Shown here: positions 1-43,560 of the stretch, piece by piece
Numbering within the stretch: position 1 is the stretch's first letter
How the letters are laid out: the number at the start of each line of letters is the position of its first letter
From: a virus
DNA: 43,560 nucleotides
Virus record (IMG/VR): IMGVR_UViG_3300017527_000399
Span: 1-43,560 of that record
Strand: one strand, 5' to 3'
The notes under the pieces: model-generated
The model's database searches: none
Told to the model about the DNA's origin: nothing
Seen by the model: the letters and a program-made list of their open reading frames with translations, nothing else
Position numbers and translations under genes: made by a program

Positions 1-33
1 ATAAGAAATCGCGACTAATACCGCTAGAAAAAC

Positions 34-55
34 TTCAATAAATGTCTTTATTGAA
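34..55 (-). terminator. Hairpin at the 3' end of the leftward gene
   Basis: Arms TTCAATAAA (34-42) and TTTATTGAA (47-55) are perfectly complementary over 9 bp with a 4-nt loop. Read on the minus strand, the hairpin overlaps the stop of the gene at 48-263 and is followed by GTTTTTC. It looks like a weak, AT-rich intrinsic terminator, and it supports the leftward gene being real. Confidence 0.45.
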
Positions 56-263
56 AACAAGGGCTTCTTTTTTGCCGAAATAATATCCACCTCCGTATGT
101 CTTCAACATCCTCTCCCCACTTGTTCGGATATCCCTTCGCCCAATTCGGATTCCCGCTCTTTAAATACATAAGTAAATAAGAAAGCTTGCAAACTTCGTC
201 CTCTAACTCCTCTTCCTTATCGTTAACTATATTAAACAGTATCCTGTACTTGCTGATTTTCAT
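48..263 (-). CDS. Hypothetical small acidic protein, leftward
   Basis: This 71-residue product is not recognised. It has an acidic stretch near residues 16-25 and a Trp-rich segment (WAKGYPNKWG, about residues 41-50) that looks like real protein rather than chance translation. It runs against the neighbouring rightward genes and ends in a hairpin with a short T run. The ribosome site is weak. If the genome is circular, it lies between TerS and the genes leading to TerL. Confidence 0.45.
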   Translation of the reverse strand: MKISKYRILFNIVNDKEEELEDEVCKLSYLLMYLKSGNPNWAKGYPNKWGEDVEDIRRWILFRQKRSPCFQ

Positions 264-322
264 TTATCCGATATGGTGTTTAAAGGGTGCGATAAGGAAT
301 TGGTAAAACATGTTAGGTAAGA

Positions 323-523
323 ATGTATATAGATGACACGCCAGAAGGATTTGGGCGATTAGGGCATGATACAACGGAATGTGCCTGTGGGTGCGGGAGT
401 TTTTTGGCGAATAAGCAGGTCATCTTCAAAGACGGCTGGTATATAGAGGGACATCGGAATATATACAGTAAATTATGGTTAAAAGAGTTACAAAAGGTAC
501 CTGGGCTACCAATAAAACGATGA
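323..523 (+). CDS. Hypothetical small Cys-rich protein
   Basis: This 66-residue product is not recognised. It contains TECACGCGSFLANKQ, a cluster of three Cys (C-x-C-x-C) that could bind a metal. It then has HRNIYSKLWLKELQK, which resembles a short helical tail. The start follows TTAGGTAAGA. Its stop overlaps the next start as ATGA, the usual sign of translational coupling. Confidence 0.55.
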   Translation: MYIDDTPEGFGRLGHDTTECACGCGSFLANKQVIFKDGWYIEGHRNIYSKLWLKELQKVPGLPIKR

Positions 524-675
524 ATTTTCTTTCCCAGATGTTAAACGCGTATACCAAGCACCCAAGAGCCTATTGTGCATGGTATCAGACATTAAGGGTT
601 TACGATGACGAAATCAAGCAAGTTTGTGGAAAGCAGGATAAAAAAGGGTATTTCCCCGTTAAAGACCAAGCCTGA
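520..675 (+). CDS. Hypothetical small protein
   Basis: This 51-residue product is not recognised. The frame is open from 475, but the ATG at 520 overlaps the upstream stop as ATGA, and I take that as the start. The sequence is aromatic-rich and basic (AYCAWYQTLRVYDDEIKQ). Only the ATGA coupling and the natural-looking composition support it. Confidence 0.5.
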   Translation: MNFLSQMLNAYTKHPRAYCAWYQTLRVYDDEIKQVCGKQDKKGYFPVKDQA

Positions 676-741
676 TACGAAGGCGGTAAGGGGAACTCCG
701 AAAGACGAGTATGAGGTAAACGGGAAGAGGTGGAGGAGAGT

Positions 742-885
742 ATGGAGCCGATAAAGCCTTTAACGAAGGAAGAGATGGAGAAGAAAGACAAAGCGCGGGG
801 AATTAATGTTCCGAAGAAAGCCTATCCCAGACCGACGAAGTACGGGATAAAAGGATGGACGGGTTATCCTGTGAGGGGGGCGTAA
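742..885 (+). CDS. Hypothetical 47-residue protein
   Basis: A strong ribosome site (GGTGGAGGAGAGT) precedes the ATG. The product is basic and Pro/Gly-containing, ending KYGIKGWTGYPVRGA. It is coupled to the next gene by a TAATG overlap. No function is recognised. It belongs to a run of tiny genes just upstream of TerL. Confidence 0.55.
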   Translation: MEPIKPLTKEEMEKKDKARGINVPKKAYPRPTKYGIKGWTGYPVRGA

Positions 886-1007
886 TGCCGAAGAAGGTAG
901 AAAAGAAACTCAAGACCCAAGCGAGGAAGAAATTCCCAGGGGACAAGAAACGACAAGACAAGTATGTGTACGGGACACTGCGTAAAGCTGGGTGGAGGCC
1001 GAATTAA
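885..1007 (+). CDS. Small basic phage protein
   Basis: This 40-residue, Lys/Arg-rich product contains DKYVYGTLRKAGWRPN. Small proteins with a comparable DKYVYGT-like segment occur near packaging genes in other phages, from general memory; their role is not known to me. TAATG overlaps join it to both neighbours, which fixes the start and suggests coupled translation. Confidence 0.55.
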   Translation: MPKKVEKKLKTQARKKFPGDKKRQDKYVYGTLRKAGWRPN

Positions 1008-1180
1008 TGGAAGTTTTAAAACGTATCAAAGGGGCGATGGCAGAAGAGTTAAAGAAAGCACAAAAGATTTCAAAGCAGCTCAAATCCCAGCACAAGTCAG
1101 GAAAAGAGCTTAAGAGGAAGTTAAAGAAAGCAAGTACAGACGAAGAGAAAGTGAACGCGATATATCGTCATCGCAAGTAA
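1007..1180 (+). CDS. Small coiled-coil protein
   Basis: This 57-residue product is almost wholly charged, with Lys/Glu heptad-like spacing (AMAEELKKAQKISKQLKSQ), and predicts as one long helix. The start at 1007 is chosen because of the TAATG overlap with the upstream gene; an in-frame GTG lies at 992. Function is unknown. It precedes TerL by about 50 bp. Confidence 0.55.
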   Translation: MEVLKRIKGAMAEELKKAQKISKQLKSQHKSGKELKRKLKKASTDEEKVNAIYRHRK

Positions 1181-1231
1181 AGCACTTAAATTGAAAGGGT
1201 TTATCGTGCATAACGGTGGACTCTTTTTTTT

Positions 1232-2782
1232 ATGGATTTAAAAGAAAAATCCCGTTTATCGGAACTAGGAAGATTAGACTTCAAATTCTTCTGCAAAGAC
1301 ATCTTAGGGTATGGGGACATGCTTTCTATCCACGACAATCTTTGCGGGAAGATCCAGTCTAAGAACAAACGATCACGCATCGTATTAATGCCGCGGTACT
1401 CGTACAAATCCTGTATTTGCACGGTAGGTTATGCTCTTTGGAAACTCGCGTCAGACCCTAATTTAAGGATCCTGATTTATTCCGATACCGCGACAAAGGC
1501 ACAAGGGTTTCTGACCGACATTAAAAACCATATTTACGGGAAAGCGGAACGTTCGAAGTTCAGAGATATTTACGGCCCGTGGGAAACCGATCCTCATAAG
1601 GGGAAATGGAACGAATCCATGATTGAGTTACGCATACGCGGTATTGCGTATAAAGAACCCAATGTAGATACGGGTGGGATAGAGACCACAAAAGTCGGTG
1701 CGCATTACGATATTATAATTTTTGATGATATCGTTTCGGATGTCAATACCACCACAAAAGACCAGATGGATAAAACCCATGCCTGCTACCAGAAATCCCT
1801 TTCTCTTTTAGTCCCGAAAGGTGAAACACTGATTGTTGGGACACGATGGCATTTCGGTGATCTTTACGGCAGGTTAATTGAGGAGAATAAGAAAACCAAA
1901 GAGTTCGAGATTTTTCTTGAGTCCGCGATAGTTGGGAACGAGTACCCTTTTTCCCCCATAGGGTTAGACAAAGAGTTCTTAGATACACAAAAAGCGAGAC
2001 AAGGCTCTTTCATATTCTCCTCTCTTTATTTAAACAACCCTGTAGATGACGAAACCGCAACGTTCAAGAAAAGCGATTTCCAATTCTACGGAACGCTAGA
2101 AAAGAACGAAGACCGGACAAAAGGTAAGTATAAAGACCTTTATATCACCGCAACGATAGATCCCGCAGGGGAAGGGGAAGATTACTCTGCGATCACGGTA
2201 TGCGGGACAGATAGGTTCAACAAACTATATTTATTAGATATAATCAACAAACGCATCAGCCCGAATGACCAGGTTAACGCGATATTCCGATTAAACCACA
2301 CCTATCATTTCACTAAGTTAGGGGTGGAGACAACCTTTTTTCGAGGCAGGTTAGAAAAAGATATCCGAGACCGTATTCAAGGAGAACAAACCGATCCGAC
2401 GTTCCACAGGTTCGGGGTAGAACCGTTTCAGACGCGTTGGCGTAGAGGGGAAGGGAAGCACCAACGTATCGAAGCATTAGCGGCATGGCATGAACGCGGC
2501 GATTTACTTTTTCCAGGAGGAAGTTTCGAGTTATTAGACGGGGATTTCTCGACATTAGCGTATCAGATGCTTCAATACCCCAAGTCCCCGCATGACGATA
2601 TTGTTGATTCATTAAGCTGGCATATCCAACTAACCCGACCAGGCGGGGTTCCGAAGAAAGCGGGCCCCCCGAAAAATAGTGCTGCGTGGTTAGAGCAGCA
2701 ATGGCTACAGGAGAGAGAACGAAGGTTCAAACATTTACCCAGGCGTTACAAACCATCACGGATACGCCCCTCATTCACGTAA
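1232..2782 (+). CDS. terL: Terminase large subunit (packaging ATPase/nuclease)
   Basis: TerL powers DNA packaging through the portal and cuts the concatemer. At 516 residues it has the normal length. The ATPase half shows a deviant Walker A (LMPRYSYKS, 52-60), Walker B with catalytic acid (DIIIFDD, 160-166) and the coupling motif VGTRW (202-206). The C-terminal RNase-H-like nuclease shows an acidic residue at D310 (TIDPAGEGEDYSA), E366 (GVETT) and the DDIVDS cluster (455-460). The ribosome site GGTGGA is about 11 nt upstream. Its partner TerS is at the opposite end of the window, which suggests a circular map. Confidence 0.96.
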   Translation: MDLKEKSRLSELGRLDFKFFCKDILGYGDMLSIHDNLCGKIQSKNKRSRIVLMPRYSYKSCICTVGYALWKLASDPNLRILIYSDTATKAQGFLTDIKNHIYGKAERSKFRDIYGPWETDPHKGKWNESMIELRIRGIAYKEPNVDTGGIETTKVGAHYDIIIFDDIVSDVNTTTKDQMDKTHACYQKSLSLLVPKGETLIVGTRWHFGDLYGRLIEENKKTKEFEIFLESAIVGNEYPFSPIGLDKEFLDTQKARQGSFIFSSLYLNNPVDDETATFKKSDFQFYGTLEKNEDRTKGKYKDLYITATIDPAGEGEDYSAITVCGTDRFNKLYLLDIINKRISPNDQVNAIFRLNHTYHFTKLGVETTFFRGRLEKDIRDRIQGEQTDPTFHRFGVEPFQTRWRRGEGKHQRIEALAAWHERGDLLFPGGSFELLDGDFSTLAYQMLQYPKSPHDDIVDSLSWHIQLTRPGGVPKKAGPPKNSAAWLEQQWLQERERRFKHLPRRYKPSRIRPSFT

Positions 2783-2791
2783 GGAGAGAAG

Positions 2792-2902
2792 ATGAAGAAA
2801 AAAGAAGTCAAGAAAGAAGTAAAAGTTGAAATCCCAAAAGAACCACAATTAGCACGCGGGAAGACGATTGGTGAAGGAAAAGAAGCACAAAAGATAGCAT
2901 GA
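2792..2902 (+). CDS. Hypothetical 36-residue basic peptide
   Basis: A good ribosome site (AAGGAGAGAAG) immediately follows the TerL stop. The peptide starts MKKKEVKKEVKVEIP and is strongly basic. Its stop overlaps the next start as ATGA. The function is unknown; the signals rather than any similarity support it as a gene. Confidence 0.5.
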   Translation: MKKKEVKKEVKVEIPKEPQLARGKTIGEGKEAQKIA

Positions 2903-3258
2903 ACAAAAACTATGAAAGGATGACACGGGTATACAGACTCTTTGCTGTGGGGGATTACGATTTCTCTGAGAAAGCATTTAATGATATGTATGCTTACGAA
3001 ACCCATGGAGAAGGGGGATTCGGGAAGATATTCACCCCTACAGACAACGGGTATTTTATTGGAAAAAAACTACTAAACATCACAGTATCCATGTGGATGG
3101 AACGCATGAACACCCCCGGGTGGTACTACTTCTTAAAAGAGTTATATCAAGAGTTCCCTACGTGGTGGTTAGACAAGATTTTCAAGAATGTTATTAACAA
3201 GAAACGCAAATTCTATCAAGAACATGGGATTGAGTTTGACGAAACTTTTAAACAATAA
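2899..3258 (+). CDS. Hypothetical protein between TerL and portal
   Basis: This 119-residue product is rich in aromatic residues (for example GWYYFLKELYQEF and TWWLDKIFKNV). It has no signal peptide or clear membrane span and no recognised fold. The ATGA overlap with the preceding peptide sets the start. Its place between TerL and portal suggests a packaging- or head-related role, but that is inference from position only. Confidence 0.6.
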   Translation: MNKNYERMTRVYRLFAVGDYDFSEKAFNDMYAYETHGEGGFGKIFTPTDNGYFIGKKLLNITVSMWMERMNTPGWYYFLKELYQEFPTWWLDKIFKNVINKKRKFYQEHGIEFDETFKQ

Positions 3259-3376
3259 GAATGTTGAGGGACATATTTATAAAAGCGACCTTGAACGATG
3301 GATTGGTGTCCCCCTTACATACCAAAAATATCTTGAATTAAGGGAAGAGCTGGAACATGAAACTAACAGAAATTGA
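3224..3376 (+). CDS. Possible small protein overlapping portal start
   Basis: The frame extends from 3188 to 3376; the ATG at 3224 gives 50 residues. The part after the upstream stop (KSDLERWIGVPLTYQKYLE) looks like a natural amphipathic sequence, and without it the 98 bp before the portal gene would be unexplained. It overlaps the upstream gene by 35 nt and the portal by 20 nt. The start is uncertain. Confidence 0.4.
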   Translation: MGLSLTKLLNNKNVEGHIYKSDLERWIGVPLTYQKYLELREELEHETNRN

Positions 3377-5210
3377 GAAATGGAAAATCGAACTCGAGCT
3401 TGCCACTAAGTACCGAGACGAAAATTTCGGGAAGTACGCCCAAAACGAGATCACTAAAGCAGGGGAGAATGTAGATTACTATGAAAAAGGTATTGCGTTA
3501 GGCAGGCTTTACGAAGAAGAAGAACAGTATACCACATTAAACTTATTTCATGCGATTGCAAAAAACGTTGTTCCAGCACTCTACTTTAAGAACCCAAAGA
3601 TAAACGCTGTTCCATTAAGGCGGGAAGATGAACCTGCCGCACCATTAGCAAGGGAGATAGTTAATCACTACTATCGAGAGATAGGGGTAGAAGATATCAA
3701 TAAACGTATTATATGGGATGCGTATGTTTTAGGGTATGGGGTTTACAAGATCGGTTATGCGACCAAGTACGGGGTCGATGTTATTGACAAAAAAGAAATC
3801 GAGAAACGCAGACAACGTAACTTCCTTGAACGCATGGGGTTAAAGAAACCCAAGAATGAAGAGATCACTGTCCCCGAGTTGAATTATAATATTATTTCCG
3901 AATCCCCGTATATACAATATCTTTCTCCGTTCGAAGTATTAATCGACCCGCGTGCCCGAAATTTAGAAGAAGCCCAATGGTGGGCACATTGCACCCGCAA
4001 GACGTTAGAGCAGGTTAAAGCCAACCCTAAGTACAAGAACACCAATAAATTACAAGGGCTGGATGTCCCTGATTTCCCCACAGTGACGGGTCAAACCGTA
4101 CCTGTAAGCGCATTAGACGAGTTCAAACTGATAGATTTATATGAAATCCATTATCGTAATGAGAATAAAGTCTATATTCTTGTTATGGCGAAAGACCAGA
4201 ACGATTATAAAGCGTTATATCACGAAGAATCACCTTATGAGATAGATGGTTGGCAAGCGGATGTCTTAACGTTCAACAAACACGGGCACAAGTTATATCC
4301 AATCAGCGATTTAACCAAGATTAAAGCGTTACAAGACCGTTTCACCACCACGATGGACTCGATATTAAACCAAATTGACCGCTTTGTCCCTAAGATAGCG
4401 GTAGATACGGGTAAGTTGGGGGATGATGGGGAACGCACGTTAGAAGAAGGCGATGTCGGGGCGATAGTCAAGTGTAACGGTAATCCAAACGAGATGTTTA
4501 AAGAACTTTCGTTTACCCAACTAAAAGGTGATTTAGTGGGTGTGTTAGACAAGATCCTCGATGTTGTCACGATACAGACGGGTGTTACCAAAGCCAAACT
4601 ATTAGGAGTGAGTACGGCAGAGACCGCAACAGGCGAGCAATTAAGTCATGGGGCAGAGACGTTAAGGTTAGCGGATATGAACAATTTCGTAAGCCAGTAT
4701 TTAAACCGTCAAGCCACGAAATTATGGCAGATTGTCAAACAATTCGCACCGTTTGAAGACTTACAATTAATCACTGGCGAATCGGGTGTTGATCCACAAA
4801 CAGGTCAAGTCATGTATACATGGCTTGAAGATATCGATTCAGAGATGAGCGATAAACTCCATCGAGGGGGGTTCAGGTTTGAGATGGTTGTCGGTTCAAC
4901 GCAACGTAACGATATTGTCGGGATACGCAAACAATTAGGTGATTTAATCAACATCGCTACAAATACCAATTTAGTAATGATGGCGCAACAGCAGGGGATA
5001 AAAGTCAATATCGGTGAGTTCTTAAAGATTGTTTTACAGTTATATCCTGAAGCGATAGGTGATGTGAGTAAAATCATCCAGACCATCAGCCAGGGTACAC
5101 AAGGGTTAATCCCGCCGGAAGAAGGGAAAGGCGGGTATACCGAAGGCAGCGGAATGAACGAGTTACGCAGTTTAGTAGGACAACCAACACCAGGACTACC
5201 CCAAACATAA
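3357..5210 (+). CDS. Portal protein
   Basis: This 617-residue protein has the size and sequence style of P22-like podovirus portals, which form the dodecameric ring that admits DNA and joins head to tail. Features include an N-terminal helical region, a segment resembling the portal wing (SPFEVLIDPRARNLEEAQ) and a Gln/Gly/Pro-rich C-terminal tail (QGTQGLIPPEEGKGG). The ribosome site AGGGAAGAG precedes ATG 3357. It sits two small genes after TerL and before the scaffold and capsid genes. The stop overlaps the homing endonuclease start as TAATG. Confidence 0.9.
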   Translation: MKLTEIEKWKIELELATKYRDENFGKYAQNEITKAGENVDYYEKGIALGRLYEEEEQYTTLNLFHAIAKNVVPALYFKNPKINAVPLRREDEPAAPLAREIVNHYYREIGVEDINKRIIWDAYVLGYGVYKIGYATKYGVDVIDKKEIEKRRQRNFLERMGLKKPKNEEITVPELNYNIISESPYIQYLSPFEVLIDPRARNLEEAQWWAHCTRKTLEQVKANPKYKNTNKLQGLDVPDFPTVTGQTVPVSALDEFKLIDLYEIHYRNENKVYILVMAKDQNDYKALYHEESPYEIDGWQADVLTFNKHGHKLYPISDLTKIKALQDRFTTTMDSILNQIDRFVPKIAVDTGKLGDDGERTLEEGDVGAIVKCNGNPNEMFKELSFTQLKGDLVGVLDKILDVVTIQTGVTKAKLLGVSTAETATGEQLSHGAETLRLADMNNFVSQYLNRQATKLWQIVKQFAPFEDLQLITGESGVDPQTGQVMYTWLEDIDSEMSDKLHRGGFRFEMVVGSTQRNDIVGIRKQLGDLINIATNTNLVMMAQQQGIKVNIGEFLKIVLQLYPEAIGDVSKIIQTISQGTQGLIPPEEGKGGYTEGSGMNELRSLVGQPTPGLPQT

Positions 5211-5222
5211 TGCCTCTCTATA
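5203..5222 (+). repeat. Left copy of the repeat flanking the homing endonuclease
   Basis: AAACATAATG followed directly by CCTCTCTATA. The same two 10-mers reappear at 5586-5608, separated by 3 extra bases. This copy holds the portal stop and the start codon of the inserted endonuclease gene. Confidence 0.75.
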
Positions 5223-5593
5223 TATCTTCAGAGAAAATAGCTTATCTTGGTGGAATTATTGATGGAGAAGGTTGTATTGTTCTGCGCAAATCTCGTCAAA
5301 GCGGAACACATTTATGCAGAGTTATGATTACTAATTCAGATGAAGGAATACTAAATGAGTGTAGGTCAATTCTTCATGGATTAGGTATATATTTTATAGA
5401 GTATAAAAATAAAAATAGTAGATGTACTGAAATCGAAATATGCAGAATATTAGAAGCAAAAGCACTTCTAGAGAAAGTGTTTCCGTATCTATATTCCTAC
5501 AAACGAGAAAAAGCACTTAGTTTTCTCCAATATGTTACAAATTATACACACGATAGGTTGGGAAGAAAACTCAACAGAAGAAAGAAAACATAA
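5210..5593 (+). CDS. LAGLIDADG homing endonuclease, free-standing
   Basis: This 127-residue protein has one LAGLIDADG-type motif (YLGGIIDGEG, residues 12-21), so it would be expected to work as a homodimer. Known single-motif enzymes cut long DNA sites and spread their own gene by recombination repair. The gene lies exactly between the portal and the zinc-ribbon gene and begins with the same MPLY codons as that gene. A 20-nt repeat flanks it. Its codon use (many ATA, AGA and GTA codons) is more AT-rich than its neighbours. Both points suggest recent insertion. Whether it is active is unknown; the acidic residue of the motif (D18) is present. Confidence 0.88.
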   Translation: MPLYISSEKIAYLGGIIDGEGCIVLRKSRQSGTHLCRVMITNSDEGILNECRSILHGLGIYFIEYKNKNSRCTEIEICRILEAKALLEKVFPYLYSYKREKALSFLQYVTNYTHDRLGRKLNRRKKT

Positions 5594-5608
5594 TGTGCCC
5601 TCTCTATA
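5586..5608 (+). repeat. Right copy of the repeat flanking the homing endonuclease
   Basis: AAACATAATG (5586-5595) and CCTCTCTATA (5599-5608), the same two 10-mers as at 5203-5222 with TGC between them. This copy contains the endonuclease stop and the rebuilt start codon of the zinc-ribbon gene. Confidence 0.75.
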
Positions 5609-5961
5609 CTTATGAGTGTACGATGTGCGGGGAAGAATTTGACGAGTTCCATATCGTTGAAGAGATGCACAACGCAGTACATTGCGGGGAGAAAGCGATC
5701 AAGTTACTTTCCAAGGCCAGTATAGGACATGGTTTACAAGTTAAAGATTCAAAAGGGACACCGATATGGTTCCCTAAAGACGATTCACCGTATTTCGACA
5801 GAGCACTACAACGCCCGTTCAAGAGTAGAAAGGAAAAAAAAGAGTACATGAACCAGAACAAACTCATTATGGACGGGAGCACCAACCCCTCAAAGTGGTC
5901 GGAACTATCGGGCGACATGAGGGATAAAACATATAGAAAAAAAATACAAGCAGAGGAGTAG
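5593..5961 (+). CDS. FmdB-type zinc-ribbon protein
   Basis: The 122-residue product opens like FmdB/YHS-type zinc ribbons (PLYTYECTMCGEEFDEF) with C9-x-x-C12. The second half of the ribbon shows only C31 (HCGEKAIKLL) where the family normally has a C-x-x-C pair, so metal binding may use His30 or be altered. Cys2 is an extra residue in the start codons rebuilt after the endonuclease insertion. The C-terminal 60 residues are basic and not recognised. Small zinc ribbons near phage head genes are common, but their role is not established. Confidence 0.75.
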   Translation: MCPLYTYECTMCGEEFDEFHIVEEMHNAVHCGEKAIKLLSKASIGHGLQVKDSKGTPIWFPKDDSPYFDRALQRPFKSRKEKKEYMNQNKLIMDGSTNPSKWSELSGDMRDKTYRKKIQAEE

Positions 5962-5965
5962 AAAA

Positions 5966-6109
5966 ATGAAATTGAAGGAAACCCAACCAAACCATTTACG
6001 AACTCAGAGGGCTCCCAAAAAATCACCTGGTTCAGCGAGGGTCACACCTCAACCTCAAGGGGATGCCAAACAAAGAGGAACACCGAATAAGAACGTCAGG
6101 TTAAAATGA
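5966..6109 (+). CDS. Hypothetical small basic protein
   Basis: This 47-residue product is rich in Pro, Gln, Lys and Arg and likely disordered (RAPKKSPGSARVTPQPQG). The ribosome site GAGGAGTAGAAAA is good, and ATGA overlaps the next start. Function is unknown. Confidence 0.55.
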   Translation: MKLKETQPNHLRTQRAPKKSPGSARVTPQPQGDAKQRGTPNKNVRLK

Positions 6110-6378
6110 GCACAATTACCATAAAGATCCCAGAGAACAAAATGCAAAATGCGCTCAACAAGGGATTTATGCGTAAGCTCACTCTTTTAGAAGCCTATCT
6201 CAAGAAAAAGAAAAGGCAAGACCCTGAAATATCTATGTTAAAGCAACAGATAAGAGAGATGAAATCCCTGAAGGACACGTTAAGCTCAAAGGAAGCAACG
6301 AAGATAAAGCAAGACCAGGGTTTAATTGTGGAAGCATTAAGCAGTATGAAAAAAATCAGGATACCAAGTCCAAGTTAA
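6106..6378 (+). CDS. Hypothetical helical protein
   Basis: The 90 residues are mostly Lys/Glu/Leu/Gln in coiled-coil-like spacing (residues 20-85). There is no Cys and no signal peptide. It starts by ATGA overlap. It precedes the scaffold gene and may be a minor head or assembly factor, but this is positional inference only. Confidence 0.55.
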   Translation: MSTITIKIPENKMQNALNKGFMRKLTLLEAYLKKKKRQDPEISMLKQQIREMKSLKDTLSSKEATKIKQDQGLIVEALSSMKKIRIPSPS

Positions 6379-6387
6379 AGGAGAAAA

Positions 6388-6747
6388 ATGAAAAGATTAA
6401 TTATTCTAGTATTAATCGTTTTCTTAGCAACCCCTGCATTTGCAGAAATAAAAGAAACCCAAAAGAACCAAATCTACAACCAGCCCGGAACGAGTTATAA
6501 AACAACCGCTATCAGGGAACACACCCATCCTTATGAAGACACCTATCTAAGCAACACCGATAACCAGAGAACAGGTGCCGAGGCGGGTGTAGGCGTGGAT
6601 TTATTACTTTTCAAGTTCGGGGAAAACGCTAAGAACCTAAAGAAAGTCAAGTTAGAATTAAAGAAAGACCTTATTGATATGGACAGAATGAGCGGATACC
6701 TGGTTGCAGAAGTAGATGTTTCCAGTGTCTTTGCTTTTCTGCAGTAA
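6388..6747 (+). CDS. Exported protein of the head cluster, unknown role
   Basis: The 119-residue product begins with a textbook Sec signal peptide: basic MKR, a Leu/Ile/Val core and a cleavage site after ATPAFA (about residue 19). The mature part has a Lys-rich helix (about 80-95) and ends VSSVFAFLQ. It lies directly before the scaffold gene with an AAGGAGAAAA ribosome site. A signal peptide is unexpected this deep in a head cluster. This is the first of a dozen such genes. Confidence 0.75.
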   Translation: MKRLIILVLIVFLATPAFAEIKETQKNQIYNQPGTSYKTTAIREHTHPYEDTYLSNTDNQRTGAEAGVGVDLLLFKFGENAKNLKKVKLELKKDLIDMDRMSGYLVAEVDVSSVFAFLQ

Positions 6748-6795
6748 GTACCAACCATTAACCACGTCCACTATGACGTAAAAAGAGGAGGAATG

Positions 6796-7506
6796 ATGGT
6801 AGAAGAAATACAGGACGAAAACACTGTAGACCCGTCCACTACGGAAACTGAACAATCGGAAGCAACCGAGGAACAAGCTGTTCAGGAAGAGCAATCCATA
6901 CCGTACGACAGGTTCAAAGAGGTCATCGACCAAAAGAACCAAGCCGCCCAAGAAGCCGAGCAATGGCGACAGCAGGCGCAAGTATTAACGGACAAACTAT
7001 CTCAACCCAATGCACCAGCCGCGACGAAACAAGAGATAGATTTAATCCAAAAGTACGGTGCACAAGACCCAGCCACCCGAGAGTTCTTAAGGGAGCTCAA
7101 AGGTGAGATGCGGAAAGAAGCCCAAAAAGTAGGTGAGGAACTTTCTGCTCCCATCTTACGGGAGAACGAAGCATTACGCAGGACTATTGCAAGTATTCAG
7201 GAAAAGCAGTTCCGTCAAGAGAATAGTGACGTTAAACCTAATTCCCCTGAAGAAAAAGAAATAGCGCAATATGTTTCTCTGGGTATGTCTCTTGACAAAG
7301 CCACTATGGCGGTCATGGGGACTAAACGGATTGAGGAAGCCAAAAAAACAGGAAAAGTAAGCACAACAAAGAAAACACAACAAAAAGTTCAAGCCAATCT
7401 TGAACGGACATCAGTCCCCTCTGACACCAGTATCCCCTCAGAGACACCGTCTTACAGGGATGAAATACGGCAAAAGTTAGAGACAGATTGGGATGGAACT
7501 TTGTAA
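6796..7506 (+). CDS. Capsid scaffold protein
   Basis: The roughly 236-residue product is acidic at its N terminus (EETEQ-type repeats), followed by a long Gln/Glu/Lys coiled coil (about 40-160), and ends in a charged tail RDEIRQKLETDWDGTL. This is the pattern of phage scaffold proteins, which guide procapsid assembly and then leave. It sits immediately before the major capsid gene, as expected. Two ATGs are adjacent (6793 and 6796); the GGAGG spacing favours the second. Confidence 0.82.
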   Translation: MVEEIQDENTVDPSTTETEQSEATEEQAVQEEQSIPYDRFKEVIDQKNQAAQEAEQWRQQAQVLTDKLSQPNAPAATKQEIDLIQKYGAQDPATREFLRELKGEMRKEAQKVGEELSAPILRENEALRRTIASIQEKQFRQENSDVKPNSPEEKEIAQYVSLGMSLDKATMAVMGTKRIEEAKKTGKVSTTKKTQQKVQANLERTSVPSDTSIPSETPSYRDEIRQKLETDWDGTL

Positions 7507-7517
7507 GGAGTTAGCAA

Positions 7518-8492
7518 ATGGCAGTAGGTAATAGTAGTTTTACTACCTTAATTACCACTACTTTACAGAATCATGGTAAAGAGATATTCGATGCTATCTC
7601 AACAAACAATGCGTTATATTGGATGTTAAGACAAGCAGGCAATATCAAAGTAGTTGGTGGTGGTAGGAAATTCACTCATCCGATTATCTACAAAACTAAC
7701 CCTTCATTTGCGATGTATTCTAAGTTGGACACCATTGGTCTTAACGTGACCGATGCAATCACAAGAGCAGAGTATGATATCAAAGTTGCTGCGGGTTCTA
7801 TTGTTTTGTCTGATGTAGACTTAGCGATGAACGCTGGCAATAAAGAAAGATTACTCGAACTTGCTGATGTTAAAAGGTTAGAAGCTGAGATTTCAATGTC
7901 CGAGTTAATGGGCGACCAGGCTTTTGGAGATGGTACAGGCTCAAACGACTTCGGCGGGTTACAGTTTTTAATCCATGAGACACCAACTGGTCAAAGTAAT
8001 GTCGGTGGGATAGATTGTACCGCTAGTACAGCATTAACGTATTGGCACAACTATACCAACACATCGGCAATTACGGCCTTCAATACATCCGATACAGGGG
8101 TAAAAGCGTGGAATGATATCTTAAATAATACAATTTACGGGCGTAGAGGCCCGCGGGCTGTATTTACGACTAAGACAATCTACGGTTTATATGAGATCGG
8201 ATTGACGAGCAATATTCGATATGCTCAAACAGACCTTGCAGATGCAGGGTTTAGACACCTTCAATACACAACGTTACCAGTACTTTTCGATGATAATTGT
8301 CCTACGGGCAATACGTACTTCGTAGATACTGATAGCTTATGGTTGCAGGTATTAGCACAAGGGAACATGAAAATGTTCAAATTCCAAGAAAAAGATGACC
8401 AACTTGCGAAATCCGCATTAATGGCTTTGTACGGTAATTTAACCACAGGGTCTAGGAGAACGCAAGGGGTTCAAACTAACACAACGGCTTAA
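7518..8492 (+). CDS. Major capsid protein, HK97-like fold
   Basis: The 324-residue product resembles podovirus/P22-group coat proteins. It has an N-terminal segment NALYWMLRQAGNIKVVGGGR leading into beta strands, then a long helix-rich spine (LADVKRLEAEISMSELMGD). Near the C terminus is FKFQEKDDQLAKSALMALYG, typical of coat proteins of this type. There is no signal peptide. The ribosome site AAGGAGTTAGCAA is good. It follows the scaffold and precedes an exported decoration-like protein. Confidence 0.9.
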   Translation: MAVGNSSFTTLITTTLQNHGKEIFDAISTNNALYWMLRQAGNIKVVGGGRKFTHPIIYKTNPSFAMYSKLDTIGLNVTDAITRAEYDIKVAAGSIVLSDVDLAMNAGNKERLLELADVKRLEAEISMSELMGDQAFGDGTGSNDFGGLQFLIHETPTGQSNVGGIDCTASTALTYWHNYTNTSAITAFNTSDTGVKAWNDILNNTIYGRRGPRAVFTTKTIYGLYEIGLTSNIRYAQTDLADAGFRHLQYTTLPVLFDDNCPTGNTYFVDTDSLWLQVLAQGNMKMFKFQEKDDQLAKSALMALYGNLTTGSRRTQGVQTNTTA

Positions 8493-8501
8493 GGAGGAAC
8501 A

Positions 8502-8987
8502 ATGAGAAAATTACTTATTTCTTTATTTGCCCTCCTATTCGTTGCAGGAGTGGCATACGCAGGTACAATCTGTGACCCTTCAGCAGGCCCTTGTAGAGAA
8601 GTAACATCCTATTATAACAGTAGCTCGTCAACTACGTTGACTGCGGGTATGGTTGTTATCTGGGATACGGACGACTCTACAGGAGATAACGATAATTACG
8701 TCGATGTTACAACGACATCTGGTACCGGCCCTGTCGCTGGTATAGTTCTTGTCGGTGCAGCAGTAGGAGCAGACGGGATTATGGTTACAGACGGAGTTAC
8801 GACTGTTACAGTTCCTTCTTCCGGTGTCGGTTCTGACATCGTAGCTGGAACGTTCCTTTGTACTTCAGGAACAGCAGGAACAGCGCGTTCTTGTCCTTCT
8901 TCGGGGGTTGACAAGGGATTACAGTTTGGTTATGCAACAGCAACCGCATCAGGCGGTTCTGTTCTAGCAAACATAGACTGCGAGTAA
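8502..8987 (+). CDS. Decoration-like protein with a Sec signal peptide
   Basis: This 161-residue protein has a clear signal peptide (MRKLLISLFALLFVAG, cleavage after VAYA near residue 20). The mature part is Gly/Ser/Thr/Val-rich beta protein with LTAGMVVIWDTDD and TGPVAGIVLVGAAVG, reminiscent of head-decoration proteins encoded right after coat proteins. Two Cys pairs (ICDPSAGPC and LCTSGTAGTARSC) could form disulfides outside the cytoplasm. The ribosome site AAGGAGGAACA is strong. The decoration role is inferred from position and composition. Confidence 0.72.
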   Translation: MRKLLISLFALLFVAGVAYAGTICDPSAGPCREVTSYYNSSSSTTLTAGMVVIWDTDDSTGDNDNYVDVTTTSGTGPVAGIVLVGAAVGADGIMVTDGVTTVTVPSSGVGSDIVAGTFLCTSGTAGTARSCPSSGVDKGLQFGYATATASGGSVLANIDCE

Positions 8988-8993
8988 GAGTTA

Positions 8994-9044
8994 GGGGACA
9001 AATTAAGCGAGGGTTCTTTCATCCTTTCATCCCTCGCTGTCCCC
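8994..9044. terminator. Two-part hairpin after the decoration gene
   Basis: GGGGACA (8994-9000) pairs with TGTCCCC (9038-9044) and GCGAGGG (9007-9013) with CCCTCGC (9031-9037). One strand has a 6-nt AATTAA bulge and the loop is 17 nt. No T run follows, so it may act as a partial terminator, a processing site or an RNA-stability barrier that lowers expression of the next gene relative to capsid genes. Confidence 0.6.
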
Positions 9045-9057
9045 TTTGAAAGGGTAT

Positions 9058-10311
9058 ATGTTCTGGATATTTGTACTCACGATACTAGGGACTAATTTAG
9101 CACCGTTCATATTTTATGGGTTAGATATCTGGCATGCACAAGGGTTTTGGGTACAGACAGGGATATTTATATTATTCACGTTATCGTTCTTTTATAAAGG
9201 GGTACCTACTCTTAAAAACAAACCACTCGGATTATTACACGGCTGGATAGGGTTAAGTGTGGGGGTATTCTGTTTTCTTGCTCAGGTAAAGGGGAAGTAT
9301 GATTTACAACATTTTCTCCCTTATTTCAATCTGCTTTGTTTACTTATCTTCTATAAGCTCATCGTTCAATATTTGAACAAAGAGAAGGTTGAGAAGATCT
9401 TAGAGTATATGCGTTGGGGGTTAATCGCAACGTTATTTGTGTGTGTATTACAATATTTCGGTTTAAGCCAATTTTTCATATTCTTATTAAAAGACCACCC
9501 CCAATTTCATGAATACTGGAACAACCCTGTCAACGGGTTTATCGGGAACGGAACGCATCTAGCGGGATTCCTCGCTATGTGTATACCGTTACTATTCATC
9601 AAGAAGAAGAAGGAGAACTGGTTTGTATTAGGCTTAACGTGCCTTATTTTACTGACCGTAACGGGAGAGCACAAAAATGATGTGGCTGTTTCAGGTATTA
9701 TTACTAGTTTATGTGTCGGCGCTTATCTACTTTACTTTAAAAGAAGGAAGGCGTTCTATATAGCTCTCCCCCTAGCGGTAGTAAGCCTACTCGTGTTAAC
9801 CCTTATAAACAAAGATTTATTTTACCCACATGGGCGAATCCAGTGGTGGAAGTATTACTACCCGTTATTTAAATCTCACGCAGTAACAGGGATAGGGTTA
9901 GGTGGGATAAACATCATCTATAAGCAAACCTTATTCCCTGATTTACGGCATTTACATTTAGAGTATTACCATTACGCGCTTGAACTAGGAATCATCGGGT
10001 TAATTTTAATTATCAATGTCATATATACATTTTTTAAAAATAGGGTTTCAGACCACACTTCAATATGCCTTAAAGCTATTGTGTTGGGTTTTTGTATCAG
10101 CTGTATTTTTAATTACACTTCGCACCTTTGGCTACCTTCTATTTACGCTATGTTCGCATATGCCTCGGTGTATGCAATCAGAAATGAGGAAATAAATGCT
10201 GTCAACACGCAAAGCAATAAAGGATCACGTACTCTCCACAACCCGCCAAGAAAGTTCGCAAATAGGGTCACTCGTCGAAGAGTTCATAAATCTCACCTTA
10301 AGAGAAGTTGA
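9058..10311 (+). CDS. O-antigen ligase/polymerase or O-OTase-like membrane protein
   Basis: This 417-residue polytopic protein has about ten hydrophobic segments. It shows features of the WaaL/Wzy/PglL (Wzy_C) superfamily: NGFIGNGTHLAGFLAMCIPL (159-178) and, after a long loop, TGIGLGGINIIYKQ followed by RHLHLEYYHYALELGIIGL (297-315). In that superfamily this loop carries the transfer site. These enzymes move lipid-linked glycans to lipid A, to a growing polymer or, as O-oligosaccharyltransferases, to exported proteins. ATG 9058 with AAAGGG upstream is preferred to TTG 9046. The last 38 residues are out-of-frame reading of the adaptor gene, a sign of insertion into the morphogenesis cluster. 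Confidence 0.75.
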   Translation: MFWIFVLTILGTNLAPFIFYGLDIWHAQGFWVQTGIFILFTLSFFYKGVPTLKNKPLGLLHGWIGLSVGVFCFLAQVKGKYDLQHFLPYFNLLCLLIFYKLIVQYLNKEKVEKILEYMRWGLIATLFVCVLQYFGLSQFFIFLLKDHPQFHEYWNNPVNGFIGNGTHLAGFLAMCIPLLFIKKKKENWFVLGLTCLILLTVTGEHKNDVAVSGIITSLCVGAYLLYFKRRKAFYIALPLAVVSLLVLTLINKDLFYPHGRIQWWKYYYPLFKSHAVTGIGLGGINIIYKQTLFPDLRHLHLEYYHYALELGIIGLILIINVIYTFFKNRVSDHTSICLKAIVLGFCISCIFNYTSHLWLPSIYAMFAYASVYAIRNEEINAVNTQSNKGSRTLHNPPRKFANRVTRRRVHKSHLKRS

Positions 10312-11176
10312 ATCCCCAGGTTGGGCGTTTAGAAAAGAAATCCATCATCGATGGTCATGGTTAAAACGCAAGACTACTTTTACCACCACGGCTTCGACAT
10401 CAGAATACGTGTTAGAGAGGGATATCAAAGACGTTGCTATCGTCACCCAACGAGAATCCCCAACCAAGATATACCGTGTTACAGACGAACAATTCCTCAA
10501 ATACGAGCCCGAACCTACTGATACGGGGAACCCTGTACTTTACAGGTTATGGGAAATATCCGGTGTAGGGACTAAACTTTCTACTGCAGACACGATAGAT
10601 GTGGTATCGAGTTCTACTTCCGACGATAACGACAGCGATTTAGCGGTAACAATATGGGGGTATGTAAACGGTATTCTTCAGTCAGAGAGTTATGTGTTAA
10701 ACGGTACGACCACGGTTACAGGTTCCACCACGTTTGATGCAAGAGATATCTTTGTTTCCAAGAGCAAGAACACCACGGGGACGATAACGATTACTGCAGG
10801 TGCGACCACACTCACTACGTTAGGAAAGGAAGAGCGTAACCCTATCCACAAGGTCATGGATTTATACCCTATTCCAGGCAGTGCGATGACTATTTACATT
10901 CAATACTACTCTCATTTGAGGGAATTAGTTAGAGATAGCGATGTCCCGCAATTCGACCCGAACTGGCATTATGTTATAAGGTTAGGTACTTTAGCCAAGG
11001 TCTACCAGTTTTTAGGGAAAGAGAACGATTTCACCACAACACAAGCGTTATATTCAGCGAGTGTCAGAGCGATGGTTAATGCTGATCGGGGGGTAAGCGA
11101 TTTTATCCCCAGGCTAGAAAGACACAGGTTCAGACAGTTTCCTCATATCAGGAGGTCAACAGCCGATGTTGCGTAA
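10196..11176 (+). CDS. Head-tail adaptor protein (SU10-adaptor-like)
   Basis: The 326-residue product begins with helices (EEFINLTLREVESPGWAF) typical of podovirus adaptors that dock under the portal. The middle (about 110-215) is a Thr/Ser-rich beta domain of a kind inserted in SU10-type adaptors (TIWGYVNGILQSESYVLNGT). It then returns to helices (DPNWHYVIRLGTLAKVYQFL). No signal peptide is present. GAGGAAATAA precedes the ATG. It overlaps the upstream membrane-protein gene by 116 nt; since this N terminus looks native, the overlap comes from extension of the upstream frame. Confidence 0.8.
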   Translation: MLSTRKAIKDHVLSTTRQESSQIGSLVEEFINLTLREVESPGWAFRKEIHHRWSWLKRKTTFTTTASTSEYVLERDIKDVAIVTQRESPTKIYRVTDEQFLKYEPEPTDTGNPVLYRLWEISGVGTKLSTADTIDVVSSSTSDDNDSDLAVTIWGYVNGILQSESYVLNGTTTVTGSTTFDARDIFVSKSKNTTGTITITAGATTLTTLGKEERNPIHKVMDLYPIPGSAMTIYIQYYSHLRELVRDSDVPQFDPNWHYVIRLGTLAKVYQFLGKENDFTTTQALYSASVRAMVNADRGVSDFIPRLERHRFRQFPHIRRSTADVA

Positions 11177-13019
11177 ATGTTTAGTATTCTTATTGTTTAC
11201 AACTTTATGTTACGCACAAAACCCTAAGTTAATCGGATATCCACCCCAGACTATTATGGGATTCCGCGGGTTAGATACACGTACCAGCGCACCGTTATTA
11301 CAGGACGGACGAGCTTCGGATTTAAAAAACGTTAAATTATCCCGCAGTTTTGATTTAGAGAAACGCAGAGGGTACGACCCGGTAGATGACACACTAGACG
11401 ATTTAGATATAGATTCTCCTGCGATTAACGGGATATTCTATATGGAATATTCTAACGGCAATGAACGGATTTACGCGTTTGTCGGGAAGAAATTAAAGTA
11501 CGATTCAGGGACAGCATGGACGGAAGTTACTGATTCACCTGAAGGGCATAAAGTAACGGGTATCACCACAGGCAAGAACAACCAGTGGCAATGTATCAGC
11601 GCGTTAGATTACGCTGTCTGCACGAACGATACTGATTTACCGTTAAAAATAGATTCTACCCCTGAATACTCTGATTTAGATTTATCTGATTTAAGTGATG
11701 CCGTAACTAAAGTAAAAACGGTTATATGGTATAAAAACTATTTAGTTTTAGGGAATACCGTTGAGGCGGGGACAGAGTACCCTACGCGTGCACGATGGTC
11801 GAATGTCGGTACGATACAGTCTTGGACGGATGAGGATTATATCGATATAGGCGCACTTGCGGGAGATGAAATTGTAGGGTTTGCCGAGTTATACGGCGAC
11901 CTTTACGCTTTCTTAAGAAACTCGATTTACAAAGCGTCTTTTGTAGGAGGGGATGATGTCTTTACCGTTAATAAAGTCATTGAGAACATCGGTTCGATTG
12001 CTAGGGATTCGATACAAACAATCCTCTTGGAAGATAACCGCCGTGCCATTATTTTTCTTGACGAAGATAAGAGGGTATATTTATTCAACGGCGCTACGAT
12101 TACAGATATCGGATGGATTATCCAACCGACACTCGACAATCTCAACTCGTCACGAATCCAATATTCCGTAAGCACGTTTGACGGGGATTCTTACTATCTC
12201 TCGTCCAGTACAAGCGGTGTAACGGAGAACGACAGTATTTACGAGTTTCAGACAGAGGTCGGCGAATGGACTAAACATACTGATATCAACGCCAATGCGT
12301 TTGGTCAAATCAAAGATTCCAGTGTTGTAAAAACCTATTTCGGGAACTACGACGCGCATGTGTATTGGTTAGATAACCCCGATTATACATCAGACGGCGG
12401 TGATGGGACAGGATATGTCGGTGTAGTTGAATCTGTAGGCACGGTCAATACCCGCACGATAACAGGAGCACAGTTCATTAAAGACTCTACCCCTGGGTTC
12501 AGCACAACCCAACTGACAGGATGTTTATTCAAGATAACCTCAGGGACAGGGGCGGGAGAAGAACAGGTTATTGTGTATAACACCTCAACGGGTGTTGCCG
12601 TAGCCACAGCGTTCACCACTACCCCGACGACAACGAGTAATTACTCGATAGGTGCGATAGATGCCGCGTATACCACTAAATGGTACGATTTCGGGGATTC
12701 CCCAAGACTTAAAAACTTCCGTAAATTATTCCTTTGGGGTGAAGAATCTACAGGGGATGAAGTCATTGTAAGTTATTCTGTAGATTTCGGGTCAACGCTA
12801 GGAAGTGAAGCCAAGAACCTTAGTCCATCAACATCGAGTTTATGGGATTCAGCGTTATGGGATATCGGTGTCTGGGGGACAACAGGAGACAAGTTTTATA
12901 CGACTTTACTTAGCGGGTACGGGCGGATGATAGAGTATAAGTTTGAGAACGCGGATATCAACGAAAACTTTCATTTATACGGGTTTCATATGTTAGCGGA
13001 CGTGATGGATGTGGAATAA
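11166..13019 (+). CDS. Tail nozzle/stabilisation protein with signal peptide
   Basis: The 617-residue body resembles P22 gp10/T7 nozzle-type beta-propeller proteins that close the short tail. After GFRGLDTRTSAPLLQDGRAS it contains RARWSNVGTIQSWTDEDYID and LYGDLYAFLRNSIYK, hallmarks of such proteins. Preceding this is a Sec-type leader MLRKCLVFLLFTTLCYAQ (1-18). A signal peptide on a tail nozzle is abnormal because nozzles normally assemble on cytoplasmic heads. A C-terminal part (about 430-490, GTGAGEEQVIVYN) resembles a small beta domain. The start overlaps the adaptor stop by 11 nt. Confidence 0.82.
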   Translation: MLRKCLVFLLFTTLCYAQNPKLIGYPPQTIMGFRGLDTRTSAPLLQDGRASDLKNVKLSRSFDLEKRRGYDPVDDTLDDLDIDSPAINGIFYMEYSNGNERIYAFVGKKLKYDSGTAWTEVTDSPEGHKVTGITTGKNNQWQCISALDYAVCTNDTDLPLKIDSTPEYSDLDLSDLSDAVTKVKTVIWYKNYLVLGNTVEAGTEYPTRARWSNVGTIQSWTDEDYIDIGALAGDEIVGFAELYGDLYAFLRNSIYKASFVGGDDVFTVNKVIENIGSIARDSIQTILLEDNRRAIIFLDEDKRVYLFNGATITDIGWIIQPTLDNLNSSRIQYSVSTFDGDSYYLSSSTSGVTENDSIYEFQTEVGEWTKHTDINANAFGQIKDSSVVKTYFGNYDAHVYWLDNPDYTSDGGDGTGYVGVVESVGTVNTRTITGAQFIKDSTPGFSTTQLTGCLFKITSGTGAGEEQVIVYNTSTGVAVATAFTTTPTTTSNYSIGAIDAAYTTKWYDFGDSPRLKNFRKLFLWGEESTGDEVIVSYSVDFGSTLGSEAKNLSPSTSSLWDSALWDIGVWGTTGDKFYTTLLSGYGRMIEYKFENADINENFHLYGFHMLADVMDVE

Positions 13020-13287
13020 ATTATTAATTATATTATTAGTTCTAGTTCTTTGCGGGGCGAGGATGGAGAAACCCTTCACGTTTACCGATTTATCCGATGA
13101 GAAACAAATCCAGAAACTCAACAGGATTTTAATAGATTTACAAAACATTATTAACGGGCGGTTAGAGTTAGATCTTGTCACCACATCGAAGGCAGACCCT
13201 AATGATGGCGAGTTCTGGTTAATCCAGACAGGGCCGAATGTACGCATACAGTATAGAGGGAACAATCATACATTTACAACAAAGTAG
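13009..13287 (+). CDS. Small exported or anchored protein
   Basis: The 92-residue product starts MWNKLLIILLVLVLCGARM, a hydrophobic leader with a Cys at residue 15; LVLC is not a strong lipobox, so export, anchoring or lipidation are all possible. The middle is helical (SDEKQIQKLNRILIDLQNII) and the end (GEFWLIQTGPNVRIQYRG) resembles small tail-associated phage proteins. ATGTGGAATAAA makes the start overlap the previous stop by 11 nt, exactly as at 19723. Confidence 0.65.
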   Translation: MWNKLLIILLVLVLCGARMEKPFTFTDLSDEKQIQKLNRILIDLQNIINGRLELDLVTTSKADPNDGEFWLIQTGPNVRIQYRGNNHTFTTK

Positions 13288-13294
13288 GGGAAAT

Positions 13295-13783
13295 ATGAAA
13301 TTAACACATTTATTTTTAATCCTAGCGTTACTGAGTTATGCGGGTGCTCCGAGCAGACCAAACACTTTTAGTGCGGGGACAACCATCGACTCGGATGAAG
13401 TCAATGACGATTTGAATACGCTTTACAACTATTTATCCGCAGGGGTAGACTCGTTTGAAGACTTCTCGATTGTCAATGCGGACATCAGCGCTAGTGCGGA
13501 TATTATTGCAAGCAAGTTAAATCTAACCACCATAGCACAGAACATCACGAATACGGGCACATTCTCAAATACAGGTAACGTTTCAATCGTTGGCACAGTC
13601 GGAGTATCGAGTTCTCTTACATCAACCACCACCACGTCGGTAGGATGGACAATCCAGAAAAGCGCTAACCAGGAGTGTAATACCACGTGTACCGCAGGTT
13701 GTGGGTTCGGGTTTGATGGGAGTACAATAGTAAACTGTAGTGACGCGACAGCAGACGCGTGCTTATGCCTAGGGAGTTCATAA
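13295..13783 (+). CDS. Tail fibre-like exported protein, paralogue 1
   Basis: The ATG at 13295 follows AGGGGAAAT; an open frame continues upstream to 13238, but the leader MKLTHLFLILALLSYAGA makes 13295 the better start (162 residues). The mature N terminus (FSAGTTIDSDEVNDDLNTLY and IVNADISASADIIASKL) is typical of phage fibre or neck-appendage proteins. It aligns with the next gene. The C-terminal 40 residues carry six Cys (for example CNTTCTAGC), consistent with disulfides in an oxidising compartment. A TAATG overlap links it to the next gene. Confidence 0.72.
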   Translation: MKLTHLFLILALLSYAGAPSRPNTFSAGTTIDSDEVNDDLNTLYNYLSAGVDSFEDFSIVNADISASADIIASKLNLTTIAQNITNTGTFSNTGNVSIVGTVGVSSSLTSTTTTSVGWTIQKSANQECNTTCTAGCGFGFDGSTIVNCSDATADACLCLGSS

Positions 13784-14943
13784 TGAAAAAATTACTTATT
13801 TTATTTCTCTTACTATCCCCACCTTGTTTTATTAGTGATGCTGTTGCAGGCCCCCCGGCGAGGATTTACACTTACACGTCAGGGACAACTATTCTTTCAG
13901 CACACGTTACGGCAAATGAGGACGCGGTGTTCGACTACCTAACCGCGGGTGTAGATACTTATGCGGACGGAACGATTTTAAATGCAGATATAAGCGCAAC
14001 CGCAGATATTGATGAGACTAAAGTCGATTTATCAACTATTTCTCAGAACACAACGTTCACGGGAACACTAGATTTTTCAGGAGCAACGATAACGGCACAA
14101 ACCACCTTCGCTGATTTAGTAGCGACAACCGCAGATATTAACGGTGGAACAATAGACGATGTAACAATCGGAGGCGTTTCTGCGGGAGTGGCTACGTTTA
14201 CTTCTATAACAATGACGAACGCGGTCACAGAGTTCTCTACAGACGGGACTCTTGCCGGAGATTCTGATACTGCCATACCAACAGAGAAAGCAACAAAAAC
14301 ATATGTTGATGCGATGCTGAGTACAACCTCTTATACTTCCAATGACACGTGGACTTGTCCAGCAGGAGTGACAAGGGTATATATAACGATGGCTGGCGGC
14401 GGTGGAGGTGGTGGCGGTGGTGAGAACGGTCAATACGGCGGTGGCGGTGGCGGTGGTGGTGCCTATACCATAGATACCCCCCATACAGTTGTTCCCACGA
14501 CAGGATATGCCGTAGAGGTAGGTGCTGGCGGTGCAGGTGGAGGGGCAGGTTTAGACGGATCTGCTGGGGGTGAAACGAGGTTTGATACTTTATATGTAAA
14601 AGGTGGAAGCGGCGGTAGTGCGGGAAAATCTGCAGGTTCAGTTGCAGACGGCCCAGGCGGTACAGGCGGGACAACATACAATACAGGCGGAACGAAAACA
14701 GCAACGGTCGGGGGCGGTATTCCTGGCTTTGCGGGCGGTGCAGGTGCGGACGGTGATGGTTCTGGATATCTTGGTGGCGGTGGTGGAAGCAGTTTAAGTG
14801 TTGGTGCAACAGGCGCTGATGGCGGCGGTGGTGCTGCAAGCGGAAGTGCAGGAGTAACAGGTAGTGGTGGCAGTGGCGGAGCAAACGCTGGTTCTGGTGG
14901 TGCAGGTGGTACTGGAATTGTAATAGTTCAATACGTCTTATGA
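13783..14943 (+). CDS. Glycine-rich tail fibre with signal peptide, paralogue 2
   Basis: This 386-residue protein starts MKKLLILFLLLSPPCF with a cleavage site after SDAVA (about residue 24). The N-terminal module (YTSGTTILSAHVTANEDAVF and ILNADISATADI) matches its upstream neighbour. From about residue 185 the segment SNDTWTCPAGVTRVYITMAG leads into a very Gly-rich region with runs of 8-9 Gly (about 206-386). Gly-rich domains of this kind form polyglycine-helix receptor-binding tips in some phage fibres. The start is set by TAATG plus AGGGAG. It is probably a receptor-binding fibre. Confidence 0.8.
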   Translation: MKKLLILFLLLSPPCFISDAVAGPPARIYTYTSGTTILSAHVTANEDAVFDYLTAGVDTYADGTILNADISATADIDETKVDLSTISQNTTFTGTLDFSGATITAQTTFADLVATTADINGGTIDDVTIGGVSAGVATFTSITMTNAVTEFSTDGTLAGDSDTAIPTEKATKTYVDAMLSTTSYTSNDTWTCPAGVTRVYITMAGGGGGGGGGENGQYGGGGGGGGAYTIDTPHTVVPTTGYAVEVGAGGAGGGAGLDGSAGGETRFDTLYVKGGSGGSAGKSAGSVADGPGGTGGTTYNTGGTKTATVGGGIPGFAGGAGADGDGSGYLGGGGGSSLSVGATGADGGGGAASGSAGVTGSGGSGGANAGSGGAGGTGIVIVQYVL

Positions 14944-15239
14944 TAACTTATTTACAGACAAAACATAGATTCATCTATAGTTTCATTGAGTGGGAAGTTG
15001 TTAATAAAGAAGGACAATTTCAAGACCATGGAGAGTATGTTTATATCCAAAACTTATGGGTACATCCAAAGTTTCGAAGCGGGTTTGCAAAGGGTTGTAT
15101 AGAAAAATTAATTGCAAAGATGAATAAGCACGAATTTATGAAAAATGTTAATTGGGTTTATTGGAACAATCTCCAACGAGATGCGTTAGTAGGCCCTTTC
15201 CCTAGAAACAAATTAGCAAGGAGAGGTATCGATGTTTAG
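14940..15239 (+). CDS. GNAT-like acetyltransferase fold protein
   Basis: The 99-residue product has a segment resembling GNAT motif A (YIQNLWVHPKFRSGFAKGCI, about residues 34-53), which in that family binds acetyl-CoA. It is shorter than typical GNATs (about 150), so the fold may be partial. Small proteins of this type accompany fibre genes in other podoviruses, from general memory. An ATGA overlap joins it to the fibre gene. Possible roles are fibre modification or assembly; catalysis is unproven. Confidence 0.6.
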   Translation: MITYLQTKHRFIYSFIEWEVVNKEGQFQDHGEYVYIQNLWVHPKFRSGFAKGCIEKLIAKMNKHEFMKNVNWVYWNNLQRDALVGPFPRNKLARRGIDV

Positions 15240-16038
15240 TTTAAGTATTCTGTGTTGGTTAGTTTTATTTTCTTTAGACAAAGGTACGGATGTACGATTT
15301 ACAAAACGCGGTGGTGGGGGCAAATCAAGCCCTGCTCCTGCACCAGAAAAGATTGACCCTGTAAAACAAGCACAGGCACAATTACAAGCACAGATAAATA
15401 CCATGCCAGGCGCGGCAAAGGTACAGTACGATATTCTGGCTAACCCTGAATACGGATTAGGAGCGACAACGCAATTACAGGAAGATGTTCGTAAGCAAGT
15501 CTTTCCTGGTGAGCAGGGTGTAAGAGAGCAGATGTTAGGCAATATATTACAGCAGTTAATAAGCCCTCAAGGAATTACCCCACAACAACAAGAAGCACAG
15601 CAAGCGATAAGAGGAGAGTCAGTAAGCGATTTACAACGCGCCATACAGACAAGCGCTAATGTAGGGGGTACGTTATATGGAGGCAGGCGGCAGGCGAGAG
15701 AAGATACTGCGGTTGGTGATTTACTTAATCAATTTGCGGTACAAGATATCGATAGAGACAGGATAGCACGGTTAAACGCGATTCAATCAGCGTTACCAGC
15801 GTTACAGATGCTTTTCCCTGGTTCTCAGATCACCCAACCCCAATATGTTAATCCGGTGGTAAGCCCTAACCAACAGTATTCGGGAGCGGTAAGCCAATCA
15901 AATACAGCAGCGAGTCTTGCGGCACAACAACAAATGGCAAACCAACAATCACAATCTGCGTTATACAGTTCTCTATTTCAGGGGTTAGGCACCGCAGTTG
16001 GGGGAGTCGGCGGGGCACTAGCAACAAAATGGGCATAA
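15232..16038 (+). CDS. Putative internal virion/ejection protein
   Basis: This 268-residue, Gln/Ala-rich protein has a hydrophobic N terminus (MFSLSILCWLVLFSL), a Gly/Pro linker (GGGGKSSPAPAPEK) and a helical body with ANVGGTLYGGRRQARED. The C terminus is small and hydrophobic (GLGTAVGGVGGALATKW). That composition fits proteins packed in the head and ejected through the host envelope. AAGGAGAGG precedes the ATG. It forms a block with the next two genes, as internal proteins of podoviruses often do. Confidence 0.62.
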   Translation: MFSLSILCWLVLFSLDKGTDVRFTKRGGGGKSSPAPAPEKIDPVKQAQAQLQAQINTMPGAAKVQYDILANPEYGLGATTQLQEDVRKQVFPGEQGVREQMLGNILQQLISPQGITPQQQEAQQAIRGESVSDLQRAIQTSANVGGTLYGGRRQAREDTAVGDLLNQFAVQDIDRDRIARLNAIQSALPALQMLFPGSQITQPQYVNPVVSPNQQYSGAVSQSNTAASLAAQQQMANQQSQSALYSSLFQGLGTAVGGVGGALATKWA

Positions 16039-16051
16039 GTAAGGAGTTAAT

Positions 16052-16873
16052 ATGGGATTACTAGAAGATATTATCAATAGAGGTCAGCAACAGTATCAGA
16101 ATATGGGGCAAGCACAGCAAGTTACTCCTCAACAAATTATGCCCCAAATTGGGCAGCCACAAACCAAAGAAGAACAAGCTGTCCGAGCAAAGACAAAAGC
16201 TATAGGGAGCCTAACGGGGGATTTCGCAAAAAGCCTCGAAGGTGTCCCTGACGAAACAAAACCTACATTAATACAGGCTTTCATGAAGAACCTCTTAAAA
16301 CCACCAGAGACAGAGAAAACCCCAGAAAAATCCTCAGAGAAACCACAGACTCCATCGGTAATACCTAGTTCTACACCCAAGACTTCGGATGATAAAGACA
16401 CGGATGATAAAGACAATTTCTTAATGCAACTTCTTCTTAGCGCGGGTGTACCTGGTCTAGCGGCGATTATTGGCAGCACTACAGGAAACCAGAATGTATT
16501 AGCAGGTGCGTCAGGTTTATCCCAAGGGTACGCAGGTGGGTACACGGGAGCACAGGAATTGGGAGAAAAACGGGTAGAAAGAGCAGAGAAAAAGACAGAA
16601 AAGGAAGAGAAAGAAGAGAAAGAAAAGCGGGATGATTCATACTCAATAGCCATACAGCTTTCCAAAATGGGTGTTGTAGATAAAGAATTAACACCACAAC
16701 AATTATCTGCACTGGCTGAAGAAGTATATGCCATCAAACACGGGGAGTATGTAGACAAGAACATTGATACCGCAAAAGGAAAATCACCCTACAAGCAATG
16801 GCCCGATGCTTTTCAAGAAGATGGTGTTTGGAAAGTAATGGTTGATGGTAAAAAGTATAGAATTGAGGACTAA
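16052..16873 (+). CDS. Putative internal virion protein 2
   Basis: The 273-residue product has a Gln-rich start (about 10-40), a Pro/Ser/Lys disordered linker (about 85-120), a hydrophobic Gly/Ala stretch (LLLSAGVPGLAAIIGSTTG, about 128-146) that could insert into membranes, then a highly charged Glu/Lys coiled coil (about 170-195). The C terminus (DGVWKVMVDGKKYRIED) looks like a small beta module. No catalytic motif is seen. Position and composition suggest an ejected virion protein. Confidence 0.6.
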   Translation: MGLLEDIINRGQQQYQNMGQAQQVTPQQIMPQIGQPQTKEEQAVRAKTKAIGSLTGDFAKSLEGVPDETKPTLIQAFMKNLLKPPETEKTPEKSSEKPQTPSVIPSSTPKTSDDKDTDDKDNFLMQLLLSAGVPGLAAIIGSTTGNQNVLAGASGLSQGYAGGYTGAQELGEKRVERAEKKTEKEEKEEKEKRDDSYSIAIQLSKMGVVDKELTPQQLSALAEEVYAIKHGEYVDKNIDTAKGKSPYKQWPDAFQEDGVWKVMVDGKKYRIED

Positions 16874-19413
16874 TGCCACGGCTTATTCCAGATAACCCAA
16901 GACTTGTTTTAGATGAACCGAGGCTTGTTCCAGACAAGGATGCTTCCTTTAAGGATATGTCAAAATTTATGAAAGTGATTGACATTATCTCCCGCCCAGG
17001 ATACGCAGTAAAATCCTCTCTCTCGGAACTCGAACAGCAAGTACCCCATCTTACCTTTAAGGGTGGTGTTGGAATAGACCAACCCACGAAACCTTTTGAC
17101 CCAACAGAAATACTGAAAGCGGGCGGCAAGGGTATGTCTGGGAAGGAAAGACTCACAGCGAATGAGTTATTAAGCCGTATCGGTATCCATGGTATTCCAG
17201 GAGCTGGGTTCACCGCAGAAGTGGCATCTGACCCCTTGATGTGGTTTGGTGGTGCTGGATATAAAGCAATTACTAAGGGGGTAGGTAAAGGTGTTAAGAC
17301 TGTTGGTAAAGGAGTGAAGTCTATCCCCATCATAGAAAGAGCATTGGGGATTGTTACAGAAAAAGCCCAACCAGTAACAACCGCACTAAGGAATATGTTT
17401 GTAACGAAGAGTGGGTTCAAGAAATTCAATGACCTCATAGAAACCCATTTAACAAAAAGAGAATATTTGCGTGGTAAGGAATTATTGTATGCCAAGAAAG
17501 TACGTAATATCATACAAAATGTGTCAAGGAAATCTGGTCAGTCTGTAGATGACATTGAGAAACAACTTATCGGGCTTATCGAACAACCTGGTATTGCGCC
17601 ATCTAGTGCTCCTGGTGAATTGCGGGCTCTTGCCAACACAATGAAGAGTCACCTTTCCAATATGCTTACAAAGGAAATGAAGGCGGGTGTACCAATAACC
17701 CATTTGGCAAAAGGGAATCGTGGTATTGAATACTTTCCACGCATTACGGTGCAAGAAGCGAAAAAATACTTAAAACAAGCAAGAGTTGGAAATGCAAAGG
17801 TATGGAATCCACGGTTAGCAAATGCTCTTCAACGTAAGACTATGGATTTTACCCTTGCAGAGTTTAATGATTTTGTGGCTTCACATGGATTAAAAAGTCT
17901 TGGTGGGAGGTCTGTTGAGCAATTCTTTCTTAAGAAACCAGCTGCAGCGCTCTATATTAGAGGGAGTCGGTCTGCAAAAGCGATTACTTCCGCACAGTTC
18001 TTAGATGATGTGGGTCGGCAATTTGGACAAAGACAAGCGCCAAGCTATTGGGAGGAATTACCTAATGCTATTACTCGGTTAAATCCTAGGTTAAGAGGGT
18101 TAAAGTTTGACCCTGAGATAGCAGAGGAAATAGGAAGGACAACTGCCCAATATTTTAACCCAAAAGAAACGGGTGTATTCTTAAAGGGATATGATTTTGT
18201 TCAAAATGCTTGGAAGAAGTGGACACTTGCGCCTTTCCCCAAATACCACCTTAGAAATATGGTTGGGAACCTTTGGAATAATCACTTGGCGGGTGTTCAG
18301 CTTTCCCAATATCCTAGGGCACAAGCCTTACAAATGTACCGAAAGTACGGGAACAAGGGCGGGAAGATGGGGAAGTATGCAATAGCTGAATTGGATAAAA
18401 TTGGAATTTCTCCTCAGCAAGCCGATGATTTTATTCGATGGGCAGAACAAACTGGTGTTCTTGGACAGGGATGGTATGCTGCTGACGTAGAGACAGCCGT
18501 AGAGCAAGCCCTTAAGGGTAGCAAGGGATTAATTGGTCGGGGGATGGCTTTTGGAACGACAATAGAAAACAATGCAAGATTGGCACATTTCCTAGATAGG
18601 CTAGACAAGGGGGATGATATTCTCGGTGCAGCACAGTCTGTAAAGAAATTCCTTTTTGATTACACGGATTTAACAGCTTTTGAAAAACAAGTCGTTAAAC
18701 GATTAATGCCCTTCTACACATGGACACGCAAGAACGTACCTTTACAACTACAACAGATTTGGGAGAAACCCCAGAAGTTCGCACCACTAGGCATACCGTT
18801 ACGTCAGAGAGACCCAAAAGATTTATTACGTCTCAAGTATTCTTCTCCGCAACTATATGAACGATTACCAATAGAACTACAACGCGATATAGATACTGTG
18901 ACGTATATACCGTTAGAAGGCCTTCTCCCCGCAGGTGATTTGGCTAAAATGGTTCGCCCACAGGAGATGTTTCTTGAACTTATAACCCCTTATTTACGTG
19001 CACCCATTGAGTTAAGAATGAATAAAAGTTTCTATTTTGAAAGCGAGATACAACGATACGATAATCAAACTCAAGAACTTTTACGAATGGATATCCCTGT
19101 TAAATTAAAATACACCCTTACCACTGTATTGCCACAAGCAAGGATGTTAAATGAATTAAATAAACTCGTTAAAAAACAGGTCAGAAAAGAAAAACTCACT
19201 GTGGGGGAGCAGGCCTTTGCACAATCTTTATCGTCTGTTTACAAGATGAATTTAAACGATTTAAAAGTCAGAGCAGTTAAAAGAATTAAAAGAAAGATTA
19301 GCGATTTAAAACGCGGTGCATATTGGGCAAAAGTTTATGATAGGAAACAGGAATTAAAACGTATAGAGCAAACCATTAAAGAAGTTGCAAAAGAAATTGG
19401 TGAGGTAAGATGA
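16873..19413 (+). CDS. Large internal virion protein, polyvalent-protein-like
   Basis: At 846 residues this is the second largest product. After a repeated N-terminal PRLVxD motif (residues 2-21), it is mainly helical. The segment KKFLFDYTDLTAFEKQVVKR followed by LMPFYTWTRKNVPLQ matches a motif I associate with large polyvalent/internal virion proteins of podoviruses. No lytic transglycosylase motif was recognised. A TAATG overlap ties it to the preceding gene and an ATGA overlap to the next. Leucine codon choice seems to change near 18.7 kb. Confidence 0.68.
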   Translation: MPRLIPDNPRLVLDEPRLVPDKDASFKDMSKFMKVIDIISRPGYAVKSSLSELEQQVPHLTFKGGVGIDQPTKPFDPTEILKAGGKGMSGKERLTANELLSRIGIHGIPGAGFTAEVASDPLMWFGGAGYKAITKGVGKGVKTVGKGVKSIPIIERALGIVTEKAQPVTTALRNMFVTKSGFKKFNDLIETHLTKREYLRGKELLYAKKVRNIIQNVSRKSGQSVDDIEKQLIGLIEQPGIAPSSAPGELRALANTMKSHLSNMLTKEMKAGVPITHLAKGNRGIEYFPRITVQEAKKYLKQARVGNAKVWNPRLANALQRKTMDFTLAEFNDFVASHGLKSLGGRSVEQFFLKKPAAALYIRGSRSAKAITSAQFLDDVGRQFGQRQAPSYWEELPNAITRLNPRLRGLKFDPEIAEEIGRTTAQYFNPKETGVFLKGYDFVQNAWKKWTLAPFPKYHLRNMVGNLWNNHLAGVQLSQYPRAQALQMYRKYGNKGGKMGKYAIAELDKIGISPQQADDFIRWAEQTGVLGQGWYAADVETAVEQALKGSKGLIGRGMAFGTTIENNARLAHFLDRLDKGDDILGAAQSVKKFLFDYTDLTAFEKQVVKRLMPFYTWTRKNVPLQLQQIWEKPQKFAPLGIPLRQRDPKDLLRLKYSSPQLYERLPIELQRDIDTVTYIPLEGLLPAGDLAKMVRPQEMFLELITPYLRAPIELRMNKSFYFESEIQRYDNQTQELLRMDIPVKLKYTLTTVLPQARMLNELNKLVKKQVRKEKLTVGEQAFAQSLSSVYKMNLNDLKVRAVKRIKRKISDLKRGAYWAKVYDRKQELKRIEQTIKEVAKEIGEVR

Positions 19414-19733
19414 GCCTAGATAAAAAAAGAGGAGAAACACCCGTCAATATAACTCCTCCTGACACGATTGGAGACGGGTCAAAAGACGTGACTAGTGCGG
19501 GAACAGCAGAACAATTAACCACTACAGACACGCCTTGCAGGTTAATCAATATTTTCGCAAAAGCGGGTAATACAGGTAACGTGTTTATAGGGGGGAGTAC
19601 GGTAAGTTCCGCAAGGGGGATGGTATTAGAGCAAGCAAGAAGTACGGATTGGTTCCCGATAGATAACGTTAATAAAGTATATGTGGATGCAGCTAATTCG
19701 AACGATGGGGTACAATACTGCTATGTGGTATAA
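19410..19733 (+). CDS. Small structural protein
   Basis: This 107-residue beta-rich protein contains VTSAGTAEQLTTTDTPCRLI and NTGNVFIGGSTVSSARG, a pattern familiar from small phage virion proteins that present a compact beta domain; the exact role is unknown. There is no signal peptide. The start overlaps the previous stop as ATGA, and the stop overlaps the tailspike start by 11 nt. Confidence 0.65.
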   Translation: MSLDKKRGETPVNITPPDTIGDGSKDVTSAGTAEQLTTTDTPCRLINIFAKAGNTGNVFIGGSTVSSARGMVLEQARSTDWFPIDNVNKVYVDAANSNDGVQYCYVV

Positions 19734-22227
19734 ACTCTTATTTATTTTCTTTTTAATGGTTTCATCGTCTTACGCTGCCTTACCACCGACAAGGATCTTA
19801 GATGAAGGTGTTGATAAAGGTGTGTTCTTCAAGCTCGACTGTACGGGTGCGGGTGTGGAGTGTACCCAATCAGGAATAACAGGAACTATGACTGTAAGCG
19901 GTGGAGGTGCTGTTCCACAGCAAGCAGTAGTCGTAGCAAAGGCTGATGGTGATTTTGCCACTATTCAAGCTGCGATAGATGATATTACAGACAATGCTAC
20001 TGGCAAGAGATATGTGATCTTAATTTATCCGGGTACATATACCGAAAATATTACTATGGAAGATTTTGTATCTCTCCAAGGCGTGGGTAAGCGTAGTAAT
20101 GTCATCATAGACGGTACTGTTACTTTTGCTTCTGATGCAGGAGATAATGCAGGAATAGAAAACTTAAAGGTTGCGGAAACTACAACTACTTCAGGACTTG
20201 ATTTAATAACTTCTCCTAGCTCTACTGGACAACACGCTATCAGAGAATGTACTCTACAACTAATCAATACAGACAATGGCGATGTAGGTTCTTTAATAGA
20301 TGATGATGGTGGTACATTGAGAATACTCAGAAGTAAACTTATCTATAACTTCGGTGGTACTAACGCAGGGGCAGCTACACATCCTATCATAGATTTAGCT
20401 GGTACACTTGCTTATAGCATTGTTGATACCGAGATTGTGGTGGATATAGATGATGTCGATGACCTTGTAAATGTATTTCATATAACTTCTACTGATACGG
20501 GAGAAAAATCTATCCGTAACAACAGAATAGAAGCGGATATGGAAAATGCCGATTATGCTGGTACTCTAAAGATATTCAACCTGATAGGCGAGGCAGCAAT
20601 AGATTTTCATATCACAGGTAATCATATTCATGGGAAGGCTTCAGGTGGTGGTACACCAGCAGGTAATGGGTATGCCTATTATCTTGATTCAAATGGGAAT
20701 ACGTCAACTCTATCTTCTGCTCACAACGATATAATTATAGAGAAGTTTGGGACTAAAGATTATTCTTTCTTTGCTGATACAGGGGATACAATAGGAAGTC
20801 ACTTTGATGATGTAGTAGCTGCTGATGAAATACAAAGTGGCATAGTAAATACCATATCCTCATTCGTTGATGGTGAATTGAGTATCCGAACAGGTAGTGC
20901 TGCTGACCCTACTGTTCACTTCAAGACTACTAACTCCGCCAATGAGGTAAACTTCTCTTTAGATGAGAGTGCCGCAGATGACATACTGGTTATAACAGGA
21001 CAGACTGCTTCGCAAGATACAGAACTTCACTTTAAGGCACAAGATGGGGAGAACGCTGTATTAAAGATGTTTAGTGGTTCTAATTCTGGGCAAATAAAGT
21101 ATGGTTCAAACGATGAATTGACTATAAAGAATAATAAACAAGATGAGAATATGAACTTTATAATTGATGATGGTGGAGTGGATAAGACAATTACTTGGGA
21201 TGCTACTAATGATACATTAGAACACTCCGCAGGGACATTTAACTTTGATGATGATGCGCTAACGACTACAGCAGGAATAACAGGATTGACAGTAACAGCG
21301 ACAACTACGGTGACAGGAGAACAACTTACATCTACAGATGATGCTAGTATAGCTGATTGGCTAGATATAGGTGGGCCAACACCTGCTTCTGCTCTACATG
21401 TTTATGATGCAGGCGGTGGGCCTACTGGTGGTCTTATAGCTACATTTGGGGTAGGTACAGGAAATGTTTATGTAACAACTTCAACAGCGAGTGATGCCGA
21501 GCAATATATCTATGGTTGTGATTCAGGAGGGGATTGTTTTACGGGCGCATTATCTAATGATGACCTTCATATAAGGGCTAATAACTCAAATAAGATGCTC
21601 GTTCAAACAAGCGGCAGGGTAGCAATAAATGCCGACCCGTCAGAAGCAACATTATACATCGAATCTTTAGCGACAAATGTTGAAGCGTTGAGAATCGGGT
21701 TAGCGGCGAGTCAGACAGCAAATGGAATCGCTGTTGTTAATTCAGCCGATGGGTATTTGTTTCAGGTAGATGATGACGGTACAGTTACCTCCGCAGCAGG
21801 ACTTATATCAACAGGGCTACTTGTTTCTGCCCAGATGCAGGACTCCTCTCTTACAAACTGCGATACCGTGTATACGGACAGCACCGGGATTTTACGGTGT
21901 AGAACAGTCGAGTCAAGGGAAAAATGTGTTACCTTAGAAACACCTGTTTCCGCAGATGATAACATTCCGTTTTGGCATCCGCATGACACGATAACGATTA
22001 CCGATGTTTACTGTGAGGTAGACGGCGGGACTTCCGCTGACTTAGTTATCTCTGATGGTACAAACGTTTTAGAATCTATCACCTGTGATGAAGACGGTGC
22101 GGCGGATGACGGATCGATAGCGAACGGAGTATTTATCGCAGACGAGAGAATGGAATTTGATTTGACAGTAACAGGGTCAGTAAACTGGCTGAATTTTTGT
22201 ATAACCTATACAGTAGATGTAGATTAA
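19723..22227 (+). CDS. Tailspike-like protein, pectin-lyase fold, exported
   Basis: The start is ATG 19723 (834 residues), because MWYKLLFIFFLMVSSSYA is a signal peptide; the open frame reaches back to 19681. The mature protein shows a right-handed beta-helix region (about 55-370), including FATIQAAIDDI and YVILIYPGTYTENITM, as in pectin-lyase-fold tailspikes that bind or degrade surface polysaccharide. Middle repeats are fibre-like, and the last 130 residues hold a Cys-containing beta domain (about five Cys). No catalytic triad could be assigned by eye. It is probably the main receptor-recognition spike. Confidence 0.8.
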   Translation: MWYKLLFIFFLMVSSSYAALPPTRILDEGVDKGVFFKLDCTGAGVECTQSGITGTMTVSGGGAVPQQAVVVAKADGDFATIQAAIDDITDNATGKRYVILIYPGTYTENITMEDFVSLQGVGKRSNVIIDGTVTFASDAGDNAGIENLKVAETTTTSGLDLITSPSSTGQHAIRECTLQLINTDNGDVGSLIDDDGGTLRILRSKLIYNFGGTNAGAATHPIIDLAGTLAYSIVDTEIVVDIDDVDDLVNVFHITSTDTGEKSIRNNRIEADMENADYAGTLKIFNLIGEAAIDFHITGNHIHGKASGGGTPAGNGYAYYLDSNGNTSTLSSAHNDIIIEKFGTKDYSFFADTGDTIGSHFDDVVAADEIQSGIVNTISSFVDGELSIRTGSAADPTVHFKTTNSANEVNFSLDESAADDILVITGQTASQDTELHFKAQDGENAVLKMFSGSNSGQIKYGSNDELTIKNNKQDENMNFIIDDGGVDKTITWDATNDTLEHSAGTFNFDDDALTTTAGITGLTVTATTTVTGEQLTSTDDASIADWLDIGGPTPASALHVYDAGGGPTGGLIATFGVGTGNVYVTTSTASDAEQYIYGCDSGGDCFTGALSNDDLHIRANNSNKMLVQTSGRVAINADPSEATLYIESLATNVEALRIGLAASQTANGIAVVNSADGYLFQVDDDGTVTSAAGLISTGLLVSAQMQDSSLTNCDTVYTDSTGILRCRTVESREKCVTLETPVSADDNIPFWHPHDTITITDVYCEVDGGTSADLVISDGTNVLESITCDEDGAADDGSIANGVFIADERMEFDLTVTGSVNWLNFCITYTVDVD

Positions 22228-22236
22228 GGAGGAAAG

Positions 22237-22608
22237 ATGAGAGGTTTAATTATCGGGTTAGTTCTGTTCGGGTTGGTGACATTTTCTTTTGCCGAGGAGT
22301 ATACGGGGAAAGCAGAAAATATTACGGCTACGGAACGAGGGGTTTCGATAGAGATTGTTATTGTGGACTCTAGGGGTCAAGAAGTCTACCGAAGACAGAC
22401 CAATATCTCCACAGGAACAAAGACACCCGAAGAGACAGAGGACGCTATTAAAAACATCGTAGAACGAACCACTCAAGAAGTCTATGCCCATATTGAAGGC
22501 GGGAAAGCCGTTGAGGCGAATAAGACCGAATTAGAGGCGTTTAGCTATAAGTGCAAGGTTTATGTTGCCCCCGACTTGAGACCAGTAACGAGGGATACAC
22601 GTGACTAA
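22237..22608 (+). CDS. Exported small protein
   Basis: The 123-residue product has a signal peptide (MRGLIIGLVLFGLVTFSFA, cleavage near residue 19). The mature part is a beta/alpha mix with VSIEIVIVDSRGQEVYRRQT and a helix ETEDAIKNIVERTTQEVYAH. It is not recognised. AAGGAGGAAAG precedes the start. It lies between the tailspike and lectin genes and may be a fibre-associated factor. Confidence 0.68.
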   Translation: MRGLIIGLVLFGLVTFSFAEEYTGKAENITATERGVSIEIVIVDSRGQEVYRRQTNISTGTKTPEETEDAIKNIVERTTQEVYAHIEGGKAVEANKTELEAFSYKCKVYVAPDLRPVTRDTRD

Positions 22609-23431
22609 TTTGGTTAAAGCAACACTGGTTATTTTCTTATCTTTAATTCTTTCTGCGTATAACTACTGTTTAGATTCCAGGTGTGTCGGGTGCTGGTACA
22701 TGGAATCTTCCGCAACGGAGACGGACGAATCAGGGAATAACGAAACGTTAAGTGAATCGGCGGGTGACGATATCCCTGCGTCCGCTACAAAGAAGTTTGG
22801 GACATATTCAAGGGATTGGGAGAACTCAGGCGGGGAAAACGAGTACCTTTACCATGCAGATGGCGGTTCAACCGATTTAAACGGCGCAAACCAAGATATA
22901 GTTATTTTAACATGGGTAAGGGTTGAAACAGACAATGGAGCGATTAACGATTTAGTCAGTAAGTACGATTACGGTGATGGGAATAAGCAGTTTGATTTAC
23001 GAGCAGATATGTCTGATGACACCTTTATGTTTCGGCTAAGCAATGATGGCAGTTCTAATAACGATGTCTATGGTGAAGCGGTAGTAACAGCGGGGACATG
23101 GGTACATTTAGTCGGATATTACGATGACAGCGGAAGTGATTTAACCTGTTACTATGACAACACAGAGTGTGGTAGTCCCGCGTCTTATACAGGGGGGATG
23201 TATGATGGGAACGAAATCTTCTCCGTAGGGATGTATTGGAACAGCGGAACTGCGGCACGACCCTATGACGGGTTGATGGACGACATTGCGGTGTTTGATG
23301 AAGCAATAACAACCGTAGAGTTGGGGGATATCTATAATTACGGGTTAAAAGGACGGGATAGGAGAATAATTGTTGTTCGTCAGGCTGAAGCAACAAGACT
23401 CTGGAAGAAAATCTTTAAATATTACCAGTAG
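22601..23431 (+). CDS. LamG/concanavalin A-like lectin, exported
   Basis: The 276-residue product begins at GTG 22601, overlapping the previous stop by 8 nt, with a hydrophobic leader (LVKATLVIFLSLILSAY). The body is a LamG-type jelly-roll: DIVILTWVRVETD, then GTWVHLVGYYDDSGSDLTCY, ending in PYDGLMDDIAVFDEAITTVE, the characteristic last strands. LamG domains bind sugars or proteins. It is a likely virion adhesin or fibre tip. Cys residues in the leader region and at CYYDNTEC may pair. Confidence 0.78.
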   Translation: MTNLVKATLVIFLSLILSAYNYCLDSRCVGCWYMESSATETDESGNNETLSESAGDDIPASATKKFGTYSRDWENSGGENEYLYHADGGSTDLNGANQDIVILTWVRVETDNGAINDLVSKYDYGDGNKQFDLRADMSDDTFMFRLSNDGSSNNDVYGEAVVTAGTWVHLVGYYDDSGSDLTCYYDNTECGSPASYTGGMYDGNEIFSVGMYWNSGTAARPYDGLMDDIAVFDEAITTVELGDIYNYGLKGRDRRIIVVRQAEATRLWKKIFKYYQ

Positions 23432-23440
23432 GAGATGAGA

Positions 23441-23725
23441 ATGAAAAGAATATTATATCTTGGATTAGTATTAACCTTTTTTACCACAGCTGTCTATGCG
23501 GGGGAGATAACCATTACCATCCCCACAGCGATTCAAGCGGACGTTATCACAGCGGTATGTACTAGGGCGGGAGTTGAAGTTTCCGCAGCAAACGCTAAAG
23601 CTATTATTCGTTCTTTCATACGTGAGACGTATAAAGCATGGAAAGTAGATACTGACGCAACGAGTTATAAAGCTGCTGTTGAAAGTGATGCAGATACAGC
23701 GTCAACCACTGTGACGGTGGAATAA
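23441..23725 (+). CDS. Exported small protein
   Basis: The start at 23441 rather than 23435 gives correct spacing from GGAG. The 94 residues comprise a signal peptide (MKRILYLGLVLTFFTTAVYA) and a mature part, ITITIPTAIQADVITAVC, then a helix (AKAIIRSFIRETYKAW). Cytoplasmic proteins with a similar ITITIP...YKAW layout occur in other phages, from general memory, so the signal peptide may be an added module. Role unknown. Confidence 0.65.
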   Translation: MKRILYLGLVLTFFTTAVYAGEITITIPTAIQADVITAVCTRAGVEVSAANAKAIIRSFIRETYKAWKVDTDATSYKAAVESDADTASTTVTVE

Positions 23726-23726
23726 A

Positions 23727-24065
23727 ATGTATAAATACAACGCCTATGTAAAGAAAGTCCTTGATGGGGATACCTGTGATGTAAATATCGATTTAGGGTT
23801 TGATATCCATATAAACCAGCGGTTACGGTTTTTCGCGATTGACTGCCCGGAAAGCAGGACGAGGGATAAAGAGGAGAAGAAACATGGATTAATGGCTAAA
23901 GAATACACTAAAAACGCTATTGAAGGGAAGGATATATTAATCGAAACAAACGAGAAAGGTAAATTCGGTAGGTATTTAGCTACCATTTATTATAAAGGAA
24001 AAAACCTAAACAAAGAGCTTATCGCAAAGAATCTAGCCAAGCCTTACTTTGGAGGAAAACGATGA
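23727..24065 (+). CDS. Staphylococcal-nuclease-family protein
   Basis: The 112-residue product is a compact SNase domain: VLDGDTCDVNIDLGF (11-25), RLRFFAIDCPESR (32-44) and GKFGRYLATIYYKGK (78-92). The catalytic set of the family (Arg35, Glu43, Arg87) matches R34, E42 and R82 here. Such enzymes cut single- and double-stranded DNA/RNA with Ca2+. It lacks a signal peptide although its neighbours have one. Possible roles are host DNA breakdown or DNA clearance. Confidence 0.85.
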   Translation: MYKYNAYVKKVLDGDTCDVNIDLGFDIHINQRLRFFAIDCPESRTRDKEEKKHGLMAKEYTKNAIEGKDILIETNEKGKFGRYLATIYYKGKNLNKELIAKNLAKPYFGGKR

Positions 24066-24310
24066 AAGCAATATTAATTCTTTTACTTCTACCCACGTTA
24101 GTTTTTGCTGGTCAGGACAGAAGAATCAGTGATGGGGATTCTCATGTGCTCGATATAACTTCTGGCGGAGAACTAAAGATAAGCTTTACCAACGGGGCGA
24201 TTATTAACACGTCGGGAGCGAAAGACCGCAGGCTTTCTGATGATGATGGAGATGTTTTAGATATAAATAGCAATGGAACAGTAACGATAAAGTTTGGGAC
24301 ACCAACCTAG
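24062..24310 (+). CDS. Exported protein with repeated RRxSDxDG module
   Basis: The 82-residue product has a signal peptide (MKAILILLLLPTLVFA) followed by two copies of a 30-residue module: DRRISDGDSHVLDI and DRRLSDDDGDVLDIN. The same module opens the next gene after its own signal peptide. The acidic SDDDGD strings might bind Ca2+, but this is unproven. It probably arose by duplication from the next gene. Confidence 0.68.
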   Translation: MKAILILLLLPTLVFAGQDRRISDGDSHVLDITSGGELKISFTNGAIINTSGAKDRRLSDDDGDVLDINSNGTVTIKFGTPT

Positions 24311-24318
24311 GAGGAAAA

Positions 24319-25413
24319 ATGAAAAAATTATTAATCTTATGTATCCTCCTTTTATCCACCACGCTCGTATTTGCTGCAGGAGCCAAAGATAGAAGGATTA
24401 GTGATGATGACGGAGATGTTTTAAATATTAACTCTGATGGTACGTTACCTGTTTCAATAAGTGGCGATGTTACCTTAGAAAACGGAGAGTTAATCGACAA
24501 CTCCACTGATGGCACGATATGTTTACAAGGAGCAGGTGGGACAAATAACGAGGATATATGTTTTGGTTTAGAGTCAATATCTAACGAGATAGTATTAGAT
24601 TCTAATACTAGTGCAACAAGAATAAACTCTGATTTTACAATGCGATTTTCAGACAACATAGCGGCTCAGTGGGGTGGTGGTTCTGATGCTCTAATGCTAT
24701 GGACTGATGTTGGGAATGATAATTTACAATTAGCTATAGGCGTTGGGTCTGCTGCCGATAGTGGTTATTTTAGTCTTATGGAATATGCAGACAGAACAGC
24801 CGCCAACCGTTCCCCTTCAGGCACATCTGCTAATCCTGTATTAAGGGTCTATTCGAGTGATGCGACGGAAGCGAATGACTATATTGAGATGTATCATGAC
24901 CAAGGAAAAGGTATTATTACTGTTGGAACAGGATCAGTGACCTTAAATGCTAACAGTAATGGAAAAATAATATTTCAAGACGGAGGTTCTAGCTTATTTA
25001 ATGTTGTAACAGATGCAGCAGGCGATCAATCTATGTTTGCAACAGAAGATGTTGGTGGAAATCAAATCATTATAACAAATGACGGTAATTCAACTAAAGA
25101 CCACGACCATGCTACCCAAACCAATCCAACAGTTTACATTCAATCAGATACCGACCCAGATACTGATAATCAGCAATGGGGAAGTCTTTCACATGACCAG
25201 ACAGATTTTATCATAACAGGGGATGCGGGAGATACTAAAATAACCGATAACCTTGTTGTAACAGGATTAATTGTTACTGCTCCCTACTCGGGTGACCCTT
25301 GTACCGCAGCTAGAGAAGGAGCTATCTTCTGGAATACGTCAGCGAATGAACTTTGTGTTTGTGATGGGACTAATGATGTAAGAATTAAGGATGCTTCAAC
25401 CGCATGCTATTAA
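24319..25413 (+). CDS. Exported fibre-like protein
   Basis: This 364-residue protein has a signal peptide (MKKLLILCILLLSTTLVFA) and one KDRRISDDDGDVLNINSDGT module. A long Ser/Thr/Asn/Asp-rich beta region follows (about 60-310), similar in composition to the middle of the tailspike. The C terminus has four Cys (DPCTAAREGAIFWN, LCVCDGTNDV and a terminal CY). Domains of that last type are found in secreted or fibre proteins. It is probably a second fibre or spike arm. Confidence 0.72.
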   Translation: MKKLLILCILLLSTTLVFAAGAKDRRISDDDGDVLNINSDGTLPVSISGDVTLENGELIDNSTDGTICLQGAGGTNNEDICFGLESISNEIVLDSNTSATRINSDFTMRFSDNIAAQWGGGSDALMLWTDVGNDNLQLAIGVGSAADSGYFSLMEYADRTAANRSPSGTSANPVLRVYSSDATEANDYIEMYHDQGKGIITVGTGSVTLNANSNGKIIFQDGGSSLFNVVTDAAGDQSMFATEDVGGNQIIITNDGNSTKDHDHATQTNPTVYIQSDTDPDTDNQQWGSLSHDQTDFIITGDAGDTKITDNLVVTGLIVTAPYSGDPCTAAREGAIFWNTSANELCVCDGTNDVRIKDASTACY

Positions 25414-25427
25414 AAAGGAGGAGAAAA

Positions 25428-25784
25428 ATGAAGTTTTTATTAACCCTTGGATTAATCTTTTTATTAACTATTCCTTGCTTTGCAAGTGATATTAATCAAT
25501 CAGAGGTAAGACCAGATGTATCTGTATGGCGTCTCGATACAGTCAAGTTTTTAGCTTTCACGGAGACCGCTGAGATTACTTATCGCAAAGGTTATATGGA
25601 TAGCGGGAATTTCATTGCTATTGGCGGAGAGGTTAATATTTTATTTCAAAACATAGAAGATAACCCTGAAACTCCTGAAGATGAATCAAGCAATGAATTT
25701 ACTCAATTAATTAACCTTATTAACAATAACGATAATATTAAAACGTCAGTAACACAGGCAGTACGGGTTAAACTAGGTATCTAA
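25428..25784 (+). CDS. Exported small protein
   Basis: ATG 25428 follows AAGGAGGAGAAAA, giving 118 residues with a signal peptide (MKFLLTLGLIFLLTIPCFA). The mature part is not recognised; it has an acidic stretch (EDNPETPEDESSNEF) and ends SVTQAVRVKLGI. It is the last of the exported late proteins. A TAATG overlap leads to a small membrane protein. Confidence 0.68.
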   Translation: MKFLLTLGLIFLLTIPCFASDINQSEVRPDVSVWRLDTVKFLAFTETAEITYRKGYMDSGNFIAIGGEVNILFQNIEDNPETPEDESSNEFTQLINLINNNDNIKTSVTQAVRVKLGI

Positions 25785-25912
25785 TGGGGTTCTCACCGGA
25801 ACAAACTGTCGCGGTTATTGAAGCAACTAAACCGAACTATTGGTGGTTGCTATCCATCGCGATAATTCCCATTATTCTAAAATGGATATTATCTCGAAAG
25901 AAAAGTTCATAG
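25784..25912 (+). CDS. Small single-span membrane protein, holin-like candidate
   Basis: The 42-residue product has one hydrophobic segment (WWLLSIAIIPIILKWIL, about 20-36) and a basic tail (SRKKSS). It starts at a TAATG overlap. Size and layout fit small phage membrane proteins such as pinholins or accessory lysis factors. Nothing more specific supports a lysis role. Confidence 0.5.
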   Translation: MGFSPEQTVAVIEATKPNYWWLLSIAIIPIILKWILSRKKSS

Positions 25913-26034
25913 AGTACCTCGAAAGCCTCGTTAAAAAGTGGGCGGAGGAGTGCATTAAAGACGATGTCGGGTTTAAAGAAGACATGGTAAATGAGGTAAA
26001 GTTTAAATTCAAAGAGTTTGGAGAACAAAGATGA
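25882..26034 (+). CDS. Hypothetical small helical protein
   Basis: The ATG at 25882 gives 50 residues (MDIISKEKFIEYLESLVKKW...), acidic and helical. It overlaps the preceding gene by 31 nt in another frame and the following one by 4 nt (ATGA). Function is unknown. Confidence 0.5.
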   Translation: MDIISKEKFIEYLESLVKKWAEECIKDDVGFKEDMVNEVKFKFKEFGEQR

Positions 26035-26258
26035 TTCCTGAAGTTTTTATCAAAAAGCATCCCGAGCATCATACAGAAGAAGTAGAGCATGAGGGGAATA
26101 CATATTATGTTTGCCATAATTGTCAGGTAGCGGATACTGCCTGTGAAGTATGGTCAAGATGTGTTGGATACCTCCGTCCAACGAAGAATTGGAACAAGGG
26201 GAAGAAGTCAGAGTGGCGAAATAGGGTAACCTACAAGGTGAATAGTGGACGAAAATAA
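26031..26258 (+). CDS. Stand-alone NrdD C-terminal-like (glycyl radical) protein
   Basis: The 75 residues match only the last part of anaerobic (class III) ribonucleotide reductases. There is a Cys cluster (C28, C31, C38) followed by CEVWSRCVGYLRPTKNWNKG and a basic end (SEWRNRVTY). In NrdD the Gly of the RxxGY motif (here Gly46) carries the radical and the Cys residues bind zinc. The barrel domain is absent. It may be a spare-part radical domain like YfiD, or a zinc-binding remnant with another use. ATGA overlaps set the start. Confidence 0.7.
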   Translation: MIPEVFIKKHPEHHTEEVEHEGNTYYVCHNCQVADTACEVWSRCVGYLRPTKNWNKGKKSEWRNRVTYKVNSGRK

Positions 26259-26763
26259 AGTATATTCTTTAATCGAATCAGAACGCCGAGAACGTATTTC
26301 TGCGATTGAAGGGATACATACTCGATTAGATGATTTATTTGCTTTAGTCAACAAACTTAACAAACCCAATAACGCAAATGCGAGTTGGACTAGGCAGAGC
26401 ATTGGATTAACGATTGCGGTGATTGCTCTTATTGGATTCCTTGTTCCGACGATGGTAGCAATAGTCAGACCTATGCAACAACAGATAGATTATGTCCGTG
26501 ATTATTCAAGAGACTCGACGGAAAAGATGGATGAGAAACTCCAAATCGAGATTATGAAACAATCTGAAGCAGGGAAACTGGAGAACGAGAGAGGTAAGGC
26601 ACGTTTAAGTAAACTGGAAGAATGGCAGAAATGGATGTATAGGGAGGTTGTGCCTGTACAGGGGGATTTAAAAGGAAGGATTCAGGCATTGGAACAAGAG
26701 ATAGTACGAATGAATGAATTGTTTAAGATCCGTGATGAGAATATAAAGAAATTATCGGAGTAG
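26245..26763 (+). CDS. Membrane protein with coiled coil, possible spanin or holin partner
   Basis: The 172-residue product starts at GTG 26245. It has a cytoplasmic-looking charged N terminus (1-48), one strong membrane span (about 53-74, IGLTIAVIALIGFLVPTMV) and a long charged coiled coil (about 77-172). This resembles i-spanins or other envelope-linked phage proteins, but the N-terminal domain is longer than in typical Rz. A lipoprotein candidate lies 0.8 kb downstream. Confidence 0.6.
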   Translation: MDENKVYSLIESERRERISAIEGIHTRLDDLFALVNKLNKPNNANASWTRQSIGLTIAVIALIGFLVPTMVAIVRPMQQQIDYVRDYSRDSTEKMDEKLQIEIMKQSEAGKLENERGKARLSKLEEWQKWMYREVVPVQGDLKGRIQALEQEIVRMNELFKIRDENIKKLSE

Positions 26764-26765
26764 GG

Positions 26766-27056
26766 GTGAGAATACCTAAAAAAATCCATTATTGCGGAAA
26801 TGATATTAAAGTTATCTATAAAAAGAAAATTTTTGATGTCAAGGGAGAATATTTAGGGCATGCCCTTACAAACCAAAATAGACTTTTACTTGAATACGGT
26901 ATGGATAAAACAAAGAAACGAGAAACATTTTTACATGAACTAATACATTTTATCAGTGATACACAGCATTTGGGATTAAGTGAAAAACAAATCGACGCAC
27001 TTGCACCTAATATTATAGACTTAATAATAACTAATAATTTAGATTTTAGAAAATGA
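26766..27056 (+). CDS. HExxH metallopeptidase-like protein
   Basis: The 96-residue product carries ETFLHELIHFISD with HELIH at 57-61, the zinc-binding motif of metallopeptidases of the ImmA/IrrE/SprT type. No third ligand is obvious. It starts at GTG 26766 after TAGGG. Small phage proteins of this kind are common; possible roles include cleaving a host or phage regulator, or morphogenesis. Confidence 0.65.
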   Translation: MRIPKKIHYCGNDIKVIYKKKIFDVKGEYLGHALTNQNRLLLEYGMDKTKKRETFLHELIHFISDTQHLGLSEKQIDALAPNIIDLIITNNLDFRK

Positions 27057-27325
27057 AAACCAGAGAAAGAGATATCCAGGAGATAGGACATATCTTAAAA
27101 AATGTAGCACAGAAGTTTATCGGAATCAACATGATAAGAGAAGGGATTGTCCGATTAGAAAGCAATGTTTATCAACAACTGGAGAATATAGCCAAGCAGC
27201 GTGATGCGATCAGGACAACGCAGAGGTCTATAGACGCTGATTTAGATAGAGTATGGCAGATTATTAACAGAAACGGAGGAATCGATGACGCAACTCGTAA
27301 CACAGATAATCGGGATAGTTCTTGA
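27053..27325 (+). CDS. Hypothetical helical protein
   Basis: This 90-residue product is charged and helical throughout (residues 5-75) with a disordered DDATRNTDNRDSS tail. It starts at an ATGA overlap. No function is recognised. Confidence 0.55.
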   Translation: MKTRERDIQEIGHILKNVAQKFIGINMIREGIVRLESNVYQQLENIAKQRDAIRTTQRSIDADLDRVWQIINRNGGIDDATRNTDNRDSS

Positions 27326-27488
27326 ATTAATCCCTAAGGACAAGTTCAAAGAGTTCGTGGATGAGATTTTAGATAAGATAGAAGATAAAGTAGCACAGAC
27401 ACCCAATGTCTATGATGACGCTATTATCCTTCCCCTTATAAACAAAGTCCGTGAGCTTCTAGACGTACCCGATGGTAACGATGACTAA
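27285..27488 (+). CDS. Hypothetical acidic helical protein
   Basis: The 67-residue product begins after ACGGAGGAATCG, overlapping the preceding gene by 41 nt. It is amphipathic (LVTQIIGIVLELIPKDKFKEF) with an acidic C terminus. A TAATG overlap follows. Function is unknown. Confidence 0.55.
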   Translation: MTQLVTQIIGIVLELIPKDKFKEFVDEILDKIEDKVAQTPNVYDDAIILPLINKVRELLDVPDGNDD

Positions 27489-27688
27489 TGTCTATTGGAA
27501 AGATAATTAACATAGTAAACTGGGTCATTGAGAAATATGAGATTGTACGGCTTAAATGGAAACAGGCAGTCCGCAGGCATCGTTCTAAGAGGGTTCGTAA
27601 GGCTGTGGATAAGCGTGATCTGCGTACTCTTGGTGACTTCGTGCGCCATGTTCTCAAGAAAAGAAAAAGTAGATGGGATTCCAGTTGA
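27488..27688 (+). CDS. Hypothetical basic protein overlapping a lipoprotein gene
   Basis: This 66-residue, strongly basic product (RRHRSKRVRKAVDKRDLR) starts at a TAATG overlap. The lipoprotein candidate at 27528 lies in another frame of the same DNA. Only the start signal supports it; it could be dual coding or one of the two frames could be spurious. Confidence 0.45.
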   Translation: MSIGKIINIVNWVIEKYEIVRLKWKQAVRRHRSKRVRKAVDKRDLRTLGDFVRHVLKKRKSRWDSS

Positions 27689-27785
27689 CCCTGTAATTGT
27701 GCAGGTTAACGGAGTGGATTACTTCTGCCTAGAGGAACGTGCGTTCACTGCGGTCTTGCAAGAGGCGAGTAGAGACTGTGATTAA
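27528..27785 (+). CDS. Lipoprotein candidate (Rz1/o-spanin-like)
   Basis: The frame contains VRLWISVICVLLVTSCAMFS (about residues 24-43): a basic residue, a hydrophobic core and a lipobox VTSC. The mature part would be about 45 residues with FCLEERAFTAVLQEASRDC. An outer-membrane lipoprotein at the end of a late cluster and overlapping another gene fits an o-spanin. It lacks the Pro-rich body typical of Rz1. The true start is unclear. Confidence 0.55.
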   Translation: MRNMRLYGLNGNRQSAGIVLRGFVRLWISVICVLLVTSCAMFSRKEKVDGIPVDPVIVQVNGVDYFCLEERAFTAVLQEASRDCD

Positions 27786-27793
27786 AAAAAAGC

Positions 27794-27822
27794 TTGACAC
27801 GAAAAACGATTTATGCAATAAT
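27794..27822 (+). promoter_or_regulatory. Sigma70-type promoter P1
   Basis: TTGACA at 27794-27799, a 17-nt spacer and AATAAT at 27817-27822. This is a near-consensus promoter at the end of the late cluster. Its predicted start, near 27829, is a few bases before the pseudoknot-forming RNA. Confidence 0.72.
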
Positions 27823-27828
27823 GAATCA

Positions 27829-27942
27829 TAATGAAAAACCCGGATAGAAACAAAAGAATAATTTACCGAAGCAAGTTAAGAGGCAGCGTCGAGAGATGTT
27901 GTCTTTTTCATCTATCCGGGATCTTGCTTCGGTATTTTTTTT
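27829..27942 (+). ncRNA. Structured small RNA with crossing stems (pseudoknot)
   Basis: Two perfect inverted repeats cross. Stem A is CCCGGATAGA (27839-27848) with TCTATCCGGG (27911-27920). Stem B is TACCGAAGCAAG (27864-27875) with CTTGCTTCGGTA (27923-27934). Stem B is followed by eight T (27935-27942). Within the loop, AAGAGGCAGC (27878-27887) can pair with GTTGTCTTTTT using some G-U pairs. The unit is flanked by promoter P1 upstream and P2 downstream. It looks like a small RNA gene or a switch that ends at its own terminator. No known family is recognised. Confidence 0.72.
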
Positions 27943-27945
27943 ATC

Positions 27946-27973
27946 TTGACAAATCCTTTTAAAGAGTTAAAAT
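27946..27973 (+). promoter_or_regulatory. Sigma70-type promoter P2
   Basis: TTGACA at 27946-27951, a 16-nt spacer and TAAAAT at 27968-27973. It begins four bases after the T run that ends the upstream RNA. It points towards the early genes from 28050 onwards, and would start near 27980. Confidence 0.68.
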
Positions 27974-28007
27974 CGAGTTATGCAACCAACAAAACATAGG
28001 AGATACG

Positions 28008-28039
28008 GGGGGATAGGTTAAACTGTCCCCCTTTTTTTT
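28008..28039 (+). terminator. Terminator/attenuator in the early leader
   Basis: GGGGGA (28008-28013) pairs with TCCCCC (28026-28031) and is followed by eight T (28032-28039), a standard intrinsic terminator only about 30 nt after the P2 start. The five G that follow (28040-28044) can instead pair with the same C run. That gives two exclusive hairpins, so the leader could control read-through into the early genes. It could also simply terminate P1/late transcription. Confidence 0.68.
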
Positions 28040-28049
28040 GGGGGTAGCG

Positions 28050-28232
28050 ATGGGTGCAAAAGAAGATTATTTAAGAAAGTTCCAGCACGTTGAAGAAGAC
28101 GAATATTACGCACGGATTGAAGAGCTTTACAGTGTTGTTCAGTACGCAGTTAAATACGGGCATATTTCAGAAGAAGAGGGTAGGTATTACTTAGATTACC
28201 CGGAAGAAGGGTTTCGGTGGCTCTACCAATAG
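28050..28232 (+). CDS. Hypothetical early protein
   Basis: ATG 28050 follows GGGGGTAGCG, giving 60 acidic residues with many Tyr (EDEYYARIEELYSVVQYAVK). It is the first gene after the leader hairpin. Unknown function. The frame runs back to a TTG at 28038 inside the T run, which I rejected as a start. Confidence 0.55.
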   Translation: MGAKEDYLRKFQHVEEDEYYARIEELYSVVQYAVKYGHISEEEGRYYLDYPEEGFRWLYQ

Positions 28233-28240
28233 GAGGGAAT

Positions 28241-28432
28241 ATGGAGAATGTAAGACAGGATATGTATAACTTATACAGAAGCGGGGTATTGGCAGCCGTG
28301 AATTTTATTGAACGGAACAGGGATTTTCCAATCGAGAAATCTATCAAGATGTTAAGAGAAATGTATAACGAAATGGGGGAAGATAATGAACGACATGCTG
28401 TTCCAGGTGGGGGAGAAGATAAGGATAGTTAA
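28241..28432 (+). CDS. Hypothetical early protein
   Basis: ATG 28241 follows TAGGAGGGAAT, an excellent ribosome site, giving 63 residues. It is helical at first (DMYNLYRSGVLAAVNFIERN) with a charged disordered tail. The next gene overlaps its end by 47 nt. Unknown function. Confidence 0.58.
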   Translation: MENVRQDMYNLYRSGVLAAVNFIERNRDFPIEKSIKMLREMYNEMGEDNERHAVPGGGEDKDS

Positions 28433-28562
28433 TTATAAGGTCACAGGTTGTGCTAAGACACCGTCAGGGAATATTTATACCGTACAACCTGATGATACGG
28501 CGATAGGGGCAGAGGGGATAGTGATCCGCGAAGAAAGGCTACAGCGTGAAGACATGCGGTGA
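28386..28562 (+). CDS. Hypothetical small beta-rich protein
   Basis: The 58-residue product (MNDMLFQVGEKIRIVNYKVT...) has an SH3-like beta pattern: VGEKIRIV, then GNIYTVQPDD, then GIVIREERL. GGGGGAAGATA precedes the ATG. It overlaps genes on both sides. The function is unknown. Confidence 0.55.
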   Translation: MNDMLFQVGEKIRIVNYKVTGCAKTPSGNIYTVQPDDTAIGAEGIVIREERLQREDMR

Positions 28563-29415
28563 ATTTTACGTCCATCAGCACACCATTCCGTTTAAGAAAT
28601 ACGGTGATGTTATTGTTTTAATCCCTTTTGGGGATGTGCATAGGGACGATGAGAATTGCGCAGAAGAGAAGTGGTTACAGTTTCTTGATTGGGCGAAACT
28701 TAAACGGCAAACATCAAATATATGGTTTTTAGGTATGGGAGATTACCAGAACATTCTACGTGCTACGGAACGAGGTATTTTACAATCTGCCAGTTTGGGA
28801 AAGAAAACCGTCACCTCTTTAGAAGATTGGTGGTATTATCATATCAATAGGTTTTATGAGGAAATCTCTTTCATGCGGGGGCGAATATTAGGGTTATTAG
28901 AGGGCAATCATTACGTTACCTTCCAAAACAACACCACCTCTACACAATATTTATGTCAGAAGTTAGGTTGTGCCTATCTTGGGTGTAATGCGTTTATCAG
29001 GTTAATCATTTCAAAAGACGAGCACCACGCGCATCAACTGGATATCTTTGCTCATCACGGGAAAGGAGGTGGTTCGACTTCCGGTGGGTCGATAAATACA
29101 GTAGAGAAGATGCAACATATCGCAGAGGCATCAATTTTCCTCCAAGGCCATGACCATCGTAAAATGGTTTCAATGCAAAGCAAGCTATATCTTTCCAATA
29201 CAAAAGACCCAAAAGATTTAAAAGTACGGCATAAAAAGATAATCAGTGCAAGAACCGGGAGTTTCCTTAAAGCGTATGAATCAGGAAAACAAAGTTATGT
29301 GGTTGATAAGTTGTTACGCCCTACAGACTTAGGGGTGGTGAAGATTGAAATACAAACCATGAGAAAGAAAACAAATGGGGACGTCCGAGAAATAGACGTA
29401 CATGTGAGTATATGA
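28546..29415 (+). CDS. Calcineurin-like metallophosphoesterase
   Basis: The 289-residue product has the whole metal-binding set of the family: GDVH (D30, H32), GDYQN (D66, N69), GNH (N121, H122), HH (170-171) and GHDH (H202, H204). Such enzymes cleave phosphoesters, including nucleic acids or cyclic nucleotides. Phage versions often lie in replication or recombination clusters, and a Cas4-like nuclease follows here. The start is GTG 28546; a GTG is the only start in this part of the frame. Confidence 0.82.
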   Translation: MKTCGEFYVHQHTIPFKKYGDVIVLIPFGDVHRDDENCAEEKWLQFLDWAKLKRQTSNIWFLGMGDYQNILRATERGILQSASLGKKTVTSLEDWWYYHINRFYEEISFMRGRILGLLEGNHYVTFQNNTTSTQYLCQKLGCAYLGCNAFIRLIISKDEHHAHQLDIFAHHGKGGGSTSGGSINTVEKMQHIAEASIFLQGHDHRKMVSMQSKLYLSNTKDPKDLKVRHKKIISARTGSFLKAYESGKQSYVVDKLLRPTDLGVVKIEIQTMRKKTNGDVREIDVHVSI

Positions 29416-30113
29416 AAATAGAAGAACTCCTTAACGACGCATTAAAACAATTAGACCAGGAAGAATCTGCTAAACATCTTGAGGATAGGCGTTGGATCCC
29501 TTCTTTATTCGGGAAATGTTACCGCAAACAATACTGGGTAAGGAAGGTAGAGATCGAAAGCAACCCTAAAGACGAGCGAACAACAAGAATGTTGGCTTGC
29601 AGGAGTGTTCATCACAGGTTTATTCAGGAAAAAATCAAAGAAAAATACCCTCAAGCGATGATTGAAGTACCTTATAAAGACCATGATGTGTCCTTAAGAG
29701 CGGATATAGTCTATGAAGATGAGGTGATTGAATTAAAAACCATGCACTCAAGAGGGTTTTTCTACATGAACCGCAAGGATTTTCTTTTATCTAGGGATAA
29801 AAAAGATCACATCTATCAGGTAATGACCAATGCGATTAAATTAGATAAGGATAAATGTCGGTTAGTCTATGTAGATGTGGACACATATTGTATGAAAGAG
29901 TTTGTCTTACCCGTAACGGGGATGTGGGCTAATGAGGTGGAGTGGGAAATAGCCGCATTAAACGAAGCGTGGCATAAAGAATGGCTTCCTGAAGCAAAAC
30001 CGAGGCTCTATAAACAAAAAAACGGGACGTATAAGGAATGTGAGTACTGCGGTTTTAGAACAAAATGTAATCAAACTGAGGTGTGGCATGGAAATCCAAC
30101 AAATAAGAAATGA
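29412..30113 (+). CDS. Cas4/RecB-like Fe-S PD-(D/E)xK exonuclease
   Basis: The 233-residue product has C36 (FGKCYRKQYW) and a C-terminal three-Cys cluster (ECEYCGFRTKCNQ), the layout of the 4Fe-4S site of Cas4/AddB-type nucleases. The active site is D98 (RADIVYEDE) with E107-L-K109. Phage Cas4-like enzymes resect DNA ends for recombination or replication. ATGA overlaps the phosphoesterase stop. No CRISPR array or other cas gene is present, so this is a phage repair enzyme rather than CRISPR adaptation. Confidence 0.85.
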   Translation: MKIEELLNDALKQLDQEESAKHLEDRRWIPSLFGKCYRKQYWVRKVEIESNPKDERTTRMLACRSVHHRFIQEKIKEKYPQAMIEVPYKDHDVSLRADIVYEDEVIELKTMHSRGFFYMNRKDFLLSRDKKDHIYQVMTNAIKLDKDKCRLVYVDVDTYCMKEFVLPVTGMWANEVEWEIAALNEAWHKEWLPEAKPRLYKQKNGTYKECEYCGFRTKCNQTEVWHGNPTNKK

Positions 30114-30402
30114 ATTAGAGAATTTACCTGACCTTATTTGGTCAGCAGAATGGGACTATCGTGAGGCAAAAGCCGAAGAAAACCATATGCAGGATCTTAA
30201 AAAGGTTGTCCTATCCCATTTAAAGACTAAATTCTATGGTACTAATGCGGACAAGGAAACTCTCGCTATCTCTTCGCCTAAATATCAACTTCACCTAGAC
30301 GGGTTAAAAGAGAGCGCGCTGGATACAGGGCGGAAAGAAGCGAGGTTTCATAATCTACAGAATAAGTTTGAGGCTATGCGAAGCCTGAATAAAAACGTGT
30401 GA
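30088..30402 (+). CDS. Hypothetical helical early protein
   Basis: ATG 30088 follows GAGGTGTGGC, giving 104 residues, overlapping the nuclease gene by 26 nt. It is helical and charged (NELENLPDLIWSAEWDYREA). Its site next to the Cas4-like gene suggests a DNA-metabolism accessory role, by position only. Confidence 0.6.
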   Translation: MEIQQIRNELENLPDLIWSAEWDYREAKAEENHMQDLKKVVLSHLKTKFYGTNADKETLAISSPKYQLHLDGLKESALDTGRKEARFHNLQNKFEAMRSLNKNV

Positions 30403-30409
30403 GGTGGTT

Positions 30410-30685
30410 ATGACTATTTTAAAGTTTGGTAAGTATGAGGGAAAAGAGATAGGTGAGATAGTAAAAGATATTAAGGGGAGAGAGTATTTAGCGTGGTTAG
30501 TTGGACAACCGGTTAAAGAAGATCGATGGAAACAGGCTAATGAAGAGAGAAATGAGGAGATAAGAGGGGTTTTGGCTTCTTTTTCTTCTTCAACCCCGCA
30601 GGATAAGACGGCTTTAATGGTGGCAACGCTGGAGGAAATAATTGAGCGGCTTACCCATATTAAAGATGAAATACAAAAAAGTTAA
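30410..30685 (+). CDS. DUF3820-like small protein
   Basis: The 91-residue product starts MTILKFGKYEGKEIGEI and has REYLAWLVGQP. This FGKYxGKxIxEI...YLxWL pattern matches the small module found at the end of some exonucleases and alone in phages (DUF3820). The rest is a charged helix. GTG 30404 is a possible alternative start. Confidence 0.6.
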   Translation: MTILKFGKYEGKEIGEIVKDIKGREYLAWLVGQPVKEDRWKQANEERNEEIRGVLASFSSSTPQDKTALMVATLEEIIERLTHIKDEIQKS

Positions 30686-30818
30686 TAAAGCAGCCCAACG
30701 ATACCGAAAAGCATACAGAACCAAGAATTTATTCGGGAATATCGGTCTCTACGCTAAAGACAAAGCTTTCTACCCAGAGGGTCACTGGTATGATTTTCGA
30801 AGCAGGGACGCCCATTAA
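30666..30818 (+). CDS. Hypothetical small basic protein
   Basis: The 50-residue product (MKYKKVNKAAQRYRKAYRTK...) covers the gap between two larger genes and overlaps each (20 and 29 nt). It is basic and aromatic. The ribosome site is weak. It looks natural in composition but has no recognised function. Confidence 0.45.
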   Translation: MKYKKVNKAAQRYRKAYRTKNLFGNIGLYAKDKAFYPEGHWYDFRSRDAH

Positions 30819-31128
30819 GCGATACAACCATAAGCGAAGGTGCCAGTATAAGAAATGCACCACCATTATAAACCCGTATCGGAACAGTAAGTATTGTTCG
30901 GCACATCAATTAATAGCGTTTGTAGAGGTAAGTGATAAGTTGGATAAAATCGTGGAGGAGTATAAGTATCTGTGCCAAAAGAAAAACAATGGAAGGGTTT
31001 TAAATAAAACAGAACTGCGGAATAGGGAGGTTTTAAAACACAAGATAAAGAGATTAAGAAGCCATCTATGTGAGTGGGATTCCGTAAGTGTTAAACGGTT
31101 TGGGGTATATGAAAAGGTTGGGAGATAG
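30790..31128 (+). CDS. Putative zinc-finger protein
   Basis: The 112-residue product has RCQYKKCTTIINPYRNSKYC followed by SAH (about residues 17-39): a C-x4-C...C-x2-H pattern likely to bind zinc. The rest is Lys-rich helix. Unknown role, possibly nucleic-acid binding. Confidence 0.6.
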   Translation: MIFEAGTPIKRYNHKRRCQYKKCTTIINPYRNSKYCSAHQLIAFVEVSDKLDKIVEEYKYLCQKKNNGRVLNKTELRNREVLKHKIKRLRSHLCEWDSVSVKRFGVYEKVGR

Positions 31129-31136
31129 GAGAAAAA

Positions 31137-31370
31137 ATGACGTCACCAACAACGCTTAACTACAGAAAAAAGGTATGTCAACTAAAACAGGGGGTTTTGA
31201 CTCAATCAAGTAAAAAGAGGGACTTAAAATGTGGGGAACTACACTCTTTTAATGAGTGCGTAGCCTATAGACCAAAATCCCCAAACATTATAAGGGATTC
31301 AAAAAGATTTCGGGAGAAGATAGCACAGGGATTAAAGGAATTGAGGGGGGTTAAGAGAAATGCCCTATAA
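31137..31370 (+). CDS. Hypothetical basic protein
   Basis: The 77-residue product starts after TAGGAGAAAAA. It is basic with three scattered Cys (VCQLKQ, KCGELHSFNEC). It overlaps the start of the replication gene by 11 nt. Not recognised. Confidence 0.52.
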   Translation: MTSPTTLNYRKKVCQLKQGVLTQSSKKRDLKCGELHSFNECVAYRPKSPNIIRDSKRFREKIAQGLKELRGVKRNAL

Positions 31371-32070
31371 GAATATCCTGTGGATAAAGTTGGAAATAAG
31401 GCTGTTAAATGACTCAAGATTCTTCACTCTTACCCCCGATGCACAGCGAGTTTACCTCAAAATGTTGCTGTTAGCAGGTCAAAATAAGAACAAAACGTGC
31501 AAAAATTTACAAATTTTAGGGTCCTGTTTACGAGAGTGCCTCATGCCAAGTGCATTAGAAAGTTGCATCTTAGAGATAAAAACCAATTTCCCTAAGTTTA
31601 GAGAAAGCAACAACTTCTATTATTTTCAAGGGTTCTCAACAAAGCACAACTGGGTTTCCCCAAGGAACTCCCAGGGAACTCCAAAGGATTCGCAAGATAA
31701 GAATAGAATAGATAAGATAAGAGAAGAGAAGATAAGAGAAGAAGGAGAGCAGAAAAAAGTAAAGAGTGTTTTTAAGGGAGAGGATATTGTTTTTCCTATT
31801 CAATACCTGAACACCCTTACAAACAGCACTTTTTCTATAAAGAGCCGCGCAACTTTAGAAATGGTGCGGGCGCGGTACAAAGAGGGGTATACGAAAGAAG
31901 ACTTTAAGACAGTAATTGATAAAAAGGCGGCGGAGTGGGTAAAAGACGAGCGTATGTGTAAGTACTTGCGTCCCAAGACCTTATTTAACGCAACGAACTT
32001 TGAGAACTATTTAAACCAAAAGGGAAAGGTGGAGACGTATGATGACCTCAAACGAAAATTTAACTTATAA
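31360..32070 (+). CDS. Replication initiator, DnaD/Phg_2220_C-like
   Basis: This 236-residue protein has an N-terminal winged-helix-like region (FFTLTPDAQRVYLKMLLLAG), a charged linker and a C-terminal region FKTVIDKKAAEWVKDERMCK followed by YLRPKTLFNATNFENYL. The last part matches the conserved phage C-terminal domain (Phg_2220_C) of replisome organiser proteins that load the host helicase. The DNA coding the linker is a run of GATAAGA repeats, which may double as the origin. Confidence 0.78.
   Translation: MPYKNILWIKLEIRLLNDSRFFTLTPDAQRVYLKMLLLAGQNKNKTCKNLQILGSCLRECLMPSALESCILEIKTNFPKFRESNNFYYFQGFSTKHNWVSPRNSQGTPKDSQDKNRIDKIREEKIREEGEQKKVKSVFKGEDIVFPIQYLNTLTNSTFSIKSRATLEMVRARYKEGYTKEDFKTVIDKKAAEWVKDERMCKYLRPKTLFNATNFENYLNQKGKVETYDDLKRKFNL
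31694..31752 (+). repeat. GATAAGA repeats inside the replication gene
   Basis: Repeated AGATAAGA/AGAGAAGA units make an almost pure purine tract with few T and no C. It encodes the charged linker (NRIDKIREEKIREEGEQ). In lambda-like initiators the origin lies within the initiator gene as iterons, so this tract is an origin candidate; low complexity of the linker is the simpler explanation. Confidence 0.55.
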
Positions 32071-32491
32071 TGAGGTTGGGATGGACAATTTAGGCAGAAC
32101 AAGTATAGAAGTTGAGGAATATTATACTTGTTTACATAAAACCAAGCCTTTTTGGGATTATATATCAGATAGGTATAGTTCTAACGATGATTTTAAACGT
32201 CTTAAGCCTAACGAGAAGGAGAAAATCCTATTGCGCTGGAAGTGGGGTAGTGACAATGACGATTCAAATAAGGATTGCGAGATTACCCGAAAGGCGATAA
32301 TGAAGGACATAAACCTAGACCACCTACCAGAACACTCCAAACAATATTACACCCTTATTACAAATTTCGAAGATGTGTGCGACAGAATCCGCCACCAGTG
32401 CGGATTAGGTATGACCGATGGGGTACAGCACATACCTGAAGTTAAAGACCTACTAACTCATTTTGATGGAAAAGTCAAAGGATGGGAATAA
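32039..32491 (+). CDS. Hypothetical early protein
   Basis: The 150-residue product is acidic/helical (DDFKRLKPNEKEKILLRWKW). It may be a helicase-loader partner given its place after the initiator, but no motif supports that. Two starts are plausible: ATG 32039 (after GGTGGAG, overlapping the initiator by 32 nt) and ATG 32081 (after GAGGTTGGG). Confidence 0.58.
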   Translation: MMTSNENLTYNEVGMDNLGRTSIEVEEYYTCLHKTKPFWDYISDRYSSNDDFKRLKPNEKEKILLRWKWGSDNDDSNKDCEITRKAIMKDINLDHLPEHSKQYYTLITNFEDVCDRIRHQCGLGMTDGVQHIPEVKDLLTHFDGKVKGWE

Positions 32492-32658
32492 AGATCCTTA
32501 AGATTATATTTGAGATTTTATGGAGACCTATCGCCACGGGGGTTGTGATCGGGTGTGTAAGCTGGGGGATAGTCTACGGGTGGTTTAAGTTCAAAAAAAC
32601 CGAGAAAAAAATAGAACGAGCTGAGAGGCATGAGATTAACAAAAACGGATATAACTGA
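32482..32658 (+). CDS. Small single-span membrane protein
   Basis: The 58-residue product has a membrane segment near 17-36 (IATGVVIGCVSWGIVYGWF) and a basic, helical tail (KKTEKKIERAERHE). It overlaps its neighbours. A second small membrane protein follows at once, so the pair may act together, for example in lysis or superinfection control; this is inference. Confidence 0.55.
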   Translation: MGIKILKIIFEILWRPIATGVVIGCVSWGIVYGWFKFKKTEKKIERAERHEINKNGYN

Positions 32659-32842
32659 GTTAATCATTTTATTTATTGTAACTCTTTTAACCACAACAGT
32701 TATATACTGGGTAGTGCTATGTATAAGAAAACACGCGTCTACATTCCCGAAAAGGGGGGGTATCGTTGAAAATAAGGGGTATTCTGAGCGATTTAGGGGC
32801 ATTGTGATTTCTCTTGTCAACTTTTCTAGCCAGGGAGGTTAA
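32630..32842 (+). CDS. Small membrane protein
   Basis: The 70-residue product has a hydrophobic span (ELIILFIVTLLTTTVIYWVV, about 10-29). It starts after GCTGAGAGGC. The C-terminal half is not recognised. It ends 1 nt before the following lipoprotein gene. Confidence 0.52.
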   Translation: MRLTKTDITELIILFIVTLLTTTVIYWVVLCIRKHASTFPKRGGIVENKGYSERFRGIVISLVNFSSQGG

Positions 32843-32843
32843 A

Positions 32844-33023
32844 ATGAGACACCTATTAATTCTATTAATTCTACTCATGGGGTGTAGGGAGGAAAAAGTA
32901 AGAAAAGAAACTGAATGGCACGAAGCGAAGTCCGTGGGCAGGACTTCTTTTGGGCGGAAATACGATAATACGCTTATGCCGGGAGAGAGCATGACTTTTG
33001 AAATGGAGATACCCTTTGAGTAA
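32844..33023 (+). CDS. Small lipoprotein
   Basis: ATG 32844 follows AGGGAGGTTAAA, giving 59 residues with a lipoprotein signal (MRHLLILLILLMGCREE, lipobox LMGC). The mature part is about 46 charged residues. Small phage lipoproteins can be o-spanins or superinfection-exclusion factors; its place in the early region favours the latter. The frame opens upstream at 32814. Confidence 0.65.
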   Translation: MRHLLILLILLMGCREEKVRKETEWHEAKSVGRTSFGRKYDNTLMPGESMTFEMEIPFE

Positions 33024-33040
33024 ATTCCTTAGGAACAGAA

Positions 33041-33388
33041 ATGAAAAAATCCGAGATACGCAAGCTAGACAAGATATGGGCTGAGAAAGTTAAGAAACGT
33101 GCAGGATATAAGTGTGAATATTGTCTTGAAGAAGGAAGAGAGTTAAGTTCTTACGGGGTTTGGCTTAATGCGTGTCACATAGTAGGTCGTAGGTACCGAG
33201 CAACACGGTGGGATTTAGCGAACGGGGCGTGTTGGTGTTTTGGGTGTCATCGTCAGTATGATGAACACGGACCAGAGGAACTAAAGATGATTGGAAAGGC
33301 GAGAAAAGAAACGTTACAAAAGAAAGCTAAGCAGAAGATTGCTAAGTACCAAGACTTTGAAAAGATTAAGAAGGAGCTAGAGAGATGA
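33041..33388 (+). CDS. HNH/NinG-like nuclease domain protein
   Basis: The 115-residue product has C25-x2-C28 (AGYKCEYCLEEG), NACHIVGRRYRATRWDLANG with H46 and N61, then CWCFGCHRQYDEHG (C66, C69, H70). This is an HNH-type beta-beta-alpha-metal site with an added zinc site, close to lambda NinG/Rap recombination nucleases. Likely a recombination or Holliday-junction nuclease. Confidence 0.75.
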   Translation: MKKSEIRKLDKIWAEKVKKRAGYKCEYCLEEGRELSSYGVWLNACHIVGRRYRATRWDLANGACWCFGCHRQYDEHGPEELKMIGKARKETLQKKAKQKIAKYQDFEKIKKELER

Positions 33389-33636
33389 AAGAAATCACGC
33401 TTAAGGAAGAAATTCGGTTAGCAAAAGAAGAGCTTGAAGAGTTAAGACAGGAATTTTTCCAAAAAGCCCATAAACTTTCTAAATCATGGGGATTATTATT
33501 AGTTCACACTTACGACCCGTTTCGAGTGGAGGAGTACGTTTATTTAAAAGAGGATTTTGAGGAGTTACTTAAAAACATGAGGCACAAACGAGAAGAGATA
33601 AGGACTTTAGAGAGTCTTGAAAAGAGGGGAGAATGA
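33385..33636 (+). CDS. Hypothetical coiled-coil protein
   Basis: The 83-residue product is Glu/Leu/Lys-rich with two helical parts (KEEIRLAKEELEELRQEFF; NMRHKREEIRTLESLEK) and a central LLLVHTYDPF segment. It starts by an ATGA overlap. Function unknown. Confidence 0.55.
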   Translation: MKEITLKEEIRLAKEELEELRQEFFQKAHKLSKSWGLLLVHTYDPFRVEEYVYLKEDFEELLKNMRHKREEIRTLESLEKRGE

Positions 33637-33661
33637 TTAGAAGTGTTAGGAGGGTGTGTAA

Positions 33662-33847
33662 GTGATTAATTTTTTAAAGTACGTAGATTTTTTAAATAGA
33701 ACAACCCCCAAAAAAGACCCATATCAGAAAAGATTTAGGGTTGGCTCAACAAAGAGTGGGCAACAAATCTATGCGTTTGGGAAGTGTCATTACGATTTAT
33801 CCTATGACCCGACAGAACACAACAATAAATATCATTCTAAAGGATAG
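33662..33847 (+). CDS. Hypothetical small protein
   Basis: GTG 33662 follows GGAGGGTGTGTAA, giving 61 residues. It is basic and aromatic (KYVDFLNRTTPKKDPYQKRF). Not recognised. The next gene begins 5 nt after the stop. Confidence 0.5.
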   Translation: MINFLKYVDFLNRTTPKKDPYQKRFRVGSTKSGQQIYAFGKCHYDLSYDPTEHNNKYHSKG

Positions 33848-33851
33848 ACCA

Positions 33852-34019
33852 ATGGAAGAGAGAACGAGTCCAACGCTTAAATCTTGTCCATTTTGTGGAG
33901 GAGAAGCACGATTAATTGAAGAAGAAAATGCTGTAGTTTGCACAAAATGTCATATTAGGCAGTTTCCATATCATCAGAAGGAACGTGCTATTAAAGCATG
34001 GAACAGGAGAACCCCATGA
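33852..34019 (+). CDS. Lar-like restriction-alleviation zinc protein
   Basis: The start at ATG 33852 gives 55 residues that match the Lar family: LKSCPFCGGEARL with C12/C15, VVCTKCHI with C30/C33, and AIKAWNRR at the end (46-53). Rac-prophage Lar eases type I restriction by boosting host modification. Small Lar-like proteins are frequent in phages. The longer upstream frame (from 33741) looks non-natural. Confidence 0.75.
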   Translation: MEERTSPTLKSCPFCGGEARLIEEENAVVCTKCHIRQFPYHQKERAIKAWNRRTP

Positions 34020-34231
34020 TTAAAGAGATAGAAAAATTAGAAGCAGAGTACGGAATCACCGCTACGAAAGAAGGGTTTAAAGAAGCTATTTACGCCCTAC
34101 ATACCAAGAAGCTCATAGAGGTATTGGAGAGGTTAAAGAAAGAAAGTTTTAAAGAATATATGGACGACGAGGTTGTTCTTGTGAGCCACATCCAATCCGA
34201 AATAGACAAGGCGAGAAAGGGGTTGAAATGA
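34016..34231 (+). CDS. Hypothetical protein, paralogue A
   Basis: The ATG at 34016 overlaps the Lar stop as ATGA, giving 71 residues. The second part (ALHTKKLIEVLERLKK ... IDKARKGLK) recurs in the next gene, showing a recent duplication. Unknown function. Confidence 0.6.
   Translation: MIKEIEKLEAEYGITATKEGFKEAIYALHTKKLIEVLERLKKESFKEYMDDEVVLVSHIQSEIDKARKGLK
34094..34141 (+). repeat. Direct repeat, copy 1
   Basis: A 48-nt stretch starting GCCCTACATACCAAGAAGC matches 34393-34440 at about nine positions in ten. It codes the shared ALHTKKLIEVLERL segment of the two neighbouring genes. Confidence 0.8.
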
Positions 34232-34554
34232 AAAAAGAAATTCAAGACCTTAAGAATTTAGTTGAGTTGCAAAGTACAAAGGGAAATTATGACCAGTCAG
34301 ATTATATGCGTGGATTAGCGAATGGGTTAATAATGGCGTTAGCGATTTTTGAGCATAAAGAACCCAATTTTTTTGAGCCACTAAATCAAAATGCCCTACA
34401 TACCAAAAAACTCATAGAGGTATTGGAGAGGCTAAGAAAATCCATGAAGTTAAACCCGAACCATTATTGGACAATAAAGGAATCTAATCAAGTACATTCT
34501 CATAATGAGTTTGTTGATTCCAAAATAGACAAGGCGAGAAAATCTCTAGGGTAG
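34228..34554 (+). CDS. Hypothetical protein, paralogue B
   Basis: The 108-residue product has a new N terminus (KEIQDLKNLVELQSTKGN; YMRGLANGLIMALAIFEH) and then the segment shared with paralogue A (ALHTKKLIEVLERLRK ... IDKARKSLG). Its TAG stop lies inside the 5' arm of the structured element at 34549. The ATGA overlap gives the start. Confidence 0.6.
   Translation: MKKEIQDLKNLVELQSTKGNYDQSDYMRGLANGLIMALAIFEHKEPNFFEPLNQNALHTKKLIEVLERLRKSMKLNPNHYWTIKESNQVHSHNEFVDSKIDKARKSLG
34393..34440 (+). repeat. Direct repeat, copy 2
   Basis: Second copy of the 48-nt repeat (first at 34094-34141). Differences are mostly silent or conservative (Lys/Arg), suggesting the shared peptide is under selection. 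Confidence 0.8.
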
Positions 34555-34668
34555 GTGGCGTTCTGGAAAACGCATTGGAGGATGGAGGGAAATAGCTCCT
34601 TATGAAGTTCTTCTCTTAAACACAAGAACCCGCTAATTGGGGCTGCAGGTTCAAATCCTGCCCTACCT
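34549..34668 (+). ncRNA. Structured element E1, tRNA-like
   Basis: GGGTAGG (34549-34555) pairs with CCTACCT (34662-34668). Two bases later is a hairpin GCGTT/AACGC with loop CTGGAA. Directly before the 3' arm is GCAGG-TTCAAAT-CCTGC, a perfect tRNA T-arm. The middle is too long for a tRNA (120 nt in all). It holds GTTCTT/AAGAAC around CTCTTAAACAC, whose CTCTTAA resembles a Lys(CUU) anticodon loop. It could be a degenerate or expanded tRNA, or one of the element family at 39046-39806. Confidence 0.6.
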
Positions 34669-34691
34669 TAGAGATGAAGGGAGTTAGGGGA

Positions 34692-34892
34692 ATGAAAACC
34701 AATGAACATCAGGACAGAGGACAATGTCAAGTCTGTAAAAAGGTAAATCACACCTCTGTCTGGAAGGTATTTTTGCAAGAAGGGTGGTTTCGTGGTGATG
34801 ATGTTTATTTAGGAAAATTTTGTAAACGATGTAAGACAAAAGAAAATATTGAAAAAAGAATCCAAGAGATACGAGCGAGGACTAACCCATGA
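34692..34892 (+). CDS. Small zinc-ribbon protein
   Basis: ATG 34692 after TTAGGGGA gives 66 residues with two Cys pairs (GQCQVCKKV and KFCKRCKTK), a likely zinc ribbon. An upstream ATG at 34674 is possible. The stop overlaps the next start as ATGA. Unknown role. Confidence 0.6.
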   Translation: MKTNEHQDRGQCQVCKKVNHTSVWKVFLQEGWFRGDDVYLGKFCKRCKTKENIEKRIQEIRARTNP

Positions 34893-35020
34893 ACCTATCC
34901 GACCAAGAAGTATGTGTGAAGTGCAAAAAAAGACCTGTTTATAAATACAAAAGAAAAAAGGGTAAGCTATGTGCGACCTGTATTTTAGAAAATCTTAAAA
35001 AGTTTGTGGGGTTGACATGA
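34889..35020 (+). CDS. Small zinc-ribbon protein
   Basis: The 43-residue product has VCVKCKKRP and KLCATCILE, two CxxC pairs in a basic context. ATGA overlaps link it to both neighbours. It probably folds as a mini zinc ribbon; function unknown. Confidence 0.6.
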   Translation: MNLSDQEVCVKCKKRPVYKYKRKKGKLCATCILENLKKFVGLT

Positions 35021-35310
35021 GTTTATCCGACCAACTAAAACAATTTCTGCCGAAAGAGAAAAGAATACCAAGAAAAGGAGAACCTATTGGTGGGACATGG
35101 GGAGACCCGATTGAAAACAAAGGCTACAATGTTGCCCTTAAAGGCGTTAAAGAATCTCTTGATGTTGAGGTGGATGAAAATAAATTATATTCTTTTATTT
35201 GCCAATGGACAGAAGGAAAAGACATGAATGAAGTTGGATTTAGATTTAGACTTGCCCAATCCATATCTTCAAACCTAAAGATAAGAAAGATTAACCAACA
35301 GGGGGCGTGA
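35017..35310 (+). CDS. Hypothetical early protein
   Basis: The 97-residue product starts MSLSDQLKQFLPKEKRI; the preceding gene starts MNLSDQE, a small likeness. No motif is recognised. It starts by an ATGA overlap. Confidence 0.58.
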   Translation: MSLSDQLKQFLPKEKRIPRKGEPIGGTWGDPIENKGYNVALKGVKESLDVEVDENKLYSFICQWTEGKDMNEVGFRFRLAQSISSNLKIRKINQQGA

Positions 35311-35624
35311 TGAGGAAAAGGGAAACTAAACAAAACGGAAACGATAAATTATCTTGTTGGTTTGGATTGTCTTATGCGTCTTTTTTAACATTACCAAGAG
35401 TTATGATGGAGTCTATGCCTGATGAATGGCAAGGAAAAATGGCTGATTTACTTAACGAATCAGATGATACCTTTTTTAATTTTCCTTATTTTAAATATCG
35501 TGTTCAGCGAGTTGAGGGTAATAAACTTAGTAAATTTCCAAAATGGCTTCTTAATTATAGGCATCCAGACTATAAGATGATTAAATCTTTTAAGGAGAAG
35601 CACTATGACACCCAAAACAGATGA
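35310..35624 (+). CDS. Conserved-looking phage hypothetical protein
   Basis: The 104-residue product includes LSCWFGLSYASFLTLPRVMM, MPDEWQGKMADLLNESDD and FKYRVQRVEGNKLSKFPKWL. The style is familiar from phage early proteins, but no function is known to me. GTG 35307 or ATG 35310 can start it. The ribosome site CAGGGGGCG is fair. Confidence 0.62.
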   Translation: MRKRETKQNGNDKLSCWFGLSYASFLTLPRVMMESMPDEWQGKMADLLNESDDTFFNFPYFKYRVQRVEGNKLSKFPKWLLNYRHPDYKMIKSFKEKHYDTQNR

Positions 35625-35907
35625 GAGAAAATTCAATCCACAATCTTTTGATTCTAGGGTTTGGGCAAAAGAATTTATGGGGTTGTATAATAAAAATATA
35701 ATGAAAAGAAATCATCTTTGGATTGATGAAGGTCTGATGGTTGGCTGGTTTGCCAATGCAATTATGGCTGGATTTGATGAGGCACATAGGAGAATTTCCA
35801 AAGACTTCATCTCTAAAGAAAGAGTGCGGGGGTTGAAGATGAATATAACATCACAGAATCCTTGGAAGAAAGAATTTAACCAACGCATCGACGACCTTAT
35901 TGTATAG
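35605..35907 (+). CDS. Hypothetical early protein
   Basis: The 100-residue product begins after TAAGGAGAAGCACT, with a Trp-containing helical part (LWIDEGLMVGWFANAIMAGF). Not recognised. It overlaps the upstream gene by 20 nt. Confidence 0.58.
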   Translation: MTPKTDERKFNPQSFDSRVWAKEFMGLYNKNIMKRNHLWIDEGLMVGWFANAIMAGFDEAHRRISKDFISKERVRGLKMNITSQNPWKKEFNQRIDDLIV

Positions 35908-35942
35908 GTATTGTATAGGTATTCGGAACACAAGGAGATGAG

Positions 35943-36116
35943 ATGGACGCTAAAGAGATAAAAAGTTTAATCAGGGATAACCTTAGGATGTGTAAAGAAG
36001 AGCTTAAAGACGCCAAGAAAGGTGGTGACCCTATTGTATCTTATTTAGCAGGGGCAGTAGATATTCTAAAAGATTTGTTATTCTCTATCAAAGAGCAAGA
36101 AAAGAATAGTATTTAA
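35943..36116 (+). CDS. Hypothetical small helical protein
   Basis: The 57-residue product (MDAKEIKSLIRDNLRMCKEE...) is helical, with a good ribosome site (AAGGAGATGAG). Function unknown. Between it and the preceding gene is a short tandem TATTGTATAGG (two copies, about 35898-35920). Confidence 0.55.
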   Translation: MDAKEIKSLIRDNLRMCKEELKDAKKGGDPIVSYLAGAVDILKDLLFSIKEQEKNSI

Positions 36117-36136
36117 TATTTCTCTAAGTAATACAT

Positions 36137-36172
36137 TTATGTTATTTACGGAAACAGGAGGCGTGATGAAGA
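36137..36172 (+). repeat. Leader repeat, copy 1
   Basis: The stretch starting TTATGTTATTTACGGAAACA, then the ribosome site and start GGAGGCGTGATGAAGAAA, recurs at 36464-36499 with few changes. It forms the leader of the exported protein at 36166. Confidence 0.75.
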
Positions 36173-36432
36173 AATTAATTTTTATTATTTTATTTTTAAT
36201 CTTTTGCCCTTCGTTACAAGCAAAAGATTTTGAATCCAAAAGGTTTAAAGCCATATTCACAGTAACTTTTAACAGTTTGACACTAGAAGAAATAGCGAAT
36301 AAGGAAATATTGATTAATAAAAGATTCAAAGATGCTTGTGCTATTGATTTAGATATTAAAGAAAGTCGCGATGAAGATGAAGGTGGGGTGTTGATGTGGG
36401 ACGCGGGGGCAGGGGCAATAGTCGTCGATTAA
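36166..36432 (+). CDS. Exported early protein
   Basis: ATG 36166 follows GGAGGCGTG. The 88-residue product has a signal peptide (MKKLIFIILFLIFCPSLQA) and a mature beta/alpha part (FKAIFTVTFNSLTLEEIANK). It ends MWDAGAGAIVVD. It is an exported protein in the early region, hence perhaps acting on the host envelope; the role is unknown. Confidence 0.65.
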   Translation: MKKLIFIILFLIFCPSLQAKDFESKRFKAIFTVTFNSLTLEEIANKEILINKRFKDACAIDLDIKESRDEDEGGVLMWDAGAGAIVVD

Positions 36433-36463
36433 AAATGAGGAAATTTATCGGATGGAATTACCA

Positions 36464-36499
36464 TTATGTTATTTACAGAAACAGGGGGGTGTGATGAGG
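36464..36499 (+). repeat. Leader repeat, copy 2, without a full gene
   Basis: TTATGTTATTTACAGAAACA then GGGGGGTGTGATGAGGAAA. The ATG that follows (36493) opens only 13 codons, so the copy has lost its gene or was duplicated without it. Confidence 0.7.
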
Positions 36500-36550
36500 A
36501 AAAGAAAGACCATAATACGTAATATCGTAAACTAGTCTTGACTAAAAATT

Positions 36551-36769
36551 ATGAGATTAATAAATTTACACTTTACATTATTCATATTTCTTTTTTGTAT
36601 CTACTCCTGCACCAGACCGACGTGGGAACCACCAGGAGAGAAACCAGAGTGGAACTGGCTTAGATGGTATCAAGTCCAGCACAACGCCACACATTCTAAT
36701 TATACAGTAGAGATACATGATTGTTATGAAGAGTACCATGAAAGCTGTGGAGAGGAGCCGAAGGAGTGA
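36551..36769 (+). CDS. Small lipoprotein
   Basis: The 72-residue product begins with a lipoprotein signal (LHFTLFIFLFCIYSCTRP, lipobox IYSC). The mature part is Trp/Glu/Pro-rich (WEPPGEKPEWNWLRWYQ) with two more Cys near the end. No strong ribosome site; TTGACT lies just upstream. Possible superinfection-exclusion or envelope protein, by inference. Confidence 0.6.
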   Translation: MRLINLHFTLFIFLFCIYSCTRPTWEPPGEKPEWNWLRWYQVQHNATHSNYTVEIHDCYEEYHESCGEEPKE

Positions 36770-36772
36770 GTG

Positions 36773-37210
36773 ATGAGAGAGATTAAATTTAGGGCTTGGG
36801 ATACTAAAGATAACAAAATGAGGAAAGTGATTTCAATCGAATACGGATTATCTACAGATACAAGTTTAGATTTATCACAATGTATTTTTATAGGATTGTC
36901 AAGAGTTATTGGAGAACGATTTAACTTATTATGCAAACCACCAAGAATACATCTTATGCAATACACAGGACTCAAAGGCAAGAATGGCAAAGAGATTTAT
37001 GAGGGGGACATAGTTAAAACAGGGAATAAAGACTCCTTGTATCAATGGGTGTGGGAAGCTCCGTATTTTGAACTTAGAAGAATAAAAGATAACTTTTCAG
37101 CTATTTATATAGCAGATAAAGGAGTTGCAAGCATGGAAGTTATTGGTAATATATACGAAAATCCCGAATTTTTAAATTTACAGAAAGGGAGCCAAGATGA
37201 AGACGAATGA
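36773..37210 (+). CDS. YopX-family protein
   Basis: The 145-residue product shows the YopX signature: REIKFRAWDTKDNKM at the start, LMQYTGLKGKNGKEIYEGDI in the middle and EVIGNIYENPEFL at the end. YopX proteins are common in phages of many hosts; their function is not settled. GTG 36770 is an alternative start. Confidence 0.88.
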   Translation: MREIKFRAWDTKDNKMRKVISIEYGLSTDTSLDLSQCIFIGLSRVIGERFNLLCKPPRIHLMQYTGLKGKNGKEIYEGDIVKTGNKDSLYQWVWEAPYFELRRIKDNFSAIYIADKGVASMEVIGNIYENPEFLNLQKGSQDEDE

Positions 37211-37457
37211 AATAGTTCTCACAATAGTTCAATTAGCTGCACCGATATTTTGTTTTGCAGTAGGACTTGTCCCACAAGGGATATTCTTAACGTGTTGGAT
37301 AGTCTTTTTTGGTATTGCAGAAGTTGTGGCAAAAACCAAGACAGGCAAGACACTTTCCCAACATGTATGGGCCAAACCGTTATGGATAAGGGTGGTGTTA
37401 TCGTTAATAATGATAGCGGGGATGATAGCGTTAGGATACCATTTTATCCTAGGATAA
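37197..37457 (+). CDS. Small polytopic membrane protein
   Basis: The 86-residue product has two to three hydrophobic stretches (IVLTIVQLAAPIFCFAVGLV; IFLTCWIVFFGIAEVVA; VVLSLIMIAGMIALGYHFIL). The start overlaps the YopX gene by 14 nt after AAAGGGAGCCAAG. Its role is unknown; a holin would be possible by topology, but it lies in the early region. Confidence 0.6.
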   Translation: MKTNEIVLTIVQLAAPIFCFAVGLVPQGIFLTCWIVFFGIAEVVAKTKTGKTLSQHVWAKPLWIRVVLSLIMIAGMIALGYHFILG

Positions 37458-37469
37458 GGTGGCGATTCT

Positions 37470-38471
37470 ATGAGATATTTCAGTATGTTTTCAGGAATAG
37501 GAGGGTTTGAACTTGGGATACGACAAGCCGAAATTAAATCCAAAGATAGCTCCAACAGTAAGAGCGGAACATCACAGCACCTTAGACGTTCACTTTGTAT
37601 TGGTTTCTCCGAAATCAACAAATACGCAATCCAAATCTACAAAAAACACTTTAAAGGACATAAAAACTATGGAAACGCAAGAGACATTGTTTGGGAACAA
37701 GTGCCGGACTTCGACTTTCTCGTTGCCGGATTCCCTTGTCAATCTTTTTCAATCGCAGGAAAGAGAGGCGGATTTGACGATACTAGAGGAACTTTATTCT
37801 TTGAAATCGCAAGGGCTTTATCCGTTAAAAGACCTAAGCTATGCCTATTGGAGAACGTCAAAGGATTGTTATCACACGATAAAGGGGCAACCTTTGGAAC
37901 CATCCTTGCAACCCTTTCTGACTTGGGGTATTTTTTGCAATGGCAGGTACTTAACAGCAAGGATTTCGGTGTCCCACAGAATAGGGAACGAGTGTTCCTT
38001 ATCGGACATCTTAGAGGAACAAGTAGACCAGAAGTATTTCCTCTCTCCCAAAGCAGTAAAGGCAATCTTAAATACTCAGGGGGAGTCATTTCAGCCAGAG
38101 AACAGTGGCTCAAAGACGGAAAGACAAACAGCCGAAACTTCTCGCAAGGACAAAGAATCTACAGCGAAGAAGGGATAAGCCAGACACTTGCGGGTAACGC
38201 TGGTGGACAAGGGGGAAAGACCGGACTATACCAGATAGATAAAATAAACAGAGCTGTGCGAGCTGGCGGTCGTGGAAGCAAGACAGAAAAACACAGGTGG
38301 GATTTAGTTGGCGGAATCAGACGACTTACTCCTACAGAATGTGAAAGACTACAAGGATTTCCCGATGGATGGACAGAAGGGGTAAGCGATACCCAAAGAT
38401 ATAAATGTTTAGGAAATGCGGTTACGGTTAATGTGGTTCAAGCAATTATAGCGAGACTTGATAAAGAATGA
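37470..38471 (+). CDS. C5-cytosine DNA methyltransferase
   Basis: The 333-residue product has all main motifs: FSGIGGFELG (7-16, SAM binding), GFPCQSFS with the catalytic C90, ENVKGLL (128-134), QNRERVFLIGH (170-180), a target-recognition region (about 190-290) and CLGNAVTVNV near the end. It methylates cytosine in a specific DNA sequence, probably to protect phage DNA from restriction. A second protein-like frame overlaps residues 67-236. No partner restriction enzyme is seen. Confidence 0.93.
   Translation: MRYFSMFSGIGGFELGIRQAEIKSKDSSNSKSGTSQHLRRSLCIGFSEINKYAIQIYKKHFKGHKNYGNARDIVWEQVPDFDFLVAGFPCQSFSIAGKRGGFDDTRGTLFFEIARALSVKRPKLCLLENVKGLLSHDKGATFGTILATLSDLGYFLQWQVLNSKDFGVPQNRERVFLIGHLRGTSRPEVFPLSQSSKGNLKYSGGVISAREQWLKDGKTNSRNFSQGQRIYSEEGISQTLAGNAGGQGGKTGLYQIDKINRAVRAGGRGSKTEKHRWDLVGGIRRLTPTECERLQGFPDGWTEGVSDTQRYKCLGNAVTVNVVQAIIARLDKE
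37669..38178 (+). CDS. Protein encoded in another frame within the methyltransferase gene
   Basis: From ATG 37669 (AAAGGA upstream) this frame codes 169 residues; the stop-free frame begins at 37507. The C-terminal part NGRYLTARISVSHRIGNECS followed by LSDILEEQVDQKYFLSPKAV resembles, from memory, a phage protein often found near cytosine methyltransferases (a YLT...LSxILE...KYxLS pattern). The whole stretch is inside the methyltransferase gene in the +1 frame. Motifs VI and VIII of the enzyme lie in the overlap, so both frames seem constrained. Function unknown. Confidence 0.55.
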   Translation: METQETLFGNKCRTSTFSLPDSLVNLFQSQEREADLTILEELYSLKSQGLYPLKDLSYAYWRTSKDCYHTIKGQPLEPSLQPFLTWGIFCNGRYLTARISVSHRIGNECSLSDILEEQVDQKYFLSPKAVKAILNTQGESFQPENSGSKTERQTAETSRKDKESTAKKG

Positions 38472-38518
38472 AAAAACCAAAAAGACTTAAACAACCTAGC
38501 CCTCAAAGGAGACAAGGA

Positions 38519-38707
38519 ATGATAGACCTAAAAGAAATGTATATGAAAAGAGCAGAAGAAATATCAATGGAATTGCATGGCGTTGAGTTCTACAACTTAA
38601 AAGAACCGATGAAAAGCCTTGTGTACGAACAGGCAGAACGTGATGTTATTGATGGAGTTACTGACCATGCAGACTTTTTGAGGAAAGCAAGCAAAGAAAA
38701 TTGTTAG
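38519..38707 (+). CDS. Hypothetical small protein
   Basis: ATG 38519 follows AAAGGAGACAAGGA and gives 62 acidic, helical residues (YMKRAEEISMELHGVEFYNL). The frame also opens at 38468 as an ATGA overlap with the methyltransferase stop, adding 17 basic residues. Both starts are possible. Not recognised. Confidence 0.58.
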   Translation: MIDLKEMYMKRAEEISMELHGVEFYNLKEPMKSLVYEQAERDVIDGVTDHADFLRKASKENC

Positions 38708-38723
38708 CTCAAGGAGATAAATA

Positions 38724-38891
38724 ATGAGAGTGGATAGCCAAGAACATAGGTGGTATGTATATATTGGCAAAGTGGCTCATAAATACTGTAAATCTCCGAG
38801 AATAGCGAGCTTTGGTCAAGCACCTTGCAAAAAATGTGTGGAGAGATGGAGGGCTGTTTTTAATTTCGTTAGACCTTTTACAAGGAGATAA
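38724..38891 (+). CDS. Hypothetical small Cys-containing protein
   Basis: The 55-residue product has a strong ribosome site (AAGGAGATAAATA). It is basic with KYCKSPRIASF and APCKKCVERWR, suggestive of a small zinc ribbon. Function unknown. Confidence 0.58.
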   Translation: MRVDSQEHRWYVYIGKVAHKYCKSPRIASFGQAPCKKCVERWRAVFNFVRPFTRR

Positions 38892-38893
38892 GA

Positions 38894-39046
38894 ATGGAAA
38901 AAAGAAAAGACCCTGAACGTCAAATCATAGACAACCTAGAATCCTCTAAAGACAACTACGTTAAGTTAAGGATAGACAATAAGATTAAGTACATACCCAT
39001 AGACAAAATAGAAAAGTTAGTTATAAGAGGGATAAAGATATTATAG
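38894..39046 (+). CDS. Hypothetical small basic protein
   Basis: The 50-residue product starts after AAGGAGATAAGA. It is Lys/Ile-rich (NYVKLRIDNKIKYIPIDKIE). Its TAG stop is immediately followed by the 5' arm of structured element E2. Function unknown. Confidence 0.58.
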   Translation: MEKRKDPERQIIDNLESSKDNYVKLRIDNKIKYIPIDKIEKLVIRGIKIL

Positions 39047-39151
39047 GGCGAGTGGTGTGGAAACCTGACAACTGGTAGTCAATCAGAAATGCAGAACGAC
39101 ATTGGTAACCAACCCGAAATAGTTCATTGTCGCAGACCAACTGCCTCGCCC
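39046..39151 (+). ncRNA. Structured element E2
   Basis: GGGCGAG (39046-39052) pairs perfectly with CTCGCCC (39145-39151). After the 5' arm come TG and a small hairpin (GGT-GTGGAA-ACC). Just before the 3' arm is GCAG-ACCAA-CTGC. It is preceded by TAG and followed by TTAAAAGAT. This is the same plan as E1, E3 and, partly, E4. No T-loop consensus, so not an ordinary tRNA. Confidence 0.62.
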
Positions 39152-39165
39152 TTAAAAGATAACTA

Positions 39166-39288
39166 GGGCGGTGTGACGTTCTAGCGTCAAAGGGTAGACA
39201 TACGAACAACAAGTGGTCTAGGGGTAACTAGAAATAAACCCTAGCATTTGCGTCGGTGGAAGTAGGGTGGGGAATCCTGCCACCGCCC
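39166..39288 (+). ncRNA. Structured element E3
   Basis: GGGCGGTG (39166-39173) pairs with CACCGCCC (39281-39288). Next is the hairpin TGACG-TTCTAG-CGTCA. A middle stem CTAGGG/CCCTAG follows. Just before the 3' arm, GTAGG can pair with CCTGC. An alternative pairing, CGGTGG with CCACCG, would compete with the closing stem. It is preceded by TAG and followed by TTAAAAGAT. No protein-coding gene fits this stretch. Confidence 0.62.
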
Positions 39289-39297
39289 TTAAAAGAT

Positions 39298-39395
39298 TAG
39301 GAGCAATGGATAAGTGCTTGGATTTCCGCGTCGGTTTTCTAAGCAGTCCATTTAAGGGGGTGTTTACAAGGGTAAATGCCCCTGCTCCCCTAAAA
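39298..39395 (+). ncRNA. Structured element E4
   Basis: GGAGCA (39300-39305) pairs with TGCTCC (39383-39388), and flanking TTAGG with CCTAA gives an alternative register. Inside are ATGGA/TCCAT enclosing TGCTT/AAGCA, and an 11-bp hairpin GGGGTGTTTAC/GTAAATGCCCC with loop AAGG. TAAAAGAT follows. The result is a three-way-junction-like RNA just before a small gene at 39412. Confidence 0.6.
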
Positions 39396-39411
39396 GATGG
39401 GGGTGAAAAAC

Positions 39412-39660
39412 ATGAGAATAAAAGACATACTTGCAAGACACAATGTAGTGAAAACCCCTGAATTAACAAAAGATTTAGTCAACTGGGTCATTACTCAAAA
39501 AAGAGCTGACCGAGCCAAGTTTTATTCACGGCTTAAAAAATTAAAAGAAATTCTTTTAAGCGATTTAGACCTACGCTCTTCATCTGCTATTTCACTAAGT
39601 CTTAAGTTAAACCGATTTATTGAACGAGAACAAAAATATCTACAAAAAATGGATGGATAA
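39412..39660 (+). CDS. Hypothetical basic helical protein
   Basis: ATG 39412 after GGGGGTGAAAAAC gives 82 residues, helical and basic (TKDLVNWVITQKRADRAKFY). Flanked on both sides by structured elements (E4 and E5). It is a candidate RNA- or DNA-binding protein, by charge only. Confidence 0.6.
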   Translation: MRIKDILARHNVVKTPELTKDLVNWVITQKRADRAKFYSRLKKLKEILLSDLDLRSSSAISLSLKLNRFIEREQKYLQKMDG

Positions 39661-39806
39661 GGGGGGCTAAAAGTTCTTTGAATATAACAACAACCAACAA
39701 TAGTTGGGTCAGAAGTTATCATTCTGATTTCCTTGCCTTTCGGCATTGGAGAGAGAGCGACGTTGCCTGACTAGCGAAAGGTCAATGAGCCACGGTAGCC
39801 CCCTTT
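39659..39806 (+). ncRNA. Structured element E5
   Basis: AAGGGGGGCTA (39659-39669) pairs over 11 positions with TAGCCCCCTTT (39796-39806), with one G-U pair. Inside are CCAAC-AATA-GTTGG, TCAGAA/TTCTGA and TGCC-TTTC-GGCA hairpins. It begins at a stop codon (TAA) and is followed by AAAAACAT. It is the largest of the family and directly precedes the glycosyltransferase gene. Confidence 0.6.
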
Positions 39807-39826
39807 AAAAACATGGAATATTATAT

Positions 39827-41140
39827 ATGATTGAATACATTTACATACCTATAATTTTATTACTCTATATCAGGCAATATAAATTCTGTCAGGCGATAGA
39901 CGATCCCGTTCCGCGGGAAGGATACTTAGTCGAGTTCCCCCGTAAAGTAGATCCGTCATACTATGATAAGCGTAAACCTTTACTTTGGACTATTACCAAC
40001 ATAACCGTATTTATTTTCACCTGCATAGCGATACATTTATTATTTGATTGGAGAGTTGCATTACTCTACGCCGTCCATCCGTGTAACACACAGAGCGTGG
40101 TATGGGGTAGGACAGGGAATTATTACATGTCTACGTGTTTATTAACCCTCATGGCTCTTCTCAGTCACGGGGAATGGTGGGGGATGCCGTTTTACTTAGC
40201 CAGCCTACATTCAACACTGAACGGTTTACCCCTGCCGTTTCTAGCGATACTCAACCCCATGTATTTATGGTATTTTCCTATTCTGGCGTTGTTCTTATTT
40301 GACCCACGCGGTAAGTTCAGGACACATTTCAAAGAGAGGGTGAAGGGTCATGAAGGCGTAGGAATTAAAGCAGGTGTGTTCAGGTTAAGACATTTATTCA
40401 TTATCCCCAAGGTCTTAGCGTACTATTTAAGATTACAGATCTATCCTTCGAGGTTAGGTTTCTTTCACGAATTTGGCGAAAGAGAAGCCCAAGAAAAAAG
40501 CCTCGCCGTTCCAAACATCCATTTTATAGACTCTACATTATTTATTATTATCTGGGTTTATGTCGGATACCTTACAAACCCGCTGGCGTGTTTAGGCTGG
40601 TTCTTATTTACTGGTTTATGGTCTGGCTATATCCAACTAGGTCAGTTTGTGTCTGAGAGGTACTTACCTTTACCCAACGTATTTTATTGTGTTATTGTTG
40701 CGGGAGTGATACAGAACCCCGTTATATTCACGATCTTATGCACTCTTTACTTTGCTAGGTCTTGGGAGTACACGCCTGCTTATCGGCACAACCTAAACTT
40801 ATTTACTTATTCAATCAAATCATTCCCACACGCGTCCGGCAACCATACTAATTTATATTCATATTATCTACATAAGGACGAACCCTTAAAAGCGATCAAT
40901 CCCCTTTACCATGCTATTTTAAACACTTATGGAAACAAATCCTATTTATGGATGGAGTTAGCGAGCACTTACGGCAAGCTCCAGCGTCCTAGAGAGGCGT
41001 TAAAGTGTACCGAAAACGCGTTAGGGGAATGTTTTCCTAAAGACAAGGATACTTTAATCAAGCAAAGAGATGAGATCAAAGAGAAAGTAAGGAAGATCAA
41101 CGTCTTACAGACCCGCATGGAAAAAGAATTAACGCGTTGA
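39827..41140 (+). CDS. TMTC-like GT-C glycosyltransferase with TPR-like tail
   Basis: This 437-residue polytopic membrane protein has LLYAVHPCNTQSVVWGRTGN (79-98), the hallmark HPxxTxxVxW-GR motif of the TMTC/DUF1736 GT-C family, which in animals includes O-mannosyltransferases acting on exported proteins. An Asp pair (D25-D26) sits after the first membrane span, where GT-C enzymes keep catalytic acids. About eight spans follow. The C-terminal 90 residues (SYYLHKDEPLKAINPLYHAI; SYLWMELASTYGKLQRPREA) look like TPR repeats. Its stop overlaps a convergent gene by 12 nt. Substrate unknown. Confidence 0.75.
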   Translation: MIEYIYIPIILLLYIRQYKFCQAIDDPVPREGYLVEFPRKVDPSYYDKRKPLLWTITNITVFIFTCIAIHLLFDWRVALLYAVHPCNTQSVVWGRTGNYYMSTCLLTLMALLSHGEWWGMPFYLASLHSTLNGLPLPFLAILNPMYLWYFPILALFLFDPRGKFRTHFKERVKGHEGVGIKAGVFRLRHLFIIPKVLAYYLRLQIYPSRLGFFHEFGEREAQEKSLAVPNIHFIDSTLFIIIWVYVGYLTNPLACLGWFLFTGLWSGYIQLGQFVSERYLPLPNVFYCVIVAGVIQNPVIFTILCTLYFARSWEYTPAYRHNLNLFTYSIKSFPHASGNHTNLYSYYLHKDEPLKAINPLYHAILNTYGNKSYLWMELASTYGKLQRPREALKCTENALGECFPKDKDTLIKQRDEIKEKVRKINVLQTRMEKELTR

Positions 41141-41284
41141 CTTCCTCCATTTCCTCCATAAAGAAAGTAAAAAAACCCCTAAAGGCATATCCACCCCTAA
41201 CCGTTCACTTTCTTTTTTAACATCTTCCTGTAATTCGTTTTTCATCTCTTTTGTTACTCTAACCCCAATTACTTCTGTTTTCAT
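41129..41284 (-). CDS. Small ribbon-helix-helix-like protein
   Basis: The 51-residue product (MKTEVIGVRVTKEMKNELQE...) has a beta strand followed by two helices, as in Arc/MetJ-type DNA-binding proteins. AAAGGCGGAAAA precedes the ATG. It is the last gene of the leftward operon and overlaps the end of the glycosyltransferase gene. It could repress this operon or the glycosyltransferase. Confidence 0.58.
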   Translation of the reverse strand: MKTEVIGVRVTKEMKNELQEDVKKESERLGVDMPLGVFLLSLWRKWRKSTR

Positions 41285-41340
41285 TTTTCCGCCTTTCGGA
41301 TTATGTTTTTAATGTCCTCTAACATTTTTAAGTTATAGGG

Positions 41341-41544
41341 TTATACTAAAATAAGACCTTTAATAGAGACATCTTGTATATAATATCCTTGTTCGTCTTT
41401 ACCAATTACATCGCTTTGAAGTCCGACCTGTCTTGAGTGCAATATCTCCCTTCCCTTTCGTGGCAATTCATGGTTGTTTTTAAGACAGACTTCGTATGCC
41501 TCTATTTTCCCAATGTAATTTTTTTCTGTTCGTATCAATTTCAT
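41341..41544 (-). CDS. Hypothetical leftward protein
   Basis: The 67-residue product has a good ribosome site (AAAGGGGGATAAA). It is basic with a predicted beta/alpha pattern (IGKIEAYEVCLKNNHELPRK) and is not recognised. It is the third gene of the leftward operon. Confidence 0.55.
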   Translation of the reverse strand: MKLIRTEKNYIGKIEAYEVCLKNNHELPRKGREILHSRQVGLQSDVIGKDEQGYYIQDVSIKGLILV

Positions 41545-41555
41545 TTTATCCCCCT

Positions 41556-41741
41556 TTATTTTCCACCAAAAACAATACTCAATAAGATTATTAAACCACT
41601 CAATAAAATCACTATGCCCACGATTGCGCCTGAATCTGTGGCACTTTTTACTCTTTCCAACCTTATATATGCTTGATAAAGGCTGTCAGAAGCTCTCCGA
41701 CACTCTTTCCCGTGTTGATATAATAATTTATCGACTTTCAT
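41556..41741 (-). CDS. Small C-terminally anchored membrane protein
   Basis: The 61-residue product has a soluble helical N terminus (QAYIRLERVKSATDS) and a C-terminal span (AIVGIVILLSGLIILLSIVF). AAAGGAGGATTAA precedes the start. Tail-anchored layout fits small membrane regulators, antiholins or toxin-like peptides; no direct evidence. Confidence 0.58.
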   Translation of the reverse strand: MKVDKLLYQHGKECRRASDSLYQAYIRLERVKSATDSGAIVGIVILLSGLIILLSIVFGGK

Positions 41742-41755
41742 TTAATCCTCCTTTC

Positions 41756-42082
41756 TTAATAAACACAATACGCCCTCGTATAATCATTTTCAGGGATTCT
41801 GTTCTTGTCAACATAAATCGTTGCCCCTCTAGGGTCAGTCTGATAATAAATATATAACCCTAACTTCTTAACATACTCTCCTATTTTGTCATAAATAGGG
41901 TTTACCAAGTTTTCATATTCTCCACTGTCGCTGACTTCACCGTTGCAAGCCATTTCATAGATTCGGTGTAATTCCTGCCCTTTACGCCTTAACCAGTTGT
42001 ATTGATTGACGGTAATCTCTAACCGTTTGCAAGCACGCGCTCGTTGTCTGTTGTAGTATTCCCTTTCTGATTTGGTATACAT
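41756..42082 (-). CDS. Hypothetical first gene of the leftward operon
   Basis: The 108-residue product starts after AAAGGAGAAAAGAAAACA. It is charged at first (SEREYYNRQRARACKRLE) and could contain a helix-turn-helix (ITVNQYNWLRRKGQELHRIY), so it may be a regulator. It is the gene nearest to the divergent control region. Confidence 0.58.
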   Translation of the reverse strand: MYTKSEREYYNRQRARACKRLEITVNQYNWLRRKGQELHRIYEMACNGEVSDSGEYENLVNPIYDKIGEYVKKLGLYIYYQTDPRGATIYVDKNRIPENDYTRAYCVY

Positions 42083-42285
42083 TGTTTTCTTTTCTCCTTT
42101 CCGTTGTGATGGTTCCTCGGCGGTAAAATTGTTTTTGTTTGTTCATCTATTTAAATGGTACAACGAAACATAACACAACGCAACAAAAACTTTAATTATT
42201 TTTGCCACGTATTGTTAACTACACACGCATAAATTCGGACAAAAGAATCTAGCTCCGACTAGCTTAGTTAACATAACATTGTCGC
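42083..42285. promoter_or_regulatory. Divergent control region with inverted repeat
   Basis: This gene-free stretch separates the leftward operon from the rightward HNH/TerS genes. GTTAACTA (42214-42221) and TAGTTAAC (42265-42272) form an inverted repeat 43 nt apart; between them CTAGCT occurs twice (42249-42254 and 42259-42264). ACGAAACATAACACAACGCA-type A/C-rich repeats lie at about 42160-42190. Operator arms for a regulator are plausible. No strong leftward promoter could be fixed. Confidence 0.5.
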
Positions 42286-42314
42286 TTGACACAACCCTAT
42301 TTATATGATATACT
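42286..42314 (+). promoter_or_regulatory. Sigma70-type promoter P3
   Basis: TTGACA (42286-42291), a 17-nt spacer and TATACT (42309-42314). Near-consensus, directed at the HNH gene at 42343 and likely also at TerS, perhaps continuing across the join into the packaging genes if the genome is circular. Confidence 0.75.
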
Positions 42315-42342
42315 TAAAGTATAATTAAGAAAAAAAATCTTT

Positions 42343-42729
42343 ATGAATAACTGGGCTTCGTTTAATAGTTATAGCAATAAGGGCGACAAGGATTATAGAA
42401 GGTATCAAAGCGATACTGGGTCTTTAGATGCTATGCCTTATTGGGCTAGAAGTAGGCTTGCGGGGTCTAAAAATACTACAAGTAGAAACAAGAAATTAAA
42501 GTATGAAATAAAGATGCTCTTTGGTGGTTGTTGTTCTATTTGTGGATATGATAAGAACTTGGCCGCCCTAGACTTCCATCACAAAAGCAAAAAGAATTTT
42601 AGTATATCAGTAGCTGTAAATGGGGTTATTGATGATATATTCTGGAAAGAATTAGCCAAGTGTAAGTTAATATGTTCAAATTGTCATAGAGACTTACATT
42701 ACCCAAGTTGGAGGCAAGATGGGAAGTAA
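42343..42729 (+). CDS. HNH-type nuclease or zinc-finger protein
   Basis: The 128-residue product has CSICGYDKNLAALDFHH (C64, C67, H79, H80) and CKLICSNCHRDLHYP (C111, C114, H115, H119), the layout of HNH nucleases with structural zinc. HNH genes next to terminase genes often take part in packaging-site cutting. Its position just before TerS fits that. It could also be a free-standing homing nuclease. Confidence 0.78.
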   Translation: MNNWASFNSYSNKGDKDYRRYQSDTGSLDAMPYWARSRLAGSKNTTSRNKKLKYEIKMLFGGCCSICGYDKNLAALDFHHKSKKNFSISVAVNGVIDDIFWKELAKCKLICSNCHRDLHYPSWRQDGK

Positions 42730-42731
42730 CA

Positions 42732-42902
42732 GTGGATTTCAATATAATAATAATGCCCGATGGTACGGTAAAGAGAGTTGATAATATAAGAGACTTGCGA
42801 GAAGCGTATCAAGAGGCAAACGATTACACACGAGAAAACCTAAAGGGCGTAAAAGAAAGACAATCTTGCACAAGTTCAAGAAAACATGACCTTAACACCT
42901 AA
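42732..42902 (+). CDS. Hypothetical small protein
   Basis: The frame from GTG 42732 (after GGGAAGTAACA) gives 56 residues, starting MDFNIIIMPDGTVKRVDNIR then helical. An alternative TTG start lies at 42708. Not recognised. It overlaps TerS by 17 nt. Confidence 0.5.
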   Translation: MDFNIIIMPDGTVKRVDNIRDLREAYQEANDYTRENLKGVKERQSCTSSRKHDLNT

Positions 42903-43269
42903 ACAAAAAAAGTATGTAAAGAACCGATTCAACGGTATGAGCCGTACTGAAGCCGCAAAGGACGCGTATAACTGTAAAGACAAGAACGCACGGATCATAG
43001 GGTATGAATTAGACCATAACAAAGCATTAGCTCCCCAACTCTACTTAATAGCGCAGAAGATGGGATATGATCTAAGTGACGCGCTAGAAAAGCTAATTAC
43101 TCTTACAAACTCCAAGAATGAATCAATCCGTTTAAAAGCTGTTAATGATGCATTAGAATGGTTTGCCGGAAAAGAGCAGAAGATCACCACAAAGCAAGAA
43201 CTCACCCAAGAACAAGAACAACTCATTCAAAAAGGTATAACAGAAGCACGTAAGCAATACTATAACTAA
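42886..43269 (+). CDS. terS: Terminase small subunit
   Basis: The 127-residue product begins TPKQKKYVKNRFNGMSRTEA, the helix-turn-helix type start common in small terminases of the phage TerS families. Helical oligomerisation regions follow (SDALEKLITLTNSKNESIRL) and then a Gln/Glu-rich tail. TerS recognises the packaging site and delivers DNA to TerL. TerL is at the other end of the window, so a circular map places them about 1.5 kb apart. Weak ribosome site. Confidence 0.82.
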   Translation: MTLTPKQKKYVKNRFNGMSRTEAAKDAYNCKDKNARIIGYELDHNKALAPQLYLIAQKMGYDLSDALEKLITLTNSKNESIRLKAVNDALEWFAGKEQKITTKQELTQEQEQLIQKGITEARKQYYN

Positions 43270-43560
43270 CTATAATATACTTATATTCTTTGACATATAC
43301 TTACAATCCATAACATATATTAACATTCGCCGAGAAAAAAGAATACACACAACTCCATTATGTCTACACAATACAATCAAATCATCATGGAATACAATGC
43401 AGAATACAACCAGAACGTATCAGAAACATCACAAAATACAAGCATTTCACGTGTTTTACTCAGTAATATCATAAAAAGCTATGTGTAAAGTGTTGTAAGT
43501 AGTAGTTATTAGTTCATTTAGGAAGGATTACACATAGAAGGGGCTTAAGTAGGGGTATAT
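43270..43560. other. Gene-poor, AT-rich right end with short repeats
   Basis: No clear gene follows TerS. The stretch holds many TATAC/ACATAT words (43261-43320), a TTGACA (43290) without a good -10, and four copies of ATACAA (43371, 43392, 43404, 43436). Being next to TerS, it may hold the packaging site or an origin; this is inference from position and repeats. Confidence 0.4.
43360..43488 (+). CDS. Doubtful 42-residue ORF
   Basis: ATG 43360 opens 42 codons rich in Asn, Gln, Ser and Tyr (MSTQYNQIIMEYNAEYNQN...). It has no convincing ribosome site, and its composition reflects the ATACAA repeats. More likely non-coding. Confidence 0.2.
   Translation: MSTQYNQIIMEYNAEYNQNVSETSQNTSISRVLLSNIIKSYV

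Follow-up and report, generated by a model that had tools for sequence, protein, structure and literature searches.

Sec-type leaders on the predicted outer virion proteins of a podovirus-like phage lineage

Tailed phages are, to our knowledge, taken to assemble wholly in the cytoplasm, and a signal peptide on a phage protein is usually read as the mark of a non-virion protein. The Inoviridae (M13/fd) make pIII and pVIII with cleavable signal peptides, which take them to the inner membrane/periplasm; pIII forms disulfides. The decoration, nozzle and fibre proteins of P22/T7-type podoviruses, and decoration proteins of the phi29/T1/TW1 type, lack signal peptides and are added to heads in the cytoplasm. 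This leaderlessness of known podovirus structural proteins was checked in T7, P22, epsilon15 and BPP-1.

The window analysed here is the whole of a 43,560-nucleotide stretch (IMG/VR record IMGVR_UViG_3300017527_000399). It resembles P22/T7-type podoviruses in gene order, portal, capsid, adaptor and nozzle homology, and phi29/T1/TW1-type proteins in its decoration fold, but differs from both in the leaders described below. What it shares with Inoviridae pIII and pVIII is signal peptides on virion proteins, in this case predicted ones. The Inoviridae extrude the whole particle at the membrane and do not lyse the cell, whereas here the particle is tailed and packaged, only its outer parts bear leaders, and TerL, portal and capsid are cytoplasmic. 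Membership of the Inoviridae, which are filamentous and have no terminase, portal or HK97-type capsid, was considered and rejected, TerL, portal and capsid all being present.

Gene order and leaders in the window

A Caudoviricetes podovirus module was recognised with PHROGs and a nozzle profile in the order TerL, portal, HK97-type capsid, adaptor, nozzle. Features are given below; a slash marks the predicted cleavage point.

1232..2782, plus strand: terminase large subunit (TerL), no leader; phrog_38 3e-82; leader in 0/5 orthologues
3357..5210, plus strand: portal, no leader; phrog_1216 1e-11; leader in 0/16 orthologues
6388..6747, plus strand: small protein, Sec leader MKRLIILVLIVFLATPAFA/E, window-specific by sequence
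6793..7506, plus strand: scaffold-like protein, no leader; leader in 0/20 orthologues
7518..8492, plus strand: major capsid protein, no leader; phrog_9953 3e-51; leader in 0/20 orthologues
8502..8987, plus strand: putative capsid decoration protein, Sec leader (8502-8561) MRKLLISLFALLFVAGVAYA/G; fold, co-varying Cys pairs
9058..10311, plus strand: polytopic Wzy_C / O-antigen-ligase superfamily enzyme; PF04932 in relatives, PDB 7tpg
10196..11176, plus strand: adaptor-like tail protein, no leader; phrog_10775 tail protein 5e-4; leader in 0/25 orthologues
11166..13019, plus strand: nozzle / tail-stabilisation protein, Sec leader (11166-11216) MLRKCLVFLLFTTLCYA/Q; phrog_3287 2e-33 from residue 28
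13009..13287, plus strand: small leader-bearing protein 3' of nozzle, leader MWNKLLIILLVLVLCGA
13295..13783, plus strand: fibre-type protein, Sec leader MKLTHLFLILALLSYAGA/P, six C-terminal Cys
13783..14943, plus strand: tail fibre, Sec leader MKKLLILFLLLSPPCFISDAVA/G, glycine-rich C-terminal domain; phrog_863 2.6e-20, PF21722 1.9e-14
15232..19413, plus strand: putative internal virion protein block (15232, 16052, 16873), no leader; by position
19723..22227, plus strand: spike or fibre-like protein, Sec leader MWYKLLFIFFLMVSSSYA/A; weak pectinesterase-type beta-helix match 2e-5
22237..22608, plus strand: small leader-bearing protein, MRGLIIGLVLFGLVTFSFA/E
22601..23431, plus strand: LamG/concanavalin-type lectin domain protein, leader MTNLVKATLVIFLSLILSA/Y; PF13385 7e-17
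23441..23725, plus strand: small leader-bearing protein, MKRILYLGLVLTFFTTAVYA/G
24062..24310, plus strand: small leader-bearing protein, MKAILILLLLPTLVFA/G; KDRR(I/L)SD repeat
24319..25413, plus strand: leader-bearing fibre-like protein, MKKLLILCILLLSTTLVFA/A; function by position
25428..25784, plus strand: small leader-bearing protein, MKFLLTLGLIFLLTIPCFA/S

The 6793 product was called scaffold-like from its place before the capsid gene and its acidic coiled composition. The role of the 15232, 16052 and 16873 products as internal proteins is likewise inferred, from position; their orthologues carry no leader (n=14, 3 and 2, respectively). For the 13009 product, a fibre or tip joint is a guess. 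The KDRR(I/L)SD repeat is common to the 24062 and 24319 products. No orthologue of the 6388 product was found by sequence among the relatives; leader genes lie at a similar location in two of them (L004:4858 and L015:4882).

A tripartite Sec leader stands at the start of 13 of the 23 genes between 6388 and 25784, with the features of Sec/SPI substrates: a positive n-region, an uncharged hydrophobic core and small residues at -3 and -1. The weakest of the thirteen belongs to 22601, which has a GTG start. Leaders were called with a rule-based predictor, which recovers 13/14 known E. coli leaders and, on the E. coli ribosomal/gsp region, called only GspD and ChiA, both exported. Of 22 genes called in the region, 12 were positive; shuffling of the 30 N-terminal residues left a mean of 0.26 positives (maximum 3). 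The same pipeline gave 0/39 for T7, 2/51 for P22, 1/32 for BPP-1, 1/48 for epsilon15, 1/40 for Mx8 and 0/23 for BUCT555. Leader-positive genes made up 103/374 (27.5%) in clade loci versus 17/644 (2.6%) in 41 control or distant loci. As judged by these counts, the leaders are not due to chance.

An earlier note on this DNA had listed at least twelve structural-region genes with a Sec-type leader. An open frame with a leader was present at every coordinate it gave, and 13009, which it had called similar, also has one. Its list of leaderless proteins (TerL, portal, scaffold, capsid, adaptor and internal proteins) was correct, and the six Cys that it placed in the C-terminal 40 residues at 13295-13783 are there. 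The note's observation was borne out, and the related contigs described next extend it.

Leaders across related contigs

The clade set comprised 26 related IMG/VR contigs from uncultured short-tailed phages. By rule, leaders were found on 22/23 decoration, 23/25 nozzle, 20/21 13009-like and 20/23 fibre orthologues, and on 0/115 orthologues of TerL, portal, scaffold, capsid, adaptor, GNAT and 15232-type internal proteins. Several rule misses were examined separately. The L016 decoration protein is rule-negative, yet a leader is present in the sequence; by eye, the L014 nozzle has a leader and the 13009-like family scores 21/21, its rule miss being L012. The n-region of the L003 nozzle leader is not intact, apparently through sequence inserted upstream. 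The predicted split into leader-bearing and leaderless proteins thus follows particle anatomy in the 26 contigs; that leaders are present, conserved and confined to outer parts is read directly from the sequences.

Leader length is typically about 20. In most families the leader has diverged at least as much as the mature part, with charge, hydrophobic core and pre-cleavage Ala retained, and the Ala preceding the mature start is conserved in predictor-free alignments. The capsid alignment offered no stretch conserved enough for scanning. Distant nozzle homologues are leaderless, the exception being a separate lineage (L083) with leaders on decoration, nozzle, 13009-like and fibre genes, as in the clade. 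In L061 and L069, candidate A-F-A sites 5' of the nozzle were rejected as leaders; they lie before the start codon. No cellular genome searched had a nozzle match. Among INPHARED phages none had Wzy_C or the fibre proteins, and the nozzle gave one weak match. In the literature found, with subscription journals and preprints outside the search, no Sec leader on a tailed-phage virion protein was reported, nor was an isolate or a virion proteome encountered.

Proposed assembly from two compartments

In a PDB fold search the 8502 product matched capsid decoration proteins and head-fibre proteins of phages best (E 1e-4 to 4e-3); its mature part is assigned a capsid-decoration fold, and the gene lies directly after the capsid gene. 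The nozzle at 11166 matched PDB 9nwi_Y (2e-6) and the nozzle gp16 8zkk_O (0.015); its known virion/nozzle homologues start downstream of its leader. Decoration proteins are Cys-rich, with even Cys counts in 86%. One Cys pair was present in full in 9 proteins, wholly missing in 13 and discordant in 0, and a second gave 5/17/0 (counts uncorrected for relatedness). Such co-variation would be expected if the proteins fold where conditions are oxidising. The leaderless GNAT protein is likewise Cys-rich. Fold, nozzle homology, Cys co-variation and Wzy_C synteny are all read from sequence; export, cleavage, late docking and glycosylation are inferred.

On this evidence the virion is probably assembled from two compartments, its outer parts being exported by Sec and joined to cytoplasmic heads at lysis. 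In the cytoplasm, heads would be built from portal, scaffold and capsid, TerL would package the DNA, and internal proteins and the adaptor ring would be added. Cleavable Sec signal peptides would take the decoration protein, nozzle, 13009 protein, fibres and lectin-like proteins across the inner membrane, and signal peptidase I would remove the leaders by cleavage behind the A-x-A site. Folding would follow in the periplasm, whose oxidising conditions allow cysteine pairs to form disulfides, and some of the proteins may be glycosylated there by the Wzy_C enzyme, which is encoded in the same gene block. The holin would then open the inner membrane, so that heads and outer parts mix and dock and the particle is completed during lysis. 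An exported nozzle would leave filled heads unclosed until lysis, which is a topological problem of the model; P22 and T7 heads need nozzle-type proteins to retain DNA. No holin or spanin gene was identified in the window.

If correct, a lineage that exports decoration, nozzle and fibre proteins would break the rule of cytoplasm-only assembly. Phage structural proteins would gain disulfide formation and possibly glycosylation, and holin timing would become part of particle assembly. Recognition of phage structural genes would also change, a signal peptide no longer marking non-virion proteins.

The Wzy_C gene and alternative readings

In 25 clade loci the Wzy_C gene occupies one constant site of the virion operon, with the decoration gene on one side and the adaptor gene on the other. 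PF04932 was above cut-off in 6/9 relatives scanned (best 1.5e-17) and in 8 records of a further scan; the window copy reached 20.8 of the 31.7 bits required. The protein matched PDB 7tpg at 8.7e-5. By these matches the clade proteins belong to the Wzy_C / O-antigen ligase superfamily. No PglL-specific Pfam model matched, and TIGR03097 (O-glycosylation ligase) gave 22.6 bits, far under its cut-off of 188.1. A structure-model search gave FtsW/RodA as its best, weak match (E 0.01), and a host search with Wzy_C returned only three weak bacterial matches. Like PglL/PilO O-oligosaccharyltransferases and WaaL ligases, the clade proteins have the Wzy_C domain, a conserved Arg and a His-Glu motif. Some O-oligosaccharyltransferase genes adjoin an exported acceptor gene, as the clade gene adjoins a putative one; the clade gene differs in being phage-encoded and inside a virion operon.

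It is tentatively suggested that the Sec-exported outer layer is disulfide-bonded and receives a host lipid-linked glycan from a Wzy_C oligosaccharyltransferase before joining heads at holin lysis. A quite plausible alternative, which we stop just short of favouring, is that the enzyme is unrelated to the leaders and modifies host O-antigen/lipopolysaccharide so as to prevent superinfection or keep progeny from being lost on debris, in the manner of serotype-converting phages. Wzy_C is a general ligase/polymerase domain, and the podovirus epsilon15 has an O-antigen-ligase-family gene in its serotype-conversion module. That gene, however, is on the opposite strand, in a module after the tailspike of a phage whose structural genes have no leaders, whereas the clade gene keeps a constant place within the virion operon. 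In other lineages too, Wzy_C lies 3' of a leader-bearing gene; in L036 and L037 the upstream protein does not match the decoration family. Strict coupling was rejected: L083 has leaders and no Wzy_C in its 27-kb record, which favours an unrelated role, and in L037 and L039/L040, where Wzy_C again follows a gene with a leader, the nozzle-position genes are leaderless.

Exported proteins might instead remain on the infected cell or be shed, never joining virions, and serve in receptor blocking, prevention of superinfection or re-adsorption, or as decoys. A coat of lectin-like and fibre-like exported proteins on cells or debris is conceivable, and about 13 distinct exported products would be a large number for one particle. 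This is nevertheless unlikely, since the decoration fold, the location after the capsid gene, and the nozzle homology and positional conservation point to particle parts, and family searches of clade loci found no second, leaderless copy of decoration or nozzle. The earlier note had left open whether outer virion parts or surface structures of the infected cell pass through Sec; the 26-contig split, decoration fold, nozzle homologues and Cys pairs favour the former, and the latter is a poor fit for decoration and nozzle proteins.

Rather improbable, too, is that the leaders are uncleaved membrane anchors or assembly tags, tethering outer parts at the inner membrane with no real export, so that these face the cytoplasm or lie within the membrane and assembly takes place there. 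Hydrophobic N termini can anchor proteins, and if assembly were membrane-associated the topological difficulty with the nozzle would disappear, but the conserved small-x-Ala site immediately before the mature start, the typical leader lengths and the Cys co-variation argue for cleavage and an oxidising compartment. That the leaders are artefacts of start choice or prediction is very improbable: the 13009, 13295 and 19723 starts have no clear ribosome-binding site in a simple scan, but good Shine-Dalgarno sequences precede most leader genes and leaders recur in divergent relatives of low and high GC alike.

The Wzy_C membrane enzyme at 9058 and the leaderless GNAT (14940), SNase-like (23727) and 19410 genes, all absent from the earlier note, lie among the genes described here.

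Leader frequency in the window and in other phages

Genes are named by their start coordinates in the window; a leader is a predicted Sec signal peptide. The 43,560-base IMG/VR virus record contains no tRNA genes, and no near relative was found among annotated phages. The earlier note had claimed that at least twelve structural-region genes carry Sec leaders. Each gene listed there was found to encode an N terminus made up of a short basic stretch, a hydrophobic core and a small-x-small site. Leaders were called using a rule-based predictor written for this analysis, which recognised 13 of 14 known E. coli leaders (PhoA was missed) and, in the E. coli ribosomal/gsp region, marked only GspD and ChiA, both exported proteins. 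Within 6381-25790 of the window, 12 of the 22 called genes were marked, compared with 0/8 genes upstream and 3/36 downstream of the structural region. The leader of fibre gene 13783 is obvious by eye, but an Asp in its c-region kept the predictor from marking it. When the first 30 residues were shuffled, the predictor marked on average 0.26 of the 22 structural-region genes and never more than 3. The same pipeline marked 0/39 genes in T7, 2/51 in P22, 1/32 in BPP-1, 1/48 in epsilon15 and 1/40 in Mx8, whose capsid protein is related to that of the window phage. Over the loci of the clade described below, 103/374 genes were marked, against 17/644 over 41 control or distant loci.

Further leader-bearing genes lie outside the structural region at 32844-33023, 36166-36432 and 36551-36769; two are lipoprotein-like, with Cys after the site.

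Conservation across related contigs

Related contigs were collected by scanning IMG/VR with the 11166 (nozzle) protein, its alignments and the 9058 protein. The resulting clade comprised 26 contigs, not all independent, with nozzle identity down to 36%. Orthologues of each window gene were gathered by iterated HMM search and scored for a leader at the start. By rule, leaders were present in 22/23 decoration (8502), 23/25 nozzle, 20/21 13009-protein and 20/23 fibre (13295/13783) orthologues, and nearly all rule-negative members of these four families show a clear leader by eye or in a separate analysis. In the nozzle of clade locus L003 the n-region is not intact. Sequence upstream of that gene (L003:2809-3160) apparently breaks the start of the leader; its reverse strand appears endonuclease-like by eye.

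The expectation that parts acting in the cytoplasm lack leaders was also upheld: none was found in orthologues of TerL (0/5), portal (0/16), scaffold (0/20), capsid (0/20), adaptor (0/25) or the 15232 internal protein (0/14), nor in those of the GNAT protein (0/15). The split tracks particle anatomy, leaders being absent up to and including the adaptor and inside the head, and present on the outer decoration of the capsid and on everything beyond the adaptor. Mean identity was 24-42% for leaders and 32-47% for mature parts. In alignments made without the predictor, all of nine aligned decoration proteins had Ala before the mature start, and in ten nozzles this Ala was conserved to at least 90%. 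Leaders are approximately 20 residues long in both AT-rich and GC-rich members. At the level of sequence, the presence of leaders, how well they are conserved and their confinement to outer parts are firmly established.

A short extra leader-like protein is encoded between the fibre and GNAT genes in five related loci (L015:12986, L018:13005, L025:13246, L004:12923, L028:5331).

Approximately 35 more distant nozzle homologues were leaderless. Locus L083 stands apart from the clade in the nozzle tree, yet has leaders on its decoration, nozzle, 13009-like and fibre genes. Either leaders were gained a second time there, or the trait is old and was lost in other lineages. In locus L036 the capsid gene falls into another PHROG; there, the gene directly following it and a tail-fibre gene (phrog_5668, 4e-36) bear leaders. 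Three leader-like genes follow the internal-protein block of a distant podovirus with a leaderless nozzle (L079:16208-19434), so that exported late genes may have a wider distribution.

Virion identity and probable export of the outer proteins

A model of the 8502 product, built from the alignment of its family, had a mean pLDDT of 72. The best PDB matches were phi29 head fibre gp8.5 and the cyanophage Pam3, HFTV1, TW1, Sf11 and T1 capsids, with lambda gpD lower in the match list. By its fold, and by the place of its gene behind the capsid gene, the product is therefore a capsid decoration protein. PHROG 3287 ("virion structural protein") matched the 11166 product at 2e-33; the alignment pairs residue 28 of the product with profile position 6, so that the leader is an addition to this family. 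Against PDB, the profile of the 11166 product matched 9nwi_Y ("capsid and scaffold protein") at 2e-6; 8zkk, the solved nozzle gp16, was matched only weakly (0.015). The 13783 product matched tail-fibre PHROGs, and the fibre family has a conserved anchor domain (roughly APPSRxYTYxxGxxIxxxxVTxNEDxIYxYLQAGVDT) starting at the cleavage site. Directly after the cleavage site, two adjoining leader-bearing proteins (24062-25413) have in common a repeated motif, KDRR(I/L)SDDDGDVL(D/N)I(N)S, which may serve both as an anchor.

In mature decoration proteins the Cys content is 2.65 per 100 residues, and 86% of these proteins have an even number of Cys; the content in leaderless orthologues is 0.42 (capsid), 0.22 (portal), 0.17 (adaptor) and 0 (scaffold). 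In one pair of columns of the decoration alignment, both positions were Cys in 9 proteins and neither was in 13, with 0 discordant (Fisher p 2e-6, kinship not corrected for), and a second pair gave 5, 17 and 0. Such co-variation would be the trace expected of disulfides formed in an oxidising compartment. The GNAT protein is leaderless, yet also Cys-rich, and composition alone is therefore no proof of such a compartment.

From the sequences we strongly infer export and cleavage of the outer proteins, followed by their incorporation into particles. DNA-filled, adaptor-capped heads would form in the cytoplasm, outer parts would build up outside the inner membrane, and the two would meet once that membrane is opened by the holin; the holes that canonical holins make are big enough for heads to pass. 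The weak point of this route is how filled heads would keep their DNA until docking of the nozzle. P22 and T7 need tail proteins for this; here the DNA would have to be held by the adaptor or by some other cytoplasmic plug. No description of this trait was found in the open-access literature searched. The known example of signal peptides on virion proteins is the filamentous phages, whereas here leaders occur only on outer parts of a tailed, packaged particle.

The Wzy_C gene and other features of the window

9058-10311, polytopic member of the Wzy_C/O-antigen ligase superfamily, encoded after the decoration gene and before the adaptor gene

Conserved residues of this protein are R260, H300, E302, E309, G311 and G314. 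The gene is present in 25 clade loci and single-copy in each of six clade records searched whole, aside from a fragment at the opposite end of one of them (G004), apparently a terminal duplicate. Virus searches with the protein found other lineages (L036, L037, L038-40) in which the gene directly upstream is also leader-bearing; its product matches the decoration family in L038-40 (4e-10), with no such match in L036 or L037. The genes of known O-oligosaccharyltransferases sometimes lie beside that of the acceptor protein. Because of this precedent and the leader gene directly upstream, we hypothesise, with modest confidence, that the enzyme glycosylates exported virion proteins. That it serves some other end is quite possible, if somewhat short of probable: epsilon15 has an O-antigen-ligase-family gene as the clade does, but in a serotype-conversion setting, L083 has leaders and no Wzy_C gene in its record, and the Wzy_C protein was matched by no PglL-specific model.

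In one sub-clade the decoration and Wzy_C genes are separated by a small lipoprotein-like gene (L049:7632-7865, L056:6959-7159, L026:2580-2849). Elsewhere in the window, a short protein between the portal and capsid genes (5210-5593; motif YLGGIIDGEGC) resembles a LAGLIDADG homing endonuclease, and a leaderless SNase-like nuclease (23727-24065; PF00565, 5e-15) lies amid a row of leader-bearing genes. A 75-residue protein (26031-26258) matches the C-terminal end of anaerobic ribonucleotide reductase (PF13597, 5e-11) and may hint at an anaerobic host. A 48-nt direct repeat, 90% identical, occurs at 34094-34141 and 34393-34440, 299 bases apart.

Follow-up and report, generated by a model that had tools for sequence, protein, structure and literature searches.

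Homing endonuclease genes of the T4 type (I-TevI, segB, mobE, and seg43 of Aeromonas phage 25) carry RNA hairpins over or beside their ribosome-binding sites (PMC2988022). These leaders are simple hairpins within longer transcripts, and many of the genes are promoterless (PMC2988022). By analogy, they are the nearest functional precedent for the phage RNAs described here: in both, an RNA structure immediately precedes the site where ribosomes bind on a phage endonuclease gene, and in the L052 copy the distal strand of stem B holds the GAGGG site. Unlike the T4-type leaders, the present RNAs combine two crossing stems with a terminator tail and a strong promoter of their own; they also precede genes other than endonucleases. 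The order of promoter, pseudoknotted RNA, terminator and nuclease gene resembles that of type III toxin-antitoxin RNAs (ToxI family), but the downstream genes vary, and the nucleases are HNH and DUF559 proteins, not ToxN-like. Tandem repeats of the type III antitoxin kind are absent from positions 27650-28100 of the window (the whole stretch of DNA analysed, a virus record of 43,560 bases), no ToxN-like toxin is adjacent, the neighbours being HNH_3, DUF559, DUF4406 or of no family, and PADLOC gave no toxin match. SAM-II and other pseudoknot riboswitches share the A-B-A'-B' order, in which a terminator or ribosome-binding site is the target of the final strand, but the RNAs described here have no conserved core, no Rfam match at the gathering threshold, and far longer stems. 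Bacterial leader attenuators, of the ribosomal-protein or leader-peptide type, also have a terminator in the leader directly before a gene; the present RNAs differ in that the crossing stems include the 5' end, and no effector is known. Group I intron and OMEGA/HEARO RNAs gave no Rfam match, and the nucleases are small HNH_3 and DUF559 proteins rather than IscB/IsrB-type.

In the window, the RNA lies downstream of the terminase, portal, capsid and tail genes, the last of which ends at 27785, and is followed by nuclease and replication genes, which places it at the boundary between late and early genes, as an earlier note on this DNA had proposed. The coordinates of its parts, and of the further copies described below, are collected in Table 1.

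Table 1. Parts of the window RNA, neighbouring features, and copies in other phage contigs.
Feature	Coordinates	Strand	Remarks
Promoter P1	27794..27822	+	-35 TTGACA at 27794-27799, 17-nt spacer, TG, -10 AATAAT at 27817-27822
RNA 5' end (predicted)	27831..27838	+	ATG at 27831 opens a 43-codon frame across the RNA
Stem A, 5' arm	27839..27848	+	CCCGGATAGA
Connector L1	27849..27863	+	A-rich, 15 nt, AACAAAAGAATAATT
Stem B, 5' arm	27864..27875	+	TACCGAAGCAAG
Internal hairpin	27878..27907	+	13 bp, GAGA loop; -16.0 kcal/mol for the segment
Stem A, 3' arm	27911..27920	+	TCTATCCGGG
Stem B, 3' arm	27923..27934	+	CTTGCTTCGGTA; adjoins the T-run
Eight T, terminator-type tail	27935..27942	+	putative 3' end; RNA of ~110 nt
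Promoter P2, for early genes	27946..27973	+	TTGACA-16-TAAAAT, 11/12
Plain hairpin and T-run in P2 leader	28007..28032	+	directly 5' of the next gene
First early ORF	28050..28232	+	60 aa, no family match
Copy L052	13324-13208	-	contig G021; DUF559 gene after T-run
Copy L050	10174-10278		capsid relative
Copy L041	386-476		capsid relative; HNH gene after T-run
Copy L145	4036-4144		otherwise different phage; DUF4406 gene after T-run
Copy L172b (second copy, L172)	behind promoter ending at 8697		same phage as L145; ORF without confident family after T-run

The anatomy described in the earlier note was confirmed in each part. P1 is a near-consensus promoter, matching at 11 of 12 positions with an extended -10 in a promoter scan. 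Stems A (10 bp) and B (12 bp) are exact reverse complements that cross in the order A-B-A'-B' with no base in common, the eight T follow B' directly, and the internal hairpin fits within the loop. A and B are the sole crossing pair of perfect stems of at least 9 bp within the window; at this threshold, which is looser than the A/B pair itself, 7 such pairs turned up in 40 Markov windows, or 0.18 per window. The first bases of the predicted RNA, ATGAAAAA (27831..27838), are complementary also to 27904-27911. By geometry, L1 could span the 22 bp of A plus B, and A-rich connectors are also present in the L050 and L145 copies. The nested minimum free energy of the window RNA is -35.8 kcal/mol (z = -4.9), a fold that includes B and the internal hairpin but not A, and in some copies nested folds lacking A are about equally stable.

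Several other elements were noted around the window promoters. P2 and the plain hairpin terminator in its leader, which the earlier note does not mention, come immediately after the eight T. The sequence AAAANCGANTTATGCAA occurs once in P1 (27802-27818) and once in P2 (27969-27985), exact to the pattern, and is absent elsewhere at up to two mismatches; it is operator-like. In the P2 leader (28007-28043), CCCCC is able to pair with GGGGG on either side of the T8 run, which may allow a terminator form as well as an anti-terminator or site-blocking one. Control in trans or in cis through pairing between A' and the P2 terminator (5' arm) was considered and dropped, because about one such match is expected by chance on our estimate. 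An extended -10 promoter at 42286-42343 stands right before an HNH gene adjoining the small terminase gene and has no structured leader. A stretch of Bacillus phage G before a helicase gene (JN638751, 436520-436563) matches the P1 region at 84%, and no similar RNA was found behind that P1-like promoter.

Searches by sequence found no relatives. Rfam 15, at the gathering threshold, gave no match for the window RNA or for L145, L144, L052, L050 and L103, and a permissive Rfam scan of 27700-28100 gave chance-level matches only. BLAST of the RNA against annotated phages and plasmids returned short chance matches, an exact 20-base search among viral contigs returned none, and two sequence patterns had no match in 398 genomes of one bacterial phylum. 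One contig represents the same virus but ends before the RNA. A search of open-licence papers found no description of such an architecture. Phage leader RNAs are poorly surveyed because the sequence of such stems is not conserved and because neither nested folding nor covariance models can see stems that cross.

Further copies were found by architecture, with a scanner for crossing stems that end in a T-run and an independent promoter score. Five were recovered from four other environmental phage contigs, two of them in one phage. The copy in G021 was reached from a homologue of the gene immediately 5' of the window RNA and lies ~850 bases further on; its stem A is CCCGACTAGA/TCTAGTCGGG and its stem B ATCCCTCGCAA/TTGTGAGGGAT, followed by a T-run. 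A P1-like promoter precedes four of the five, and the promoter of the G021 copy (L052) is weaker and lies ~60 nt upstream. Both crossing stems are present in all six copies, their joint formation being predicted from the sequence, and the A-B connector measures 15-53 nt, which by simple geometry would be long enough to span the stacked stems in every copy. The scan of 80 TerL-related contigs yielded no additional convincing copy, and the annotated phages L194-L201 contained none. L103 lies upstream of a GIY-YIG ORF and had a good score; it was not counted, because its 4-nt connector is too short for a 22-bp stem B and its nested fold reaches -47 kcal/mol. Three other candidates were rejected: L168 (stems in an A+T-rich gap, wrong strand), L036 at 12093 (antisense, within an ORF) and L077 (too weak). 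Two observations on these contigs stand apart: in L103 (1583-2380, minus strand) the GIY-YIG ORF has a promoter of its own and its start is immediately preceded by a long terminator-like stem, and in L050 (5845-8166) the large terminase has an apparent in-frame, intein-like insertion in the middle of its match.

The earlier note had called chance formation of two such stems very unlikely; expected numbers were obtained from shuffles and from a Markov model. Among 131 distinct strong promoters in the fetched DNA, 5 are followed by crossing stems of ≤-39 kcal/mol where shuffles predict 0.013, and the next-best promoter reaches -32.8. L052 was left out of this count, and four of the five promoter-linked copies are independent, since the window copy prompted the search. 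A second-order Markov model of the relatives predicts 0.17 arrangements with a summed stem energy of ≤-39 in 324 kb, counting both strands; in 60 Markov repeats, a promoter score of ≥9.5 never coincided even with stems of ≤-32. Changes between copies point the same way. Stem A differs between the window and L052 (CCCGGATAGA versus CCCGACTAGA) at two neighbouring pairs, both compensatory, while stem B is wholly different and yet paired in each. Covariation was counted for one close pair (L041 and L050) and helix A only: of 17 pairs, 11 are the same, 2 show one-sided changes, 4 are double (compensatory) changes and none is broken. Pairing falls to 35-56% when the partner is shifted by 1 to 3 columns; the shuffle control, which is weak with two sequences, gave 31 of 500. 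Helix B could not be aligned across copies, and the five-copy MAFFT alignment was unusable because the stems differ. Relatives breaking both stems without compensation had been named as evidence against the RNA; the opposite was seen, with both stems kept and their sequence changed.

The genes behind the T-run differ from copy to copy (Table 1), and the L050 contig ends soon after the RNA. A ribosome-binding site and/or start codon lies within ~20 nt of the T-run in L041, L145, L172b and L052, and no second promoter stands between T-run and start codon in four of the five other copies. A stem plus U-tract, the anatomy of an intrinsic-terminator attenuator, sits between promoter and gene, and regulated read-through is predicted. 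In L052 alone, B' carries the GAGGG ribosome-binding site, paired by sequence before the endonuclease gene; in L041 the site is past the T-run, and the window structure pairs no ribosome-binding site. Contigs G010 and G012 are 93-99% identical locally, but G010 has the empty site where G012 carries a clean insertion of ~650 bases; the block begins with the -35 box and ends shortly after the stop codon of the HNH gene, which indicates that promoter, RNA and HNH gene moved together. Seven further HNH hits in these contigs, some with strong promoters, have no such RNA upstream, so the RNA is neither general among these enzymes nor bound to a single type of enzyme. The copies have no common downstream gene and little primary sequence in common, and therefore no ligand or protein partner can be named.

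We consider it very probable that this is a real, selected RNA architecture. Its recurrence in at least four other phage genomes, with changed stem sequences, usually just before a gene and once within a mobile endonuclease cassette, suggests a phage switch or small RNA that has not been described before. On sequence grounds, an even chance may be given to the window RNA belonging to an undescribed family of ~90-140-nt pseudoknot-forming phage leader RNAs that act as terminator-type attenuators of early or mobile genes. We infer transcription, pseudoknot formation, termination and attenuation as follows. The extended -10 promoter would start the RNA at or near helix A, and the parts would be made in the order A, B, hairpin, A', B', T-run. 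A could close before B' exists, and B would then close as the terminator stem, helix B and the T-run forming an intrinsic terminator, with L1 and the segment from B to A' letting both helices stack. Most transcripts would end at the T-run as short RNAs whose two ends are held in helices. Expression of the next gene would require read-through or disturbed folding of B; if B is delayed or opened, polymerase would enter the gene. The window copy is a special case. Since a second promoter follows, P1 would yield mainly a free RNA of ~110 nt, insulating late from early transcription, and a leader role is not supported there because P2 separates the RNA from the next gene. For this copy, a free RNA is nearly as likely as an attenuator. 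The earlier note had proposed a new structured RNA able to form a pseudoknot, which could be a small RNA or could act as a switch on terminator stem B, and both halves find support.

Four other readings were weighed against the attenuator family. The RNAs might be free, trans-acting small RNAs of ~110 nt, with ends locked in helices and with host or phage targets, the gene behind being incidental. In the window, P1 and the T-run do bound a complete unit that ends before P2, and fast change of stem sequence with the architecture kept is consistent with such a role; a late mRNA segment (12716-12736) is complementary to RNA 27851-27871 at 19 of 21 positions, which at E 0.6 is chance level. The gene is hard to regard as incidental, however, when four of the five other copies have a start codon within ~20 nt of the T-run and no other promoter, and when one copy was inserted as a unit with its gene; we consider this reading somewhat unlikely for the RNAs as a whole. 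Less probable still is an ordinary intrinsic terminator amid chance complementarity, to which we give hardly any weight: stem B plus T8 is a fair terminator by itself, and a terminator scan finds a simple hairpin at 27916-27932, but crossing stems recur behind strong promoters far above shuffles, and the changes in stem A are compensatory.

An attenuator with a leaderless leader peptide, in which a ribosome starting at the 5' ATG crosses A and B and decides on terminator stem B, is suggested by the window, L050, L145 and L172b, where the predicted transcription start coincides with an ATG or has one within a few nt. Frames of 38-53 codons span five of the six RNAs (window 27831-27962, L050 from 10173, L145 from 4035, L052 and L041), and the single-copy shuffle probabilities of 0.07-0.13 have a product of 1.2e-5, with frames and starts chosen after seeing the data. 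That post hoc choice counts against the reading, as do peptides that are unrelated and not conserved, a frame of only 10 codons in L172b, and a frame in L041 whose TTG start probably lies slightly upstream of where transcription begins; we judge it unlikely. An element of the P4 CI or HK022 put kind, conferring immunity or antitermination at the RNA level, would act through a processed leader RNA on nascent leaders or on RNA polymerase. Its position at the start of early transcription, self-complementary leader segments before terminators and rapid sequence change would all suit such an element. An immunity determinant would not be expected to occur as two different copies in a single phage, or to sit on endonuclease cassettes. 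The put elements have conserved sequence, which the copies do not, and the whole reading seems quite improbable.

Beyond the attenuator family itself, a bolder and rather doubtful proposal is that the RNAs form a novel class of mobile regulators, namely a pseudoknotted leader RNA, locked at its 5' and 3' ends, that would travel between phages with its promoter and cargo gene and may sense translation or another host state through a terminator stem forming across helix A. A simple recipe for finding more members is an extended -10 promoter followed by stems that start at the 5' end and cross, then a T-run and a gene start. A family that recurs in unrelated phages, and has once moved with a homing endonuclease, would be a testable example of cassettes that control their own expression.

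Follow-up and report, generated by a model that had tools for sequence, protein, structure and literature searches.

A family of phage RNAs with a tRNA-Leu-like frame and a hypervariable centre in place of the anticodon arm

Introduction

To our knowledge, tRNA-like RNAs that operate outside translation are few in number and mostly understood singly. Bacterial Y RNAs of the YrlA type (RF02553) measure 90-150 nt; their ends pair into a long stem, and their tRNA-like domain comprises D, T and acceptor arms (PMC8394870). tRNA-Other of Bacillus cereus is a tRNA-like element that is unused in translation, keeps a Trp anticodon and belongs to a larger chromosomal regulatory RNA (PMC3399842). For the stable RNAs C and D of phage T4, no function is known as yet (PMC9697503). 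In the laboratory, an engineered tRNA scaffold is used as a construct for recombinant RNA (PMC3753655).

The window analysed here comprises 43,560 nt, positions 1-43,560 of the viral IMG/VR record IMGVR_UViG_3300017527_000399. An initial annotation made from the sequence alone had proposed that it carries five long cloverleaf-like RNA elements, E1 to E5, that share one frame. In this study, we compare these elements with known RNAs and with similar sequences in other phages.

Results

Five elements with closing stems in the window

The closing stems of all five elements were recovered in place. That of E1 is longer than described and comprises 14 bp (ATCTCTAGGGTAGG/CCTACCTTAGAGAT, 34542-34675, plus strand). 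A mechanical scan of the plus strand for a closing stem of at least 7 bp with one hairpin just after the 5′ arm and another abutting the 3′ arm, the plan ascribed to E1-E3, returned exactly these three elements. In 20 triplet-shuffled windows, the scan gave 0-4 matches per window, and 0-2 when the stem had to contain at least 8 bp with 5 G-C pairs. As to the stop codons noted at the element starts, the 5′ arm of E1 includes the stop of ORF 34228-34554, and the first bases of E2 and E5 are the TAG of a short ORF and the TAA of ORF 39397-39660, respectively. E2-E4 do lie in tandem and are covered by no convincing gene. Folding z-scores were −1.8 (E1), −2.4 (E2), −3.6 (E3), −5.8 (E4) and −4.6 (E5), so that E1 and E2 are unremarkable by energy alone. 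In the window, Rfam 15 reported no family at or above its gathering score and ARAGORN reported neither a tRNA nor a tmRNA. A tRNA-Arg reading of E1, obtained from ARAGORN with introns allowed and thresholds lowered, was rejected because such settings yield noise everywhere. Integron attC sites were dismissed by eye, as the GTTRRRY/RYYYAAC ends are lacking.

E1 has the frame of a tRNA-Leu

The core of E1 (34549-34668, plus strand) matched model R1 with 65.4 bits (E 6e-13), E1 itself being one of the 42 training rows of this model. All its parts lie on the plus strand. The 5′ strand of the acceptor stem, GGGTAGG (34549-34555), pairs with CCTACCT (34662-34668), and the discriminator is T. T8-G9 (34556-34557), common to nearly all family members and invariant in alignment A3, is followed by a D-arm composed of GCGT, TCTGGAAA and ACGC with GG in the loop (34558-34573). 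The T-arm, GCAGG TTCAAAT CCTGC, occupies 34645-34661. Between the two arms, at the position of the anticodon arm, E1 carries a centre of 71 nt (34574-34644) that replaces anticodon arm and variable region and corresponds to the hypervariable part of the family. Judged by its 7-bp acceptor, the TG at positions 8-9, the D-arm and the T-arm, E1 is an RNA of the tRNA-Leu type.

The frame covaries in unrelated phages

A pattern scan of IMG/VR found the E1 frame in dozens of unrelated phages. Among 125 pattern matches, 39 were able to pair at no fewer than six of the seven acceptor positions, and all 39 pair at 7/7, where 0.13 were expected by chance. As the search pattern fixed TGGCG and the T-arm, part of the identity within the frame is there by construction. 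The aligned set comprises 42 members including E1. In this set, all seven acceptor pairs show changes on both sides, the whole structure contains 141 compensatory cells compared with 37 in shuffles, and the covariation score is 0.63 compared with 0.16 in shuffled alignments and at most 0.10 when slid. A15-U48 is present in 34/39 members and T48 in 40/42, as expected of tRNA-Leu, and the discriminator is A in 24/42. Elements are 97-128 nt long. An acceptor extended to 10-19 bp is seen in E1 and in six other members (L043, L058, L068, L075, L056 and L201); most members have no long stem. One row, the G014 element (L040:8370-8490), conforms to the frame yet also contains an open frame of 43 codons with a good ribosome-binding site, and it was given no weight.

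The tRNA-like plan and the selection on structure put forward in the initial annotation are supported, in the case of E1 by evidence much stronger than its own: E1 has a true D-arm and T-arm, dozens of members exist in other phages, and the acceptor covaries among them. The absence of further members and of covariation, which had been named as grounds for abandoning the proposal, was not observed. Folding energies no better than those of shuffled sequence had been named as well, and this does apply to E1 and nearly to E2.

Covariation also bears on the notion that the elements are decaying tRNA pseudogenes. Their similarity to tRNA-Leu and the lost anticodon arm are what such decay might leave behind. 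Neutral decay, however, would strike all arms, whereas every member retains intact, covarying acceptor, D- and T-arms and only the centre changes. Covariation refutes this explanation for the family, and we regard it as the least credible of those considered here, although E2 or E3 individually may be pseudogenes.

Queried with the MCP of E1's phage, 32 other element-bearing records lacked this protein, and the family is therefore not confined to the lineage of E1's phage. MCP relatives were found, few of which cover the early region. When the 437-aa ORF and TerL served as protein queries, the single relative returned was a near-identical contig of 20.8 kb that ends before the elements. BLAST queries with E1 and with E2-E4 retrieved, from 50,697 phage records, only fragments of tRNA T-arms and chance matches, and BLAST with two other family members as well as a search of IMG/VR with a pattern of the E2/E3 ends found nothing. 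A genome scan produced 23 matches, most of them chance overlaps with tRNA-Met genes. One element, that of L197, is carried by a Flavobacterium isolate. The family is a widespread and apparently undescribed group of phage RNAs. Annotation pipelines miss some of its members or call them weak tRNAs.

The anticodon arm is missing

The cloverleaf register of 7-bp acceptor, D-arm and T-arm is present as in class II (Leu/Ser) decoding tRNAs. A canonical anticodon arm with a 5-bp stem and a 7-nt loop was found in none of 41 members, whereas the same test was positive for 9/11 ordinary tRNAs of class II at the loci retrieved. An anticodon-like arm of four pairs occurs in 8/41 members, which is the chance level. 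RNAs of this family cannot decode.

An arm of this kind could be restored by splicing if the elements were phage tRNA-Leu genes with a small intron. Three archaeal matches of the same genome scan (L186, L189 and L199) are indeed real intron-containing class II tRNAs, and the Rfam tRNA model RF00005, the only Rfam 15 family to cover an element at the other loci, detects about one quarter to one third of the loci tested, albeit with only 29-45 bits. When internal intervals were removed computationally, however, a Leu, Ser or Tyr anticodon arm reappeared in only 2/42 members, where the rate in shuffles (2.3%) predicts about one, and in 3/3 of the archaeal positive controls. Judged by length, the inserts also fall far below the size of group I introns. 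The interval-removal test largely refutes the intron explanation, which we regard as very improbable.

The centre turns over within a constant frame

The centre of family members is a structured stretch of 50-90 nt. In 62 pairs of members with frames at least 90% identical, its identity was 0.628 compared with 0.622 after shuffling. The flanks of L056 and L118 are 97% identical (100 nt upstream, 60 nt downstream), and the centres at this same site are unrelated (0.68 versus 0.62 shuffled, p about 0.07). Conversely, L078 and L144 have the whole element in common (82%), and no similarity was detected in the surrounding sequence. Antisense matches between the centres and the phage's own genome were not above chance. 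The stem score beside the T-arm was 13.2 compared with 9.7 in shuffles and exceeded the shuffled value in 34/42 members. Pseudoknots are predicted for L071, L084 and L159.

The stems beside the T-arm are relevant to the possible role as tRNA decoys raised by the initial annotation. According to this idea, the elements would titrate a host enzyme that binds the acceptor/T-arm half, for instance a tRNA-directed defence nuclease, LeuRS, EF-Tu or a modification enzyme, and the centre would be filler or a block to cleavage. Retention of the elbow, the D-loop GG, the T-loop and A15-U48 together with loss of the anticodon arm is consistent with such competitors. Filler, on the other hand, needs no strong stems next to the T-arm, and pure decoys of anticodon nucleases should have retained the anticodon arm. 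Overall, we consider a decoy function rather unlikely.

E2 and E3 probably belong to the family

In a 1-kb search with R1, here built from other phages plus E1, E2 and E3 lay outside the training set and were the two best of 13 matches in that kilobase. Their scores were weak (17.3 bits, E 0.001, and 13.7 bits, E 0.006, respectively), and the tRNA-like frame was exact in both. Neither appeared in the R1 search of the whole window with filters. E2 (39046-39151, plus strand) has the acceptor GGGCGAG/CTCGCCC within a closing stem of 8 bp, TG, a short D-like hairpin and the T-like hairpin GCAG-ACCAA-CTGC. E3 (39167-39287, plus strand) has the acceptor GGCGGTG/CACCGCC within a closing stem of 9 bp (39165-39289), TG, a D-like hairpin and the T-like hairpin GTAGG-GTGGGGAAT-CCTGC. 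E4 (39300-39388, plus strand), a stable hairpin with a three-way junction in the same tandem block, and E5 (39659-39806, plus strand), a stable structure with several branches that follows the stop of ORF 39397-39660, gave no meaningful match to R1. Of the five elements supposed to share one frame, E1 is certainly a member, and E2 and E3 are probably diverged members. Membership of E4 and E5, stable hairpins as they are, is not supported.

Genomic setting

Tandem arrays like E2-E4 recur in other phages, as a triplet in L159, as pairs in L058 and L102 and with at least six copies in L148. E1 and the G015 and L201 elements are located between co-directional ORFs and begin no more than about 10 nt from the stop codon of such an ORF. 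In 30/39 members, an ORF of at least 50 aa on the same strand ends no more than 150 nt upstream, a count uncontrolled for random positions. This arrangement favours the second possible role given in the initial annotation, a processing signal, i.e. tRNA-like punctuation at stops where host tRNA-processing enzymes would cut the operon mRNA. An ordinary tRNA would suffice for this purpose, and hypervariable centre and tandem copies are left unexplained. Moreover, some members are located in tRNA clusters. Punctuation appears quite improbable.

Discussion

The frame covaries and recurs in unrelated phages, the anticodon arm is lost, the centre turns over, tandem arrays occur, and the E1, G015 and L201 elements start close to co-directional stops. 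On these grounds, we favour the view that E1 and, less certainly, E2 and E3 are probably natural tRNA-scaffold RNAs that are matured by host enzymes and carry a fast-changing cargo. In this view, they derive from a class II tRNA-Leu that retained acceptor, D-arm and T-arm and exchanged its anticodon arm for 50-90 nt of hypervariable structured RNA. Host RNase P and 3′-end enzymes would release the RNA from the operon transcript, and its tRNA elbow would shield it. Normal cleavage by RNase P would be hindered where the acceptor is extended to 10-19 bp, as in E1 and a few other members. LeuRS does not read the anticodon and may charge some members; leucylation of E1 is doubtful because its discriminator is T instead of A. 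The cargo would act on a rapidly changing target, most likely an RNA or protein of host defence or regulation. The extended acceptors, the T discriminator of E1, the folding z-score of E1, which is not significant, the frame identity imposed by the search pattern and the weak R1 scores of E2 and E3 speak against the scaffold interpretation.

The contrast between constant frame and hypervariable centre speaks for a partner that evolves fast. The replacement of the anticodon arm by a stretch that varies among viruses, with the ends and elbow of tRNA-Leu retained, suggests that a tRNA shell serves phages as a carrier of changeable RNA cargo. More tentatively, the elements may constitute a new class of viral RNA in which a constant tRNA-Leu shell, matured and protected by host tRNA enzymes, holds a payload swapped or rewritten so rapidly that phages with 97% identical flanks have none of it in common. 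Such turnover would be expected of RNA that serves as weapon or shield when phages compete with bacteria or rival phages. A phage-wide family with the enzyme-recognised half of tRNA-Leu and without the decoding half would represent natural separation-of-function tRNAs.

Among known RNAs, class II tRNA-Leu (RF00005) shares with the family the 7-bp acceptor, T8-G9, A15-U48, the T-arm, often A73 and, in many members, the D-arm TGGCGGAATTGGTAGACGC. In contrast to tRNA-Leu, the family has no anticodon arm, a length of 97-128 nt instead of about 85 and a hypervariable centre. The 14-bp stem of E1 resembles the long end stem of YrlA, which binds Rsr/Ro60, but a long basal stem is absent from most members, and the YrlA model scored above its gathering score of 69 bits in 0/7 phage records (best 23 bits, E 4e-4). 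tmRNA likewise has an acceptor, a D-like region, a T-arm and a replaced middle, but the family is much shorter. An identity of E1 with tmRNA was rejected as ARAGORN found none in the window and position 3-70 is G-C in E1 rather than the G3-U70 of tmRNA. tRNA-Other resembles the family as a tRNA-like element outside translation and differs in retaining its Trp anticodon. The T4 stable RNAs C and D (species 1 and 2 RNA) are also phage-coded, 119-139 nt long and located beside tRNA genes, and RNA C contains the T-arm CCGGG-TTCGAAT-CCCGG close to its 3′ end. Neither matched R1 nor showed by eye such a frame of D-arm and acceptor. The family may bear on their unsolved function. In the way it would work, the family is like the engineered tRNA scaffold, in which a tRNA shell holds foreign RNA in place of the anticodon, with the difference that the family is natural, viral and hypervariable.

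Results

The window is an IMG/VR virus record of 43,560 bp from a tailed phage, whose terminase, portal and major capsid genes lie at 1232-8492. Within it, no tRNA, tmRNA or Rfam match was detected. Read as a tRNA, E1 (34549) has the right position counts. Its 7-bp acceptor (GGGTAGG/CCTACCT), extending outward to 14 bp, is followed by T8, G9, a D-arm with GG in the loop (GCGT-TCTGGAAA-ACGC) and A26; after a further 70 nt come T48 and the T-arm (GCAGG-TTCAAAT-CCTGC), and position 73 is T. The preceding ORF has its stop codon inside the 5′ arm. Directly upstream, the repeat CCCTACATACCAA.AA.CTCATAGAGGTATTGGAGAGG in two adjacent small ORFs (34090-34135 and 34395-34440) is a sign of gene duplication.

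Relatives of this architecture occur in other phages. IMG/VR was scanned with TGGCG-N(62-92)-GYAGGTKSAAATCCTRC, whose spacing leaves out ordinary class II tRNAs. In 39 of the 125 matches listed, T8-G9 and the T-arm are flanked by six or more acceptor pairs, compared with a chance expectation of approx. 0.13 (125 x (6/16)^7); all 39 have seven. The reversed pattern, used as a control, gave no match in 32 records. Members also occur in phage records without the window's capsid gene, and 33 of 42, about three quarters, lie more than 1 kb from any ordinary tRNA. A similar pattern run over 85,000 bacterial and archaeal genomes yielded 23 matches; as two different patterns were used, virus and genome counts are only roughly comparable. 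Four were accepted, in Desulfobacteraceae (L178), Thorarchaeota (L185) and Maribacter (L191) MAGs and a Flavobacterium isolate (L197). The rejected ones were mostly chance overlaps with tRNA-Met genes; three were archaeal intron-containing tRNAs.

The structure of the family is under selection. In the 42-member alignment, both sides change at all seven acceptor pairs, compensatory cells over the whole structure number 141 versus 37 in shuffles, and the covariation score is 0.63 versus 0.16 in shuffles; sliding the partner gives no more than 0.10. Percent paired is partly given by construction because pairing was a selection criterion for members; this does not apply to the pairing rate among pattern matches. 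The further members and the covariation on which the initial annotation made its reading depend were both found.

What the members lack is the anticodon arm. None of 41 members has a canonical 5-bp/7-nt arm following the D-arm, compared with 9 of 11 ordinary class II tRNAs from the same search, and four-pair anticodon-like arms, seen in eight members, were at the shuffled level. Intron-containing tRNAs would account for such an interruption; interval removal, however, restored no anticodon arm beyond chance, while three archaeal controls passed. These RNAs without an anticodon arm retain the tRNA-Leu core features A14, A15-U48 and often A73. The anticodon is known to be dispensable for bacterial LeuRS.

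The centre in place of this arm is hypervariable. For 62 pairs of members whose frame identity is 90% or higher, centre identity was 0.628 versus 0.622 when shuffled. The related phages L056 and L118 (83-91% identity over several stretches) show 97% identity in the sequence flanking the element, 100 nt on its 5′ side and 60 nt on its 3′ side, and have the frame in common; their centres are unrelated, offering a ready case for the study of centre replacement. Elements also move as units, since those of L078 and L144 are 82% identical throughout without detected similarity in the surrounding sequence. A Type II hammerhead ribozyme (43.6 bits) lies at L078:6668-6738, about 1.8 kb from an element. 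In many centres a strong stem adjoins the T-arm (mean score 13.2 versus 9.7 in shuffles), at the same place as the variable arm of class II tRNAs. Single-sequence predictions suggest possible pseudoknots in several, e.g. GGCAT/ATGCC across GGGAACA/TGTTCCC in locus L159.

The standing of E2-E5 (39046, 39166, 39298 and 39659), initially annotated as one family with E1, is mixed. The closing stems of all five are present, and a mechanical plus-strand scan for the composite feature claimed for E1-E3 matched exactly these three sites. Folding energy is strong for E3-E5 and unremarkable for E1 and E2, with z-scores flattered by borders picked by eye. R1, a model of the family, found E1 in a search of the whole window. 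In an unfiltered search of the E2-E5 kilobase, E2 ranked first (17.3 bits, E about 0.001) and E3 second (13.7 bits, E about 0.006). As these top two matches are in exact frame, E2 and E3 are probable diverged members; E4 and E5 had no match in this search and may be unrelated stable structures. Arrays in other phages parallel the tandem E2-E3-E4 block: L159 has three members, 15 and 7 nt apart, L058 and L102 have two each, and L148 has at least six. The latter, a 56-kb phage (G020) with its elements spread over 7 kb, also contains a match to the Rfam candidate RNA freshwater-1, and near-identical ATCTTTGTAGAGGAAATGAAA leaders resembling Bacteroidota promoters precede two of the elements.

As relatives, phages whose major capsid protein is about 57-70% identical were fetched, and two of them cover an early region. 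In one, G015 (L043), two co-directional ORFs are separated by an element of the same architecture as E1: its closing stem has 16 bp, its D-arm is TGGCGAAGTCGGGACAAGACGC and its T-arm GTAGG-TTCAAAT-CCTGC, and a ribosome-binding site follows. The arrangement in the other, G014, is similar but ambiguous as a member, because it is simultaneously an open reading frame. As an ORF, this frame-like element (L040, oriented 31880-32060) is 43 codons long and has a ribosome-binding site; direct repeats GCAAGGAGGTTAAATA lie on either side of it.

Elsewhere in the window, at 27780-27945, promoter-like TTGACA...AATAAT precedes an RNA whose two stems, CCGGATAG/CTATCCGG and GAAGCAAG/CTTGCTTC, interleave and which carries a T-run. 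With z -5.5 it is the window's strongest folding outlier and probably an independent small RNA. The stretch 27945-28045 contains another TTGACA-type promoter and, ahead of a T-run, the short hairpin GGGGGGATAGGTTAAACTGTCCCCC. A 437-aa protein with many hydrophobic stretches (39827-41140) had no match in Pfam or PHROG; a homologue in G007 (35% identical, L047:19-936) lies directly upstream of terminase.

Discussion

Most likely, host RNase P, 3′ processing and CCA addition recognise the frame, which would also withstand nucleases. Element transcripts would thus be matured like a tRNA and act as stable carriers, and the centre, turning over inside one phage group, probably has a target that changes fast. 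Antisense action of the centres on the phage's own genome was unsupported.

Rfam 15 holds no family for these phage RNAs, some of which reach its tRNA model at low score. We found no earlier description in the open-access literature; an earlier report elsewhere is possible. The nearest known phage RNAs are T4 RNA C and RNA D, whose function is still unknown (PMC9697503) and which R1 did not match. Members with 10-19-bp extended stems, E1 included, resemble YrlA in outline (PMC8394870), but none of seven records tested passed the YrlA model; these members may form a separate sub-class staying uncut. The carrier principle proposed here for the frame has been realized in the laboratory with the engineered tRNA scaffold (PMC3753655).

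Follow-up and report, generated by a model that had tools for sequence, protein, structure and literature searches.

The C5-cytosine methyltransferase gene of a phage contig encodes a second conserved protein in its +1 frame, and the two recognizable pieces of this nested protein are both homologous to parts of C5 methyltransferases. We refer to the methyltransferase as alpha and to the nested protein as beta. Judging from comparisons with related genes, we consider it fairly likely that the two form a two-chain C5 methyltransferase, in which the out-of-frame beta supplies in trans the segment that follows motif VIII and carries a second DNA-recognition module (target-recognition domain, TRD). 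The window analysed is the whole of source record IMGVR_UViG_3300017527_000399, a viral contig of 43,560 bases. It comes from a tailed phage, since the contig carries genes for a terminase, a portal, and a major head protein. All results on the alpha/beta locus are computational, and the features of the locus are listed in Table 1. Two minus-strand open frames, 37229-37621 (130 codons) and 37739-38113 (124 codons), also overlap the alpha gene, the first at the 5' end only. Positions 39827-41140 of the window encode a 437-aa protein, an unusual phage cargo. The protein has several hydrophobic stretches and is therefore probably a membrane protein; it has no significant family match, the best (DUF7641, E 0.0045) being under the cut-off.

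Table 1 Features of the alpha/beta locus (positions in the window)
Feature	Position	Strand	Properties and evidence
Alpha, C5-cytosine methyltransferase, 333 aa	37470..38471	+	Motifs I-X and one in-frame TRD; PF00145 6.8e-82 across residues 1-330
Beta, nested +1 open frame, 223 codons from TTG 37507	37507..38178	+	TAA stop 38176-38178; phrog_16143 E 3.6e-32
AGGAGG, Shine-Dalgarno-like, from codons of alpha motif I (GIGG)	37499..37504	+	8 nt before TTG 37513; sequence, scan
TTG, proposed beta start	37513..37515	+	Proposed from spacing and the TRD that follows
+1 target-recognition module, KLNPKIAPTVRAEHHSTLDVHFVL	37531..37602	+	67% identity over 24 aa to in-frame TRD of L211, E 2.8e-9
AAAGGA before ATG 37669	37653..37658	+	Sequence
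Beta from ATG 37669, 169 aa; alternative or second start	37669..38178	+	ATG at alpha YGD site in 44/53 relatives
Beta linker over alpha motifs II-VIII	37603..37995	+	Mostly low predicted order, pLDDT ~50-60; codon identity excess 0.107 ± 0.023
Beta C-terminal segment, SLSDILEEQVDQKYFLSPKAVKAIL	37996..38070	+	Codon identity excess 0.542; HHalign to in-frame post-VIII segments 94%, E 1.2e-7; the same DNA reads RVFLIGHLRGTSRPEVFP in the alpha frame
Alpha motif VIII, QNRER	37977..37991	+	Alpha residues 170-174, invariant Q/R/R
Alpha in-frame TRD, SQGQRIYSEEGISQTLAGNAGGQGGKTGLYQI	38142..38237	+	Alignment with M.HhaI TRD

The first-pass annotation had pointed to a 223-codon frame (37507-38178) inside the methyltransferase gene and had held its length to be unlikely by chance. 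The frame is real: it opens with TTG, lies in +1 relative to the 333-aa ORF, and ends with TAA. With the alpha protein and codon usage fixed, about seven stops are expected in the 169-codon region of the window gene, and none of 300 codon permutations is stop-free across it, in agreement with the claim on length. Methyltransferase motifs VI (ENV) and VIII (QNRER) are intact in the overlap, as had been noted, and so is motif IV (PCQ).

In the permutation test, synonymous codons are shuffled within each methyltransferase gene, leaving protein and codon usage unchanged, and the +1 frame is scored by an HMM of the nested protein trained on genes of other GC content. The window gene scores 119 bits, versus 55 ± 11 bits (maximum, 92) in its permuted copies. 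The median real score is 120 bits for low-GC genes and 105 bits for high-GC genes, versus permuted means of 54 and 32 bits, respectively, and none of 9,400 permutations reaches the real score of its own gene. Stops are absent from the +1 frame, versus 268.6, 71.7, and 111.6 expected in the low- (39 genes), mid-, and high-GC groups, and those of the -1 frame are close to expectation (550 versus 537 in the low-GC group). Because these loci had been chosen through the nested protein, 80 further loci were fetched via the methyltransferase protein alone. All 80 of these viral relatives have a homologous +1 gene (103-214 bits), even at 28% GC. About half of the +1 similarity survives in permuted genes, and the weak +1 matches in non-nested enzymes (15-34 bits) are echoes of alpha conservation. 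However, permuted genes never match the real score, and chance or such an echo is therefore rejected as the source of the +1 signal.

Within alpha, synonymous codon choice is frozen in the overlap alone. This was measured between 97 low-GC genes at alpha positions whose residue is conserved. The excess of codon identity is close to none outside the overlap (0.010 ± 0.014 upstream, 0.019 ± 0.011 downstream), versus 0.107 ± 0.023 in the linker and 0.542 ± 0.035 in the C-terminal motif. Mid-GC genes show the same pattern, and high-GC genes show a small downstream excess too (0.064). The beta linker is weakly constrained and makes the weaker case for selection: an HMM of the linker alone separates real from permuted genes less cleanly (40 of 5,820 and 213 of 2,460 permutations reach the real score), and its third positions vary in distant pairs. 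Permutation, the 80 relatives, and codon identity all indicate selection in both frames, consistent with the first reading of this DNA as coding for two conserved proteins and clearly contradicting the alternative that only the methyltransferase frame is selected. On this evidence, beta is almost certainly a coding gene.

Relatives were drawn as a large set by similarity searches from viral and genome collections. The nested protein had been likened to a phage family seen near cytosine methyltransferases. The family exists, as phrog_16143 matches beta over profile positions 7-133 of 139 and also matches 32 of the 33 members of alignment A1 (too diverse for collection scans), but its members lie inside methyltransferase genes rather than near them. 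Among the first 201 loci, 211 of 217 beta HMM hits overlap a methyltransferase ORF in the +1 frame, and an independent beta family was sought in vain, no member being found without a methyltransferase. Homologues outside methyltransferase genes are thus essentially absent, yet other methyltransferases contain homologous pieces in their own frame. The nested gene is found in phages of Streptococcus, Lactococcus, Enterococcus, Clostridioides, Mycobacterium, Arthrobacter, and Caulobacter, and also in Methanobacterium virus Drs3, on plasmids, and in bacterial and archaeal genome contigs. By similarity, hundreds of phage and prophage genomes share the arrangement; random cellular PF00145 genes are mostly without it. 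Some records annotate the nested gene, and orf14 of Streptococcus phage MM1 is annotated as 'C5 methyltransferase beta subunit'. Phage SpSL1, whose m5C methyltransferase is reported to methylate phage DNA at RCGRC (PMC6755750), has the nested frame. In the openly readable literature, we found no description of an overlap of this kind in phage methyltransferases.

Homology links the C-terminus of beta (SLSDILEEQVDQKYFLS...) to a segment found in frame, downstream of motif VIII, in other C5 enzymes. Bacteroides phage SJC10 has LLKDILEDEVDEKYYLSDKAISGIM in the methyltransferase frame, and many non-nested relatives have a similar in-frame segment between motif VIII and the TRD, for example KRIKDILEGPVPAKYYLS (L372) and PKLRDILEKKVDPKYTLSDK (L389). 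HHalign matches the nested C-terminus to the in-frame segment of non-nested enzymes with 94% probability (E 1.2e-7), versus 3% for the alpha frame of nested genes, which does not align to that segment. The pattern LxD[ILVF][ILVF] follows motif VIII in 17 of 26 non-nested alphas versus 0 of 155 nested alphas. In addition, between motif VIII and the TRD, M.HhaI has 20 residues more than the window alpha, and M.HhaI residues 171-235 find no partner in the alignment. The HHalign match, the pattern counts, and the shortness of alpha indicate a relocation of the segment out of alpha and into beta, and its distribution in beta complements that in alpha.

Most blocks of the catalytic part of alpha are predicted with pLDDT >90, and the alpha model superimposes on its nearest solved relative, M.HhaI, with Z 30.4 (2.7 Å, 236 residues). 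Modelled alone, the small domain of alpha (residues ~200-280) has a pLDDT near 45. Beta alone is poorly predicted by AlphaFold2 except for residues ~111-139; its model is too poor for a fold search, and a search for PDB sequence matches returned none. In the models, these low-confidence parts fit folding only with a partner, but shallow alignments over the TRDs could produce the same result, and the low pLDDT of the alpha small domain may reflect nothing more than this. Beta is quite probably a methyltransferase subunit. Alternatively, the nested protein could be translated but independent (an anti-restriction protein, a regulator, or a DNA-binding protein, for example), with methyltransferase-derived segments that are borrowed. 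Dual coding would hold for any function, and alpha appears complete in motifs; with all ten present, it might be active alone. However, beta essentially always accompanies a methyltransferase, and the segment's complementary distribution also speaks against independence, which we regard as unlikely.

Upstream of ATG 37669, the +1 frame crosses the region between motifs I and II, where alpha has a variable insertion. In 45 of 92 genes, the +1 peptide encoded there matches in-frame TRDs from other alphas (best E 9e-21; L012, for example, matches with 58% over 55 aa), and about half of the genes have no detectable +1 TRD. Each control frame (frame 0, frame -1, and the antisense strand) gives such a match in 0 of 92 genes, and codon-permuted genes give 4-5 of 92. 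Across 53 genes, the TRD region before the ATG contains no +1 stop, versus 88.5 expected. None of the 45 +1 TRDs matches the TRD of its own alpha, versus ~1.1 expected by chance, which is at most suggestive. The order in beta, TRD-linker-segment, is the reverse of the canonical order; this, like the genes with no detectable +1 TRD, counts against the two-chain reading.

ATG 37669, with AAAGGA in front of it, had been proposed as the best start. The site exists and would give 169 aa, but it is not clearly the best. TTG 37513, preceded by AGGAGG (spacing, 8), is no worse a candidate, because a recognizable domain is encoded in +1 before the ATG. Beta probably starts near TTG 37513, although good starts before the +1 TRD are not universal, 3 of 45 genes having no ATG, GTG, or TTG there. 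If beta were made only from ATG 37669, it would consist of the linker and the DILE segment, and the upstream TRD-like stretch would be an untranslated recombination scar. Consistent with this, the ATG at the alpha YGD site is kept in 44 of 53 relatives, annotated nested genes such as MM1 orf14 begin near it, and half of the genes are without the +1 TRD. A TRD landing at random, however, would also strike frames 0 and -1, whereas the matches are all in +1, and the +1 frame is stop-free where stops are expected. A beta made only from the ATG is thus improbable.

Programmed frameshifting from alpha was considered as the source of beta and is disfavoured; we think it very unlikely. A CTT AGA step does lie within the conserved site, with GGACATCTT in 64 of 97 low-GC genes, but the product, motifs I-VIII joined to the DILE segment, would be without TRD, IX, and X. 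Moreover, the +1 frame is already open, and encodes its TRD, long before any such site, and the step is not uniformly kept in high-GC relatives.

Natural rearrangements are found at the same site. In L276 (2156-2719) and L023 (443-1003), an insertion interrupts both frames precisely at the dual-coded site. By eye, the insert carries a putative HNH-type endonuclease gene (CxxC pairs, CLRCNHIKGDF), which has no Pfam match; a group I intron at the insertion site is rejected, as there is no Rfam match. In both loci, beta loses the DILE motif, the alpha frame runs via the insert into an in-frame TLSSILEE..DQKY[FY]LS, and TRD, IX, and X follow as another ORF. In these two loci, the rearrangement is consistent with the segment being tied to the catalytic part. 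L025-L027 resemble the 3' side of similar insertion events. In L281 (1189-2182; Mycobacterium phage Twister gp79/gp78), the methyltransferase is split, with motifs I-VIII in one ORF and, in a second ORF overlapping in +1, a WPTSGTMRNGRLSP...-like start followed by motifs IX and X. The insertions exactly at the conserved site, like the half of the similarity that survives permutation, could suggest that there is no second protein and that the +1 similarity is an echo of alpha conservation or a nucleotide signal (a recombination or homing site), but this scarcely credible reading is already contradicted by the 9,400 permutations, by the absence of stops over 150-250 codons at 28-45% GC, and by the match of +1 peptides to in-frame protein segments of other enzymes.

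The closest precedent for a two-chain enzyme of this kind is M.EcoHK31I (YGGCCR), an alpha/beta C5 methyltransferase that needs both polypeptides. As in the window, its beta lies inside the alpha gene in another frame, as Lee, Kam and Shaw reportedly described in 1995. In M.EcoHK31I, alpha is without motif IX and beta has it (PMC3404938). In contrast, the window alpha has motif IX (RRLTPTECERLQGFPDGW), and the window beta has the post-VIII segment and a TRD instead. Therefore, the location of motif IX sets the window enzyme apart from M.EcoHK31I among C5 methyltransferases with a nested beta. In M.AquI, a split C5 methyltransferase, two chains likewise make one enzyme, but its beta carries the distal variable region with IX-X (PMC3404938), whereas the window alpha itself has IX and X.

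Rani-type genes (Paenibacillus phage Rani gp50/gp51, L283; L290-L330) have a +1 nested beta in 38 of 41 fetched relatives. The profile of this beta resembles the N-terminal part of the window beta (92%, E 6e-7), a similarity that may partly be an alpha echo, but it has a motif-IX-like LNPDWVECLMGFPIGWT that the window beta does not have. In a further phage methyltransferase class, represented by L283 (Rani), L282 (Mycobacterium phage OwlsT2W), and L290-L330, motif IX is read in +1 and alpha keeps X, as in M.EcoHK31I. By these features, Rani-type phage genes look like relatives of M.EcoHK31I. The proteins of phrog_16143, including MM1 orf14, are homologous nested +1 proteins, as in the window, but what exists for them is annotation; in the readable literature, we found no description of their function, the segment homology, or the second TRD. 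The multispecific C5 methyltransferases of Bacillus phages also have more than one TRD per enzyme, in tandem and in one frame (PMC8936443). The window has one TRD in frame in alpha and, by similarity only, one in +1 in beta; unlike in the Bacillus phage enzymes, the second is thus out of frame and in another protein. The ShiLan domain also involves overlapping frames inside a phage methylase gene (PMC11855218), but it is an out-of-frame insertion of an HNH homing endonuclease, whereas the window beta is made of methyltransferase pieces.

There are precedents for natural two-chain C5 enzymes and for complementation between fragments (PMC3404938), and we propose that alpha and beta work as follows. 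Alpha, in frame 0, would provide the catalytic motifs I-X and one TRD but not the LxDILE...KYxLS segment that other C5 methyltransferases have in frame between motif VIII and the TRD. Beta, probably from TTG 37513, would be produced from the same mRNA by internal initiation and would consist of the second TRD, a mostly flexible linker, and the segment absent from alpha. The DILE/KYFLS segment of beta would dock on the catalytic domain of alpha and complete the small domain, and the second TRD would let the enzyme mark a further sequence against host restriction. Whether beta adds a second specificity is, on the similarity of its TRD, about evenly balanced. We lean neither way on the more general scheme, in which the out-of-frame recognition module would be part of a separate subunit supplying a core segment removed from alpha, and modules would recombine between in-frame and out-of-frame sites to give two exchangeable specificities.

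If the two-chain reading is correct, a very common class of phage methyltransferases, usually annotated as one intact enzyme, would be a two-chain enzyme encoded in two frames. Expressing alpha in recombinant or codon-optimized form would drop a subunit unnoticed, and predictions of specificity based on alpha alone would miss part of it. The locus would also be a rare long conserved same-strand overlap (100-200 codons), present from archaeal viruses to mycobacteriophages, in which each frame encodes part of one and the same enzyme. Because relatives carry the same segment in frame, it offers a natural test of how overlapping genes originate and persist.

Follow-up and report, generated by a model that had tools for sequence, protein, structure and literature searches.

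The window analysed here (43,560 bases) comprises an entire IMG/VR virus record. It holds a gene that starts with ATG and encodes a protein of 437 aa, identified through its open reading frame, a family alignment, hhalign and its modelled fold. The features that place this gene in the genome are the following:

39827..41140, plus strand, gene for a predicted phage GT-C glycosyltransferase with a C-terminal TPR domain
39655..39826, plus strand, structured intergenic RNA of 172 nt (predicted fold), immediately 5' of the GT-C gene
1232-2782, terminase large subunit
3357-5210, portal
7518-8492, major capsid
37470-38471, DNA methylase
42343-42729, HNH
42886-43269, terminase-small-subunit-like gene

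The RNA is predicted to fold with an MFE of -54.6 kcal/mol (z -4.4, 0/200 shuffles) and is closed by a GC-rich stem; a search of Rfam gave no match to it. Downstream, small minus-strand ORFs (41129-42082) are convergent with the GT-C gene. By E-value, the best match of the terminase large subunit is to ANMV-1 (3e-33, 27% identity), whose host is an uncultured archaeon, so that the assignment of a bacterial host is not certain.

Searched as a single sequence, the 437-aa protein had no match in PHROGs (none at E 0.1) or NCBIfam and nothing meaningful in a PDB sequence search, and Pfam returned only a sub-threshold TPR (E 0.01) and DUF7641. The latter (E 0.0045, below the cut-off) was dropped because no other family member has it. 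Nothing usable came from a tblastn of phages and plasmids, where a weak plasmid match (H21), annotated only as a tetratricopeptide repeat protein, was set aside; degenerate DNA motif scans gave zero or only chance matches. The relatives were found by steering an IMG/VR search with an alignment to the two strongest motifs and iterating it with real members. Synthetic decoy rows in the alignment only steered the peptide patterns scanned, and the real first row was used in tblastn to confirm each match; a generic TMTC consensus served as a probe alone and not as evidence.

The first relatives in viral contigs were L008 (35% identity, 2e-46) and L009 (26%, 4e-19). After iteration, full-length homologues were encoded by about 15 further IMG/VR phage contigs, some of which came up under several locus ids, and many of these genes adjoin terminase, portal or capsid genes. 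The phage proteins have ∼440-600 aa and share about 18-37% identity with the window protein; since homologues this diverged span the length of the ORF in so many other viral contigs, the ORF is not a chance one. In L018 (1621-3480) the gene is split: the GT-C part stops at 2553, a 116-aa ORF follows (2632-2982), and the TPR part is a separate ORF (2986-3480), which suggests a disruption or an inserted element. Neither the window protein nor, by tblastn, three divergent members found a relative among phage isolates (50,697 records in the latter search), so that, as far as the phage isolates and phage families searched go, all known members come from uncultivated phages. A literature search on phage DUF1736 and on virion signal peptides gave no matching report among open-licence papers.

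With regard to the architecture of the protein, two parts can be distinguished:

39827..40831, plus strand, GT-C membrane domain, residues 1-335 (AF2 model, VIA-align)
40790..41137, plus strand, TPR tail, residues 322-437 (profile matches to PDB TPR proteins, helix pairs in the model)

An AF2 model of the full protein, built with 11 sequences, reached a pTM of 0.77. Foldseek saw mainly the TPR tail in it, and the membrane domain was therefore folded separately (residues 1-335, 17 sequences), with a pLDDT of 81.2 and a pTM of 0.87. For both models Foldseek E-values were weak, with zero matches at E<=0.001. VIA-align placed Pmt4, ArnT, STT3 and PglB among the top rows for the full-length model, and for the membrane domain its ranks 1-41 were all GT-C enzymes or GT-C-fold subunits (Z 15.7 to 7.9), followed by a clear drop to a Z of 3.7 in the next row. 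The top row was Pmt4 (9i5k, Z 15.7, 253 aligned, rmsd 3.8), and further rows were Pmt1-Pmt2 (14.9), ALG12 (14.3) and ArnT (13.8), then OST, PglB, DPY19, AftD and Emb. By its modelled transmembrane fold, the 437-aa protein is a member of the GT-C superfamily, and the closest fold in these comparisons is that of the protein O-mannosyltransferases. The likeness to the fungal Pmts is one of fold, at ∼9% identity to the window protein, and the Pmts carry MIR domains, not TPRs.

The tail is sub-threshold in Pfam as a single sequence; the C-terminal positions of the family profile matched PDB TPR proteins down to 4e-51, and the AF2 model has helix pairs there. Related to the tail is the question of the side of the membrane on which it lies. 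The loop at residues 157-190 is strongly positive (9 K/R vs 3 D/E), as expected of a cytoplasmic loop; both the Asp pair in EL1 and the TPR tail would then be extracytoplasmic. By analogy with the TMTCs, the tail would lie on the same side as the active site.

Does this protein have cellular relatives? A scan of genome contigs with the 11-member family alignment gave no bacterial relative; a second, steered scan gave three bacterial GT-C+TPR proteins, L019 (Sumerlaeota), L020 (Desulfobacterales) and L021 (Deltaproteobacteria), with more in the same genomes. The phage profile matches these proteins end to end (hmmsearch 3e-32; hhalign 99.9%, E 5e-35, 407 columns). The consensus of the bacterial homologues in turn matches PMT_2 (1.3e-8), TMTC_DUF1736 (1.7e-5; 25.1 bits vs a cut-off of 27) and PMT (1.8e-4), whereas the phage consensus matches none of the three. 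Full-length TMTC homologues have also been reported in prokaryotes by Eisenhaber et al. 2021 (PMC7801869). Judged by sequence, the window protein belongs to a compact phage offshoot of these TMTC-like GT-C+TPR proteins of bacteria, which are uncharacterised.

All cellular relatives recovered were bacterial, and one may ask whether the gene is simply a host gene, either bacterial DNA misbinned as viral or a recent chance pick-up. This is very improbable. In L008 and L010-L015, seven phages in all, the GT-C gene comes immediately after the capsid gene and its one or two decoration-type neighbours and is co-directional with them; the GC content of the gene (40.9%) is close to that of the window (40.8%); and a tree calculated from 14 phage and 5 bacterial proteins unites all phage sequences in a single clade that excludes the bacterial ones (95/95), with the window protein grouped with those from capsid operons (93/92). 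The tree draws on few bacterial sequences, two of which sit on long branches. The earlier note had proposed such a phylogeny as a way to the donor lineage; it separated the phage clade and, the steered scan having given three bacterial relatives, did not single out a donor.

The conserved residues were counted over 15 usable phage rows, the window included, and 5 bacterial rows, and they were compared with the seven published TMTC motif definitions (PMC7801869). D25, D26, P85, W93, K195, Y200, P207 and R278 are invariant in the phage rows. The main sites are:

39899..39904, plus strand, codons of Asp25-Asp26, the first-loop acidic pair of motif M1, putatively catalytic (15/15 phage, 4/5 bacterial)
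40076..40120, plus strand, HPCNTQSVVWGRTGN stretch, residues 84-98 (Pro85 and Trp93 invariant in phage members)
40409..40411, plus strand, codon of Lys195 at the start of TM7 (15/15 phage, 3/5 bacterial)
40655..40663, plus strand, Glu277-Arg278-Tyr279, the ERY of motif M7, ERxxY (Arg and Tyr 15/15, Glu 14/15)

Asp25-Asp26 corresponds to M1, which in TMTCs is a DD in EL1 (PMC7801869), and M7 is kept, with its final Tyr in 14/15 phage rows and a Pro there in the window only. Three other motifs are missing: the YRP of M2 (SHKSYRP) is absent from the phage rows, the Arg of M3 (RxD) is lost, GR occurring in 1/15 (L044), and the Lys-Glu pair of M4 (KE(T/Q)xxT) is found in 0/15 phage rows vs 4/5 bacterial homologues. 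The bacterial TMTC-like proteins share with the phage proteins a colinear GT-C domain, the DD in the first loop, HP..W, AERYLYLP and the TPR tail; in contrast to them, they mostly keep YRP/RP (M2), the GR/R of M3 and the SKE of M4, and their TPR tails are longer. Animal TMTC1-4, the protein O-mannosyltransferases of PF08409, likewise combine a GT-C domain and C-terminal TPRs with the DD of M1 and the ER of M7 (PMC7801869); they differ from the phage protein, which does not match PF08409 and has lost M2-M4, and their acceptors, the cadherins, do not exist here.

The earlier note had described a TMTC-type glycosyltransferase with a typical motif, an acidic pair at residues 25-26 and a TPR-like tail. 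Its observations on the sequence hold, the ORF being exactly at the positions given, the motif being HPCNTQSVVWGRTGN at residues 84-98 and the tail being borne out by the profile and the model. The search with PF08409 that it suggested gave no match at the gathering score in the window protein, the whole record, the 11 members of the family alignment or the phage consensus; the GT-C fold that it expected was recovered by VIA-align. What stands of the assignment is the fold, the end-to-end homology to bacterial proteins and a lineage that includes TMTC-like proteins. Since PF08409 and motifs M2-M4 were checked and are absent, we do not file the protein as a TMTC; by its motifs it is a divergent phage subfamily and not TMTC proper.

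In TMTC models, M2, M3 and M4 bind mannose, phosphate and metal. Their loss may mean that the activity is altered or lost. A metal is dispensable for several GT-C enzymes with dolichyl-P-monosaccharide donors, and loss of the metal-binding Glu is therefore compatible with activity. The absence of M2, M3 and the M4 Lys-Glu pair across the phage family would nevertheless suit a degenerate, non-catalytic GT-C that has kept its fold as a membrane scaffold or superinfection-exclusion protein and has given up sugar transfer. We regard this as improbable, because 15 members, deeply diverged from one another, all retain Asp25-Asp26, Lys195 and Arg278, and several members have GT2 and sugar-epimerase genes as neighbours.

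The neighbourhoods of the gene also bear on the sugar donor. In L017, L042 and L040 a GT2 of the dolichyl-phosphate-mannose-synthase kind lies 3' of the GT-C gene (PF00535, E 6e-36, 9e-35 and 9e-30) and a radical SAM gene lies upstream of it. The cassette radical SAM, GT-C, GT2 occupies 42-4663 in L017, 6424-10575 in L042 and 8206-12785 in L040, the first two of these copies being close to terminase genes. L047 has a sugar epimerase/dehydratase gene directly 3' of the GT-C gene. A search of the window genome for a GT2 (PF00535) found none, and in this phage the donor would therefore have to be supplied by the host. In relatives the GT-C gene follows the capsid and decoration genes; in the window, whose GT-C gene is at 39.8 kb, this place is taken by 9046-10311. 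This gene encodes a polytopic protein of 421 aa with a weak match to Wzy_C (O-antigen ligase; E 3.6e-4, below the cut-off), and a comparison with phage isolates gave no relative of it. The earlier note had the GT-C gene standing alone, between a structured RNA and a convergent operon, as an accessory gene would, and did not know it as a standard phage gene. Its position is indeed such in the window genome, and in relatives the gene sits in head or glycosylation-type gene blocks; the gene does not belong to the standard repertoire, with no phage isolate and no PHROG at E 0.1, and rather than being a one-off accessory gene it defines a phage family with conserved neighbourhoods of its own.

Phage gtr clusters pair a bactoprenol glycosyltransferase (GtrB) with a membrane glycosyltransferase (GtrC) and modify the O-antigen (PMC3688519). 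Like the gtrABC seroconversion clusters of P22 and the Sf phages, the present family would be a phage polyprenyl-phosphate-dependent membrane glycosyltransferase, and in some relatives, the group B phages, a GT2 accompanies it in the manner of GtrB with GtrC. The enzyme might then convert the host surface: a glycan or lipid (O-antigen, teichoic acid or another envelope polymer) would be glycosylated in infected or lysogenic cells, so that the receptor is altered and superinfection blocked. The Wzy_C/O-antigen-ligase-like protein of the window, by its weak match, would be in keeping with this. We nevertheless consider such a role unlikely, if the most credible of the alternatives. The TPR tail, the nearest folds (Pmt4, Pmt1-Pmt2) and the nearest homologues (TMTC-like) point to protein acceptors. 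A gtrABC cluster has an adjacent GtrB-type GT2 and a GtrA flippase; in the present family a GT2 occurs in some relatives only and not in the window genome, among the neighbours scanned no GtrA-type flippase was recognised, and one group differs by having its gene at a head-operon site.

If the acceptors are proteins, which ones could they be? Sec-type signal peptides were called with a home-made rule (positive n-region, hydrophobic core, AxA-like site), not with SignalP; by this simple rule they occur in 15/72 window genes vs 1/69 in CVT22, 0/60 in ANMV-1 and 0/58 in CRP-5. In the head and tail region of the window, they are carried by 6388-6747, 8502-8987, 11166-13019, 13009-13287, 13238-13783, 13759-14943, 22601-23431, 24319-25413, 25404-25784 and others. 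The signal-peptide genes of the window include proteins with virion-structural and tail-fibre PHROG matches. Among the virion-type ones, 8502-8987 lies behind the capsid gene, the virion structural match of 11166-13019 (phrog_3287) begins at residue 28, i.e., behind the signal peptide, and 13759-14943 is tail-fibre-like. In relatives, spike- or fibre-like proteins with a signal peptide are found at 13498-13875 in L010, whose tail-spike start has one, 13406-15352 in L011, 11891-13042 in L012 and 10543-11292 in L014. A shared 'EEDGxPS'-like N-terminal stretch follows the signal peptide in L010, L011 and L014.

Because so many window genes carry signal peptides, several of them virion-type, exported phage proteins are the first acceptor candidates in the window phage, and as such they are plausible. 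They cannot be the acceptor in every member, since by the same simple rule signal peptides are nearly absent from the GT2-bearing group, and host proteins are therefore possible acceptors too. A bolder proposal, which we hold to be doubtful, is that some virion decoration, fibre and spike proteins are exported via Sec and glycosylated outside the cytoplasm by the phage TMTC-like enzyme. If it were true, some virion components would be made outside the cytoplasm, receive their sugar coat there and be added to the particle at lysis.

Whereas coding, family, GT-C fold, TPR tail, the conserved Asp pair and Arg278 and the gene contexts are shown by the results above, we infer the topology, activity, donor and acceptor of the phage GT-C as follows. 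It would be a polytopic protein of the inner membrane; its N-terminus would be cytoplasmic, and the loop with Asp25-Asp26 would, like the TPR tail, be extracytoplasmic. Its donor would be a polyprenyl-phosphate carrier loaded with a monosaccharide, by the host in the window phage and by the phage GT2 beside the gene in one group of relatives. The acceptor of the sugar would lie outside the cytoplasm, exported proteins that the TPR tail holds being the most likely one. For the window phage the best candidates would be its own signal-peptide proteins (virion tail and head-decoration-type), followed by host envelope proteins. Taken as a whole, this scheme is probable, and most likely the protein works as TMTCs or PMTs do, as an extracytoplasmic protein glycosyltransferase.

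What would these findings mean for phage biology? With them, the GT-C/TMTC-like protein glycosyltransferases gain a phage branch, whose compact version makes a minimal catalytic set (the Asp pair, Arg278 and Lys195) testable. They point to glycosylation of exported proteins by some phages, which is unrecorded in the phage families searched, and it also becomes testable whether signal-peptide-bearing virion proteins of phages are truly secreted. Finally, as candidate acceptors are few for a phage homologue, it could be a way to the substrate of the uncharacterised bacterial TMTC-like proteins.
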